Source: Nymphaea colorata
Taxonomy: Eukaryota > Streptophyta > Magnoliopsida > Nymphaeales > Nymphaeaceae
Direction: 5' to 3'
NCBI RefSeq assembly: GCF_008831285.2
Contig: NC_045138.2
Location: forward strand, 13,528,571-13,592,570
DNA length: 64,000 bases
The first letter of the stretch is position 1, and each line of letters opens with the position of its first letter. This document shows, piece after piece, positions 1-64,000 of the stretch. The position numbers were made by a program, and so were the translations under genes. Under the pieces are notes generated by a model, which saw only the letters and a list, made by a program, of their open reading frames with translations, was not told the origin of the DNA and did no database searches.

Positions 1-980
1 TTGAAAGTCATCTGTCGACCATAGATGCAGAAAGAAAGGTACCGGCTTGCAGATCTTCTAAGAATGATAACTGCAGGCAACAAAATTCGCAGACACATTC
101 GTGTGTTGTTCAACTTTTGATCAGCACAATGGAACCAGAAAAAGGGGAAAAAATGGTCATAGAAGAGAGATTACATAGCGGTTCTGATCCACGATGCACT
201 GTCGCAGTTGGCACTCGTTTTCCCAAAAATTTAGTTACTGGTCGTCGGATTCTACATAAACACATAGCAAAGCAAGAAACCACGTTAAAGATTATCTATC
301 TAAAAGTCATTTCCCCTCTTTTTTAAAACAAAGTACTGTCTATTGTTTTTTATGAGTTTGCCACCATAAATCATATTAAAAAAGTTCATCACATAATAAA
401 CTAAACCTCTTTTTTAAGTTCAGAAACTACTAGTCGTTTAGCGTCAATAGGGAAAGGACCAACTTGCTGAAAGACAGGATCGAACACACCTAAGAAGGGC
501 CCCTTGCAGACTCTTGATAGTGGTTTAATTTCTGTTGAAAGTTGGCAACTATGGTAATTGAAAGCCAAAGGTATTCTTTAAAAGATATGCAGCTCAACCA
601 ACTATTCTTCAGTTTATTAGCTCACCAACTGCGATTTGTTTGGGTACATGATGGCGGAGCAAACCAAAGTTTAATGTGTTATTATTTGCCTTAAAATCGT
701 CAGATCACCAATTCCAGCGTGATGTCACATTGAAGATCTAGCATATCAGATATGTTAATAATAAAAATGATTTTTTGCATGTATCTAAACGCAACCAAAG
801 TTCGGAACTTGGTTCACAAAGCGATCAACATGTTTTTGCTTTCTTGAATGTAGGTAACCAACCAAAAATGAAAATAGCTAGATGTATGTTTGGCAGGCAG
901 AATTTTGGAAGAAACACGAGGCAGTGACAGAATAATTCTAACAAATTTCCAAACTTCGTATGCACATTTTGAAGAGGCTA
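1..980. other. Intergenic sequence, nothing recognised
   Basis: No open reading frame here has a recognisable motif or a convincing chain of splice sites. The sequence is AT-rich, and I see no RNA gene and no transposon terminus. It may be the flank of a gene lying outside the window. Confidence 0.5.
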
Positions 981-1088
981 AGTTGAAGTTTTGTTTAGTA
1001 CCAAAATGAAGGCATGAGTTGAAATTTTGTTTAGTGCCAAAATGAAGGCATGAGTTGAAATTTTGTTTAGTACCAAAATGAAGGCATG
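981..1088. repeat. 36-bp tandem repeat, three units
   Basis: Three consecutive 36-bp units fill 981-1016, 1017-1052 and 1053-1088. Each runs from AGTTGA to AAGGCATG. They differ at only a few positions, for example GAAGTT versus GAAATT and TAGTACC versus TAGTGCC. Since 36 is a multiple of three, the repeat stays open in several frames and produces spurious minus-strand reading frames. I treat it as a noncoding minisatellite. Confidence 0.9.
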
Positions 1089-3139
1089 AAAACAAGGAGG
1101 CGGATAACAAGGAAAAGCAACCAAGGGCCACATGCCACATCCCATGAAGTGTACTTTGTAAAAGGAAGGTCCTTTTCTATTATGTGTAATTGCCAGATGT
1201 AAGTGCAAGCTTTTAGAAAATTAGAAAAAGCTTTCATGAAACTTGTTGCCGTGACAAAAGTTGTGGAGTTATTAAAATTGGATTAAGCTAGCTGTTTCCA
1301 AGAAATGGAGCGATTTAGTCCAATTGCTTGTGCATGTGAAAGACAGCTCAATGATCCATGTCTATAGAAAGACGTCATAAAAAAGAAAAGAAAGCGAAAA
1401 AAGAGAGAGATCCAAGGAGCTGATAAAAAAGAAACACCCTGCTACGGCGGAGAACTTGCAATTGCAAAGCATGCGGGCCTCCCTGCATCACATTCTGCAA
1501 GCGCCACTGCGAAGTTCGATTAACGGTGTCAGAGATGGGACTGGGCTTTCAGAAGCAATCGCGTCAGTTCCAGAGTCCCGTGGCTCATTTGAATGCTGCG
1601 ATGGTCTCTCAGAACTTGCCAGCAATAACTTTTGATCCCCTTCACGAAGCAGAAGCTGCTTTTCCTTCTGCAATCAACAATTTTCTCTCAGAAGCACTTT
1701 TCATTTTGATGAGGCATATATGGGCAACTTTGCATTGCCCTGCTGGAACAAACTGCAAAAACTCAGAGCAGAGGAGCCCATTCTAGAATTGCTGCGGCGA
1801 GTGTCGATCTTTTTTTTTTTGCTGAGAATGGGACAGCATTCCAGCACTAGGATCCACTGTTGTTTGCCAAATTGAGATGGACCACACCAAGGATAAGAAT
1901 ATCCTATATATATATATATATTAATGAAATTCAGAGAACTACAATATGACTGTAATTGCCGTAGGTATGCGGTCCAAATAGAATAACATGCTAGCAATGG
2001 AAATAAGGGAAAGAAATGCACAGAAGATCTTATGTGAAAAACTCTCATAAAGAAGCGAAAAGACCAGATATCAAACAAGGGAGGCAGCGCTTTCAAATTC
2101 TTTGAAGTCATGGTGCTCCCTCTCTCTCTCTGTCTCTCTTTCCCGTCTTTGAAGGTACCAATGAATAATGTAATTCTTAGCATGATGCATGTCCATACTA
2201 CGAAGTGAAACAACGCGAATTTCAATACCATCATCTCAAAGAAAGGAAGAGGGTAACATGAGCCCAGTCAGATGCTTGACGACATTTGATTACACCATTA
2301 AAATGGGGAATGACCAAGTCAATCACCTCCTGCGCTTAGTGTGACGCGACATAGGTCCCATACACCACATTTTTCTATATCTCGTGGCGGTTAAGTCAAT
2401 AAAACAAACAGTTTCTCCGCATCATTCACTTGAACGCCTGGTGTTTACGGCGTCAGGGTTCTTGTTTTTCTTTTGCCTGTTCTTTTGATCGGCGAGAGGG
2501 ACTTAGGAGGATTCCGAGCATGTTTTACGTTTCATGTACCTTCAGCATCACATGAAAACCCATGCACTTTGATGGTGGTAACGGGTAACCATGACACATG
2601 ATGATCGATTTTTGCATCTGCAAGTGACAGTCGACAATCTTAACTGCAACGATGTACGTATACCTCTATGATGATATTGATGGTGATACCTCCGCAGCAA
2701 CACCGTAGAAATTATGCTACCAATTTTTGCCCGCTTACAGTGAATGCGATCATCAGCGTGATACGATATGCATAACAACATATATTGCAAAATGAACCAC
2801 AGTCTGCTTTTAGCTCAAACAAGCTCTGATTGATTAGCAGCTTTCTCCTATGTGCGTTGATCCGGTGGAACAAACAATGGTGCAGTCGATGGCTGCTCTG
2901 TCCAAAAATGATATCAACAGTTGGAAACGTACCAATTCCGAGTTAATTTCTTAAGGCTGGCCGCTCTCTCGTTCATGATGTTGAGAAAGATGGCTAAAGC
3001 TGCCATAACCAGCTAATTTTTGCATCAGTAAGCAGGGGTAGGCAGGAGATCACTAAAAACCCCCTCTATTTCTTATGCATCTTTATTGTACTGGCCTGAA
3101 TATGCGTGATAGAAACTAGGGAGGTGAGCTAGGGAGGTG
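1089..3139. other. Intergenic sequence with simple repeats
   Basis: No gene is supported. Simple-sequence tracts are a short TA run near 1903-1921 and a CT-rich run near 2116-2145. The minus-strand frame at 1701-2234 crosses both tracts and shows no domain, so I do not call it a gene. Confidence 0.5.
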
Positions 3140-4128
3140 AGCTCTGTTAAAAAACATAAAGCAATAATAAAAAAAAACTTAGGGAATTAAGGTAGAGCAT
3201 ATTTTCTTTAAGGTCATCTGCAAGCCATCTTTGGGCGTTGATCTTCTTCTTTAAGCATCTGATACCATGTTGAAAAACATAAAGCAATAATAGAAAAAAA
3301 CTTAAGGAATTAACGTAGAGCATATTTTCTTTACCCACGAAAGGCCATAGGCCTTGACATTGACAAAGTATGTCAATCTTTTATATAGGCATTACAGATG
3401 AGATAACTCTTTATTTTAAGGAGCTGTTACAAGATATTCATTATCAACAAAACCGTTCCTTGATTTTTGTTATAACTGTTTCCATAATTCATCATCTTGA
3501 TTTTTGTCATGATCCTTTCCAAATGATCTTTACCATGATGTTGGCATCCTTATCATATGTGTGTGCCGTTAACCATCATTCTTTTCATCTTCCTTCAAAT
3601 TGGACGGTGTTTCACAAAGTTCAAATTTGTTATGGAGATTTTGTGGAGATGGATCATGCTCTGGCAGCAATTCAGAAATCTCAAGTTTGATTCTTGAAGA
3701 TTTTGTTCACAGGATCGAGTCCTCGCTTTGGTGAAGAATGCAGCGATCTCTTTGGTCATCTGCAAACCATCTTTGGGCGTTGATCTTCTTCTTTAAGCAT
3801 CCTGCTCTGATACCATGTTGAAAAATATAAAGCAATAATAGAAAAAAACTTAGGGAATTAACGTAGAGCATATTTTCTTTACCCACGGAAGGCCATCGGC
3901 CTTAACATTGACAAAGTATGTCAATCTCTTATATAGGCATTACAGATGAGATAACTCTTTATTTTAAGGAGCTGTTACAAGATATTCATTATCATCAAAA
4001 CCGTTTCTTGATTTTTGCTGTAACTGTTTTCATAATCCATCACCTTAATTTTTGCCATATCCTTTTCAAATGATCTTTACCATGATGTTGGCATCCTTAT
4101 GCCGTTAACCATCATTCTTTTCAAGCTC
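3140..4128 (-). mobile_element. Tandem TRIM retrotransposon with target-site duplication
   Basis: This is a terminal-repeat retrotransposon in miniature, in tandem form. Full LTRs lie at 3268-3587 (320 bp) and 3816-4123 (308 bp). Both begin TGTTGAAAAA and end TTTTCA. Between them is a 228-bp noncoding interior (3588-3815). On the minus strand the LTR at 3816-4123 is followed at once by TGGTATCAGAGCA, the standard primer-binding site for initiator Met tRNA. A purine run, GAAGGAAGA, directly precedes the LTR at 3268-3587 and fits a polypurine tract. To the left are a truncated third LTR (3145-3210) and a truncated interior ending in TCTGATACCA (3211-3267). The array is flanked by the direct repeat AGCTC (3140-3144 and 4124-4128), the 5-bp duplication expected of LTR integration. 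There is no coding capacity, so mobility would depend on enzymes from another element. Confidence 0.88.
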
Positions 4129-6505
4129 CTCCTGAAAATAATCATGCTTAACCCGTTGGAATGTACTTTCTTGACCTTAGATTGGTACATCTATAGCTTA
4201 TGAGAATCAAATTAATCTTGATCTTCAATGCGTACAGACATCGAATATCTATACGGACATTAATGCATATGCTTTTCCAAACGACAGGAAGGCTGTTCCT
4301 CAGCCCGGTCCGATGTGAAACCCACGTCTAATTACTGAGTTCAAATAAAGGTTAAAAAAACTGAGTCGGATCAATCTCTGAATAGCTTATTCACCCAAAT
4401 CATGGCTTGAAATGCATGTTCGGCTTCCGCAGGCTAGTTTGCATTCTTGCCCATTTTCCTTTGGTTCTCAATCAGAAAGAAGACACTGGCCGCCATTTGA
4501 TGGGGCACCTTCAGCTATAGGCCAAAATGGTTATCATGATATGTGACCCTTCATTACCAACAAAGTCGGGTCCTTCGGAAGTGCCTCCTCCCTTGAAAAC
4601 GACGAAACTCTTGATATATTGTTTTCATGCGAAGGAAACACGCAACAAACTTGTGATACCCTTCAGCTTGAATGCCTCATTCCATCAACCAAGGATGAGA
4701 GGCCATGTATGTTGAGAAATTGATGCTGGGCCCTGTTAGCTTATGTTTAGAAGACGAGATATTGAAGGGAAGTGGTATCTAATGCCAGCGACGAGGATGC
4801 TTTGGTTAGTCTATACAATGACTCACGGTACTGGGTAATGCTTTTGAATTTGTTTTTCCATGATGCTCAGTCCTGAAGTTAATGTGCTTGGCAAAATTGA
4901 GGACTGTATACCAATCTGATAAGGGGTGTGAAAGTAGTCGGCCATGACATGCACACTGAATGCGTTCCTTGCATTTCTAATCAAACCGAGAGCTCAATCG
5001 AGTATAGCTTCCAAGCGTTATACGCCATCTGAAACATTTAAAAAAGCCTGAGTCGCAAGTGTTTTTCCTTTTTCCTTTTTGATCGAGAGGAAACAGGTGT
5101 TTTTATTTTTCATATAATCCATCACTAAGGTGTAAATGTATTTTTTCCTTATATTGTTTGTTCACGAAAGCGACGACGTGACTTGATTTCTTCTCGTAAA
5201 AAGCATGTCTCTGCTTCATTTTGGTAAGATACGAGTGCGGAGTGCCTTCATTTCAGGGGTTTACGTTACTGGGGAGGCGGCCAAGTGTCTCTGCAATGAA
5301 AGAAATTTTAAAGAAATACCATGAGTAACCAATATTGCGGGTCAAGCCATGATCGCAATCCTGTGGTACGTATAAAAATTAGTTTAAGGATTTAAAAATG
5401 GACTTGAGGAAAAGCCTGATCATGAAACGTTTTGGTTGATGGCGCTAGCTTCAGATACTCATTGTAGAAGATTTGAGAAAGTATGCAATTATGAGCAACA
5501 AGACCGAGCTTATTGCTGTCGTGCTAACCGGAACGATCAGCTGTAGGTTTGCGACGACTCGGTTTTGCGGAGGGGTTCATCCTGGACCTTTCTCAAAAAC
5601 ATTGGACCGAAGTAAGTATTCTCGCTCGAAAGTAGTGCATCCTTCTTGTATGTGAAAATATAAGTAAAATAAGGAGTTTGTGATTTGGTCCTTCCATCCT
5701 TCTGGTGAGTTTGGATTAGGCAGATTTTTAACGGATTAGGCCAAGAGAGACATCCTTCTACTCAAAGGTTCTAAGCTGTGATCGACCGGCCTCTGGCTAA
5801 AAAACGTTTTATACTCCCAAGTTTCTTGAAGGAAATTCTGCGTGCAAGCGAAGAATACCGAACAGGAAGGGAATGAAAGGATGTACGCAGTAGTAAAAGA
5901 ATCCCCATAGTCATAATGAGCTTATACTCATGTGGAGTTTCAGGTTTTTGTCAATTTCAAATGCTGCTGAATTGAGCAATGTAGTCACCGTTGCTAGTAA
6001 GGGGTATCCTTGTGGGCTGTGAGTTTGCGTTCATGGTAGGATAATAAACCGCCTTTAGTCGTTTTACCATCCATATCTTGCGAGGAGGTTGCGTGTTTGT
6101 TCGGGCCAGTCAATGGAATGGCTCATACATTGAGTCTTGCAGAACAATACCAATTGTTTATTTACATGTTGATACCTGTTTTCTCATTTGCTTGCTGGTG
6201 CTCTTTGAAAATCTAAACTAATTTGAAGTAATAGTGACTCTCAGCCAGAAACTTGTAGCTCAGCCATTGGGCTGAGGCCCCTCACTACGTGACACAGACT
6301 CCCAATGGTTAAGTCACGTCACTTTGATCAATTCTACTCACGCTGTTCCAGACTGACCTTGTTTTTTCGCGATCAAGCTCAAGCAAGCCTGAAAACAAGA
6401 AAACTTTGGCAGAAAATATTCCGTGAGAACTCGTTCTTTGAGGCAAACATCTTGAGGGGATGCAAGACGCTTCCAAACTATCTCCTTTCGTGGAAAATTT
6501 TGGAT
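4129..6505. other. Intergenic sequence, nothing recognised
   Basis: Only short unsupported frames occur, the largest near 4527-4715 and 5473-5655. None has a domain, a plausible splice chain or a recognisable transposon end. I see no RNA gene. Confidence 0.45.
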
Positions 6506-6506
6506 G

Positions 6507-6939
6507 CGTTTGATGCACGGGGAAAAGAAAAACCATGAACTTTTTACCATGGAAAAATTTTCTTGGAATAGGGTGGAAGGGAATCTTTTTCCACCGATTC
6601 CAATTTTCGTTTGGTAGACCCAGAAAATATTTCTAGAAAAAACATTCAAATGTTTCGCAGACATGGAAAAAAATTTCCTGGATAAAATATTAAATCACCT
6701 CTTCCAAAAAAACGAACCATTAACACCCATAATAATAAACGAAGCAACTCAAAGCAACCAAACCATACTCTCTCTCTAGCTTCTGTGTTAAGTTCCATCA
6801 GCAGTAGCAGTAGCAGGACAGCCTTGAAATGTTCAACCAGATTCGAGGAAATTTTTTCATCGTTTGGTTAACGGAGAAAAAATTCCGTGATTTTGTGGAA
6901 AGAAGTTCGTCGCCGACTTTTTTCCGGGTGCATCAAATG
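6507..6939. mobile_element. MITE-like element with imperfect terminal inverted repeats
   Basis: The left end near 6508 reads GTTTGATGCACGGGGAAAA. The right end near 6920-6938 reads, in reverse complement, ATTTGATGCACCCGGAAAA. They differ only at the first base and at two bases within the CC/GG run. The interior of about 430 bp is AT-rich with repeated GGAAAAATTT-like words on both sides and no long open frame. That size and structure fit a nonautonomous DNA transposon. I could not identify a clean target-site duplication, so the superfamily is unassigned. Confidence 0.5.
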
Positions 6940-7953
6940 GGCCTTACGGCCTTATAGTTAAAATTGAACACGTTAAGATTCTGCCAGCAGCCTTGGCTCC
7001 CTCGACTGTGGAAGACAAGTAAGGGTGCACTTCGTTAATTTGGTTTTTGAATCGATGTTTTTCTGTTTTTGGCTGCAGAAAAAACGATGCTAATATGATT
7101 TCCTGTTCATTTTATTCACTCGAATCAGATCCATTTGCACCCTTTGGGGGATCTCTGGCATGAAGCCTAGTCAATAGGAACGACTAGCTCAAACGTAAGT
7201 ATATCCACTACATGTATCCAATTAATTCGCTACATGATAGTGTTTTCTCTAGCTCAAATATGGAAGCATATTTTACTCCCAAGTCGGTTTCTCCTGCATC
7301 TCTCGCCAGGATTTTACACCCACAAATGTAAAAAAGAAACTACGTGGGAGCAAACGAGGAAAGACATCGTATTCTGTACCTCAAAGAAGAGAGATGTTCA
7401 AAGAGATGTAACGCGACTTTCAATCAAATGCAGAAACAAATCTTACATTTGCTCACGATAGTCCGTATGAAACTCTTAAAATGGACGAAAATCTGATCAA
7501 AGATGGCAAATGAACCATTTTGTTAAACAATTAGCTTACCATGCACGCAGTCTGAGTCCATATGGCAAATGACCACCATCCAAAAATGAAATTAACAAAG
7601 AGGTGTTCCATGACTGCGCTCAAATTTCGATCAACTTTTCATCTACCAAGTCCATTTTCCAATTGAAACACATAGAGCAAATTTTGCGGTCGCATATTTT
7701 GGAAAACTCGGGGCATTATTTCTTTTATAAAATATTATTTTAGTTCCTTTTCACTGTTTAAAAAGAAGAAATTACATGGCTCTCAGATTCCAAAGCCAGC
7801 TCCCAGATATGCCAACTCATGTTACCTCATGCTTCATACAGCCGCCGCAGCCGCCAACGTGCTTTAAAAGGCCAATCCGTGGCAAAAGCAACCACCATTA
7901 ATGCCTCTGTTGCGGAGAGAGAGAGATAAGAGGGGGAGAGAAGGGAAGGAGCG
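6940..7953 (+). promoter_or_regulatory. Upstream region of the QLQ-repeat gene, with a possible TATA element and GA-rich leader
   Basis: The sequence before the ATG at 7954 contains a TATA-like TTTATAAAAT near 7726 and a GAGAGA-rich leader (about 7914-7953), a common composition for plant 5' untranslated regions. The rest holds no recognisable gene. Promoter assignment rests on position and composition only. Confidence 0.3.
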
Positions 7954-10900
7954 ATGGCTACAGGCAGTAACCAGATCTGGCCTGGTAAGGAATTCGTGTC
8001 GCAGCATCGTCTTTTTCTCTTTGTTGGTCTTCCTTGTTTTGCTTTTTCTTCTTCAGCTCTATACTCATGTAGTTTCTCCATGTTTTTGCTTTGAAGCGAA
8101 TGGAGGGTTCACATTGGCACAATGGCAACAGCTTCAGCTACAACAGAAGGTATTTAGGTATATCAGAGCGAGGCTTCGTGTGCCCGTGGACCTCATTGCC
8201 CGTCTGGGGTGCCAACACGGTGAACATAATTGCTGCTTTCAGAGCCATTGCTTTAGTGGTCAACGCTACCACCCTTGTGGTTAGTTCTTTTCCTCTTTAT
8301 CTTCATCACTTCCACATCACCCTCTTCATTTTCTCTGTTCTTCTTGAGGTGTTATCCTTGAATGTACTTAAATTTTATTGTTTTCAATTTTTGGGCCCAT
8401 GTACTTTAGTTGTTCGCATATTTAGAAGATCGTTCATTTCCATCTTTTGATATGCATTCGGGTTCCATCTTTTTGCTAATAACTTTCGCTTCCTTCTTTT
8501 TCTGTAATTTTCCATCAATACTTAATTTGCAGTGTCAGCCAACGGAAATGACATAATATTACTATATGCAAAGTTGCATAACTTTTCCCCAATAGATGAT
8601 GAACAGGAGTCAACGACTAAAATGTTCGAATCTTCTAGTTCTAAAGTCAGCTTTATTTAATTTGCATATTCGCACGTGTTTTCATTAAAAAATGTTGGAC
8701 TTTTCGTTTTGGAAAGGTAAACCTTTGGATTGGTTTCTAAAAAACTTTGCTGCTAATTAAGTTCGTTCACTTGTACTTGGCATTTAGTCATTTTTGAAGG
8801 TCAGTTATCTCATTTGATTCTCTGCCTAATCCAGTTTGCTCGATGGAGGCAAATAGTGCGTGAAACCACCAGTACTCCTATGACCAGATAAGCCAAGCTA
8901 GGAAAAAGTCTTATGATAAAATAAGAACATTATATCTTGAAATACATGTTCCTTGTAATACATATTTCAAGAATGTCATGTTCTTGTTTCAATAAACTGG
9001 TGTAATTATGTTCATCATTTGATTTTTGGATCTAAAAACAATATCCTAATACCATAGTGTTTCCAGGAATAAATACATGGTGTTTTTTAGATTCTGTACT
9101 CTAAGAACACAACGTTTTTGTCAAATACCCTCCCTTTTTGCCATGTGATAATCTTTATGTTTGCTAGGATGTATAAGTTACTTTTTGGATGAAAATGTTT
9201 CGCATGCCAGCTCCTAAAGTGGGTTAGAGTCATGAGGATTGATTTCTTAGTCATAAATACTTATTAATATTGCTATATTACGAAATGGATTTTTTTTTTT
9301 TAACCCAGTAGTAAATATCAATGTGTAATTTTGATTTTCCAGTCCTATGGTGCACTTGTGCCGTAATTCCAAAGGTAAGTGTACACAATTAAGTGAGGTT
9401 TGGGCTGCTCATTTCTATATCCATCATGGCCCAAACCTACCTAACTTTTTATTCGGTCTGCACCTAAAATTTAGACCAGGGCGGTTTAGAGTTTACCACG
9501 TCCTCGTTAAAGGTGGTACATGGAAGTAGCCATATGAACTATTCTATCCAAATTAAAATTATTAGAAACTTAAGTTAGCTGACATGACCGTATTCCACCA
9601 GGATAACAACTCGCCATCCCTCAGAAAATATCTAAACAACACTTTGTATTTTGTTGCTACCACAACAGAGATTCAAGGACATGTTTCTCGGATTACACCG
9701 AATGGAAGGAGGGGATCAAGGAGGTCAAAAAAAGTTGTGAGAGACCAGGCACACCGCCATGAAGGACCAAACAAAATGGCGGGCGATGAGGTAGGAGAAC
9801 CTTCACAACCCGTGGCACCAACCAATCTTCAATCGACGGATGCACCACTGCATGATTTATCCATGGAGGGCTCAGTTGACAGGGCTACATGTCGACCATC
9901 TTCTCCTAATACCCACTCTGATGAAAAGACAGAGAGCAATGACCTATCCATTTCCGAACCAGTAGATGGCACCAACAATAGAAGCACTCTACCTGCACCT
10001 TCTTCATGTACAAGCCAAAGTCCATCCTCCTTTCTTTTGGTCTTACCCTTACCAACAGAAACGCCAAAGGGCTTAGCACCATTTGAAACAGAGAATTCAG
10101 GCGTATACTCATCGGCTACTCAAAGTGATCACCTGTCAATTTTCCAATCAGTAGATAACATCAACAACGAAAGCAACATACCTGCGCTTTCTTTACCAAC
10201 AAGCCAAGGCCCAACCTCCTCTCCTTTGGTCTTATCGTTACCAATAGAAATCTCCAAGGGCTTAGCACCATTTGAAACTAAAAATGCAGACGTAGACTCG
10301 TCGGCCACCGAGAGTGATGACCTATCAATTCCCCAACCAGTAGATGACATCAACAGCAGAAGCTTCATACCCATGTCTTCTACAAGCTCAGGTCCATCCT
10401 CCCCTCCTTTGTTCTTAGCTTTAACAACAAAAACAAAAACCTCAGGGGTACCATTTGAAACCGAGAATGTAGGCACAGAATCATTGGCCACTGAGAGTTC
10501 TGACCTATCAATTCCCCAACCAGTAGATAGCATCAACAAAAGAAGCTCCACATCCTCGCCGCCTTTGCCAACTAGCTTAGGCCCTTCCTCTCCTTTGCAC
10601 TTCGCTTTACCAGCAAAAACGAAAATCTCTAGAGGCTTAGCACCATTTGAAATTGACAATGCAGGTGTGAACTCATTAGCCACCGAGAATGACAATCTAT
10701 CAATTATTCAACCACCAGAAGGCATCAACAACAGAAGCCTTATACCCACGCGTTCCTTGCCAACAAGCTCATGTCCATCCTCCTCTCCTTTAGTCTTAGC
10801 TTTACCAGCAAACACAAAAACCTCGAGGGGCTTAGCACCATTTGAAACTGAGAATGCAGGTGTAGACTCACCGACCACGGAGAGTGACGTCCTATCAATT

Positions 10901-12767
10901 CACCAACCAGTAGACGGCATGAACAACAGAAACTACTCCTTAATCACACCTTCTTTGCCAACAAGCTTAGGACTATCCCCCTCTCATTTGGTCATAGTTT
11001 TACCAACAAAAACAAAAATACCCAGGGGCTCAGGATTATTGGAAACCAAGAATGCAGGTGTGGTCTCATCAATGACGGACGCCCTTTGTCGAGTAAAGAC
11101 AATAGGTGCTACGCCATATGGCTACTCAGCTCCATCATCTCTAACATTTTCCACTCCGCGAAGGAGTCATGTTTTGATTAGACCAACAGATATCAGAAAC
11201 ATCAGAGTTTCAAACCCTTCTAAGCGATTGAGAATGTCTACTTGGTATTCATCATTAGTAAGTGGTACACCACCCTCATCTACAGCACCAACATCTGGCC
11301 ATTCTTTACTTGCACAAGCTGAAGGAATTCCTGCAAGTATGTCTACGTGGGTCTCAAGGCCTAATGCACAGGTCTTCCAAGAAGCCACACCTAGGGCACC
11401 AAGCACTGGTGTTCCTGCAAATCGCGCCCCCAACTCATCATCAACAAAAACTGCATCATTGAGAGAACATTGTGCTCCTTGGTTGGCAAAACAGAGAAAG
11501 GCTGCCAAACCTCCTTATGTCCTAGCTTTAGCAGCCCAAAGGGTCGTCAACAACAAGAGGAAGAAAAGGAGGTAATTTGCTTTCTCTCTTGATTCGCATT
11601 TTGATTGTCGTTTCATTGTTGCTTCCTTTAGTTGTCAAAGTTCGTGTGCTACATGTAACTTGATATGAAGCCACAAGGACTATGCATATAAGTGAATCAG
11701 ATTTAGTTCATCACCATTCTCCAAGTTTACATAATGGGGTGAAAACGGTCTCACGTTTTATTTGGATATTGTGAATTTATATGAAAATGGGCTTACATGA
11801 GCCTCACAAAAATAATAGTGTAATATGCTTGTAGCAAAGCAAATGCAAGTTCAACTTTAGTTACTTAACTATCGTACTGGTAATCATTCAGAAACATGGA
11901 AGCTACAACAACTAATCAAGAAACTCAAGCTGCTGCTCCGACCCGGTATGTGTCGTGCCTCTTTGCCTTTTGTTGTAATTAAATTCATCTTAGGTTCTAA
12001 AGCTAACTGATGCAGGAAGAAAGATCGATTGACTGCCAACCAAAACGGCAGCAGTTCTTGTAGAGGAAATGTCAACAGAGAAGAAGAAGGCACTAAAACC
12101 CAAGCAACCGCAGATGCAGCTATGTCCACACATTCTACACCAGCTCTGACAGATTCCAACATTGGCGTGGCTACCAGCTCTGCTACATCACTTATTACTG
12201 AGCTTCTCAATGCTTCAATTACACGGAGGTCTTCCAACAACACTTAATTTGCTTGATACAAGGATTTTTGTCATTTACTCTCAGGTCAAGTTTTCATCTT
12301 TTCTTTATAGCTATTTCTAAATCACTGTCATGATTAATCTTTTATGATTGTGCAGCAATCAAATTCAATGTGCCTCTCAGAAAGGGTACATTGAAGAAGT
12401 TCCTCCTCAAAGAAGATGTCTTCGTAATAACAGTTCAAAGAAGGAGTACGTCTACCATCCATTCTATCGTGACACTCCAGATGAACTACAAGCAGTTTTT
12501 TGTGCTTCCATGCCCACATTGTCAATTACAGCAAGTGCCACATCCCCTTCAACAAATTGTGTATCCATTGCATTTCATGCCGATTTATCTGACAAAAAAA
12601 CAGGATTGAGATTCATAGTTCCATCTGATCCTAACTCTGACGTTTCCTTCCAAGTCTCTGAACCGAAAGCCCAGCCAAAAGAAGAGACACAAACCCCTCT
12701 ACAAGGACTGAATCTTGAGATGATCCCAGTTGTCTCAGAAAAAGAAGTGCACGTCATAGAACCCTGA
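7954..12767 (+). CDS. QLQ-like domain protein with six Ser/Thr/Pro-rich tandem repeats (7 exons, about 964 aa)
   Basis: Exons: 7954-7984, 8097-8279, 9343-9374, 9602-11571, 11892-11945, 12016-12228, 12356-12767. All junctions are GT-AG and in phase, totalling 2895 nt. Exon 2 encodes GFTLAQWQQLQLQQ followed by VFRYIRARLRVPVDLIARL. This matches the QLQ layout of growth-regulating factors (F-T-x-x-Q, L-x-x-Q, Y-x-x-A, VP-x-DL), a domain that in GRFs binds the GIF coactivator. I see no convincing WRC zinc-binding domain. Exon 3 (LWCTCAVIPK) and HVSR...RRGSRRSKK in exon 4 could be its degenerate remains. Exon 4 carries six repeats with core LSIxQPVDxINNRS and GLAPFETENAG, and ends in a basic run, KKRKKRR-like, a probable nuclear signal. 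The last exon is polar, with no known domain. The AAG acceptor of exon 2 is weaker than the others. This may be a divergent GRF or an unrelated lineage-specific protein. Function is not established. Confidence 0.6.
9941..11080 (+). repeat. Six coding tandem repeats of about 189 bp
   Basis: Units begin near 9941, 10130, 10319, 10502, 10691 and 10889, each at the codons for D/H-x-LSI. Unit lengths range from about 183 to 198 bp, all keep the frame, and the protein unit is about 63 residues. A weaker partial unit (LSMEGSVDR) precedes them near 9856. The units have diverged by substitution and small in-frame indels but keep LSI, PVD, LPTS, GPSS and APFETEN landmarks. Retention of frame across all six units argues that the array has been under coding constraint. 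Confidence 0.85.
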
Positions 12768-13940
12768 TATGACCAACAATAGCGCCTGATTTGCTTAGCA
12801 TGCTGTATCGTCTTTCTGGTGTTTTCTTTTGTACAAGATGGCATCTATCTTCGTTTAGGTTCCTCTTCAGTTTGTTGTGCGCACAATAAGAAACCAACAT
12901 GCCACCATCGTTTGTTGTTCTTCGCATTCATTTTGTATTTGGTCACTTGTTTGACAAAATTGTGGTTTGTGGTGCTCTTTGTGCTTTGCTTGCTATCATT
13001 TCATTTGTGTGGAAAATCAACAAGTGCAATAACTTGAAAAAAATCAATGTAGTGAGACGTTAGAGGTTGACATTCACATTCTTGGACAAGATTGACGTTC
13101 TTTGGTTACATAATATAATGTCTTTCGATGGGTTCAACCTTCAAAGTAGGCATACCTCTGTCAGTTTGGTCTTATTCCATTGATTCTCTAATACAAGTCC
13201 TAATTGTCTGACTTTTACACATATTTTAATGTCAGAAGATCCCAGAGCCCAAGTCATGATCTCTATCTCTCTCTCTCTCTGCATCTATTTATCGTTCCAA
13301 TTTTATTGGATGTCTTCAAAAGCACTTGCATTTTTTATGCAATGGGCTCTTTGTTACTAAAAGTGCTCTAGCCTCTTGGTAGCCAGACTGAGAGAAAGAG
13401 GAGCCTCAAAGGACTTAGTATAAATGGTTGGCTGACAGGCAGATGAGAGTCTCATCTGCAATCCATGTTCCAATGCTTGTGAAATTCAATGTAAGTTGGA
13501 GATTAACATTCTTCGGCAAGATTGACGTTATCGGTACCATCAATATAATGTCTTCCGATTGGTTCAAAGTAATCATGCCGCTTGGCCATTCTAATGAGGG
13601 CTTTCTAGTCCTTAGCAGTCATGGAGTTAGAAAGATGCAAACCATGCAGAGCCCGAGTAGAAACAAAAAAGATCTTTAACCAAGAAATGTTGCCATATCA
13701 GACTAATTTTCCAATGGCAGCCAGTCAGCTTGGAGAATATGAGCCGACTGGCAGAGGTGACTTGGAGAATCATCGTCATATCATGTCAAATTTTCACATC
13801 TGGCTCTCTAGTCCTCAAGTCGACATTGATGGAAATAATATTGAGAGCAATACAGATAATATCGAAAGAAATAGTGACTGGTAACATGACGCAGCAATCC
13901 TAGCCTCCAAAAGTCATCCTGTTTGTACTTTGATATATTT
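12768..13940. other. 3' flank of the QLQ-repeat gene with a diverged local duplication
   Basis: Two segments resemble each other: about 13070-13260 and 13495-13665. Shared landmarks are CAAGATTGACGTT, ATATAATGTCTT and AGAGCCC. They are too diverged for a recent tandem duplication. Small plus-strand frames at 13428-13679 and 13621-13884 overlap the second segment, but neither shows a known domain. This could be 3' untranslated sequence, a decayed gene fragment or noncoding repeat. Confidence 0.4.
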
Positions 13941-13956
13941 TCACAAATGAGAGAGG

Positions 13957-14014
<58 letters not shown>

Positions 14015-14160
14015 GGGGAGGGAGAGGTGTCAAAACCACTGAATAACACTCCCCCTCCCAACTCTCAACACCATCAGAGAGGATAGGGGAATCGAACAAG
14101 AGACGTAACAATACGTGCCTCCTGCCTGAGTACTTACGCTACACCCACTTTTTGAGAAGG
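13941..14160 (-). mobile_element. SINE-like tRNA-derived element with GA/CT tail
   Basis: Read on the minus strand, GTTCGATTCC (14097-14088) is a perfect RNA polymerase III B box. About 30 bases before it, TAGCGTAAGTACTC (14141-14128) is a reasonable A box. Toward the predicted 3' end the sequence runs into a long CT tract (GA on the plus strand, about 13951-14013), which could be the simple-repeat tail. It does not fold into a complete tRNA by eye, so I do not call a tRNA gene. Confidence 0.4.
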
Positions 14161-14693
14161 GATGATGCAGGAGCTATCTTTTAGGATACATTTCTACGAC
14201 AGTTATAGCACCATCAATTATTGTGTTCGCGTTTTGATATATTTTCACCTCTAGAAAAACCAACGGAAAGGCAAATGATGACGAGGAAACTGTTTCGTTT
14301 ATAATACATTTCTCACAACAGCTCGTAACAGATGGTATGACGGGCATAAGCAGTTCAGGTCAATAAACCTTGCACCAAAACTAAAAGAGATTTCTATAAA
14401 TAAAAATTTGCAAAGAAAGCAAGTTCCTTTTCTGTGTATCCACCCTCACCACTTGATTATATAAAGGGGACTTGCCGGCGTTCGGCTCCTGACTGCACAG
14501 AGAATGTGCAGACCTGCAAGAGAACCATACAAATATTATGGGATTGCACAGAATACGTTTTCTTCTTCTTTTCAATTTTCTTTGGTTCGCATGTTGCGTG
14601 TGACACAGAATTAAAAAGAAGCAGAGTGCAACCTGACGTGGAGAGTGCCCCTTGCAAAGCTATTAGTGTTCAATCATGTGGACATCCGATATT
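14161..14693 (-). other. 3' flank of the starch branching enzyme gene
   Basis: This lies immediately beyond the SBE stop codon and should include its 3' untranslated region. I could not identify a confident AATAAA-type signal on the minus strand. Short frames here have no recognisable content. Confidence 0.35.
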
Positions 14694-17600
14694 TCAGTCC
14701 TCGGATAGAGCATAGACAACCGCTGTTCTACAAGGGATGTAGACCAACATGGAGTGAGGGCGGTCATCAAACCAACCATCCTACAGAAAAAACGTGATGA
14801 GCCTAGTCCACGCATCATCTTAAATATTGGTCTGAAAATTTTCAAAGACAAAATCTACTTAGTCTGAACTCATTCCAGAGTCATTTCTTACTGTTGTAAA
14901 GTAACGTGCATTGAGATCTATCCTGTCAAAACCACCAAACAGCTTGTCATCTGAATCCAAGACCACCTGAAACAATTGTTCCAATAAAAAAAAAAGAGTG
15001 AATACACGGACCTGCAGAAACTATACACAAGAATATTACTTCGAGGACAGCTACAAACTACACTCATTTAGGTTGTTGATGTGTCTCGTAACTCATGTCA
15101 TGTGTGATAGAAGGCCAATTGTATTTAAGGTCACTCAGAATTTTCCTTTCTACGGACTAAACTGAGCAGGTGTTAGGATGCTTTGTCAAGGATGGTATCA
15201 TGAGTTCCGGCTCAATTTTTTCAATATTAGGCATGCAACTTTGTTGAGCTTGGTTATCTTTTAAACATTCGCTGAGCCTTATTCAATTAAGTCATCCATC
15301 CAATCAGATTCAGTAAGATGTGAAAAATAACTCATTCTCCAAAGGATCAGGGTGCGATTTGGCAGACTATATGCAACTGCATGTCAGATCAGAATTATGA
15401 TGAACGAAAGGAACATCGTTTTCCTGCCATATCCAACTCAATGGCTCATGTTTGCAATTCAACCTGAATCTGACAATTTTGCATGCCCAGGTACCACAGC
15501 CAAGTTTTTAACAAAGGAGACGTTAGCTACAACCCCATATGACTAAACAATCCAACTAGTCTACAACCTCAAGGGAAAAGTATTAAGTTATTAACAACAT
15601 TTGGACTAAAAGTGGACAAGAATTTGGCACGTCCCAGAGAATGGGTAGGAAAAAGAAGATCCATGTCTTGTTGTCTAATCGTACAAAACACAACTCATGT
15701 CTAGCTATTAGTAATGATGTGAACCTTGGTGTGTTCCTCCAGCCTAACAGTTATTTTAGTCCAGTTTTATCTTGGAATATTTTCTTTGATACACTAAGGA
15801 CTAAACTAATACTAGAGCCCTCATGCAAATGGATAAAGTGATAAAGAGCAACAAAAAGTGCTGCAACAAATAACTAACACAAAAAATAAATACCTTATAC
15901 TTTCCAGGCTTTAAGCAACCGACCCTATAATCTGTGAAGCTTTTGCTCCAGTGGAAATTAAAAGCAAATACAAGATTCCCTCTTTCAAACACAATCACTT
16001 TGTCGCCTTCATTCTTTCTTGAGACATATTGATGCTCTGAAGTCATAAACTGTAAAAGGATCATGAGAGAAATTAAAAGATGTTCACGATGAACAGTAAT
16101 GGCAAAGCACATTTGGAGCATCGAAATTAATCGCTCACGTGCCCCCAACTAGTTAACAAACATGGAATGACAATTTAAAAAATTGAAGTGCAGCGCCACA
16201 ACACTTTTGGACTTTGGTTCTTAAGTATGGGCATCATCGCCAGGACTTTATTGATAACGATCTAGCTTATGCAACACACTATTGAATGAAGATCCTTTGT
16301 GCAGTAAGAAATATCCCAAAGAATGCAAAGTTGAAATGGAATAGTAAGACAATAATATTTTTTTCTCATCTCTATGAGTGTCATCAAATAATCCAAATAA
16401 TCATAAAATAATCTCATAAAGACATTAATAATCAAAAGGCCAAAAGAGGGAAAGGATAACATACTTGATCAAACAAGAAAACACACATTTTACGAGGTTT
16501 TAGAAAATAAGAAACAAGATTGGACTTGGTCAAAGATGAATGAGTCAAGCATTGTCAATAACAGAAGTAATATGCATTCACTACAGCTGATAAGACTTTG
16601 ACTGTGTATATGAAGATTGAAGGCATTAAGACTTGTATCTCAAGACTGAAGAAAGCCAAACCCAGAAAGAAGAGACTATGCATGTCAAGACTGAAGTCAT
16701 TAAAACCTTTTCTCTTTCTACTCTAATTTTATGGTGACTGGAACGGGCACCATCTCAAGTTAAGAGAACCAAAGGTAAATTCACGGTAAACAAAATGCGT
16801 ACACCATATTCTTCTTCAAGATGCTGCATTGCTTGATCAAATTCTTGCATGCCATGGTATCTAAGGTAATCCGCATCCCCCTGACATCCAAACATTGGTC
16901 AACTACAAAAGTTAGAAACTTCATAAAATCATGCAAGTATTCACCGATTAACGTGAAATTTCTCAGGGAAGTACTATTTAGATGGTGAGATAATCCAAGG
17001 TATCCTGTATTTAAAGAATATCGCCACAAGCATGCAAAGGTTTCCAAAATTTAAGCAATCACACTTTGCAGCAAGCTGGTTTTTCAGGTAGTGTCATCCA
17101 ATGAAATGCCCAAAATATGAAAAAAATAGGATGACAGGCATTGAAAAGTAACAAAAACAGCCAATGCACACATTGCATGCAAGCTCCAAAACCAACGTAA
17201 GATTAAGGCTCATGTGTCGCCAAAAAAAGATCCCTTATGCACTGCAAAAGACAAACATAAACTCCCATCCTTATGCTAATGGATACTAGATATTAGTTAA
17301 ATACAGAAAATATTCTTTATACATCTTAAACTCACCAGATCAAATCTTCGTCTACACTTATCAAAGCTGTTATTGTTCCCAGGAATTATACGACCATCAG
17401 GAAGACGTTGCTCATCCCTTGGGAAGTCTATCCATTCTGCAGCATGAACAGTTGTGGATCCTCACTTTGTAAGTGGCATTTAGTATAGGGTTCTTCGATG
17501 GAAAGAGATTACCTGGATGTCCAAACTCATTTCCCATGAAGTTGAGATATCCTTCCCCACCCAAACCCATTGTTATGAGTCTAATCATTTTGTGCAGGGC

Positions 17601-20600
17601 TATCCCACGGTCTACCAAAGGAGTTGATGGTCTATCTAGGGCCATGAAATCATACATATCCTGCAAAAATTATAATCAAATACATAAAAATATGCAGGCT
17701 ATTATTAAACAACTCACTCCTCCATGGGAAAGATTGCAGCAAATCAGTAAGATCCACATCAAGTCAGGGTTTGTCAAGTTATATGCCAAAGACAAAGAAA
17801 CATAAATGCTGCAAAAATCGCATCACAAAAGATTTTTTTTTGGAGTCAGAACCTTCTAACCTACATATATTAACCTAATGTGCAGTTATGCTCAGAACAA
17901 CACGTGTGCTATATAGATTGGACAGCCACTGGAGATTAAGGCTTTTAATTCCCATGTGCCATCACTAAGGAAACGAAAAAGATAATCAAGTTGGTTCATT
18001 GATTTTGAGCCACCAATATCAATCTTAAACCTTCCATCAAATGATCAAGAGTGTAACAATCTTTTCGATACTAAGTTGATAGAAAGACAGAAAGAGATGT
18101 CAGGAGAAGATTATGACATCAGTGACTATCTTTTAATTGGCAAGCTTCGGGATGCAAAAAACATGCGACATTGTCCAATGACAGCTTCATAAAAACACAG
18201 TGAGAAACAGAAAGACAAACAAATACAGCGAATGCACCTTGTCCATCAGCCAAAACGCAATAGTCTTGTCACCAACAAGTGCTTGATCGTGACTCTCTGC
18301 ATATGCAACACATTTCTCCAGCCATCTTCGATTTGAAAGTGTGTGAACAATGTCACCCATTAACCACTCCTCATCCTTTTTCCTATACCAGGAAATGGTA
18401 GCATGAAATGTTAAGTTTCCACATCAACCACACAAAAATTTAAATATAAAGAACAAATAAATGATGAAGAAACACAGACAATAAGTCTCCCGGCACTAGA
18501 ACTACAAAGTTGGAGCCTATTCATCAATAGAAGTAAAAAAGAAATAAAGAGTTTCGCTGCAGATTAAAAGATACATAAGAGCTGGTAGCATTATATTGAT
18601 GAGAGAAGTAATTCTGTGCGCCCATTACACAATTGGAGTTCATTTCACGCGATCTAGCCAGTGAATATAGGTTACTACCATAGCAGTTGACTTTATTAAC
18701 AACCTAACAACAAAGGCACCAATTCTTTGGGTTCCAAACTACCAATCTTTACCCATCTTTTTCACCTTGAGGTACATGGAGAAACCGCAACAAAGGCATC
18801 AAAATTGAATTGAAGATTCTCTATACCTAGAAAAGATCCAAATGTCTAACAGTTTGCATCAAGAGGCTATTGCCAACTTGAGGTTGATCAATACAATTAG
18901 TTTGTATGTAATTTATTTGTCCATATTCTCCTTAGTTTTTTCCAACAAATATGAAAGATATACCAAAATCAAAGTAACAACACTGACTTTGAGAGGAGCT
19001 CAATCCATTTATCTGCAATAGCCATGTGAAGGCGATAGTCAAACCCAACCCCTCCATCCTTCACAGGAATGCAAAATGTTGGCATCCCACTAACCTGCAA
19101 ATTGAGACAAAAAGAAAATATGTAAGAAAATACAAGCCGTAAGATATGATAAATAAAGTCTTCTACATATCTATTTTGAAAAAAAAGGCAAGAACCATAT
19201 CCATGACAGAAGCCTTAGCATAGAAAAAGTAGATGAAATGGATTACTAAGCAGTAATATTAACTTATTTTTTCCCTTCCCTGTTACTTGCTATAAAGACT
19301 AGCACGACAATTGCATCTGATGACTTGTTCATAGATTCACAATATACATCAAGTACATCAACTTTTTGGTGCATTGCAGTTCTTAGAGAGACCTGTCTAA
19401 ACTCTAATGCTATAATCCCATAACAAATTTATGAAGGTGCATGACAAAGTGGGTATAGCACCAAGCTAGTCTACATATTCACATGCTAACTAGCTAATCA
19501 ATACGGAAAGGAAAAGACATGGTAACATTGGAAAGTACTGCTCTTACATCTTCACCAACAGAAACTGCTTCAGGAAAGAGACCATGTATAAGGTCATTAG
19601 CAAGCATCAAATAAACCACAGCATCTACATCAGTTGCAAATCCAAAGTACTCATTATAATTTCCCGTAAATGCCACCTGATAAAAAATTCACCATGCTCA
19701 TAATTAGAAGCAGAATATAGAGACTATACAAATAATGCTACCAATGATGTCAAACCAAAATAAATGCTGATATGGGTTTGGGTATGGGTACGGAGATGCA
19801 GGAACAAACACGGCAACTATAGAAAACGTTGGCATGAGAACACAGCAGGGTGTATATATTTATATATGCAAAATAATACAAAAAGTTAAAAATGAAAACA
19901 ACATTTAAATAAACAAAATATATAAAGAAAAATAGTATATTTAAATGAAAAATAACTCACAAAAACAGATGTAAACTGTGTTAGAAACAAGCTAGATCAA
20001 GTAAATAAGAGGTTTGGATCGGTTTTGATCCAAAAAGTATCTAGGTGTGTCTAAATACCAGCTTTGTCGTGTCGGTAAGGAACCCTACAGAAGTACTCAT
20101 GTGACTTAGACTAACAATGAGCCAACCAAACTGTTAAATAGCAAGAAACAGTTGAATTTCCAATGCCCACCTGCAATCTTTCTTAGCCAAAAAAAGAAAA
20201 GGCAAGAGAGGCAGAGAGAAGTGAAATATAAGAGAGGCCATAATTAGGGTTGTAAAAGGCCAGATCTGGTTTAAAGTTTTTTTGTTTTTCTATTGTACCA
20301 AGTCTCGATTCATCCCAACCTCTGATATATATTCTGTCCCATATCCAGCCCATTTAAAATCCTAGCTATAATGGAGAGACCACCATATTGATTAATTAGC
20401 CAAAAGAACACCTATACATTGAACCAATACAAGAAAAATAATTTTCAAAATCAAATTCAAGACAAACGGTTAAATAAAATGTATAGGAAGAAAAAACAAA
20501 CAAGAGAAGTTCCCAACATCGACTACCTGCAAACCATGGTGAGTATACATCATTGAGGTGACACCATCAAATCTAAAACCATCAAATCTGTATTCCTCCA

Positions 20601-23600
20601 GCCACCATCTCACGTTAGAGAGCAGAAACCTCAATACCTAAAGTTGAACACAAGTCAAACAAAATATGACCTGAAAAAGAAGAGAAAATGGAAAAAAGAG
20701 GAGAGTTGAGCTCAGGTTGGAACTCAGTAGGTGTTACCTCCCAATTTCCATAGTTAAAGAGGCGAGAGTCCCACATCCAATGATAACCTCGTGGACCAGT
20801 GTGGAAATAGTGTGAATCTGTACCATCAAACATGTTCAAGCCATCCAGCACGTTGTTTGAAGCATGGCTGTATATGATCACACCTATAATTAAGACTTAA
20901 ACCACCTAAGAAGATATTTATTAAAATACAGATTTTTCATGCACAATGTCTTTTTTCATATACATAAATGGAAAGTTTATGTATTGAGACATTCATGGAT
21001 CTGAACCTTGGACATATTAAAGTTTACTGTCAAGAAGATTTTAGACAAAGCAAAAGAATCCGATGCAAGGAAAAGAAAGAGTGCAGACAAGGAAATGAAA
21101 AGTATTTTCTCCAGCACCATAAAAGAATTACATCAAGCAATAGTCCCACCAACGGGAAGAACTTGAGCCTCCACCACCACTAAGTCAGGCACCGTTCCAA
21201 GCAAAGCAGAAAAGTCCTCTTAATGTCATTACCATACATATTGCAACATTACCCGAGGGGAAAAAGTGTCAACTTGAAATTCTGATGCAGGAGCAAAAAG
21301 TCGGAAAAAAAAAAGAGCCAAAAATATGTTTCTTTCTCAAACCTTACAAAATACAGATTTGATTTGGATGAAATAAATAGCCAATAAATGGAGACAACTC
21401 CATTGCTTTAAATTGATAGATGCTGCTTTGACAGCTATATGATCCCAACAAATTAGGGTTAAACAGTTCCTTGCAAAAAATAAACAAATAAATCTAATGG
21501 CAAACTAAACATAATTCATTAGATAGGACACTATACTGACTCCCTTTCTTAGATTTGATTGCCAAAAATATTTCATAAACTGCTCAGCCACAAATACTAC
21601 GGAAACTGATAGCAACTTAAATATTATTTTATGATGATGCACCGACTAGCAGAGGTGGAACAAAAAAATTTATGTAGAAGTGCCCAGTCAGCTTTTGAAA
21701 AATTTTCAACCCCTGGAGGACGTAACTCATTTTTCAAGAACTTTTATACTACAATTCTCTGAGTATGGCATCAAGGGAAAGAAAATTTTGTCTCTTAGGC
21801 ATAAAATTGTTTGGATGTTTATATAGAACATGACAAGGTTGGCCCTCTGTACCAGAAGATTATAACTCTTTGAAAAGTTTCAATAAGTCCTTACAGCAGC
21901 AGAAAATACTCAAAGAAGAGTCAACCACTCAGGTAAAATCAGCTGCACTTGTGCTGGAAATTTAAACGTAGATAGTGAGCTTAGGGAAAATCCAGAAATA
22001 TAAATTAGTAAACAATCATAAATAAAACAAGGATTTTGCAACAACTATTATTTCCTCTCTCAGCTCATCCATTATGAACCATACTTGAAAACAAAGCATG
22101 CTCAAATTCTGAGGCTTCATAAACCCGAAACTCTACTCCTGAGTCCTGAATCATAAGTTCTCAAGTAGACCAGGCCACTGTAGAAAAACAATACACCAAT
22201 CCTCTGAGGATCTTCATTTAAGCATTGGAATATGCAGGAGTTCAAACATTTCAGTATCTTAAGTAACAGAGCAAGTATTTCTGTTGAATGCGTTGGATTT
22301 CGTCAAATACCTAAAAAGACTGGACAAATAGAATTCCAGGTGTTAGATCAAGGGCTTCATTGATATGGGACTCTATTGGCTTAATAAAAAGTTATATAAT
22401 ATTTCCTATGTGAATTTCTGCAGTAAGGTATTAAACGATTTTTTGTGTTATGTGTCCCAGATATGTTGAAGCCATAAAAAAATTGCACCAAGGCATTCAA
22501 CTTTTCTCACATAATGCAAGAAACTTTATCAAAGAATTTATGTGTTTCATATATTTCACATCTGACCTGTGTACTATATCCATAAGAACAAGCAACCCCA
22601 GTTCATGAGCCTTATCAATAAGTGATTTAAGATCATCAGGGGTGCCACAACGACTGCTTACTGCAAAAAAATTTGTTACATGATACCTGCATTAAAAAAA
22701 TAGCATTAGCTTTTACCTACATATTTTCAATTTTTGAGGGAAAAACAACAAAGCAGCTAACACAATGAGAATGACGAACTACCCCTATGTACATATGCAT
22801 ACAGTTATATTCACTAATACTAGCATATGATGCAAACATTCACAGAAGTGACTTGGACAGACTCCAATTGCTAAAGAACTAAACACCAAAGAAACAGCAT
22901 TCCCTTCAAACAGGTCTAGAGCAAGGCTATCTTGATGTTCTAATGGAAACATCAGCTGAACTACTGTTTTATTAAATGCAAATGCAGCCAAGGTAATGTA
23001 AAATGGAGTAAATGAATTTGTGGACAAACATGTTTAACATTAAATAAAAAGTTGCAGAAACGGCTTCAGTGCTTAAAGGGTAAAAATATGTACTAACTCG
23101 TGATCTCCACTAACCAACTCCCTAGAGAATCAGGACCCTTGAACATATTCCGAGTAAGAAGACATACCCAAAGCTCGCATAGTATGAGTGCTCTTGAATA
23201 GCCATAAGTTGAACAGCATTATATCCCAGCTTTTTGATCCGTGGGAGCACTTCATCTCTGAAGTTAGCATATGTGTTTATCTTAGGTTCCTGAAATTCAA
23301 AACCAAAATTGCTAGAACGATTTCAAACATACAACATAGTAATGAACAAGGAATTAGAAAAGGCAACCATCAAATATCAGGTGATCAGAAGCAAACAAAA
23401 TTGATTGCACTCACGAAATACCAGTAATGTAACGCTCCACTATAACAAGCTTAGTTTCGTACCTAAGATTGTGAGAAATCTTGTGAGGACTTGTAAAGGG
23501 GATTGCTATTAGAAGTTTAGTCATGTATCTAGAATTGTGAGGAATCTTGTGGGACTTACATTAAGGGCCCAGCTAAGTGGTTAAGTATCTTGGTTCTCAT

Positions 23601-26600
23601 TCCTTTTAGGGGAAGAACCGAAGCTGCTAAGAGGCAGGTTGTAATCTACCAGACCAGAAGCCCAAGCTTGGTGTGGGAGTGGACTGAGTGGTTATAAGTA
23701 ACATACACATCTAACACATGCCACTTTATGTAAAGTTTTATGCAGTTCAAGTCAAATACAAAAATAAACCATATATGCTTATTTCATCATAAGCCTAATA
23801 AACAATTCCAACAACAAATATTGCAGAATTCAAAATACTTCCAGCTTAAAATATATGAACCTACTTTGTATCATAATGTCATAACATGCCACTCAGTTAC
23901 CAAAATAATATATTGATAAGAATAACATAAAGCAGTTCTGCAAGCATATTAAGTAAAAAGATGCAGCACCCAATGGTGAAGGCAAAAAGTTTATTAGTGG
24001 CTGCAGTTTCCTTGAAGCCACTTTTTCTGGGTTGGCTTTTTTTATTAAATTAGGAAGAAAACGAAAGTTCCTTAACCCCACTAAGATGTATCCATGTGAT
24101 AAACCTGTGTTGCAGCAGCATCCAGCATAATCAACATAAAATAAAGACAAAATCAAAAAGCTTGAATTTGACAAGATGAATCCTTTCCTTAGACTTCTCG
24201 CTAAACATTAGTGGTACCAGCAGACCAAGAATTGCTCCCAATTAAGTGCTTAAGCAGGTAGCAGCTACAATTTCTCAGTTAAATTGGAAGATTTACCATA
24301 TACTATTTATATTATAGCCTATTGTTTCATTTGTGTGACCATTGTTCTAAACCTTCACCTGCAAACCTTTAACCATACAAGCAAAGGTTCCTAGGGACCA
24401 TTACATCACCAAGTTGTAAAACCTACATAATTATCTGCAAGTTTCAATAAGATTCCCAAGAGCAGGACAAAGCTTTTGTTATTTTATAAGAACAAATCAA
24501 GAGGGTTGTTAGAGGCATCAAAAGCAATGCAGCTAGAAGTTGTACCTACCGGACTACTCATCCCAACATGTGCTTCATATATCCTCAATGATTTAGGTGC
24601 TTTTGGCTGGGGATGCTTGAATTCAAATTTTTCCTAGAAGAAAAATCAAAGATTCAAAATTAATGTAAAAGCTCGGGAAAACTTGGAAGTTTTGTTTATT
24701 AAATAGCATACCTCAGGAAGTGGATCATAATATATGCCATTATACGGGATTTCCCCAGGGGCTTGCACAGAGAACTTAATCCAAGCAGGAATTGAATCTT
24801 TGATGCCAGATGGAGTTTCCATGTGGATCTGCACTTTTTCAAAAAGTAAATAAAGACAATTCCATTAGACCAAATGCATCTGAAGCAAAATTCCTCAAAA
24901 AGACTAACAGCTTCAAATAATAGAACTTTGGTTACTAAAACATTTTGAATCCTCAGCAACAAAGATGGACTATTAAGTATATTAATAAGAAATAAATTAA
25001 TAATGTACTGGCTTCTTCCAATAAAAACAAATGAAAACCTCAAGTAGTCCGTCTGACATTTAAAATACAAATCACCATACATTGAGTTGCTAAATTTCCT
25101 GTAAGAATGCGCAGATACTTTTAACTAAAGCTTCACATATATTGGTCAAATGTTGGAAAATGAATTTTCAATTTCTCCTGCAATTCTGCCTACTATAATT
25201 ATAATCCTCAACTGATAATCTCCAGCATTGATGCAAACCATTGATTTGAATAGACAAATATTGCATGCTTTGAGGACTAGGCACAAAAGAGTAGATCAAC
25301 CTCCTGCAAAGTCTAACAAGAAGCTCATCAACAAGAAGCCTTTTCAAATGTTATATACCTAAAAAACAATCAAATGTTATTTACCTAAAAAACAAACAAG
25401 ACCTCAAGTGCAGGGGCGGAGGAAAGGTGAGGCTGACAGTAGCCAGGGCCCCCCCCCCCCAAAAAAAAAAAAACATCTGGCTTCACCTCTGCCCGAGTGG
25501 GCAGGCATTTGGTATATTCCATATATAAAAAATGCCAACAAAAGTAAGCAATGCAAAAAGGTTATCAAGTAAAGAACTATCTTCTTACATTCCAATACCA
25601 TAACTGCTGGGATTGGTTTCAGAACAGAATCTCCTTGTGAAATTGAATTCCAAAATAATCTATCATGCCTACCTTCACACGTGATCCATGAGGGATTGGT
25701 GGTGAGCCATCAGCATTATTTGGCAAGAAAATTTCCCAAACACCAAACTCATTCTGCAGTCAGATGAATACCGGACTATAAGAAACTGAAGATCAAGCTA
25801 AAATGACTGAACAGAAAGAAAGAAAACAAAATTATCATCTTCTCATTTGAACTGTACTGTCTTTTTCTATCATGTAACTGTCATTGGTAATGATAAGATA
25901 CCACTAGTAATTCAAAAACTTCTTTCCCATAAGCAAATAAGTAACCCATTTATTTTTAACTAACATAAAACAAATGGAATAGGAATAGTGGACCCAGAAG
26001 CCGGTAAGGAACCATTAAAAGTAGATTCTGTTCCATGCAGATCACCTAGATTGACAGCTTTCCTCAAGGAACAGAACAAGTTTTGGCAAGATTGGAAGAC
26101 CTATAGAATGTAATTCTTGCAGAAAAGGTTGAACACGGGTACTGTTAAAGCCATCTACAGACATAATAGAAAAAAAATAAAACAAAACAAAACTGATATA
26201 TCAAACTCCGATAACATGACTTACCCGTGCCATGATATCTGCATTGGGATTCCAATTGTTGAAATCGCCAACAAGAGAAGCTGACTGTAAATAGCATGTA
26301 AATAGAGACAAGTGGTTCAGAAGCAGGATTCATCAAATAACCACAACAGTAAAATAGCAATAAGATTGCAAAGATAAAAAGAAACATTGCAAAAACACAG
26401 AAGAAAAATATGCAACTTGTGACCATAAGTAACAAACATAAAATTAATTAGACAGCTATATTACTGCAAGTGAAAACTAGGTAGCTTATGCATACATGCC
26501 ACATTCTGAAATCTGAACTACAAGAACCTTCTTCCATCCATGACAACGGCTATCAATGCAAATATATCAGCGGATATGCACCAGTTAAAATCATGGGAAA

Positions 26601-29600
26601 CTGCTCATTGGTGATAAGCAATTCCTTATTGGACAGCCTTAAAGCTTATAACAATGTCATAAACAATATACAGTAGATATCCTCAAGAAGCTTCCAGTCT
26701 AAGTCATATGGACTTGCCAAAACAGTCGCCACACCTGAGTCATCGCTGCATGTGCAGCAGCTGACAATTTGATTTCATTTTTGTGGAATCATTGTTACTG
26801 ATAGTTTGTTAATCATTCATTTGTCACTTGTGGGCGATTTTGTACATATACACATACACAAACTTGCCGCAACCCCACCTATGTTTTTGAACAATGTTGC
26901 ACCTGCAATTCGTACCTGTGTGACATATCTTCTGAACAGAAATATTCACCAGCTTGAGATTACAAACACATTCCCAGTGTCTTTGATAGGAAACTATTAA
27001 AAAAAAGAAACCTACCACGAGAGTAGAAAACATTTAAAGTTAACTTAAAGAGAGCTTGCAAGTTAAATCATTCAACATAGTGTAAAAGCATTAACTTTTT
27101 GTTTCAAAGTTCAGAGAAGATGAAGCTAAGCTTGTATATCCATTCAACAAAGTTGCACGTCTAACCAAGTTTTCCCAGGTGTAAATTAGAATATATAGCT
27201 TTTATCAGATATGTATACCCCTTATTACTCATGGCAAACTTCAAAATTTAGCAAAATATGGTTACATTCAGTTAATTATTAACAGACACAGAGCTTTAGC
27301 CTCCCACTCAAGATTGTTAATGAAAATGAGTTCAGCAACTGCAAAGACCAAAAAGAACAACTTCTCTACCATGTAACTGTTCTTGCAAGCAGAAGATCTT
27401 TATCACAGAACACCAAGATCTAGAAAATGAACATAATGACAAGGTATGTCACAGGAGGTGCAAGTACTAGTTCGCCTAGCCAGCCTAACCGCCCTTGTGT
27501 CCCAGATTGTGTCCGGATCAAATCCAGGAAATGGTCCCTTTTGTTTTAAAATGGCTTTTGGTTCCCAACTTCTTGAATCTAAAAGGGCCTTAGTTTACAA
27601 TTCTCTCTTTGTTCTTCTCCTATCTCAAACACTGATGCCCACCTGCGCCAATCTCCAGCAATCAGCAGCAACCTTCTGGCATGGTTGTTTTTTATTTTTC
27701 CCTTTTTCTTTATCTTTTTCACTTTTATGCTCAATATAAGATCTTTTACTGCCCCAACTAAAACTTTTTCACTTTTATGCTCAATATAAGATCTTTTACT
27801 GCCCCAACTAAAAGTTTTCTCTTCAATAGAAAAACTTAATACATTGTTTCTTTTCTTCTCTTTCATATCTATCATTGCTTTTTATAAGTTTTACACTTAC
27901 GGCTTAGTATTTCTTATTTTTCTTTTTTTGAGGGAAAATTTATGGGTATGCAGCCCAATCATTGTGTGATGAGTGATCAATGCAGAGGAATGTTCATGTG
28001 CTTACACAAATGCGTCACAAACACAAACTTAGCATTTATAATTTATGGACATGTAATAGAGCCTTTCTCTCTCTCATGGGCATGCACACTCCTCGACCCC
28101 TAACCCTCCCCCTCACCACATTAAAAAAATAAAAATAAAAGAATAAAATAAAATAAAATAAAGAAAACCATTTTCAAAAAAGCTATGTATATACACACAC
28201 ACACACACACGCACTGTCTGAAAAACATAAATGAGGCATGAAAAAGCTTGTTGATGCACTGGGCTCTTTACTGAACAACTTTTTGAGGTGATAGAAAGAG
28301 GGAGGTTAGAGAATCACCTTTGCTCCAGGAGCCCATTCTCGATACGTTATTCCATCAGCACTGTAAAATCAAGAAAAAATTTGGAAAAATGAAAAGGCAT
28401 CTTATATGAGACAAATTATAATAAATTGCACATATTATGATGAAAATTTGCATCATACATATAGTGGAGAAGAGGTTCTAAAGAATACCATTGGAACATA
28501 AAAAGTAAATATGTTATGGTAAAATTTAGATGAGATAACAGGTCTCTGATGGGTAAGAAAATAAGAAACAATAGGACCATCAAAAGCTGGTCAAATGAGA
28601 TGTCATAGGCAAGCACACAAAATAATTTTAGAGAAAAATAACTGGAAGAGAAAGCCCAACTAGAAAGCAGATAACCAATGTCTAGGACAAGAACGGGTTG
28701 CAAACTTTTCATTTCACATCGCTTTTACAACAGCTCAACATCACTTTTCATCCACATGTTTCTCTGTAACCTAATAAATTACAAAAACTGACCAAAAAAA
28801 GTTTAGAAGCTTCAAATTTTTGCTGCAACTAAAACTGTGATAAATGTGAATGCATTCGTTATATTAACTATAAGATTTTAAGAAAAAGCATCCCACATAA
28901 AAAAATTCAAAACATAAGAGGTTCATATCTATACAGCTTGGGAAATGTTTCAACACAAAAATACTAGAATACACTTTCCACATTGTCAGTCAACTAATGG
29001 TTATAGAATACAGATACTGAAAGCCTGTGAACAAAGCAATAACTATTGAACAGTTATATTTTAAGGTTTCCTGCAAAACAAAAAAGGAACCCAAATCTGT
29101 TTAAGGAATTCAAACAGCTCACATTTAAGTTCAACCTAGTAAAGGTTTTAAGCTGTCATTGGATGGGAATTTCAAACACAATTATCAGATCACTTTGAAT
29201 AAGTAGGAAATCATGATTACTACAAATAGGAAGCGGAATGCATCAGGAATCCCAATTCCCAAATATAAGCAAGTTCCAATCATTTGCATCTTGATTCCCA
29301 TGTAATTCCACTTTAAACTGGTCTTGGCAATTACTTATCCCTTGGTATATTTTTTCTTAAAGCGTTGCTTGCTTGTATAAATCTACCAAATGTTAACAAG
29401 TGAGCAAATCACTTTCTGCGAAGTTCCCTGAACAGCTCCCTGTTTCCACTTCCTGAATCATCCAAAAATTTTGAAATGACCACTTTCTGGTTCTCATTCC
29501 CATAGTGTCCCCAGTTCTTGCTCCTGCATTAGCAACCATTCACCACACCAAACCGTTGGCTGGATCTGATTATCACAGATTCGATTCAATCATTGTTAAT

Positions 29601-32600
29601 CCTTGTCTAATTTAGCTCTTACTACTTGGTAATAGTTGTGCATCTAGAAACAATTTTGATTGTCAACTCTGGTCAGACCCGTCCCAATTTTAAATTAATC
29701 TAGAAGAATGGGGATTGATGTCTAGATGATGGTCCAAATTTTATCCATGTACAGATCTGACGTTTTTGTTCTAAACATGGAATAGTTTATGCAAGTTTGA
29801 ATTGGTTTCTCATTCAATTACCAACCACATTTCATGTCAGTGTTGGATCAAAGTTTTGAATAGAAAAAATTCACCCAATCTGAACATATTTTTGCCTAAT
29901 CCAGACTCATGTACCAATCTGTTTTAGCCCATATCCAGCTAATAATCTCCCTGTACTGAAATGACCAGAAGTCCAATCGAATATGGAAATATAAGAAATC
30001 TATATTTTGACTGGGGACAGATGGTATTTGGATGCAGTCCAAGTTGTATTTCTAATTGAATCAACATATGAAAGCTTTAGACCTGATTATGAACCAAAAT
30101 TTAATTAATTGTTTGGCTCTGCTCTGAAGAAAAACCAGGCTGTCCAGGTTCCAATCCGATCATAGAATAAAATAACTGAGAACTTGGTTACTGGAAGTGC
30201 CACTAAATTCGCCAAAATAAAACAAGGTTGTGGAGGCATGCATTTTTCTCATTCCAGTTGGGAAAAGGACAAACTGAACAAAATTCACTTCTGCCAGCTG
30301 AAAAGCATCAATTGTGATATGCAAAATGAAACTAATAAAATGTAGGACAAACAAGCACACCATGAGTCATACCTACGATTAAAGCCAAATTTCTCATATC
30401 CACGAGAAAATGCATCCAAGCCCCCCTCATTTTGATCAATAAGATGCCTCATTCTCCTATAATGTGAATACCTGCACGGGTAATGCAATTAAGCATGACA
30501 AAAGAAAATAAAAATTTATGAAAGAAACACAGATGAGAAACCGTTCATTTTCTCAATACCAAGAAAAAGTAATAGGAGATGTAGTTCTCCCAACATGATA
30601 GTAACAGTGGATAATCCTTACCTTGAAAGAGCTATGAAAATCAGAATCATGGTTCTCCTGAAGAACAGTGTATGTATAGAATTTGCCTAATTATTTCAAG
30701 CAATTTGCATATTTTACATAAAAACAAGCAGCCAGATGAGAATATAAATGCAAATAACAGTGAACACGAGAATAAAGAAACAAGTATGAAGTATGTCTTC
30801 ATGACATAACCATTATATGCTGGAACAGTGTGATAGTCGTGGGCAAGAAGGATACAAATGTACTACTGCAAGGTTGGGGTTCTTAAAGAAAAGTAGTTAA
30901 TGAACAAGGGGCTCGGTATAAACTTATAGAAGGACGGTGACCCTCACTATGATGGGATTAATGAAGGCTTTCCCTCAGAGTTAAGAGGGTTTACCTTAAT
31001 TTGGATTAGGGTCAGGGTGGGTTGAGTGTGTTCTTTTACTTTTTCAGAAACATGCATGTGCTTACTATCCAAAATCAGAACAGAAAGTTAAAAATGAGAT
31101 GCACACAGCTTGGGCTTCAAGATTATAAGGTAAAGAATATTACCTATAATCAAGATGCGTTCGGTGAGCTTTTAAAAGTGGATCTATTTCATAGATCCTC
31201 TGGCCGTTACTACAAGGAGGTATAGACCTGCGTTCAGTTTTCCAAGCAGCATCATTCTTTGTTGATTGCTCCATATTTTCCTCAATTACCTATAAAAGAG
31301 AGAAAAAAACATGGTCAAGATGCTCCCAAAAATAAGTCTAGGTCTACAAATAACAAGCTCTAATGGGTCAACCAGGTTCATGTAGAGCTTTTAATCACTG
31401 AAGTGACATAGAACCATTAATGATATCTCACGAAAAGTATGGACTTAAGGGTAGTGGTAGGTCAAATGCATGAGAAGTCTTTCCCTTTAGAGTAATTATG
31501 CCAAAATAAAATCAACAGGAGACCAACGAAGCACAGCCAAATATCCCCACAATTTCCATACGGCAGGTGTGCTTTTTACTTCCAATATGAGCAGGATGAA
31601 CAAAAAAAAAATACTACACAAAATGTGTGTAGTTACATTACAGCTTTGATCCATGAAATTCATTGCTCGCAATCAGAAAAAAACAAACAAACAAACAAAC
31701 AAACTTTCTTGCATATCTAAGATAGAACGAGTTCTTCTTGCAAAATATTCCATAAACAAATTATTGCAACATGAAGCTACCGCTTAATTGTCTAAATACA
31801 CTATAGTACAAGACAAAGTAACAATTGACTAGACAACAATGGTAGCCTTTTTTTGAGCCTAAAATTGCACAATGTTGACATAAATCATAACATAATCAAT
31901 ATATCCAGAACTACATCTTCTAGAAAACGTGCCTTCACGAGAACAAAGAAAAGAAAAAAGTTACAGCTGTAATTTACTTAACCATTTTAAAATGCAAAAA
32001 AAACTGGCTTTTGGTATAAATAATCGTAAAATTAGTTTGAATTTGTATATCCATGAAGCATAGAAAAGATACCAAACAGCATATGAAGATCAATTGCTCC
32101 AACAGACCTGAACTTTCTCCGTTTGAACTTGGGGGACATCCTCAGTATCAACTTGGGGTACATCATCAGTGTCAACTTGGGGGACATCCTCATTATCAAC
32201 TTGGGGGCTCTCCTCAGTAGATGTTGAAATGTCACTCTGGATTCCGGGAACAAGAACATTATCTGAAGTATTCATGGTTGAAGCTGTTGACTCTGTATCG
32301 TAAGATGAAGTCCTCCTGGAAGATAACCTCCTTATAGAAGAAACCTGATGGGCTGTTACAATGGAAAGTATTTAACTGCACAATGTTTGAAACTTTGAAC
32401 TACTACTTAAAAAAGGTAAGGAGGATATGGCACTTTAAGGCTTAAGGACTGTAGCTTAATTGACAACTACCCTATGTTGTCATCTCTGTTTTATCTCTGG
32501 CTTTGCAGCACAAAACCATGCATGTTTTTGCTTACCTTTGTATTAAACACTCAATAATGTCCACATCCGTCAATGATGAAAGTAAAAAACAACAACATCT

Positions 32601-33554
32601 AAGGCAACTAGCAAGGAAAAGAACCTCATATTTATATTGTACCTACTACTTACTTTTATGTCCCTATCTTCCCGGTTTTATCATACTTGAATGTACAAAA
32701 TACCATACAATTTTCTTGTTTGGGTCATTTTCTTACATGTCATGTTCATGCTACTGGTTGCCGGAGGCTCTTAACGTGTTCAAACGTTTGGGGCATGTCT
32801 GACGCAGATGTCTAACGCAGACACAGGAAATCCATAAAACAAGCGCTTCGTAAACGGATGCGAGACGTATCTTCGGTCATCGCGAAAAAAGGAAATCCCG
32901 CGAAATTAAAAGCATAAGCTGAGGTGTCTCATATACATTGTGTCGCTTTTGCCATTCAACTCCATGAAAAACATAATTTAATACACCATGCAACACGCGC
33001 AAAATAAGGTGTGGCACAATTCTAACCACAAAAGGTGACACTTCGTTCCAGACACCGGCTGTACAACAGAGTGAGTCCAGAGTTCAAGAAGGAGAGAGAA
33101 GAAAAGAGAACAAAGAAAGAGCAACATCTTGACGTTTACGAGACCTTTGAACTAGAAGATCGCGCTGCGAAGACTTGAAGGCGCACTAAAACATTCGAAA
33201 AAAGAACTCCGGACAACGTGAAAAATAACACGCTACACTGCTCCCCGGTGTCGCCAAAAAACTCGAGATCGGCTATCCAAACCGGAAAACTCAAAGAAAT
33301 CGAACATTGTGTCATACTTCAAAGATCAAGAAAGTCATCCAAACAAATGCAATAAGCTGTCTCCACTTTTATCCTTTCATGAACGAAAGACCAGAACGAA
33401 GAAGTAAGGAAGGGAGGGAAAGAAACTCACGCGCAGGGTGCTTCTGAAAGCAAAGATAACGAAGAGAAGGCGTCCTTCTCTCGCCGCCCGGTCTCGACCC
33501 GAAGCCCTCGCCCACACCGAGAGGCACGCGCATGCCCGCAAGCGTCCACGCCAT
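14694..33554 (-). CDS. SBE2: Starch branching enzyme, class II (22 exons, 835 aa)
   Basis: A plastid glucan branching enzyme. It cuts alpha-1,4 chains and rejoins them as alpha-1,6 branches in amylopectin. Exons, 5' to 3': 33554-33431, 32352-32108, 31289-31144, 30471-30373, 28360-28318, 26284-26225, 25753-25673, 24828-24712, 24633-24550, 23289-23168, 22686-22567, 20867-20738, 20637-20527, 19676-19548, 19094-18988, 18382-18238, 17660-17513, 17436-17336, 16880-16803, 16049-15894, 14966-14892, 14780-14694. They total 2508 nt, every junction in phase. Residues 1-57 resemble a transit peptide (MAWTLAGM start). An acidic repeat occupies 91-122. The CBM48-like part spans about 200-305 ([16 protein letters not shown]). 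The GH13 core carries DIVHSHAS (D410, H415), GFRFDGV (nucleophile D481), VGED (acid/base E536) and ESHDQ (H604, D605). The C-terminal beta domain ends YALSED. The class II exon count and acidic N-terminus separate it from SBE1. One oddity is FFAVSSR where the family usually has FAPSSR. Confidence 0.95.
23430..23710. repeat. Repeat-like insertion in SBE intron 9-10 region
   Basis: Within the SBE intron between exons 9 and 10, two near-identical words built on TTGTGAGRAATCTTGTG lie about 67 bases apart (near 23470 and 23537). They are followed by AGCTAAGTGGTTAAGTATC, which resembles the head of a tRNA-derived repeat. The segment looks imported rather than ordinary intron, but I could not find termini. 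Confidence 0.3.
25449..25474. repeat. C-run followed by A-run in an SBE intron
   Basis: A homopolymer run of about a dozen C bases is directly followed by a run of about a dozen A bases, inside the intron between SBE exons 7 and 8. Exact run lengths in such tracts are prone to sequencing error. Confidence 0.7.
27440..27635 (+). mobile_element. Possible SINE-like fragment next to the duplication breakpoint
   Basis: GATCAAATCC at 27516-27525 is a perfect polymerase III B box. The preceding CCTAGCCAGCCTAACC is only a weak A box. The segment ends where similarity to copy B begins (about 27636). It is present at the copy A left edge and absent at the copy B edge, so it lies outside the duplicated unit. 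Confidence 0.3.
27714..27813. repeat. 50-bp perfect tandem duplication in SBE intron 5
   Basis: The units 27714-27763 and 27764-27813 are identical, each from CTTTTTCACT to CCAACTAAAA. Copy B (near 41075-41120) has only one unit. The extra unit therefore arose in copy A, or was lost from copy B, after the large duplication. Confidence 0.85.
28190..28212. repeat. AC microsatellite in SBE intron 5
   Basis: A CA-repeat run of about ten units lies 100 bases downstream of SBE exon 5 in transcript order. The equivalent position in copy B (about 41455-41472) has an interrupted, shorter form. Confidence 0.7.
31678..31703. repeat. AAAC tetranucleotide microsatellite in SBE intron 2
   Basis: About six AAAC units occur inside the intron between SBE exons 2 and 3. 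No other feature is associated with them. Confidence 0.75.
32111..32206 (-). repeat. Coding 24-bp minisatellite in SBE exon 2
   Basis: Four 8-residue units encode [24 protein letters not shown] and PQVQTEKV (residues 91-122). They lie between the transit peptide and the CBM48 region, where class II enzymes carry a variable acidic segment. The array adds an acidic, probably disordered tract without shifting the frame. Confidence 0.9.
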
Positions 33555-35867
33555 CGCCGATCCCAGCAGATAAAACAAGAAAGCAGGATAAATGAACCAG
33601 AAACAAAATCGAAGAAACTCTTCCGGGAGGGGAAGCCGTAAAGCGGGAGGGAATGAGAAGTTGAGGAAATTCCCGGAAATTGCGTGAATATCATAAAAAC
33701 AGGAGGAGGAAAGAGACTCTTCTCGAGGAGCGTCGCCTCGTCCGCTTCTGCAGGATCGGCTCCCTCTCGCCCTCCCTCTCTCTCTCTCGGCTACGTTAAA
33801 ACGTTAAGGGGGGAAACCGCACCGAGGAGAAGCCAGACGTTTGCGGGACCCAGCTGGGCCCACCACCACCTCCGGAGCTTTACAAACCGCTGCCACTTTC
33901 TTCTAAAACTTTTTCCAATTGCGGCACACTCGGAAGAGGAAGAAAGGACACGAAGGCTTTTCGCCATACATCGGCTTGTATTGAACGCAAATATTAAGAA
34001 AATTACCCGCTTACCAGTAGGACATTGGTGTAAATGGCTTTGATCTGTGAGGGCTCCAGCGGGAAACGGGTTCTTTCAGTTTCTTATAAATTTTTTTGGG
34101 GGGGGGGGATGAAAAAGCTTTCGGTCTTTTTGGGTTGCTTGCGTGGCAGCTGGAGGCCACGTGTTCGGATGAAGAACGGGTGGCCTCCGTGACGGGGGAT
34201 TGGTTCGGGAATTCCCGTAAGCCCTCTCGCTTCAACAAAATATCTCTAATGCCACCGGACCCGGATTCCAAGTAATTTTCATTTTCCCGTGTCTATTAAA
34301 CGGGGTTTACCCTTTTACTTGTGTTACGTTTTAAGTTTACAAATCACTTGAATCAACTTTAATAAAAAAACATGTTTATTGACGATAAGTAACATTCATT
34401 TAACATTTTCCTAAGCAATATACTATACTTCGATGCTGCTGCACAAAATAGTCCTCGTTCTTGACCGACGGTACATGGCATATATAAAATATTTAAAATA
34501 CCACGGCCCCACTGGCCTAGGTCCTACATTTCAAGCTACGTCTTCACCCTCATGTATGTCTTCTTTGCACTCGACCATGTCTCACTCAACTAGACGGGAA
34601 AGGAGAGTTCAATTCTTGTCTAAATTGTAAAGTGGATCGCCCGGCAACACTCTTTGGCAACCTCTTTGGTTATCAATTTCTATTCGGTCTCAAAAACCAC
34701 CATCATTTCAAAAATTCAAACTAATAACGCAACTTCACCACTGCTGCCTAATTAAAATATGAGGGGCCGAATCGGAACGGGGGCGTTCGGATTGGATATG
34801 ACCTGAAGCAACATCCCGCTCAAGGAAGTGGCAGATGGCGACTCTCCCCCACCATCACCATGGAAAAGGATGCGAATATGCTGCTTTCTCATAAGTAGTA
34901 AGCAGGAGGAGTATAGTATAGGGTGTCCGGTTTTGGACGCAGCAATAAAAGACGTCCGCCTTTTCGAGGGAGGGGGCCCGGACCGGACCAACCTCTGCCC
35001 AGATATTTTTAATATAACTAACGGGGGACCCGCTCTTTTTGGACTCTCTTGAATGCCGAACCCGTTTTCTTCTAAAACTGGGGAAAGCCAGTACCCCCGC
35101 CCGCAAATGACCGCTACAAAAAAATCGAGCGGGCCCCACAGGTCACAGGCTCCGGCTCCACTTTACTCACGTCTTTCATGGGCCCCATCGGTGGGCCCAC
35201 ATTCGCCTCGCACTCGCACACCGACCGTCCGTTCAAACCCACTGCGGACCCCACCCCACGTGCATGTCCAGCAAAGCAGAGTCATCCCCCCCCCCCCATT
35301 TTTACGCTCTTTTGACGAATTCATTTCTACTATTGCATGACGATACTTTTCTGTCCACAGGTTCAAATAATGTTACGAAATTTTATCAAGTTTAAGTTGT
35401 TCTGATCGTTTGCAAGGTGTTATGCATATGTTTAATTTTTTTTTGAAAACCAAAATGGGATTGTTATTAGTATTTGCCTTGTTAAATAGTGGCCAGTTTC
35501 ACGCATACCACCAATAAATAAAATAAATGGATTGAACGATTCATAATCGATAAGCACCTTGGATGTCGTGTTAACTCTTGATCTTTTAAAACATGTTTCT
35601 GGAGCTCATTGTTGGATCTGTTCCGGTTATGACCGTGGTGTCGTCAATATCTGCTTGCTTTTAACAAAGTATTAGTGAGGCAACATCAGTCACTCTCACG
35701 ATCATATATACTTGGAGAAGGAACAGAATAAGTCGATCGAAAACAAAATGGGAAAGTAAGGAACAGAACAGAAGATGAAGCAGAGGTTGCAATAACTTTG
35801 TCGTTACATACATAGAGAGAATGGGAGAAATTTTTTTACATCGTATCGTCCTCCATATTTGCCTCTC
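33555..35867 (-). promoter_or_regulatory. SBE upstream region, between SBE and the dead transporter copy
   Basis: This 2.3-kb spacer should hold the SBE leader and promoter, read leftward. The first few hundred bases are GC-richer, with a GAGAGA tract on the minus strand (about 33772-33790). A TATA-like TTTATAAG on the minus strand lies near 34085-34092. A GC-rich block spans about 34960-35320. From about 34804 onward, parts match the copy B spacer (near 43277), showing that the duplicated unit included it. No gene is supported. Confidence 0.4.
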
Positions 35868-38800
35868 TCACCTTTTCTGAAAGTTAAGATGCCTGATGGC
35901 AAAGGCAAAGATGCCAAGGAAGAGGACAACGAAGGCTACATGAACCCCAGCGACCGCACCCAAGAAGCTCTCTTTGTAGCCCAATGAATCGTTCAGGAAC
36001 TGCTTGACTGTGGTGGTGCCCTGTCCTGGAACCGCGATTGGACTGACCAGGTCCCCCACCTGAGAGGTGATAAGCCCATAGAGGGTCCACGCGACGGGGG
36101 AAAGCCAGTAGTACCATCTCCACCAAATTGGAATAAGCTGCCAAAGCACAAGAACAGGAGTCAAGCCTCTGCAGAAGACATCAAGTTTTGGTATTTCTAG
36201 TCATTTTGTTTCTCAAGGGAACAACTCTTTTGTAAACCCTTTGCCATTGGAATGAAGAACGAAAGCACTTACTGGTCGAGCAATGAGAAAGCCGGAGAAG
36301 AGATTCCAAAAGTTGAGGAAGAATGAGTTGACAATGGCGCCTACGTGGTGGTTAGGGGTGAGAGCCACACCCATCATTCCGTAGATGGTGAAGTACACAA
36401 AGCACATGAACATGAAATAGATGAACCAAAACAACTTGCCAGTTTCCCAAGGGAAGCCAATCATGGAAAACAAAATCAAGCAGTAAACAACTGATTGTAC
36501 AAAAATATAGATGACCACCTGCAAAAGAGCACAATGAAGAGAGTAAACATTAGTTTAGGTCTTAAGGATTGTTCAAAGAAAATGGACAATTTTACTAAAA
36601 AAAATTGCAGAACGACGGTTGCCCTCAACAAAATGCGAGTTGAAATAAATGACGGGAAGAACGGAGGTATTGCCTCAACAAAAACAAAATTACAAACAAA
36701 ATGGAGGTAATAGACCATCATTCTTGCCCAAATGCTTTTCATTTAGATATTCTTGGCTCCTATATCAGGGCATATTATAAAAGGATGCTGCAGACTACAC
36801 ATTAATTCTTTAATAATGCTTAAGTAAACAAAAGCTACAAGCAAATTGCCGTACCTGGCCAACGGCATAAGCCAATGCAGAACACATCCCTGCTGCCTTT
36901 TTACGATACATAACTGACCGCTCAACACCTACGACAGGTTGAACTGTTATTGAATTGCTTGCACCAAGGAAGAAAACTGCTGAATACATTGCCCCAAGGA
37001 TATTCAATAGCTCTTGCTGGGTTGATCTGTTATCAAGAAAAAAAGAAGAAGAAGAAGAATTCAGCCTTTGTGCTTCAAACATAACCGACCTTTGCATAAT
37101 AGACGTGCAATTTGGATTTCGTTTTACATGTCAAGCACACAAAAACCATACTTAAGCAGTTCTCTATTATCTGTTCAACATCACGGCACCAAGAGCTACG
37201 AGAGGCTTTTTTAGCAACTTTTTCTTGGAAATCGTGCCAAATGGATGAATAAATTTGAAATCACCTGTATTTAATCTGGAAACTGAGGAATATTTAATTG
37301 ATAACCATAAGTTTGTGAGAGTGATGACCAAGAGACCCAGCATAAATTACTTGTCCACCTCTCTTCATCAACAGAAGCTGTAAGCAAGAAGTGAAGTCAT
37401 GATGGGCAAGGAAAAAGTTTGGACTAGTATAAAAATCAGTAAACATTATTACGAGCTCACCTCATCAAAAGCTTCAAAAATATCAATGCTGGGTTGATGG
37501 ATGGTACACACGACAGTTCTCCCTGTATCAACTGTGTTCCTTACTGTCCTCATAACAATGACAGCAGCTCTGGCATCTAAACCAGATGTGGGTTCGTCCA
37601 TGAAGATGATTGAGGGATTAGCAACCAACTCCACAGTTATAGTTAAACGCTTCCTTTGCTCCGTTGAGAGACCATCCACTCCAGGGAGGCCCACTAGAGC
37701 ATCCCTTATTGGGTTCAATTCAACTAGCTCCATAACTTCTTCAATAAACATTTACAAGTAGAGAAACATTAAGACATCAAAACATAAATGGTGAAGAAAT
37801 TAATAGTAATTTGACCGAGTTCTCATATAAAAAAGTTACCTTTCGTGTATCTGCCTTTACATCGTGAGAAAGGCGCAACCACGCAGAGTAGACCAAAGAC
37901 TCATAAACTGTAACATTGGGTGAATATATGTCATTCTGTTCACAATAACCGCTAACTCTTGCAAAAGTGTCCTGCTTCTTTGGATAGCCAGAAATTTTTA
38001 TGCTTCCCTCTATATATCCTCCTGTCTTTCTCCCTGCTAAGACATCCATTAAAGTGGTCTTTCCAGCACCACTTACACCCATCAAAGTGGTGAGAATTCC
38101 AGGTCTAAAAGAACCACTAACATCACGCAGCAATTGAAGCCGATTTTCTTCAACTCCTTGACTTTTCATTTCCTGGTGAAAAAGTAAGGTCATTAAAAAG
38201 GGCAACATGACATATAATGTTTGACGTGAACTCTAGTTGATTCAAGAAACCATGATCAATAAAATGGTCCTAAACTAACTTTGAGGTCGTCTTAGGCTAG
38301 ATACACTTGATGCGACTAATTCCTCCCTCGGTGGATGTGCATGTATGGATGGTAGAGAAGAGACCAAGAAAAGTAAAGAGTACAGTGGACATTAAATCTA
38401 TGCAAGTGCATGAAAGGCATGCTCGGTATGAGCTGACCAATGGACATGCATAATCACAACTTAGATATAGTCAAACTTGGAAGTGATCAAGTTGGTCCAC
38501 ATCTTTAGGATAGAACTAGCATTTGGAGAACCAAGGTTCAAAATGTCATTAAGCAGTGGAAAAGGGGAAAAGCTGCAAAATGCATGCTTCGAAATCCCTT
38601 AATGAATAAGGTAAAACATTGCTATCACATTGTTCTTCTTAGAAGTTATTTTGATTGCGGATGATTTCTAATTTTAGGTGTATGATTTTTTTTTGGTTGC
38701 CACAATTGATGTCATTGGGGCAAAACTAAAATTGGGAAGTGCATGAAAGTTTTCTTATAACAAAAGAACAATATCAACTTTTAGTGTACGTTTGGATGTT

Positions 38801-40165
38801 AGAAAATTGAAATTGCTGCCAAGAAAAGGGGATTCCAAGAATCAAGAGACTTACTGCAGGCATGTCCACATAGTACTTCACATGATCAAATACCAAAGAA
38901 AGTGGTTGGAAAGGTAAAACCTTTCCTTTCCTTGGAGCCATTGTTTCTGATCCTCGACTTCCATTGTGATTTCTGATTGACATGTCAATTCCTGGACAAA
39001 AAGAATGAAGAGACAGATTCGCCCACGAAAATAAGTTAGTACCTTAAACTTTCAAGAAGTTTAAAAAAAAAAAAAAAAGCTAGCAAAGCAAGAACTGTTG
39101 GAAAAAGTTTAACCTTCAGCAATTGTATTGGGAGATTGTGCAACAAAATTTGGTTGCCCTGACTTTTGTTTTCTGAGGGAACTTGACTTCTTTTTCATCC
39201 TCGTCAGAAAGTACTGATTGAGCACTTACAATAGCTGCATATAACAAATCCCGTAAGGTGGGACATGGTACTTAGTTTTAGAATGCAAGGATTTGTATAG
39301 AAATGTGTACTTACGGTTCAAATATTTGAGAGCAAGGACAAAGCATGCATTGAACAGAAGTGAGAACCCAATGAGGGCCCCAATGCATATCCAATACCAG
39401 TACTCTTCCAAAACATGCCTCTAGATTTAAGAATGGCCTTCCCAGTTGTAGAAGCATCAATGGTCGCATCTGTGTTGGGCTGCAATAATAATGCAAATTA
39501 CATCAACTTATAAAACTTAAGTTACCAACTCTTGAAATTGTATTTGATAACTGAGAAGAAAGAAGAAATATACATTGGATGTTGTCTAGGAAAATAGATG
39601 GACTAGTTAACAACGCCAAAACCCTAATTCCAGTTTGAGTGGAAGTGGATTCCTTAATCTACGCATATCACCACCATAGAAGAAGAGAAAAAGGGTAAGC
39701 CAGTTTTACCTTGCTCCATCTCTTATCAAGAAATTCATTGACGGCTATGGCATTTTGTCCATACATCATAGGTGATATCCAGTATCCCCATATCCACCAT
39801 GGCTTGATGTCATCTGAAGCACAAAAAACACACAAGCACAACCTTAGCACGTCGTGCCCTAACAATAGGTTGGATGATACTCTAATAGAAGCTCGGAGCA
39901 TGCCCTTTCTTTCTAACAAGTCATCAAAATTTTTGAGTGATTCTTTCGATCAAAAAGTTACACGGCATGCAAAAGAAGGATATGAACTACTAACCTTTAG
40001 AGTTCACAAAACCAGAAAGTGAAAAAACCACAAGCATTGCAAAGGTTCCGATTGTGTTGGCAATAACCATTGTCCTCCCCACAGCTGCAACGAACCGAAA
40101 TAGATAAAGTGCCATCTGATGGAAACATAGATATGCAAGGAATTGCCGGAAAGACCTAATAGAAC
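35868..40165 (-). pseudogene. Dead 3' half of the PDR-type ABCG transporter (duplication copy A)
   Basis: This is homologous to exons 8-20 of the intact gene at 44682-56305, without exons 1-7. Counterpart exons lie at about 35868-36137 (20), 36273-36518 (19), 36855-37026 (18), 37461-37751 (14), 37840-38172 (13), 38855-38991 (12), 39114-39234 (11), 39315-39479 (10), 39710-39813 (9) and about 40000-40156 (8). Lesions relative to the intact copy: a deletion of about 1.1 kb removes exons 16 and 17 and part of 15; the exon 14 acceptor AG has become AA; exon 10 has a 1-bp deletion after the GMF codons; exon 11 has an 8-bp deletion. Exon 19 has an in-frame loss of GAGATC. The second nucleotide-binding fold is still readable in exons 13 and 14. 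Exon 20 is identical to that of the intact gene. The right edge ends where the copia fragment begins. Confidence 0.92.
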
Positions 40166-40985
40166 AATTGGCTTAAGATATGGGATACCTTAAAAGAGTT
40201 GTATGGAGAACAAAATAATATGGCTCATATTTACGAAATTCAAATAGAAATTTCTAAGCTTACTATGGGAGATAAGCCTATTTAACTTTATCTTGGTCAG
40301 TTACGAAGTCTCTATGATGAACTTTTACAATACCGACCAGCCACTTCAGATCCCGATGTTTATAAACATAGATTTGAAGAAGATAAGATCTTCAAAGTTC
40401 TTGTTGGTCTAGCTGATGATTACGAAGCTGTCCGAGGTCAGATTTTGATGACGTCTCCTCTTCCAACATTTAACAATGTATGCCAGACCATACAAAGAGA
40501 GGTAGCTCGTTGAAAAGTCATGAACGTGTCTTCAAAAATTAATAGTGAAGAAAGTCTTGAGAAAATGGCGTGTTATGTTAACAATAAAAAGGGAGATTCC
40601 AAACTATCCAATGATAGCAACAATGGCGAGAGAATCCGAAGCAAATTCAAATGCAATGACTGCAAGAAGATTGGACACACACGTGATAGATGTTGGGAGT
40701 TAATTGGTCGTCCAACCAAAGAGAAATCATCATCCAAGCAATCATATCTCGCCAACTTTGTGACCAAGGAAGATATTGAAAAATTCTTTCAAAAATTTTC
40801 AAAGACGAATCTTGTTTCATCTCAACCAGTAGAATCTGAAGGTAAGAATCATGCTCTTATTTCTGTTTCTGCGGATTGTTGACTCTGGGGCCACCGATCG
40901 CATGACTAGAATTTTTTTTAAGATTACTAGTTTAGACAAAGAACAAAAACAGCATGTCTTTACTGTAGATGGGTCACCTATAGCA
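40166..40985 (+). mobile_element. Ty1/copia gag-protease fragment at the duplication junction
   Basis: Plus-strand translation gives a copia-type gag segment starting WDTLKELYG. It continues through a CCHC knuckle (CNDCKKIGHTRDRC, near 40651-40692) and a protease motif, DSGAT (near 40878). It is broken by a TAA near 40278 and a TGA near 40512. It lacks integrase, reverse transcriptase and both LTRs. Its edges coincide with the two duplication breakpoints: transporter intron 7 on the left, SBE intron 5 sequence on the right. Confidence 0.85.
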
Positions 40986-43274
40986 CTTGATGCCCACCTT
41001 CGCCAATCTCCAGCAATCAATGGTGACCTTCTGGCATGGTTGTTTTTTTATTTTTCCTTTTTTCTTTATCTTTTTCACTTTTATGCTCAATATAAGATCT
41101 TTTACTGCCCCAACAAAAAGTTTTCTCTTCAATAGAAAAACTTAATACATTGTTTCTTTTCTTTTCTTTAATATCTATCATTGCTTTTTATAAGTTTTAT
41201 ACTTACGGCTTAGTATTTCTTCTTTTTCTTTTTTTGAGGGAAAATTTATGGGTATACCGTCCAATCATTGTGTGATGAGAAGAAAGTTCATGTGCTTAGA
41301 CATATGCGTCACAAACACAAACTTAGCATTTATGATTTATGGACATGTAATAGAACCTTCCTCCCTCTCGTGGGCATGCACACTCCTCGACCCCTGACCC
41401 TCCCCCTCACCCCAGGAGGAAAAAAAAACACCATTTTCAGCAAAGCAACTTATACACACGTACACGCACACAGAGTCTGTTTTTACAAAAAATGAGGCAT
41501 GAAAAAGGTTGTTGATGTACTGGGCTCTATACTGAACAACTTTTTGAGGTGACAGAAAGAGGGAGGTTAGAGAATCACCTTTGCTCCTGGAGCACGTTCT
41601 CGATACATTATTCCATCTGCACTGTAAAATCAAGAAAAAAATTGGAAAAAGGAAAAGGCATCTTATATAAGAAAATCTTATAATTAATTGCACATATTAT
41701 GATGATGAAAATTTGCATCATACATATAGTGGAGAAGAGGTTCTAAAGAATACCATTGGAACATAAAAAGTAAATATGTTATGGTAAAATTTAGATGAAA
41801 TAACAGGTCTTTGATGGGTAAGAAAATAAGAAACAATAGGACCACCAAAAGATGGTCAAATGAGATGTCATTGGCAAGCACACAAAATAATTTTAGAAAA
41901 AAATAATTGGAAGAGAAAGCCCAACTAGAAAGCAGATAGCCAATGTCTAGGACTAGAACGGATTGCCAACTTTTCATTTCACTTCGCATTTACAACAGCT
42001 CAACATCACTTTTCATGCACATGTTTTTCTGTGACTTAATAAATTACAAAAACTGACCAAAAAAAGTTTAGATGCTTCAAATTTTTGCTACAACTAAAAC
42101 TGTGATAAATGTGAATGCATTCGTTATATTAACTATAAGATTTAAGAAAAAGCATCTGACATAAAAAAATTCAAAACATAAGAGGATCATATCTATACAG
42201 CCTGGGAATTGGAAATGTTTCAACACAAAAATACTAGAATACACTTTCCACATTGTCAGTCAACTAATGGTTATAGAATACAGATACTGAAAGCCTGTGA
42301 ACAAAGCAATAACTATTGAACAGTTATATTTTAAGGTTTCCTGCAAAACAAAAAAGGAACCCAAATCTGTTTAAGGAATTCAAACAGCTCACATTTAAGT
42401 TCAACCTAGTAAAGGTTTTAAGCTGTCATTGGATGGGAATTTCAAACACAATTATCAGATCACTTTGAATAAGTAGGAAATCATGATTACTACAAATAGG
42501 AAGCGGAATGCATCAGGAATCCCAATTCCCAAATATAAGCAAGTTCCAATCATTTGCATCTTGATTCCCATGTAATTCCACTTTAAACTGGTCTTGGCAA
42601 TTACTTATCCCTTGGTATATTTTTTCTTAAAGCGTTGCTTGCTTGTATAAATCTACCAAATGTTAACAAGTGAGCAAATCACTTTCTGCGAAGTTCCCTG
42701 AACAGCTCCCTGTTTCCACTTCCTGAATCATCCAAAAATTTTGAAATGACCACTTTCTGGTTCAAAGTTTTGAATGGAGAAAATTCACCCAATCTGAACA
42801 TATTTTGCCTAATCCAGACTCATGTACCGATCTGTTTTAGCCCATATCCAGCTAACAATCTCCCTGTACTGCAATGACCAGAAGTCCAATCGAATATGGA
42901 ACAATAAGAAATCTACATTTGGACTGGGGACAGATGGTATTTGGATGCATTCCAAGTTGCATTTCTAATTGAATCAACATATGAAAGCTCAGACCTGATT
43001 ATGACCCAAAATTTAATTGATTGTTGGACTTTGCGCTGAAGAAAAACCAGGCTGTCCAGGTTCCAATCCGATCATAGAATAAAATAACTGAGAACTTGGT
43101 TACTGGAAGTGCCACTAAATTCGCCAAACTCAAACAAGGTTGTGGGGGCATGCATTTTTCTCATTCCAGCTGGGAAAAGGACAAACTGAACAAAATTCAC
43201 TTCTGCCAGCTGAAAAGCATCAATTGTGATATGCAAAATGAAACTAATCAAATGTAGGACAAACAGGCACACCA
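40986..43274 (-). pseudogene. SBE fragment in duplication copy B: introns 4-5 and a decayed exon 5
   Basis: This matches 27636-30365 of the SBE gene. The exon 5 counterpart lies at about 41580-41622 and still has flanking AG and GT. Its translation has TYREWAPGA changed to MYRERAPGA, replacing the conserved Trp. Relative to copy A it lacks about 356 bp (equivalent to 29494-29849) and the second 50-bp unit near 27764. It stops just before the exon 4 donor. No other SBE exon is present here, so it cannot encode enzyme. Confidence 0.9.
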
Positions 43275-43572
43275 TGAAGCAACATCCCACTCAAGGAAGT
43301 GGCAGATGGCGACTCTCAACCTCCCCCACCATCAAAAGAAAGAAAGGGTGCTGATTTCTCATCTTTGTTTTTTAGATATTCTATAATCAGGAGGAGTATA
43401 TGGTGTCCGGTTTTGCGCGCAGATTTGAACCATCCTAACTTTATAATTGAGCATTAATAAAATGCATATTCTTGGAGATCAAACCCGGCCACATGAGAAA
43501 AAGAATGTAGACATGTTTCTATCTCCGTCTTATGCACTATCAATTGCTTCCAGCACACAAAACCGATAATTG

Positions 43573-43720
43573 ATCCTCGCTTACCATTTTACTGTCTTAT
43601 GTCAAAAGGTTGTTCCAATTTTCAGATGTTAATTATACCTGAGGTTCAAAAATGCATTTGTTTTCGGGTCCAGCACAGCTAAATGGATCTCGTTTTTGGT
43701 TCAAAATGGTAAGCGAGGAT
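43573..43720. repeat. Inverted repeat, 18-bp arms with 112-bp loop
   Basis: The left arm ATCCTCGCTTACCATTTT (43573-43590) and the right arm AAAATGGTAAGCGAGGAT (43703-43720) are exact reverse complements. They sit in the part of the copy B spacer that has no copy A counterpart. This is consistent with a small foldback insertion. Confidence 0.8.
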
Positions 43721-43844
43721 TGAATATTTCTCAAATTGCAGATCATGTATCAAATTGAAGAGTTTCAAATCGATTCTTGAACCGGACATGATATTTCTAC
43801 GAATACATTTCGATACTTTTCTGTCCACAGGTTCAAATAATGTT

Positions 43845-44225
43845 AAAGAAATTTTATCAAGTTGTTTTGATCGTTTGCAAAGTGTTACGCATATATTTTT
43901 TTGAAAACCAAAATGTGATTATTATTAGTATTTACCTTGTTAAATAGTAGCCAGTTTCAGGCGTACCACCATAAAATGGATTGGACGATTCATAATCGAT
44001 AAGGACCATGGATGTCGTGTTAACTCTTGATCTTTTTTCAAGTGTAAGTTGTTCTCATCGTTTGTAAGGTGTTATGCATATGTTTAATTTTTTGAAACCC
44101 AAAATGTGATTGTTATTAGTGTCTGCCTGGTTAACTTTCACGCATACCACCAATGAATAAAATGATTGAACGATTCATAATCGATAAGGACCTTGGATGT
44201 CGTGTTAACTCTTGATCTTTTTTCA
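43845..44225. repeat. Tandem duplication of about 187 bp in the copy B spacer
   Basis: Two diverged units begin near 43859 and 44046. Each contains AAGTTGTTYTSATCG, CGATTCATAATCGATAAGG and GATGTCGTGTTAACTC. Copy A (35385-35590) has one unit, so the duplication followed the large event or its second unit was lost from copy A. Confidence 0.75.
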
Positions 44226-44681
44226 ACTTAAAACATGTTTCTGGAACTCATTGATGGATCTGTTGCGGTTCTGAGCGTGGCGTCGTCAATATCTGCTCGC
44301 TTTTCGCAACAATGAGCACTGCTATAACGTGCCTTTTTGCTTAAATGTGCAGCGATGTTGTCATACTCTTAAAAAACAACAGTTTTCCCCATGATTCACC
44401 CAAATAATGCTGGGGAAGACGACACATTCGTCGGCCAAAAATAAGAACAAAAGCAATGGCCTTGGTGTGGTAAAATAACAAAGTATTAGTGACGCAATAT
44501 CAGTCACTCTTACGATCATATATACTTGGAGAAGGAACAGAATAAGCCAATTGAAAAAAAAAAAATGGAAAAGTAAAGAACAGAACCGAAGATGAAGCAG
44601 AGGTTGCAATAACTTTGTTGTTACATACATAGAGAATTGGAGAAATTTTTTACATCGTATCGTCCTCCATATTTGCCTCTC

Positions 44682-47600
44682 TCACCTTTTCTGAAAGTTA
44701 AGATGCCTGATGGCAAAGGCAAAGATGCCAAGGAAGAGGACAACGAAGGCTACATGAACCCCAGCGACCGCACCCAAGAAGCTCTCTTTGTAGCCCAATG
44801 AATCGTTCAGGAACTGCTTGACTGTGGTGGTGCCCTGTCCTGGAACCGCGATTGGACTGACCAGGTCCCCCACCTGAGAGGTGATAAGCCCATAGAGGGT
44901 CCACGCGACGGGGGAAAGCCAGTAGTACCATCTCCACCAAATTGGAATAAGCTGCCAAAGCACAAGAACAGGAGTCAAGCCTCTGCAGAAGACATCAAGT
45001 TTTGGTATTTCTAGTCATTTTGTTTCTCAAGGGAACAACTCTTTTGTAAACCCTTTGCCATTGGAATGAAGAACCTAAGCACTTACTGGTCGAGCAATGA
45101 GAAAGCCGGAGAAGAGATTCCAAAAGGTGAGGAAGAATGAGTTGACAATGGCGCCTATGTGGTGGTTAGGGGTGAGAGCCACACCCATCATTCCGTAGAC
45201 GGTGAAGTACACAAAGCACATGAACATGAAATAGATGAACCAAAACAACTTGCCAGCTTCCCAAGGGAAGCCAATCATGGAAAACAAAATCAAGCAGTAA
45301 ACAACTGATTGTACAAAAATATAGATGATCTCTATGACAACCTGCAAAACAGCACAATGAACAGAGTGAACATTAGTTTAGATCTTAAGAAAATGGAGAA
45401 TTTTACTAAAAAAATTTTGCAGAACGACAGTTGCCCTCAACAAAATGCGAGTTGAAATAAATGACGGGAAGAATGGAGGTATTGCCTCAACAAAATTACA
45501 AACAAAATGGAGGTAATAGGCCATCATTCTTGGCCAAATGCTTTTCATTTAGATATTCTTGGCTCCTATATCAGGGCATATTATAAAAGGATGCTGCAGA
45601 ATGGACATTAATTCTTTAATAGTGCTTAAGAAAACAAAAGCTACAAGCAAATTGCCGTACCTGGCCAACGGCATAAGCCAATGCAGAATACATCCCTGCT
45701 GCTTTTTCACGATACATAACTGATCGCTCAACACCTACGACAGGTTGAACTGTTATTGAATTGCTTGCACCAAGGAACAAAACTGCTGAATACATTGCCC
45801 CAAAGAGATTCAATAGCTCTTGCTGGGTTGATCTGTTATCAAGAAAAAAAGAAGAAGAAGAAGAATTCAGCCTTTGTGCTTCAAACATAACCGACCTTTG
45901 CATAATAGACGTGCAATTTGGATTTCGTTTTACATGTCAAGCACACAAAAACCATACTTAAGCAGTTCTCTATTATCTGTTCAACATCACTGCACCAAGA
46001 GCTACGAGAGGCTTTTTTAGCAGCTTTTTCTTAGAAATCGTGCCAAATGGATGAATAAATTTGAAATCACCTGTATTTAATCTGGAAACTAAGGAATATT
46101 TAATTGATAACCATAAGTTGGTCCATGGGACTACAATGAATAATTTGAGGAATTAAAAAATTTAAATATTTAGTGGTAATTGCAGCTTCCAGCAACAGTC
46201 TTGAAGCAATAACATATTTTATAGTTTATATTATTATTTTTCAAATCCATCCCACACGCATTTGATGCCAATGTTGATTGATACCATTACACAAGCTTTG
46301 CACTAATGAAAGCAAGACACCAGAAAGACTTGAAATAGCAAAGAGTCTTACGTTTTCTTTCCAGCTTTCCAAAATATGGTTCCGAAGAGAAGACCTATGA
46401 TAATTGTCATGAACATCCGGATCGCATTATATTGTGGGTTTCTCCAATAGGACCAGAATTGCTTCCAGAAGCATGCTTTGCATTGAACTAGAAAATTTTG
46501 AGAGTATTTAGTAGGGAAAAATAGATCCTTCGAACCCGGAACAGGAGCAGAGAATTCCTTAATAATCTCCTGATTTGTCCTGAACAAAAGTGAAAGTTGC
46601 ACGTGAAATTGGCAATCAATTAACAACAAAAAAATTGAGGAATATCTTGCTACTAAGCTTTACTTACATATACAGGGATGAATTGGCATAAACTTCGGCA
46701 AAATCCACACCAAGTTGAGCTTCAACTAAAGTTGTGGTAACTTCCAACATCCAAGTTGCAGGATTGTATCCTTCAGTAATCCTTGGCACTCCAGGTATTG
46801 ACTGCAACAATAGAACCATGCAATAACTCAAACGTTAGACTCTTAAGAATGAGTAGAATTTAGGATACATATTGGGTTGGATGCATGGAACTAAACGTCT
46901 CAAAAACCTAAGTAGGCATCTTGAGTCTCAAGGGGAATTCATATTTGTACAAACATAAACTTATCATTAGAATTATTTTATGCAGCCAGCTTAATTATTT
47001 TGAAATTTCATCCCAACTTTATGAATCAAACATCAATCACACTATAAATGTTTTGAGGACTATCCTAAATAAATAAACGATTACTCCATTGTTCAGACTA
47101 CCTTGGGCATGAAGAAAAGGATTTTAAAACCTAGTTTTTACAACTTAAAATTTCACCTGTTGATCCTTGAACTCTTGAAACTATATCACGAAATAAAAAA
47201 GCAGAAAAGCAAACCATCCCTCACCTCAAAGTATTGGACAAGTTTGTGAGAGTGATGACCAAGGGACCCCGCATAAATTACTTGTCCACCTCTCTTCATC
47301 AACAGAAGCTGTAAGCAAGAAGCGAAGTCATGATGGGCAAGGAAAAAGTTTGGACTAGTATAAAAATCAGTAAACATTATTACGAGCTCACCTCATCAAA
47401 AGCTTCAAAAATATCAATGCTGGGTTGATGGATGGTACACACGACAGTTCTCCCTGTATCAACTGTGTTCCTTACTGTCCTCATAACAATGGCAGCAGCT
47501 CTGGCATCTAAACCAGATGTGGGTTCGTCCATGAAGATAATTGAGGGATTAGCAACCAACTCCACAGCTATAGTTAAACGCTTCCTTTGCTCCGTTGAGA

Positions 47601-50600
47601 GACCATCCACTCCAGGGAGGCCCACTAGAGCATCCCTTATTGGGTTCAATTCAACTAGCTCCATAACTTCTTCAATAAACATCTACAAGTAGAGAAAAAT
47701 TAAGACATCAAAACATAAATGGTGAAAAAATTAATAGTAATTTGACCGAGTTCTCATATAAAAAAGTTACCTTTCGTGTATCTGCCTTTACATCGTGAGA
47801 AAGGCGCAACCACGCAGAGTAGACCAAAGATTCATAAACTGTAACATTGGGTGAATGTATGTCATTCTGTTCACAATAACCGCTAACTCGGGCAAAAGTG
47901 TCCTGCTTCTTTGGATAGCCAGAAATTTTTATGCTTCCCTCTATATATCCTCCTGTCTTTCTCCCTGCTAAGACATCCATTAAAGTGGTCTTTCCAGCAC
48001 CACTTACACCCATCAAAGCGGTGAGAATTCCAGGTCTAAAAGAACCACTAACATCACGCAGCAATTGAAGCCGATTTTCTTCAACTCCTTGACTTTTCAT
48101 TTCCTGGTGAAAAAGTAAGGTCATTAAAAAGGGCAACATGACATATAATGTTTGACGTGAACTCTAGTTGATTCAAGAAACCATGATCAATAAAATGGTC
48201 CTAAACTAACTTTGAGGTCGTCTTAGGCTAGATACACTTGATGTGACAAATTCCTCCCTCGGTGGATGTGCATGTATGGATGGTAGAGAAGAGACCAAGA
48301 AAAGTAAAGAGTACAGTGGACATTAAATCTATGCAAGTGCATGAAAGGCATGCTCGGTATGAGCTGACCAATGGACATGCATAATCACAACTTAGATATA
48401 GTCAAACTTGGAAGTGATCAAGTTGGTCCACATCTTTAGGATAGAACTAGCATTTGGAGAACCAAGGTTCAAAATGTCATTAAGCAGTGGAAAAGGGGAA
48501 AAGCTGCAAAATGCATGCTTCGAAATCCCTTAATGAATAAGGTAAAACATTGCTATCACTTTGTTCTTCTTAGAAGTTATTTTGATTGCGGATGATTTCT
48601 AATTTTAGGTGTATGATTTCTTTTTTGGTTGCCACAGTTAATGTCATTGGGGCAAAACTAAAATTGGGAAGCGCATGAAAATTTTCTTATAGCAAAAGAA
48701 CAATATCAACTTTTAGCGTATGTTTGGATGTTAGAAAATTGAAATTGCTGCCAAGAAAAGGGAATTCCAAGAATCAAGAGACTTACTGCAGGCATGTCCA
48801 CATAGTACTTCACATGATCAAAAACCAAAGAAAGTGGTTGGAAAGGTAAAACCATTCCTTTCTTTGGAGCCATTGTTTCTGATCCTCGACTTCCAGTGCG
48901 ATTTCTGATTGACATGTCAATTCCTAGACAAAAAGAACGAAGAGACAGATTCGCCCATGAAAATAAGTTAGTACCTTAAACTTTCAAGAAGTTAAAAAAA
49001 AGAAGTTAGCAACGCAAGAACTGTTGGAAAAAGTTTAACCTTCAGCAATTATGTTAGGAGATTGTGCAGCAAAATTTGATTGCCGTGACTTTTGTTTTCT
49101 GAGGGAACTTGACTTCTTGTCTTTTTTTCCATCCTCGTCAGAAAGTACTGATTGAGCACTTACAATAGCTGCATATAACAAATCCAGTAAGGTGGGACAT
49201 TGTACTTAGTTTATAGAATGAAAGGATTTGTATAGAAATGTGTACTTACGGTTCAAATATTTGAGAGCAAGGACAAAGCATACATTGAACAGAAGTGAGA
49301 ACCCAATGAGGGCCCCAATGCATATCCAATACCAGTACTCTTCCACAAACATGCCTCTAGATTTAAGAATGGCCTTCCCAATTGTAGGAGCATCAATGCT
49401 CGCATCTGTGTTGGGCTGTAATAATAATGCAAATTACATCAACTTATAAAACTTAAGTTACCAACTCTTGAAATTGTATTTGATAACCGACAAGAAAGAA
49501 GAAATATACATCGCATGTTGTCTAGAAAAATAGATGGACTAGTTAACAACGCCAAAACCCTGATTCCAGTTCGAGTGGAAGTGGATTCCTTAATCTACGC
49601 ATATCACCACCACCACAGAAGAAGAGAAACAAGGGTAAGCCAGTTTTACCTTGCTCCATCTCTTATCAAGAAATTCATTGACGGCTATGGCATTTTGTCC
49701 ATACATCATAGGTGATATCCAGTATCCCCATATCCACCATGGCTTGATGTCATCTGAAGCACAAAAAACACACGAGCACAACCTTAGCACGTCATGCCGT
49801 AACAATAGGTTGGATGATACTCTAATAGAAGCTTGGAGCATGTCCTTTCATTCTAACAAGTCATCAAAATTTTTGAGTAATTCTTTCGATCAAAAAATTA
49901 CATGGCATGCAAACGAGGGATATGAACTACTAACCTTTAGAGATCACAAAACCACCAAGTGCAAAAACCACAAGCAATGCAAAGGTTCCGATTGTGTTGG
50001 CAATAACCATTGTCCTCCCCACAGCTCCAAGGAACCGAAATAGAGGAAGTGCCATCTGATGGACACATAGATATGCAAGGAATTGCCGGAAAAACCTAAT
50101 AGAACAATTGGCATGAGTATATCAGGACAAAGTTACTAACCTGGAATATAGATAGTACTACCATCTCAAAAATAAGACTTCAAGCTTCACCTTTACCAAG
50201 TTTTAAATGAAAGAAAAATTAGAAATCAAATGTGAATGAGCAAGTAATCACCTGCTAGCAGAAGGAGCAAACCCAATTGTATAATACGTGAGAATGATCC
50301 ACAATGCTGACTCCAATACGGAGAGTGGGATCCTGAGAACGTAAATGGGCAAAGCAAATGCCCATGACGGATAGAACAGGAAATCCCTTTGTTTGTAAAA
50401 CACAGGGAGCCTGCTAACAGTCATTGCCAACTCTGCAAATCCATTGAACATCACATTAATCAAACTAAAGAATAGAGCTCCAAAGTACTTTCCACCATCT
50501 GCGATAGTTTCATGCTTCATCTTAATCCTCAGGAATACGGTCATGGTGATCAAAGACATGATAGTGATCTGGGTGGTCTTGAATATGTAAAGAAAAGAGT

Positions 50601-53600
50601 TCCTCTTCATGAGTAACCATTCTCTTGAAAAACAGGCCTTGAATAGGTCCCAATTACTCATTGTGTACTTCTTTGTTTCTAATGCTGCCGGGTGAGACTT
50701 TGTTTTATCATATGGGATCCTAAGATCAGCTGCTAGTTGTTGGCCACCTCGATAGTGACTGTAGGCTTCTGAGAACTCTTTAGCTGTGACATAGCGGTAG
50801 GGCGCATCTTTATCACTCCAGTATTGCTCCTGGTCCTTCTTTGATGTTACCTCTTGCAGGAAGTCTGCAACCCCTTTCCTTTCAGGGCACTTGAAGCCCA
50901 TGGACTCAAAGAATTCAAGCACATGCTCTCGATCACCTTGGTAGACAACGTATCCCTCCGAAAGCAAAATTATGTCATCGAATAGGTTGTATGTCTCAGG
51001 TGCAGGTTGCAAAAGAGACATCAGCATGGTTCCATCCATGACACGAACAAATTGCCTAATGAACTTCACAATCTGGAAGGTGGTGGAGCTGTCAAGTCCA
51101 GTTGAGATCTCATCCATGAGCAATGCTTTGGAAGGTCCTACTAACATCTCCCCTGAAGAAAAAATGTTGACATGAAAATTACTTGGTTGTGCCAATGTTC
51201 AATGTTTCAAAATTGGAGTTGCAGACTAAGATGACAAGAAAGGGGAGGACTTTTGGCACAATGATTGATGTTAGACACTTCAGATCTAATTGGTTTTTAG
51301 GAAAAAGGAAAATTTGAGACAGTAGTTTATACTTGTCCATAATTAAGCTATCCGTCGTCATACACCATTTGCAGAAAGATGAGATTTTGCTAGGATGCAA
51401 CAACTTATCCATGAAAACAGAGGTACACCAAGATTTTGGAATATAGTCTGAATGCAACTTATCCAGAACTGTCAAGATGGTCGGTGCATCCAGAAAACCG
51501 TAAGAAGCAACCAATTCCAACTTTCGACGATGTACTATAGAGAGCAAGAAGAAGCATGAGCTTCTTTTGACAATGTAAATGTTTAATTATTTCTTCACAC
51601 TCAGCGCAAAAGCACAAAAATATACCTGTGGTCACCCTCTTCCGTTGCCCTCCAGAAATCCCTCTTATCATCTCGTTTCCCACTATAATATCCGCGCAGA
51701 CATCTAAACCAAGGATCTGAAAGGGCACCATTCAATATTGGTATACTGTCTATCAACATGTAATCCACAACTTCTCGAAAAAATCACAAATGACCAAGGA
51801 AGGCAAACGCGTAAACAAAGACACAAATAAAACGAAGGAGTTTTCCCTCCTAAATTTTTAACGAGCTAGCGCATTAAGCAAAATATGGTGGTCTGGTGGT
51901 ATGTGGTATTTACCTTGATAACATAGTCGGTGACGACGCTGGCCTGCTGGCCTTGCATGGCGGCAGCCTTCATGAAGGCGTCGATCTCCGGGTCAGGCTT
52001 GATCCCCGCACTCCTTTCCCTCCTCACCAGCTCCGCAAGCATCTCGTACCTTGTCCCCACCCCTTGGCACCTCCCCGAGAAGTCGAGTGTCTCCCTCACC
52101 GTCATCTGCCCCTCGTGCACATCGTTCTGGCTGATGTAAGCGCACGTCCTCTGAGGCACGAACTCCGTTAACTCATGCCCGTTGTACGTGATCTTCCCCT
52201 CAACCTGCTTGGAAACATCGTCGTTTCAATTATCATATGCATCACGTCAGTCTGCCATTGCCTTCTCTTACCACCATGCACTATGCAGCAATCTAATTAT
52301 GGCACATAAGACAAGACTCCAGGTACTTTTTGCCTCCTATGAGTAACCGTTTGCTCAAACTTTGCACATTTAGTTTGTATTATAAATTACTCTGCTAGCT
52401 AAAGACAAAAAATTTTGGGCTCCTTAGAATAATGCATCAAAATATTTTTCTCTTTTCAATCAACTCTTTCACAGAGTATACGTAATAAGAGGCAGATTCA
52501 ATTCAATAATTTCTCTACATGTCTAATTAAGTTCTCTCTCTCTCTCTTCCACGGTCTTTCACTGTCTTCACATGGTCAGAACGGTTGGTTACGGTGCATG
52601 TCGAACGGACTTGTCCAACTCTAAGGGGCAATAGCCTTGACTACTTGACCCAAGTGATTATTCAGAAACGGCAGCTGCTAGCGATCCGACCTTAACCTTA
52701 ATGATTGGACTGGCCAGCCGGTTCCTTCAACAGTAGGGATGTCAGGATTGGATTATATATCTTTAATCCTATTAGTTTTTTTTTAATATTCAAGATTCAA
52801 ATTTGAATAAAAAAAGCCACATTTGAATTCTGATATTACAGATCCAAATCTAATTTTTATATTTATATCTGAATCTAAATTTTGAACCGACTTCCCCAGT
52901 TTTCAAAATTTAATAGCATTAGATACAGTTTTCTTTTTCTTTTTTTTTGAAGAGTGTATATTGGTTTCGTGCATCTAGACGTTTGTACCATCCAATTGGG
53001 CTCCCCAAAGAAACATATGGCCCTCCCTGATGCTGATGTGCCAAGCCGTCAAGTATGACTGGCAATAGCCAGAGCAAGCTGTTCACATAAAAGAAACTAT
53101 ACATGTTGAACTCTGAATAGGGGGGAGAGAGAGAGAGAGAGAAAGTCTCACCTTTAACTCGCTATCGAGTTTTCCAGCAAGTGCCAACAGCAATGTTGTC
53201 TTTCCCGAGCCTGGAGGCCCCAGCAGAAGTGTCATCCTGACAAGATTCAAAGCCAAGTTTTGAAGTGCAGGACCAAGGGATTAAAAAAAAAAAAAACTGC
53301 ACACAAACCAACTTATTTTGCAGCAGCGGGGCTAACTTTAGATGGTGCATTAAGTACCTTCCAGGTCTTAAGATTCCGGAGGCGCCCTTGAGGATCTGGA
53401 AGGCCCTCTTCTTAGATGGAAACAGCCTCATGCAACCCAGGAGCCCCTGTCGCATCAAACGGCATAAGAGAAAAAGAACTGCCCTTCTTTCATTAATTTA
53501 TCGGCCAACTATAAATATTTTTTGGTATCTTCAGGCAGAAGTTTAGAAAATTATGAAACGAAAGCGATTGATTGTCCCTGAAAGCTGAAGTTTTTCTGAC

Positions 53601-56305
53601 ATTTCCTTTACTTTGATTTTCGCCTTTGGTGTTCTTCTTTTTCATATGGCTTTTCGGAAACCTTTTTCTCTTCTACTTTTCATTTGAATCATGAGGGTTG
53701 CACCAGACCGGCACCTAAAGTCTTGCCCCTTGAGAATAGTCAAAGAAAGGCACAACATATTGTTTTCCCCTGACAACGCCGCCCGTAAAACCTAAATTTC
53801 TTAGACTTTTTGTAATATCTTTTCGATTTTTTTTAGCCTCTTGGAAAATCAAACCGCTCCTTCTTCATCGTTTCTTCATCCCCTCACCCCCACCAAAATA
53901 AATAAATACAATAAATAAGAACCCAAGATTTTTTTATTACTCTGTGTTTTTGTCATTAGCAATAGCAAAACAGTATTTTTCGTCATCTATCAATTGTAGG
54001 AAAAGCGCATATTTAACTATGTGAAGACCTTATGTTTCTAGTTCATTATTTTGTTATCATTATGAATAGAAAAAAAAGGTGCTGTCCATTAGAAAAACTT
54101 GTCGCGACTTTTGAACCCAAGTTAGCAGCCAATTGGCTTGAAGGCTGTGGCAAAGTATTGGCTCTTGCGCCGGCATCCAGGAAAGTTGAAACTCCCCTGA
54201 TGCCATGCTTCTGCAGAAATGTCAAAAAAAGCAGACACATCACGCTGTCAGACAAAAGGCCATCAATATGACCTCCCTTTTTCAATTCAATAAATGGAGT
54301 CCACGAACCATATTCAGATCTGGCAGGCCTGCCAGCTCTGCGGGAACTTTTCACGATCTATATCCAGATCTTGTTTGTCTGTTTCTTTGGACTAGACTCG
54401 ATTATTTTTGTATCCTCCAAAACTAGCACCGGGTCTCGAGCTACCCACACATCCAGTTGGTTGTGTGACCACAGCTGAGCACATATACAACGGATTCGGA
54501 CCCACTTCACGATCCATTTTCGAGATCTACGAGCCAATACGCTGATAATATACTGATTTCAGGTCCAAGAACTTAAAATTATCGTTTTATTCTGAATCAG
54601 AAGCCCCCACCATCGTAGATGTAGTATATGGGGGGATTCATATCTTTCTTCCCACAGCCTGTGGAGCTCATTTAAACAAGTGCCCGTCACCATGGAAGCC
54701 TCTGCAGGTGGATTTAGTCGCATCACGTGGTAATCGCAGACGATGAGCTAGGACCAAAGGCGCACGCACTTTCGTTTTTCTACGTTGGGGTCAGGAACAT
54801 GTGATATTGATAGGGACGGAGCTAGAACGGTCATAAATGACTTTTGTTTTTTTTTTTTTTTTGAAAATATTACACACTAAAATCCTAAAATAGAGGTATA
54901 CTGAAGCAGTGAAATAACATTCTTCCCTACATAATTGCAATGGAAAGAAGATTTCTTCTCATTGTAAACTTCACCTGTCTTGCAATTGCAAATTAGAGGG
55001 TGAATTTAAAAGAAAAATTAGACGGGTTGGGAGGAGTCTCCTTTATTTTCACCAAAGTGTCACCCTACTAGTCCACTGATCAGTTGGCTGGTTGTTTTCA
55101 GAAAAAAAAAAAAAAAGAACAGATTCAAACATCCTAAAAAGCTGATGCTCAGGCAGCCATAAAAAGCGTGGATTAGATGCTCAAGCAGGTCTAAGGTTTA
55201 TGACCCACTGTCTGAAAAGGAAGGAAACCTTCGTTCAATGTTGTGTAGCTGTCTAACAGTGGGTCCTCAACTTGGGTTGGGCCTGCACTTTATCTCATAA
55301 GAGTATAACACGTATAAGAATTGAACTGGTGACACGAGTTCTTCTGCTCGACCAGCTATACTATATATTATACTTTTTTTTAAGATATGCTAGCTTCCCG
55401 GTTTTGATAGTTGCTCTTGCTAAAATTATTGTAAATCATGTCATATGGGGCAGATTGAGGGATACTAGATAACTTTACTCTTCCTTACAAAACATAATTG
55501 CGTGTTTCACAGCGCCTGATGCTACTCAAACGGCCAATTCTTCTGTACTTTTTACTTTTAATATTTCTCCTGTAGATTAAGCTCAAGTATATGAGATCAT
55601 ATTTCTTCAATAACTTTTTTTTTTTTAATATAAACAAAAACTGTTATCAAAAAGTCCCCAATCCAGACGCGGGAGCGAGAACGAGAAAGAGATTGATTTT
55701 CACCTCGATGGAGTTGATAGAGGCGTTGAGGAGAGTGGGGAGGGCTCTGCCGCCGATGTGAGCATCTGCCTGCACGCTCAGGTTCTCGAAACGGACTTCG
55801 ATCTTCGGTACGTCGATCCCAACTCTGAAAGAGTGCATGTCTGGGTTAGAGCTTTCTGCTTCACAGGCAGGCAGCGGTTGCTGTGCGTGCTTCTGTGAAA
55901 GAGAAAGAGAGGGAGAGACAAATTAAAAGTGAAGCAGTAGTACCTCTCTATCCTATCCCGGAGGCGGAGGAGGAACCTCTCGTTGTCCTCCTCCACCACC
56001 TTGAGCACGTTCTCGAGCAGCAGCTTCCGGTCGGCGATGTCCAGCCTTTTGACGTCCACCTCGCCGTGCACCACCTTCCCGTCCTCCATCACCTGTTTCA
56101 GCACGCTCTTCCTTATGCGGTCGTACGTGGGTAGCCTCTCGATGGCCGCCCATCTCAGCGCCTCCTCGTCGTCCACGTCCTCCCCTCCAACTCTAGCGCT
56201 TCTCCTGAACACGTCCTCCGAGCTGCCCCACACCTCCCTCAGGCTCCCCGTCCGCCTCCATCCCCCGCCGCCGCTTATCGCTCTCCTCAGCTCGTCCCCT
56301 GCCAT
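44682..56305 (-). CDS. PDR-type full-size ABCG transporter (20 exons, 1467 aa)
   Basis: A plasma-membrane ATP-driven exporter family of plants and fungi. The substrate cannot be read from sequence. Exons, 5' to 3': 56305-55944, 55824-55704, 53446-53358, 53236-53152, 52204-51914, 51716-51626, 51152-50252, 50095-49935, 49753-49650, 49415-49250, 49168-49040, 48923-48787, 48103-47771, 47682-47392, 47308-47225, 46801-46668, 46579-46352, 45832-45661, 45341-45087, 44951-44682. They total 4404 nt with every junction in phase. The order is the reversed NBD-TMD-NBD-TMD of PDR proteins. NBD1 has Walker [10 protein letters not shown] (197-205), signature ISGGQ (336-340) and Walker B LLMDE (D360, E361). 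NBD2 has GVSGAGKTT (911-919), LSTEQ (1018-1022), the usual PDR variant, and IIFMDE (D1042, E1043). TMD1 spans exons 7-8; TMD2 spans exons 17-20, with WWRWYYW and a C-terminal RHLNFQKR. The start MAGDELRRA and the [15 protein letters not shown] stretch are family-typical. An upstream in-frame Met codon is less likely. Confidence 0.95.
52735..52905. repeat. AT-rich repetitive tract in transporter intron 4
   Basis: Repeated variants of GATTCAAATTTGAAT and GATCCAAATCTAA with T-runs give a low-complexity segment. No terminal repeats are visible. It may be a decayed transposon interior or simple AT-rich drift. Confidence 0.3.
55256..55375 (-). mobile_element. SINE-like tRNA-derived fragment in transporter intron 2
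   Basis: On the minus strand, GTTCAATTCT (55326-55317) is a perfect B box. GCTGGTCGAGCAG (55356-55344) precedes it as an A-box-like word, in the usual order and spacing. No clear tail or target-site duplication was found. Confidence 0.35.
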
Positions 56306-56490
56306 CCTCCTCTCTCCCTCCACCACCACCAAACACACACCCACCACCAACACTCACACACCCACCACCAACACTCACACACACCCAGAGAGAGGGAGAG
56401 AGAAAGGTGTTTGGCCGTGCAGATGGGAGAACTCTGGTGTCAATTCTTAGCCCGTAAAAGGATGACTTAGGTGATGCGCTTTAACACCCT

Positions 56491-56527
<37 letters not shown>

Positions 56528-56600
56528 CGTATGCTGCTCCATTTGATGAGCAGTCCTCCATGACGTCGTCGTCGTCGTCGTCATACCGGGCCCGCTCCCT
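56306..56600 (-). promoter_or_regulatory. Transporter leader and probable promoter, with microsatellites
   Basis: Just upstream of the ATG (56333-56386) is a CA-rich segment with an imperfect 23-bp repeat built on CCACCACCAACACTCACACA. A TA microsatellite (about 56497-56527), roughly 200 bases upstream of the ATG, could supply the TATA element. A GTC trinucleotide run follows (about 56562-56581). Promoter assignment is by position and composition. Confidence 0.4.
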
Positions 56601-59600
56601 TTCTTCTGGAAAAGCTATGACTGGTCATAAAGGTCGGCCATTGCCCGGCTCGAGTCGAAGGTCTCAACAGGAGAAGTTTTGGATTCAAATGAATGTTGAT
56701 CAAGTTGAATTGTGATCCACAGGGGTCACACCTTTCAAGCTATTCTCCAAGTCAATGAGTGTTTGAAAAGTCAAGCTCGGACCTGCTCTCAGTTTTGAAT
56801 TAACTCAACATCCCATATTAATGCAAATGGTGGTCTCTTTGAATTGGAGAAGGTGGAAATATGAGGCACGGAACCATAACAGCAACCACATCTTTACTTT
56901 CGGTCAAGTCCTCGTTAGACATCCACATGGGATTGATTGAGTTGGTCCAACTTGGCGTGGTCCTATTTCCCCGAAGCGTGCCAAGACAAGGAAAAATATC
57001 TCCAGAGGAATGTAAAAAGCGTTTTCCTTTTTTTTTGGTTACATATTCCAAAAAAACAGAAGGGGCACTGGACTTTCTTGGTGAGTCTCTAACTATGCAT
57101 GGGCTCTCCCGAGAAGTTCATTGTCCATGTTGTTTTCCTTCACTCAGTATTCGGTACTTAATTTGAGGTTGGCATGCGGACTACTCTTCTGCAAGAAAAA
57201 ATTTCTGAGAAGATCTGCCTTTGTGGTTTTCATAATTTCCTGGATTATCTCCTTGTCAAACAAACAAAAAGAGTTGTATTCATTTGAAAACAAAGACAAC
57301 CGCGACAGCCAGGTTCTTCGTTACTATAGTGACAAATTCGTTCTCTAAATTCAACAATAATGAAGAAATTCATGGCTGATTACGTGCTTCCCAATTTTCA
57401 ATTTTCAATTTCAAATTTTTGAGTTGTTCAAGGGCTTCACGTAATTGTGGTGGCGTGGTGAGCAAGAGAACCGCCTACGATACGAATCCTTTTAATTATA
57501 ATGTTGTCTCGTTATCACTTTTCAGGTATTCAATTCAAGCGAATTTTTCCTTGCTACCAAACTTGGTGTGGCGGCCAAGCTTTTGGACTCTATACTGCTA
57601 GCCCGCCAGCCCTAGAAGGTTGGACGGGCTCAAAATGTTTTTGCTACACCAGAGCTCTTCAGTCTGTTGTCGTAATATGCAAGAATACGTACGTCACTCT
57701 AACTTCAGTTTTAGCCGCTCACGATAAGAAATAAAACTATGGTACTTAAAATTTTGAATATTTTAACTACTGTCTCAAGTGAATAGGTGGTGACTACAAG
57801 AGAAATTTACAAGCATCAAACTTTGGAGTATATATATATATATATATATATGCGTGTACCCATCACCTTGCAAAGGCAGTCAAGTACGGATGTCATATTG
57901 TCCCGTCCTTATCTACCCATAATCCAGACAAATTAAGTCGTACATCTTATAAAACCTAAAATTAAGCCTCCTACATCTTACAACTCTCAGGATATAATAA
58001 AAAATAAGTATATAATATACATATCTCATTTTAAGGAAAAAAAGAAAAAAGAAAAGAAAAGGGTGGTTAACTGGAAATGATTTACTGTGGGCTCTCCCTT
58101 TAAAAGTTTACTTTTGCGTGTTAAGGGACGTTTGACAATAAGCACTAAAGTAGTGTTTCCTGAATTCATTTTAAACATTGCGATAAACCATGCCCCCTCA
58201 AAATCAAGTGCATTAAACTCTTTATTATGACAATGCGCGGACCTGTACAGAAAGGAGAACGACGCATACGCATGCGTGTCCTTAATGCGATGTTGGCATT
58301 TTTCTGCTTCTTTGTTGGCATCCTTGCGAAAAACCAGGCCATAAAGGAGCTGAGTCCATACGATTGGTCGTGGCGGCCAAGGGAGAGCAGACTAGAAGTC
58401 CTTTATAACCAGGAAAACAGATTCAGAGAGATTTTCTTCCCTACCAAACTTGGTGCATGCAAGCTTTTGACTATTGAACTTAAAGGAAATTCAAAACCAT
58501 GAATGTAAAGGAGCCATTACTCTTTCCAACCGAGATGCAGAAATGCGTCAATGTCCTTCTCCCAACAAATCGGAAACCAAAACCAAAAGCGCGTCATCTT
58601 TTTCAGATTTCCCAGCAAACGAAAAATTTTGTAGAGGCAACTCCAGTCTCGACAACTCCTGTGAGCGTTAGACCCTTTTTCTCTATAGCTATTTCAGGAG
58701 ATTTGGTCTGATCAAAGGTGCAGGCAGGAAAATACCATGAAACCGAGTCACGTCACGGACTCTAATGGCTTCTAGAACTGGCTGATCTTTCACGAGTCAA
58801 TATTTAAGACACGTTTTATGTCAACTTCCGAGAGACCCGCTCCAACCGAAGCTTCCATTGGGTACAACGCAGGGGCACATACACACCACACAAGCGCGAT
58901 TAGTTTTTGTTTTGAATCTTTCAGTGTCAACTTTTTTGCGTTGTGAAAAGTGAATTATCGAAGCACAATAGAAATCATGTGTTGAAGCACGAAATTAGGT
59001 CACATACTCTTAGAGATGAGGGGTTCGATGGAAGATTCGTGGCCGTTCACCTGCTAGTACGTAGCTGCTATTATACTAGGACCCCTGATTTTATCGGATG
59101 TTAATTTTGGGAGTAAAGCCACAGTCTTTGGATTACTCTAAATATTATTGCTTTTTAGGTTTTCACCAAGTGAACGGCCAGACCTACCGATCCAGGCGCT
59201 AATCGGGGGAGTAGCGGTGATTCTGAATGAAAGATGACGCCCAAAACATAAAAAAAAAAAAAGCAGGCATTTCACCGTGTTGACAAACCAAGTTCGATAA
59301 TTTTTCTATTTGTGGAGACGAAACCGTTTGATGAAATGGCTACAAGAACTTTTGCTAGTCAGACTGTTATAACAGATTGCATATATGAAGCTGATGATGT
59401 TCCGTCCAATGAGGACCAGACGTTGAACAAGATTCTATTGACTTGCTAACGTTGTGGTTTTTGAACCACTTATATTTAAGTCAAACAACAAAAATATCTC
59501 GGAAAAAAAAAATCTTCTAAGCAATCAAGCAGCGAGAAAATATCCACTAACAAAATTGTTGTTCCATGGGTTAGACCCCAAATAAATTACTTCTTTCCAA

Positions 59601-60142
59601 CAGTGAATTTTGTTCATCGACCGATCAATTTTGACCCATCAATTAATTGGGTGGTTACAATCAAAGCGGGATTGAGATTAACGAGTACACACGGGTTAAG
59701 AAGTCGTAGTTTGAAAGCACATCGGTTTCGTGGTCAATAGGAAACCTGCCATGGCGCTGTAACCCATCGGCGCGAAAAAAGGTTTTAACATTTTCCGTTG
59801 GCAAGAGATGCGCAACTAACAAGGAAAATATCTAGCAACGTGGCACGGAATGGACATGACTCCTCTTTTTCTTCCACATTTTTTGAGGATCTTCAGCTTT
59901 GTTTTCCTTTTACAAATTTTCATCTGATAATAATACAAAATCTACAGGGTATGCATTCTAAATGTATATACAAAAATAGTACAACTTGGCCAGTCAAAAT
60001 AGCCCCTTTCGTAACAACCGTCGCCAAAGACCATCCCGACTACAACCTTTATCGGACATCCCACCCACCGGCATATCTTCCTGCGCACCCCGGAGAAAAA
60101 CCTCAATTTTGGCCTTCTTAATCCCACAAGCGCACAATCCCC
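56601..60142. other. Intergenic sequence, no gene supported
   Basis: Short plus-strand frames, for example 58227-58502 and 59798-60121, show no domain. A TA microsatellite lies at about 57829-57851. A diverged short repeat sharing CTACCAAACTTGGTG and CAAGCTTTTGACT-like words occurs near 57556-57600 and 58440-58475, so part of this spacer may be locally duplicated. Confidence 0.45.
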
Positions 60143-60840
60143 TTACCGTTGCTGCAAGTCAATCAACGTCCTCGGGGAGACATGGGAATTTTGCTTTGCG
60201 AAGGCAATTCTCACTGCCATGACCGACTTGAATACAGCCAAGTCTGCAGTACGCATGAGAGACTGTGCCTTCCTCCGTTTTGAAATAGCTGCTTCCCTTG
60301 CTTTGCTTGCGGCTTCTTGGGCTTCTCGAATCTTGCGCAGTTCTTCAGCATACGCTGCTTCTGAAAATACAATGACGGAGAAACAAGCTCAGATCAAATT
60401 TCAAACTGTTAAGAAATATGACACGATAAATTCTTCTTGAAAAGAAATCAATCTACAACATCCAGAGTCCTCAACTGTCTCCAGCCACCACGTCACTTCC
60501 ACAATCTAAGCAAATTAAACCGTTTAAGACGACACGCTTGGAACTGGAGCGCAATTTTTGTAGTTTATTTGATAGATTAAAGCACAGACAATGACGGGAT
60601 CATAGCATTTTATTCGAGCAATGCTGCCGGAAGGCATGTTTCTATAAGAAAAAAATAAAAACCTGAAGAACGTAGACTACTGGGAAACGTAGAAAAGCTC
60701 ATAAGGATATTATTACCTTGTAGAAAAGCCTCTGGCTTGCCTCGACCTCCTTGACGACGGCCTGACCTAGTCATCTTGAAAGATCTCTTCTTCCTCAAGA
60801 ATGGTTTTTGAATCAGCTGTGCTCTCTTCATTGGTGGTCG
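60143..60840 (-). CDS. 3' exons of an unidentified basic, coiled-coil protein gene
   Basis: Two exons join in phase. 60840-60717 encodes RPPMKRAQLIQKPF then a very basic run (RKKRSFKMTRSGRRQGGR). 60360-60143 encodes EAAYAEELRKIREAQEAAS, then KAREAAISKRRKAQSLM and RTADLAVFKSVMAVRIA, ending in TAA. The charged Ala/Glu/Arg/Lys heptad-like stretch predicts a coiled coil, and the basic run suggests a nuclear or nucleic-acid-binding protein. Acceptors are TTTCAG on both exons. The stop lies in CGGTAAGG, which could instead be a splice donor, so the C-terminus is uncertain. Upstream exons should lie to the right of 60840, possibly outside the window, and I could not identify them. I do not recognise the family. 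A plant chromatin-associated protein is possible but unproven. Confidence 0.55.
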
Positions 60841-63800
60841 CTGAAAGATGATTGAAGTGTACCAGTCAGAAGACTGTGATGGCAATCAAAGCTATAGCAC
60901 ACTATTCATCAGCAAAAAATGACTCGCTACCATATTAATAAAGTTGGGGATAAGGGAAAAAAATATCAGACAGCACCAGTTATACCCTTATAGGTGATGA
61001 AACTAAGACTTGACAGAAACTCTGTCAAGAACAGCAGGTTCAAACACTCAACAGACATGGCAAGTAAAACCAGCACGGTAGCGAAAATTGCCAGTTCAGT
61101 TACCTTGTCATCCCATACCACAAAACAGTAGCCATCTCCAACTCTTACTCGTAAGTATAGAGAACAGGCTTCACCAGAAATTCAAACTATAGCCCTCCAT
61201 TAAGGCCATGAAACTAGTACCCGTTCAATCATCACATCCAAAATATCAAGTACTCAATGACGCCAACTATAATAATCTCCCATTCTGTCACTCTCCTATT
61301 TAATTAGACTGTAGCAGTTAATCACTGAACTTCCACATGCAGAGATGAACATGTCAATGGATTTCAAAACAATAAATATTGACCACTCTCAGGGCCAATT
61401 TAAGTGGTAACAAGTATCCTACAACATTGTTCTCCAAAATTTTTGAACTGTAAACATCTGGCGAAAGAGTTTTCAGGTATTGCAGCAGCATGATAATGAC
61501 GAGGAAGGAAAGCATAAGGGGCCAGAACACAACTATTTATCAATGACACTTGTGTCCAGCAAGGATGGCCATGGTCCTACATGGTTTCCATTCAAGAACC
61601 CATACCCAAATCAGCATGATCAGCAAAAGCATGGGATCTCGTGCCAGAACTTCAAAGGAAAGATAAACATGTAGTCAGTAGTCACCTATAAGATGGAGTA
61701 CTAACTGCAGTTGCATATAAGGTGAACACTAACTGAAACGGACTTGCGCAACACCAACTTGCACGAGTTACTATAATAAAAAGTATTTGAAATTTGGATC
61801 GGGTTAGGTTCACATCCACACGGCTAACAAATGAAATCAAGAGAAGAAGAGCATTAAGCTGGGTTGAGCCCACCAATATACAGGTTAACCTAAAACACAA
61901 GTCACTGGGATCATTCAAATCAAAAACCCAACATATGAAAATATTTTCTCCAGAACCTTAAGCTCCTAAGCTCCACTTTGACATTGCCTACAGGAAACCT
62001 TTACGGTTGATAACCGATCACTCTATAGTTCAAATCACCCAAAAAAAAAAAAAAAAACATTACTAAGTGAAATGTTGTGGCTTCAAATATATAGGACGTC
62101 AGATAATATAGGCTAAAATCATGAAAGGTTGAACATAGTCCATGCTTTATGAGGTACCACTTGTGTGTCTACACATCTGAACAATACAATACATTGGAAA
62201 GGGATGGAGCAAGTCAGCTAAAGTAAACCCAAATCAATTTGTCAGCAGGTGAACAATAACAAAGATTGTCCTGCAAATAAAAGACCTATCGTGCAGTTAT
62301 TCCTGTCACCACATATACACACAGAGGTACATGCTTCTTAAAACTTTCCGTGAAGGTATGCCAAATCATAACAGCTGCACTTGCACTACAACACATGTAA
62401 CTTCGACAAATAATACAATGAAAATCAACTCGGCACTCTCGAGTGTTTGATAGCACAAATGTAGTCATGAACTTTTCCAATAGCCAAAACAAAAGGGAAA
62501 CATGATCCTAAACCTCATGGAAGCAGCAATAAAACTTATGGTTCTCCTTGATGCCACAAAAAAAAAAAATTTATCTTATGTATAAAGAAAAATGCCCATA
62601 AACAGCTGCCCGCTTGAGAATGCAGACTACCCCTACTACAACAACCTTTTTAGGTCCAGGATCTTAACATTTAGAAGATGCACAATGATAGTGATCCAAA
62701 GTCAGATTCCCAGAAGATCCTTCACTGCAACCAACCAATGGCATCCACTCATTACAAGGACCATATGTACCCAAATCAGGAGCAAAACTTTGTTATGCAC
62801 TATTATTATGTCATCATTTCTATAATTACATTTGCCATATCTTTTCAGCACATATTTTTCAGCGGTATAAATATGTTTCATCACCATAATCAACAATATC
62901 ATCCACAGCTATTCCTCAGGAGCTTCCTTAAAATGCAGTCTCAGAAAATTAAAAAACAAAATGAAATAAAACCAAGAGATAGTAGAATCATAAATTATTA
63001 ATAAATAGTAATTTTCTTGATAAAGCATTCATAAAAGCTTTTAAGAAAGTAAATAATATCAAAATATTATTTATGACACAATAAATATTATTTATGACAC
63101 AATAAATATTATTTATGACACAATAAATATGGCACAATAATATATTGAGAAATTTCCATTCTCTTGACGTTCCGAAAAATATTGTAATATTTCCTTGACT
63201 TTAGTTATAGAATTTTTTTCTATAGAACTGTAATGTTTCCGAAACATCACAAGCATTCACAATTATGCTCATCACTACCACACAAAAGCACATCCACTAT
63301 ACCAATGCCAACAATTTTCTCCCCAAGTTCTTAAATTCAGAAGTTGGGAACAGGTTGTTCAACAACCTAAAAACTCATTGCAACCAGGCAGTCCGACTTG
63401 GTCCAAGTCATTTGACTATAAAGTATAAACAAATAAATACATATATTTATATGGAAATAAGTAAATAAACATATTTATCATGCACAGAATGTGCATGTAG
63501 CCATGGAGTTTGAGTCTTTGACAGGTTGGGATTGGTCGAATAATCAAATGACTAAACTGACTAGTTGACTAGTCCGACCAACTAGGTGCTGGTATGAAAC
63601 AAACACAGGTCAGTTGATAACCGACTCAACTGACCTGTCGGACTATTCGGAATTTTGACAATTAAGTGTCTCTGTCACGTAATTTATCCTCATCTTCATT
63701 AAACATAATGCTATCAGCAGATTTTCAGTTAGAACCACCACGCTCTCCAGCTAGCCTGCTTACAGTACCTGCGAATGACATGAGCGATGAGGTTCGTTAC

Positions 63801-64000
63801 TGAAACCTAACATGTTTAACCTTCTAACAAGGTTTTCCCAAAACATGAAAGAAGAAACATACAATTATAAGGCCAGATCATTTCTTGTGCCACACATCAA
63901 GATTACTCATAAAAGTGACAGCATTATGCAGGCGCAATATAGCTGACTCAGCATTCTGAGAGAATAATTATGACAAAAGCTCTTAATCCTTATTAATTAC
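60841..64000. other. Probable intron and flanking sequence of the minus-strand gene; no exon identified
   Basis: The acceptor at 60841-60842 shows that the gene continues rightward. I could not identify further exons. A poly(A) run of 17 bases (about 62041-62057) follows GTTCAAATCA, which is reminiscent of a SINE tail but fails the last B-box position. A plus-strand frame at about 61478-61674 after TTTTCAG looks mildly protein-like but has no support. Confidence 0.35.
63064..63140. repeat. AT-rich tandem repeat of about 22 bp
   Basis: The unit ATTATTTATGACACAATAAAT recurs about three times, with a fourth partial unit ending GGCACAATAAT. It is a short noncoding minisatellite. Confidence 0.75.

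Follow-up and report, generated by a model that had tools for sequence, protein, structure and literature searches.

In plants, partial tandem duplicates and duplicated pseudogenes are function-less partial copies that lie beside their source gene. The locus described here differs from these in that one event cuts two different genes, reciprocally. Among known systems, the human RCCX module (STK19-C4-CYP21-TNX) comes closest; like the present locus, it is a tandem duplication with both ends within genes, with truncated inner fragments (TNXA and STK19B), full outer genes (STK19 and TNXB) and gene conversion between the copies (PMC8362596, in excerpt), a process that may have its counterpart here in putative conversion tracts. 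RCCX copy number varies among people, and its unit holds whole genes (C4 and CYP21), whereas the unit studied here contains no complete gene. In Drosophila yakuba, 76 chimeric genes were found among 1116 tandem duplications, and they arise as here, from a duplication whose ends lie in two genes, so that the 5' part of one gene is fused to the 3' part of the other (Rogers, Shao and Thornton 2017, PMC5460883, in excerpt). Those chimeras are polymorphic in a population and some of them are expressed, 24 of the 76 with increased expression (PMC5460883), whereas the hybrid at the present locus is read out of frame, lacks its four first exons and has decayed. The type of event is already known from other genomes, and the present locus is a clear example of it, as an earlier note on this DNA had claimed in describing a gene-cutting duplication that leaves both genes intact; the full-length open frames of both genes bear this out. 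Judged from its sequence, the locus appears RCCX-like in architecture, the outer copies being intact and the inner fragments disabled. What is new here is a mosaic divergence between the copies, in which stretches of 555 and about 430 bp are free of substitutions. Duplicates of SBEII have been noted in banana and date palm, and the excerpted part of that banana starch-gene paper (PMC5133247) does not describe the present locus. Among the literature matches listed for this gene pair or event, no title concerned the locus.

The window, that is, the whole stretch of 64,000 nucleotides of Nymphaea colorata DNA that was analyzed, carries a starch branching enzyme (SBE) gene and a transporter gene, both on the minus strand. 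The duplicated unit ends in these two different genes, in transporter intron 7 (50251-50096) and in SBE intron 5 (28317-26285), which agrees with the two breakpoint introns named earlier and confirmed by our exon models. Its copies are head-to-tail direct repeats separated by some 0.8 kb of foreign sequence, and their edges, obtained from self-BLAST and a refined alignment and set by eye for copy A, are uncertain by a few bases.

14694-33554, minus strand: intact SBE gene, putatively class II-like, for a protein of 835 aa, one open frame through 22 exons to TGA
About 27631-40181, minus strand: copy A of the unit, 12.55 kb, with part of SBE intron 5, SBE exons 5-1, an intergenic stretch and a dead transporter 3' half
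About 40182-40984, no strand given: junction insert, about 0.8 kb, with no other copy in the window
40514-40879, plus strand: open reading frame of the insert, with a CCHC knuckle
About 40985-50122, minus strand: copy B of the unit, 9.14 kb, with an SBE exon 5 relic and flanking intron, then working transporter exons 20-8
44682-56305, minus strand: intact gene for a full-size PDR/ABCG transporter of 1467 aa, one open frame over 20 exons

Comparison of the window with itself by BLAST (E <=1e-10) gave 14 off-diagonal matches of at least 100 bp, eight of which belong to the A/B pair; these eight are all direct and conserved in order, with identities of 85 to 96% according to the segment. Together with the refined alignment, this upholds the direct tandem repeat in equal order and orientation that had been read from the sequence earlier, and moves its limits from 27636-40165 and 40986-50110 to those listed above. 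The size of 12.5 kb previously given for the unit holds for copy A and fails for the shorter copy B. The self-comparison of 27-51 kb that the earlier note had proposed yielded 6 inverted and 4272 direct 16-mer matches. Of the direct ones, 4199 fall into the seven bins of offset that correspond to the two copies (8.4-8.8, 9.9 and 12.9-13.3 kb), where 20 shuffles in blocks of 3 bases produced none. In copy A, the spacing from transporter to SBE is about 2.3 kb, and a segment of 350 bp (29494-29843) is absent from copy B. The segments A 34942-35323 and B 43422-43793 occupy an equivalent place and give no useful alignment, which is unexplained. The junction insert, the uneven divergence along the copies and the conversion-like tracts had escaped the first description.

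Both genes were modeled with a script that wanted GT (or GC)/AG exon ends and likeness to reference sequences, so that GT-AG ends, having been sought by the exon finder, do not lend the gene models independent support. SBE exons 1-3 and transporter exons 10-12, 19 and 20 were placed by hand, and for SBE intron 15 the second-ranked pair of sites was chosen (217.5 versus 222.5), both pairs being in frame. The SBE gene takes exons 1-5 from copy A and exons 6-22 from outside the unit; its protein has the complete expected set of domains (CBM_48, Alpha-amylase and Alpha-amylase_C) and shares 593/744 residues with a class-II-like sequence of maize and 386/616 with rice BEI. Conversely, the transporter takes exons 1-7 from outside the unit and exons 8-20 from copy B, and its PDR_assoc, two ABC_tran and two ABC2_membrane stretches complete the set of a full-size PDR (ABCG) transporter. 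Both genes are whole because each keeps its other half outside the unit, and the proposal that position decides which copy survived is thus sustained, the intact SBE consisting of copy A plus exons 6-22 and the intact transporter of exons 1-7 plus copy B.

Disabling lesions were found only in the inner halves, that is, in the transporter of copy A and the SBE of copy B, and the full-length reading frames of the two genes showed no lesion in the halves joined to outer exons.

35868-40155, minus strand: dead transporter 3' half in copy A, relic of exons 8-20
46123-47239, minus strand: 1.1 kb of copy B, from the end of transporter exon 15 to exon 17, lost from copy A
41579-41621, minus strand: SBE exon 5 relic in copy B
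30366-34803, minus strand: 4.4 kb of copy A, with SBE exons 1-4 and upstream sequence, lost from copy B

The copy A transporter has a 1-nt deletion in exon 10 that leads to a stop still within that exon, an 8-nt deletion in exon 11, a broken acceptor (AA) at exon 14, a deletion that takes away the last part of exon 15 together with exons 16-17, and a 9-nt in-frame deletion in exon 19. Although the deletions in exons 10 and 11 sum to 9 nt, which might have restored the frame, the stop in exon 10 precedes exon 11. In copy B, the SBE exon 5 relic retains its splice sites but has Met in place of a Thr and Arg in place of the conserved Trp in REWAP. Read by eye, the edge of the 1.1-kb deletion carries a 5-bp microhomology (AAGTT) and that of the 4.4-kb deletion a 3-bp one (TGA). 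Gaps of 1 nt at A 29493/B 47247 and A 35670/B 50122, as well as an apparent 1-nt deletion in exon 15, are edges of alignment blocks and not events. The earlier description of copy A as SBE exons with a dead transporter 3' half fits its open SBE frame and its transporter lesions, and that of copy B as completing the transporter beside a dead SBE scrap fits the open 20-exon frame and the loss of SBE exons 1-4.

At the junction, SBE exons 1-5 of copy B would precede transporter exons 8-20 of copy A in one orientation, forming a hybrid. Read on intact exons, the join brings phase 0 to phase 2 and meets a stop 53 codons past SBE exon 5; today SBE exons 1-4 and the upstream sequence are missing, leaving exon 5 as the only 5' part. 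A surviving SBE-transporter fusion, out of frame and without exons 1-4, was therefore rejected. The earlier note had the two genes reciprocally pruned to one working copy of each, and this is probably wrong, the part that decayed being the central hybrid: the wording is unsupported, since from this unit a simple duplication cannot yield a second complete gene. Provided that the breakpoints seen today are those of the original event, no more than one complete copy of each gene ever existed.

The transporter exons of the two copies differ by 38 nonsynonymous and 11 synonymous changes over 683 codons, those with gaps or unalignable bases being left out, which gives a ratio of 1.01 (bootstrap 0.54-2.33). 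So many nonsynonymous changes would be most improbable if both copies were constrained at 0.2 (p 1.6e-7), and the ratio slightly exceeds 0.55-0.6, the expectation when one copy is constrained and the other free (p 0.046-0.079). At the 36 amino-acid differences, a sequence of the family agrees with copy B at 15, with copy A at 2 and with neither at 19. A second functional half-transporter in copy A was rejected on account of the exon 10 stop, the lost exon 14 acceptor and the missing exons 16-17, and also because the substitution pattern is near neutral. Noncoding divergence outside the identical tracts is about 5% (JC 0.050 to 0.058). The alignment blocks used for divergence omit B 46123-47246 as well as the pair A 30366-35669 and B 43278-44484, whose alignment is poor or lacking, and they count 6 bases of copy B (42758-42763) twice. 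A JC of 0.050 would date the duplication to 3.8, 5.6 or 9.6 million years ago with grass, banana and palm rates, respectively, which may not be those of the host, and these ages indicate an order of magnitude only.

Divergence between the copies is a mosaic, interrupted by tracts free of substitutions.

A 28939-29493, B from about 42203: 555-bp substitution-free intronic tract, putative gene conversion
A 35832-36260, B to 45074: 429-bp identical tract (430 sites in the permutation test), putative gene conversion
38318-38628: 311-bp identical tract in transporter intron 12, weaker conversion candidate

The 555-bp tract, which is bordered on the right by a 350-bp indel and has a 6-bp indel two bases in from its left end, was reached in 0/5000 permutations. 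The same result (0/5000) was obtained for the tract of about 430 bp, which spans the 3' flank, transporter exon 20 and most of intron 19, and whose noncoding part alone was not significant (p 0.21). For the 311-bp tract, p was 0.0084 with all transporter-side sites and 0.0008 with noncoding sites only. Selection is an unlikely origin of the 555-bp tract because it is intronic; for the tract of about 430 bp, the presence of exon 20 and the nonsignificant noncoding part bear on the same question. As far as the sequence permits a reading, gene conversion with working and dead segments as partners seems the best account of the mosaic, patches in the assembly being a possible alternative.

We consider it likely that a single tandem duplication, broken in transporter intron 7 and in SBE intron 5 and followed by decay of the hybrid and later conversion, explains the whole locus. 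The ancestor would have carried the transporter and then the SBE gene on one strand, about 2.3 kb apart if the spacing was that of copy A. A single duplication between the two introns would then have been sealed at its joint by about 0.8 kb of foreign, retroelement-like sequence, presumably through end joining or template switching. The outer copies, as the gene models suggest, would have stayed spliced to the outside exons, leaving both genes whole. The inner halves would have formed the SBE(1-5)-transporter(8-20) hybrid, which was out of frame and therefore free to decay, and its visible lesions may have accumulated, in an order that we can only propose, through two microhomology-edged deletions, frameshifts and splice-site loss. 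Short tracts would later have been exchanged between the copies by gene conversion, as the significant identical tracts suggest.

The same end state would result had a larger duplication copied both genes whole and had the middle, with SBE exons 6-22 and transporter exons 1-7, later been deleted between intron 5 of the copy B SBE and intron 7 of the copy A transporter. The foreign insert could then be the scar of the deletion, and there would have been literal pruning from two working copies of each gene, a wording that survives only under this scenario. Neither the comparison of the whole window with itself nor exon searches over 34-58 kb and 14-45 kb revealed extra copies of the outer part of either gene, a result that does not refute the larger duplication because it predicts none; it does require one extra large event, and we regard it as improbable. 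The insert also bears on a duplication by recombination (NAHR), in which the junction element would have stood in both introns and its two scattered copies would have recombined; a retroelement-like fragment does lie exactly at the joint. The open reading frame of the insert, which presumably resembles a copia-type gag, gave zf-C2H2_10 in Pfam, below the cut-off (E 0.0013). In the window search (E up to 1), however, the insert matched nothing at the outer breakpoints at 27.6 or 50.1 kb, and its further matches were only of 17, 18 and 38 bp, the last inside the insert itself, which disfavors such recombination to the point that we give it very little credence.

Tandem false duplications arise in heterozygous assemblies, and the two copies might then be two haplotypes of a heterozygous plant placed end to end; the identical tracts could be assembly patches. 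Against this speak the noncoding divergence of about 5% outside the tracts, the foreign sequence at the joint and the confinement of disabling lesions to the dispensable halves; moreover, alleles would mean one with a broken transporter and the other with a broken SBE. An artefact of this kind therefore appears highly improbable, and the single duplication between the two introns is the reading we retain.

With that duplication, a single stretch displays a two-gene cut that leaves both genes whole, the out-of-frame hybrid that the cut produced and the dismantling of that hybrid. It is conceivable, and in our view rather doubtful, that we have here the plant equivalent of RCCX, in which dead inner halves still serve as templates for conversion of working exons, for example, transporter exon 20, and in which lesions about 9 kb off are copyable into the working transporter or SBE. 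If the conversion tracts are real, the locus would provide an example from plants of dead fragments as a possible source of mutations in a starch gene or a transporter. For annotation, the transporter relic of copy A and the SBE relic of copy B may be miscalled as genes or confuse the mapping of short reads.

Comparing the window (64,000 bases of plant-like DNA, no N) with itself, we found 14 off-diagonal matches that were 100 bp or longer; 8 of these paired the two copies, A and B, of the duplicated unit, all direct and collinear. Between 27 and 51 kb we counted 4272 direct 16-mer matches, 4199 of them in seven offset bins of both copies, while 20 shuffles of this interval gave none. The tandem duplication is therefore real as sequence. 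Both breakpoints lie where the earlier note had placed them, in intron 7 of the transporter gene and intron 5 of the starch branching enzyme (SBE) gene, as judged from the gene models. The limits of the copies come from a finer A/B comparison.

~27631-40181: copy A
40182-40984: junction insert of ~0.8 kb between copy A and copy B
40514-40879, plus strand: insert open reading frame (ORF) with a CCHC knuckle
~40985-50122: copy B
56305 to 44682, minus strand: transporter, full-size plant PDR/ABCG, 1467 aa, 20 exons (1-7 beyond the unit, 8-20 in copy B)
33554 to 14694 (TGA end), minus strand: SBE, 835 aa, 22 exons (1-5 in copy A, 6-22 beyond the unit)

Segments A 34942-35323 and B 43422-43793 are of like size, occupy equivalent places and gave no useful alignment; the flanks of both align. 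At 43859-44226, ~0.5 kb downstream of the working transporter stop, copy B carries in tandem a 185-bp sequence that copy A has once.

Both genes are on the minus strand, SBE downstream of the transporter. We credited the gene models because of their long open frames and complete Pfam domain sets (PDR_assoc, two ABC_tran and two ABC2_membrane stretches in the transporter; CBM_48, Alpha-amylase and Alpha-amylase_C in SBE). All 40 introns (19 and 21, respectively) are GT-AG, which indicates consistency and not independent proof, since the exon finder asked for such ends and some exons were hand-placed. SBE identities were 386/616 to rice BEI and 593/744 to a maize class-II-like sequence, which may point to a class II enzyme. 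On reading both intact models, no disabling changes were seen in the halves joined to the outer exons.

A one-strand tandem duplication of the unit would yield, in order, transporter exons 1-20, SBE exons 1-5 followed by transporter exons 8-20, and SBE exons 1-22, the hybrid in the middle being the sole new product. Because an SBE intron of phase 0 meets a transporter intron of phase 2 at the join, the hybrid, when tested on the intact exons, loses its frame and stops 53 codons beyond SBE exon 5. It would thus have been incapable of making the transporter half, and the out-of-frame join would explain the decay of both its parts. The earlier note was right that position dictates which copy survives, the outer exons being joined to the outer copies alone. 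By speaking of pruning down to a single working copy per gene, it presumes two working copies, whereas a simple duplication adds only the hybrid. Literal pruning would have occurred only if a larger duplication had come first and been cut back later, a history that could also have taken place here and that would reach the same end state as the simple duplication.

Judged from their lesions, the inner halves of both genes are dead. The copy A transporter relic carries the following changes.

Exon 10: 1-nt deletion
Exon 11: 8-nt deletion
Exon 14: acceptor AG changed to AA
Exon 15 end and exons 16-17: removed by a 1.1-kb deletion
Exon 19: 9-nt deletion, in frame

The exon 10 and 11 deletions total 9 nt; the shifted frame nonetheless hits a stop within exon 10, and frame rescue by this sum is ruled out, as the stop precedes exon 11. 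In copy B, SBE exons 1-4 and the upstream sequence have gone through a 4.4-kb deletion, and exon 5 alone remains, with one Thr changed to Met and the Trp of REWAP, also present in rice BEI, changed to Arg. Microhomologies read by eye at the deletion edges were AAGTT (5 bp, 1.1-kb deletion) and TGA (3 bp, 4.4-kb deletion). Over 683 shared codons, the transporter copies differ by 38 nonsynonymous and 11 synonymous changes (dN/dS 1.01, bootstrap interval 0.54-2.33). This nonsynonymous excess had a p of 1.6e-7 if both copies were constrained at 0.2, and the departure from the 0.55-0.6 expected with one copy free and the other constrained was marginal (p 0.046-0.079). Among 36 amino-acid differences, the residue of a PDR family sequence was found in copy B at 15, in copy A at 2 and in neither at 19. 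The copy A transporter half has evolved like a pseudogene.

The insert's other window matches, at E up to 1, measured 17, 18 and 38 bp, the last lying inside the insert, and none was a copy of it at either outer breakpoint. The duplication is therefore unlikely to have arisen by recombination between two junction-type elements; a joint sealed by filler captured in end joining or template switching is more likely. The CCHC knuckle of the insert ORF presumably resembles copia-type gag; the ORF gave only sub-threshold Pfam matches.

Differences between A and B ranged from 0 to 37 per 250 aligned bases, an unevenness beyond any of 5000 permutations. Three tracts stood out.

A 28939-29493, SBE intron 4: 555 bp, substitution-free (0/5000 permutations)
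Transporter 3' flank, exon 20 and most of intron 19: 429 bp, identical (430 sites in the permutation test; 0/5000)
Transporter intron 12: 311 bp, identical (p 0.0084)

Noncoding divergence beyond the tracts was JC 0.050-0.058. The natural reading of the tracts is putative gene conversion, in either direction, between the copies, against which counts that the 430-bp tract, which stops short of exon 19, is not significant (p 0.21) when its noncoding sites are taken alone; an assembly patch could also account for them. Near the left edge of the 555-bp tract, two bases in, is a 6-bp indel, and at the right edge one of 350 bp; these 350 bp (29494-29843) occur in copy A alone, and no clear target-site duplication was found there.

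PMC8362596 describes how duplication at human RCCX left TNXA and STK19B truncated inside and full genes outside, the copies undergoing gene conversion. The present locus, as judged from its sequence, resembles it in having truncated inner fragments beside full outer genes. For Drosophila yakuba, a survey of tandem duplications that disregard gene boundaries and create chimeric genes counted 76 chimeras among 1116 duplications (PMC5460883). Literature matches to this gene pair or event, taken as the best 20 of 98 and the best 10 of 30, included nothing on this locus. The architecture is already known from other systems, and the locus is best regarded as a further case.

Elsewhere in the window, a 669-aa open frame (9566-11572, plus strand) without a Pfam match contains about six tandem repeats of ~189 bp at 9941-11061. 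The open frame at 7868-8281 (plus strand) encodes a QLQ domain (PF08880, 27.0 bits, cut-off 23.8); a simple pattern search in six frames found no WRC motif. Separate from the A/B copies, 3205-3553 and 3749-4100 form a direct repeat pair of 350 bp, 92.7% identical.
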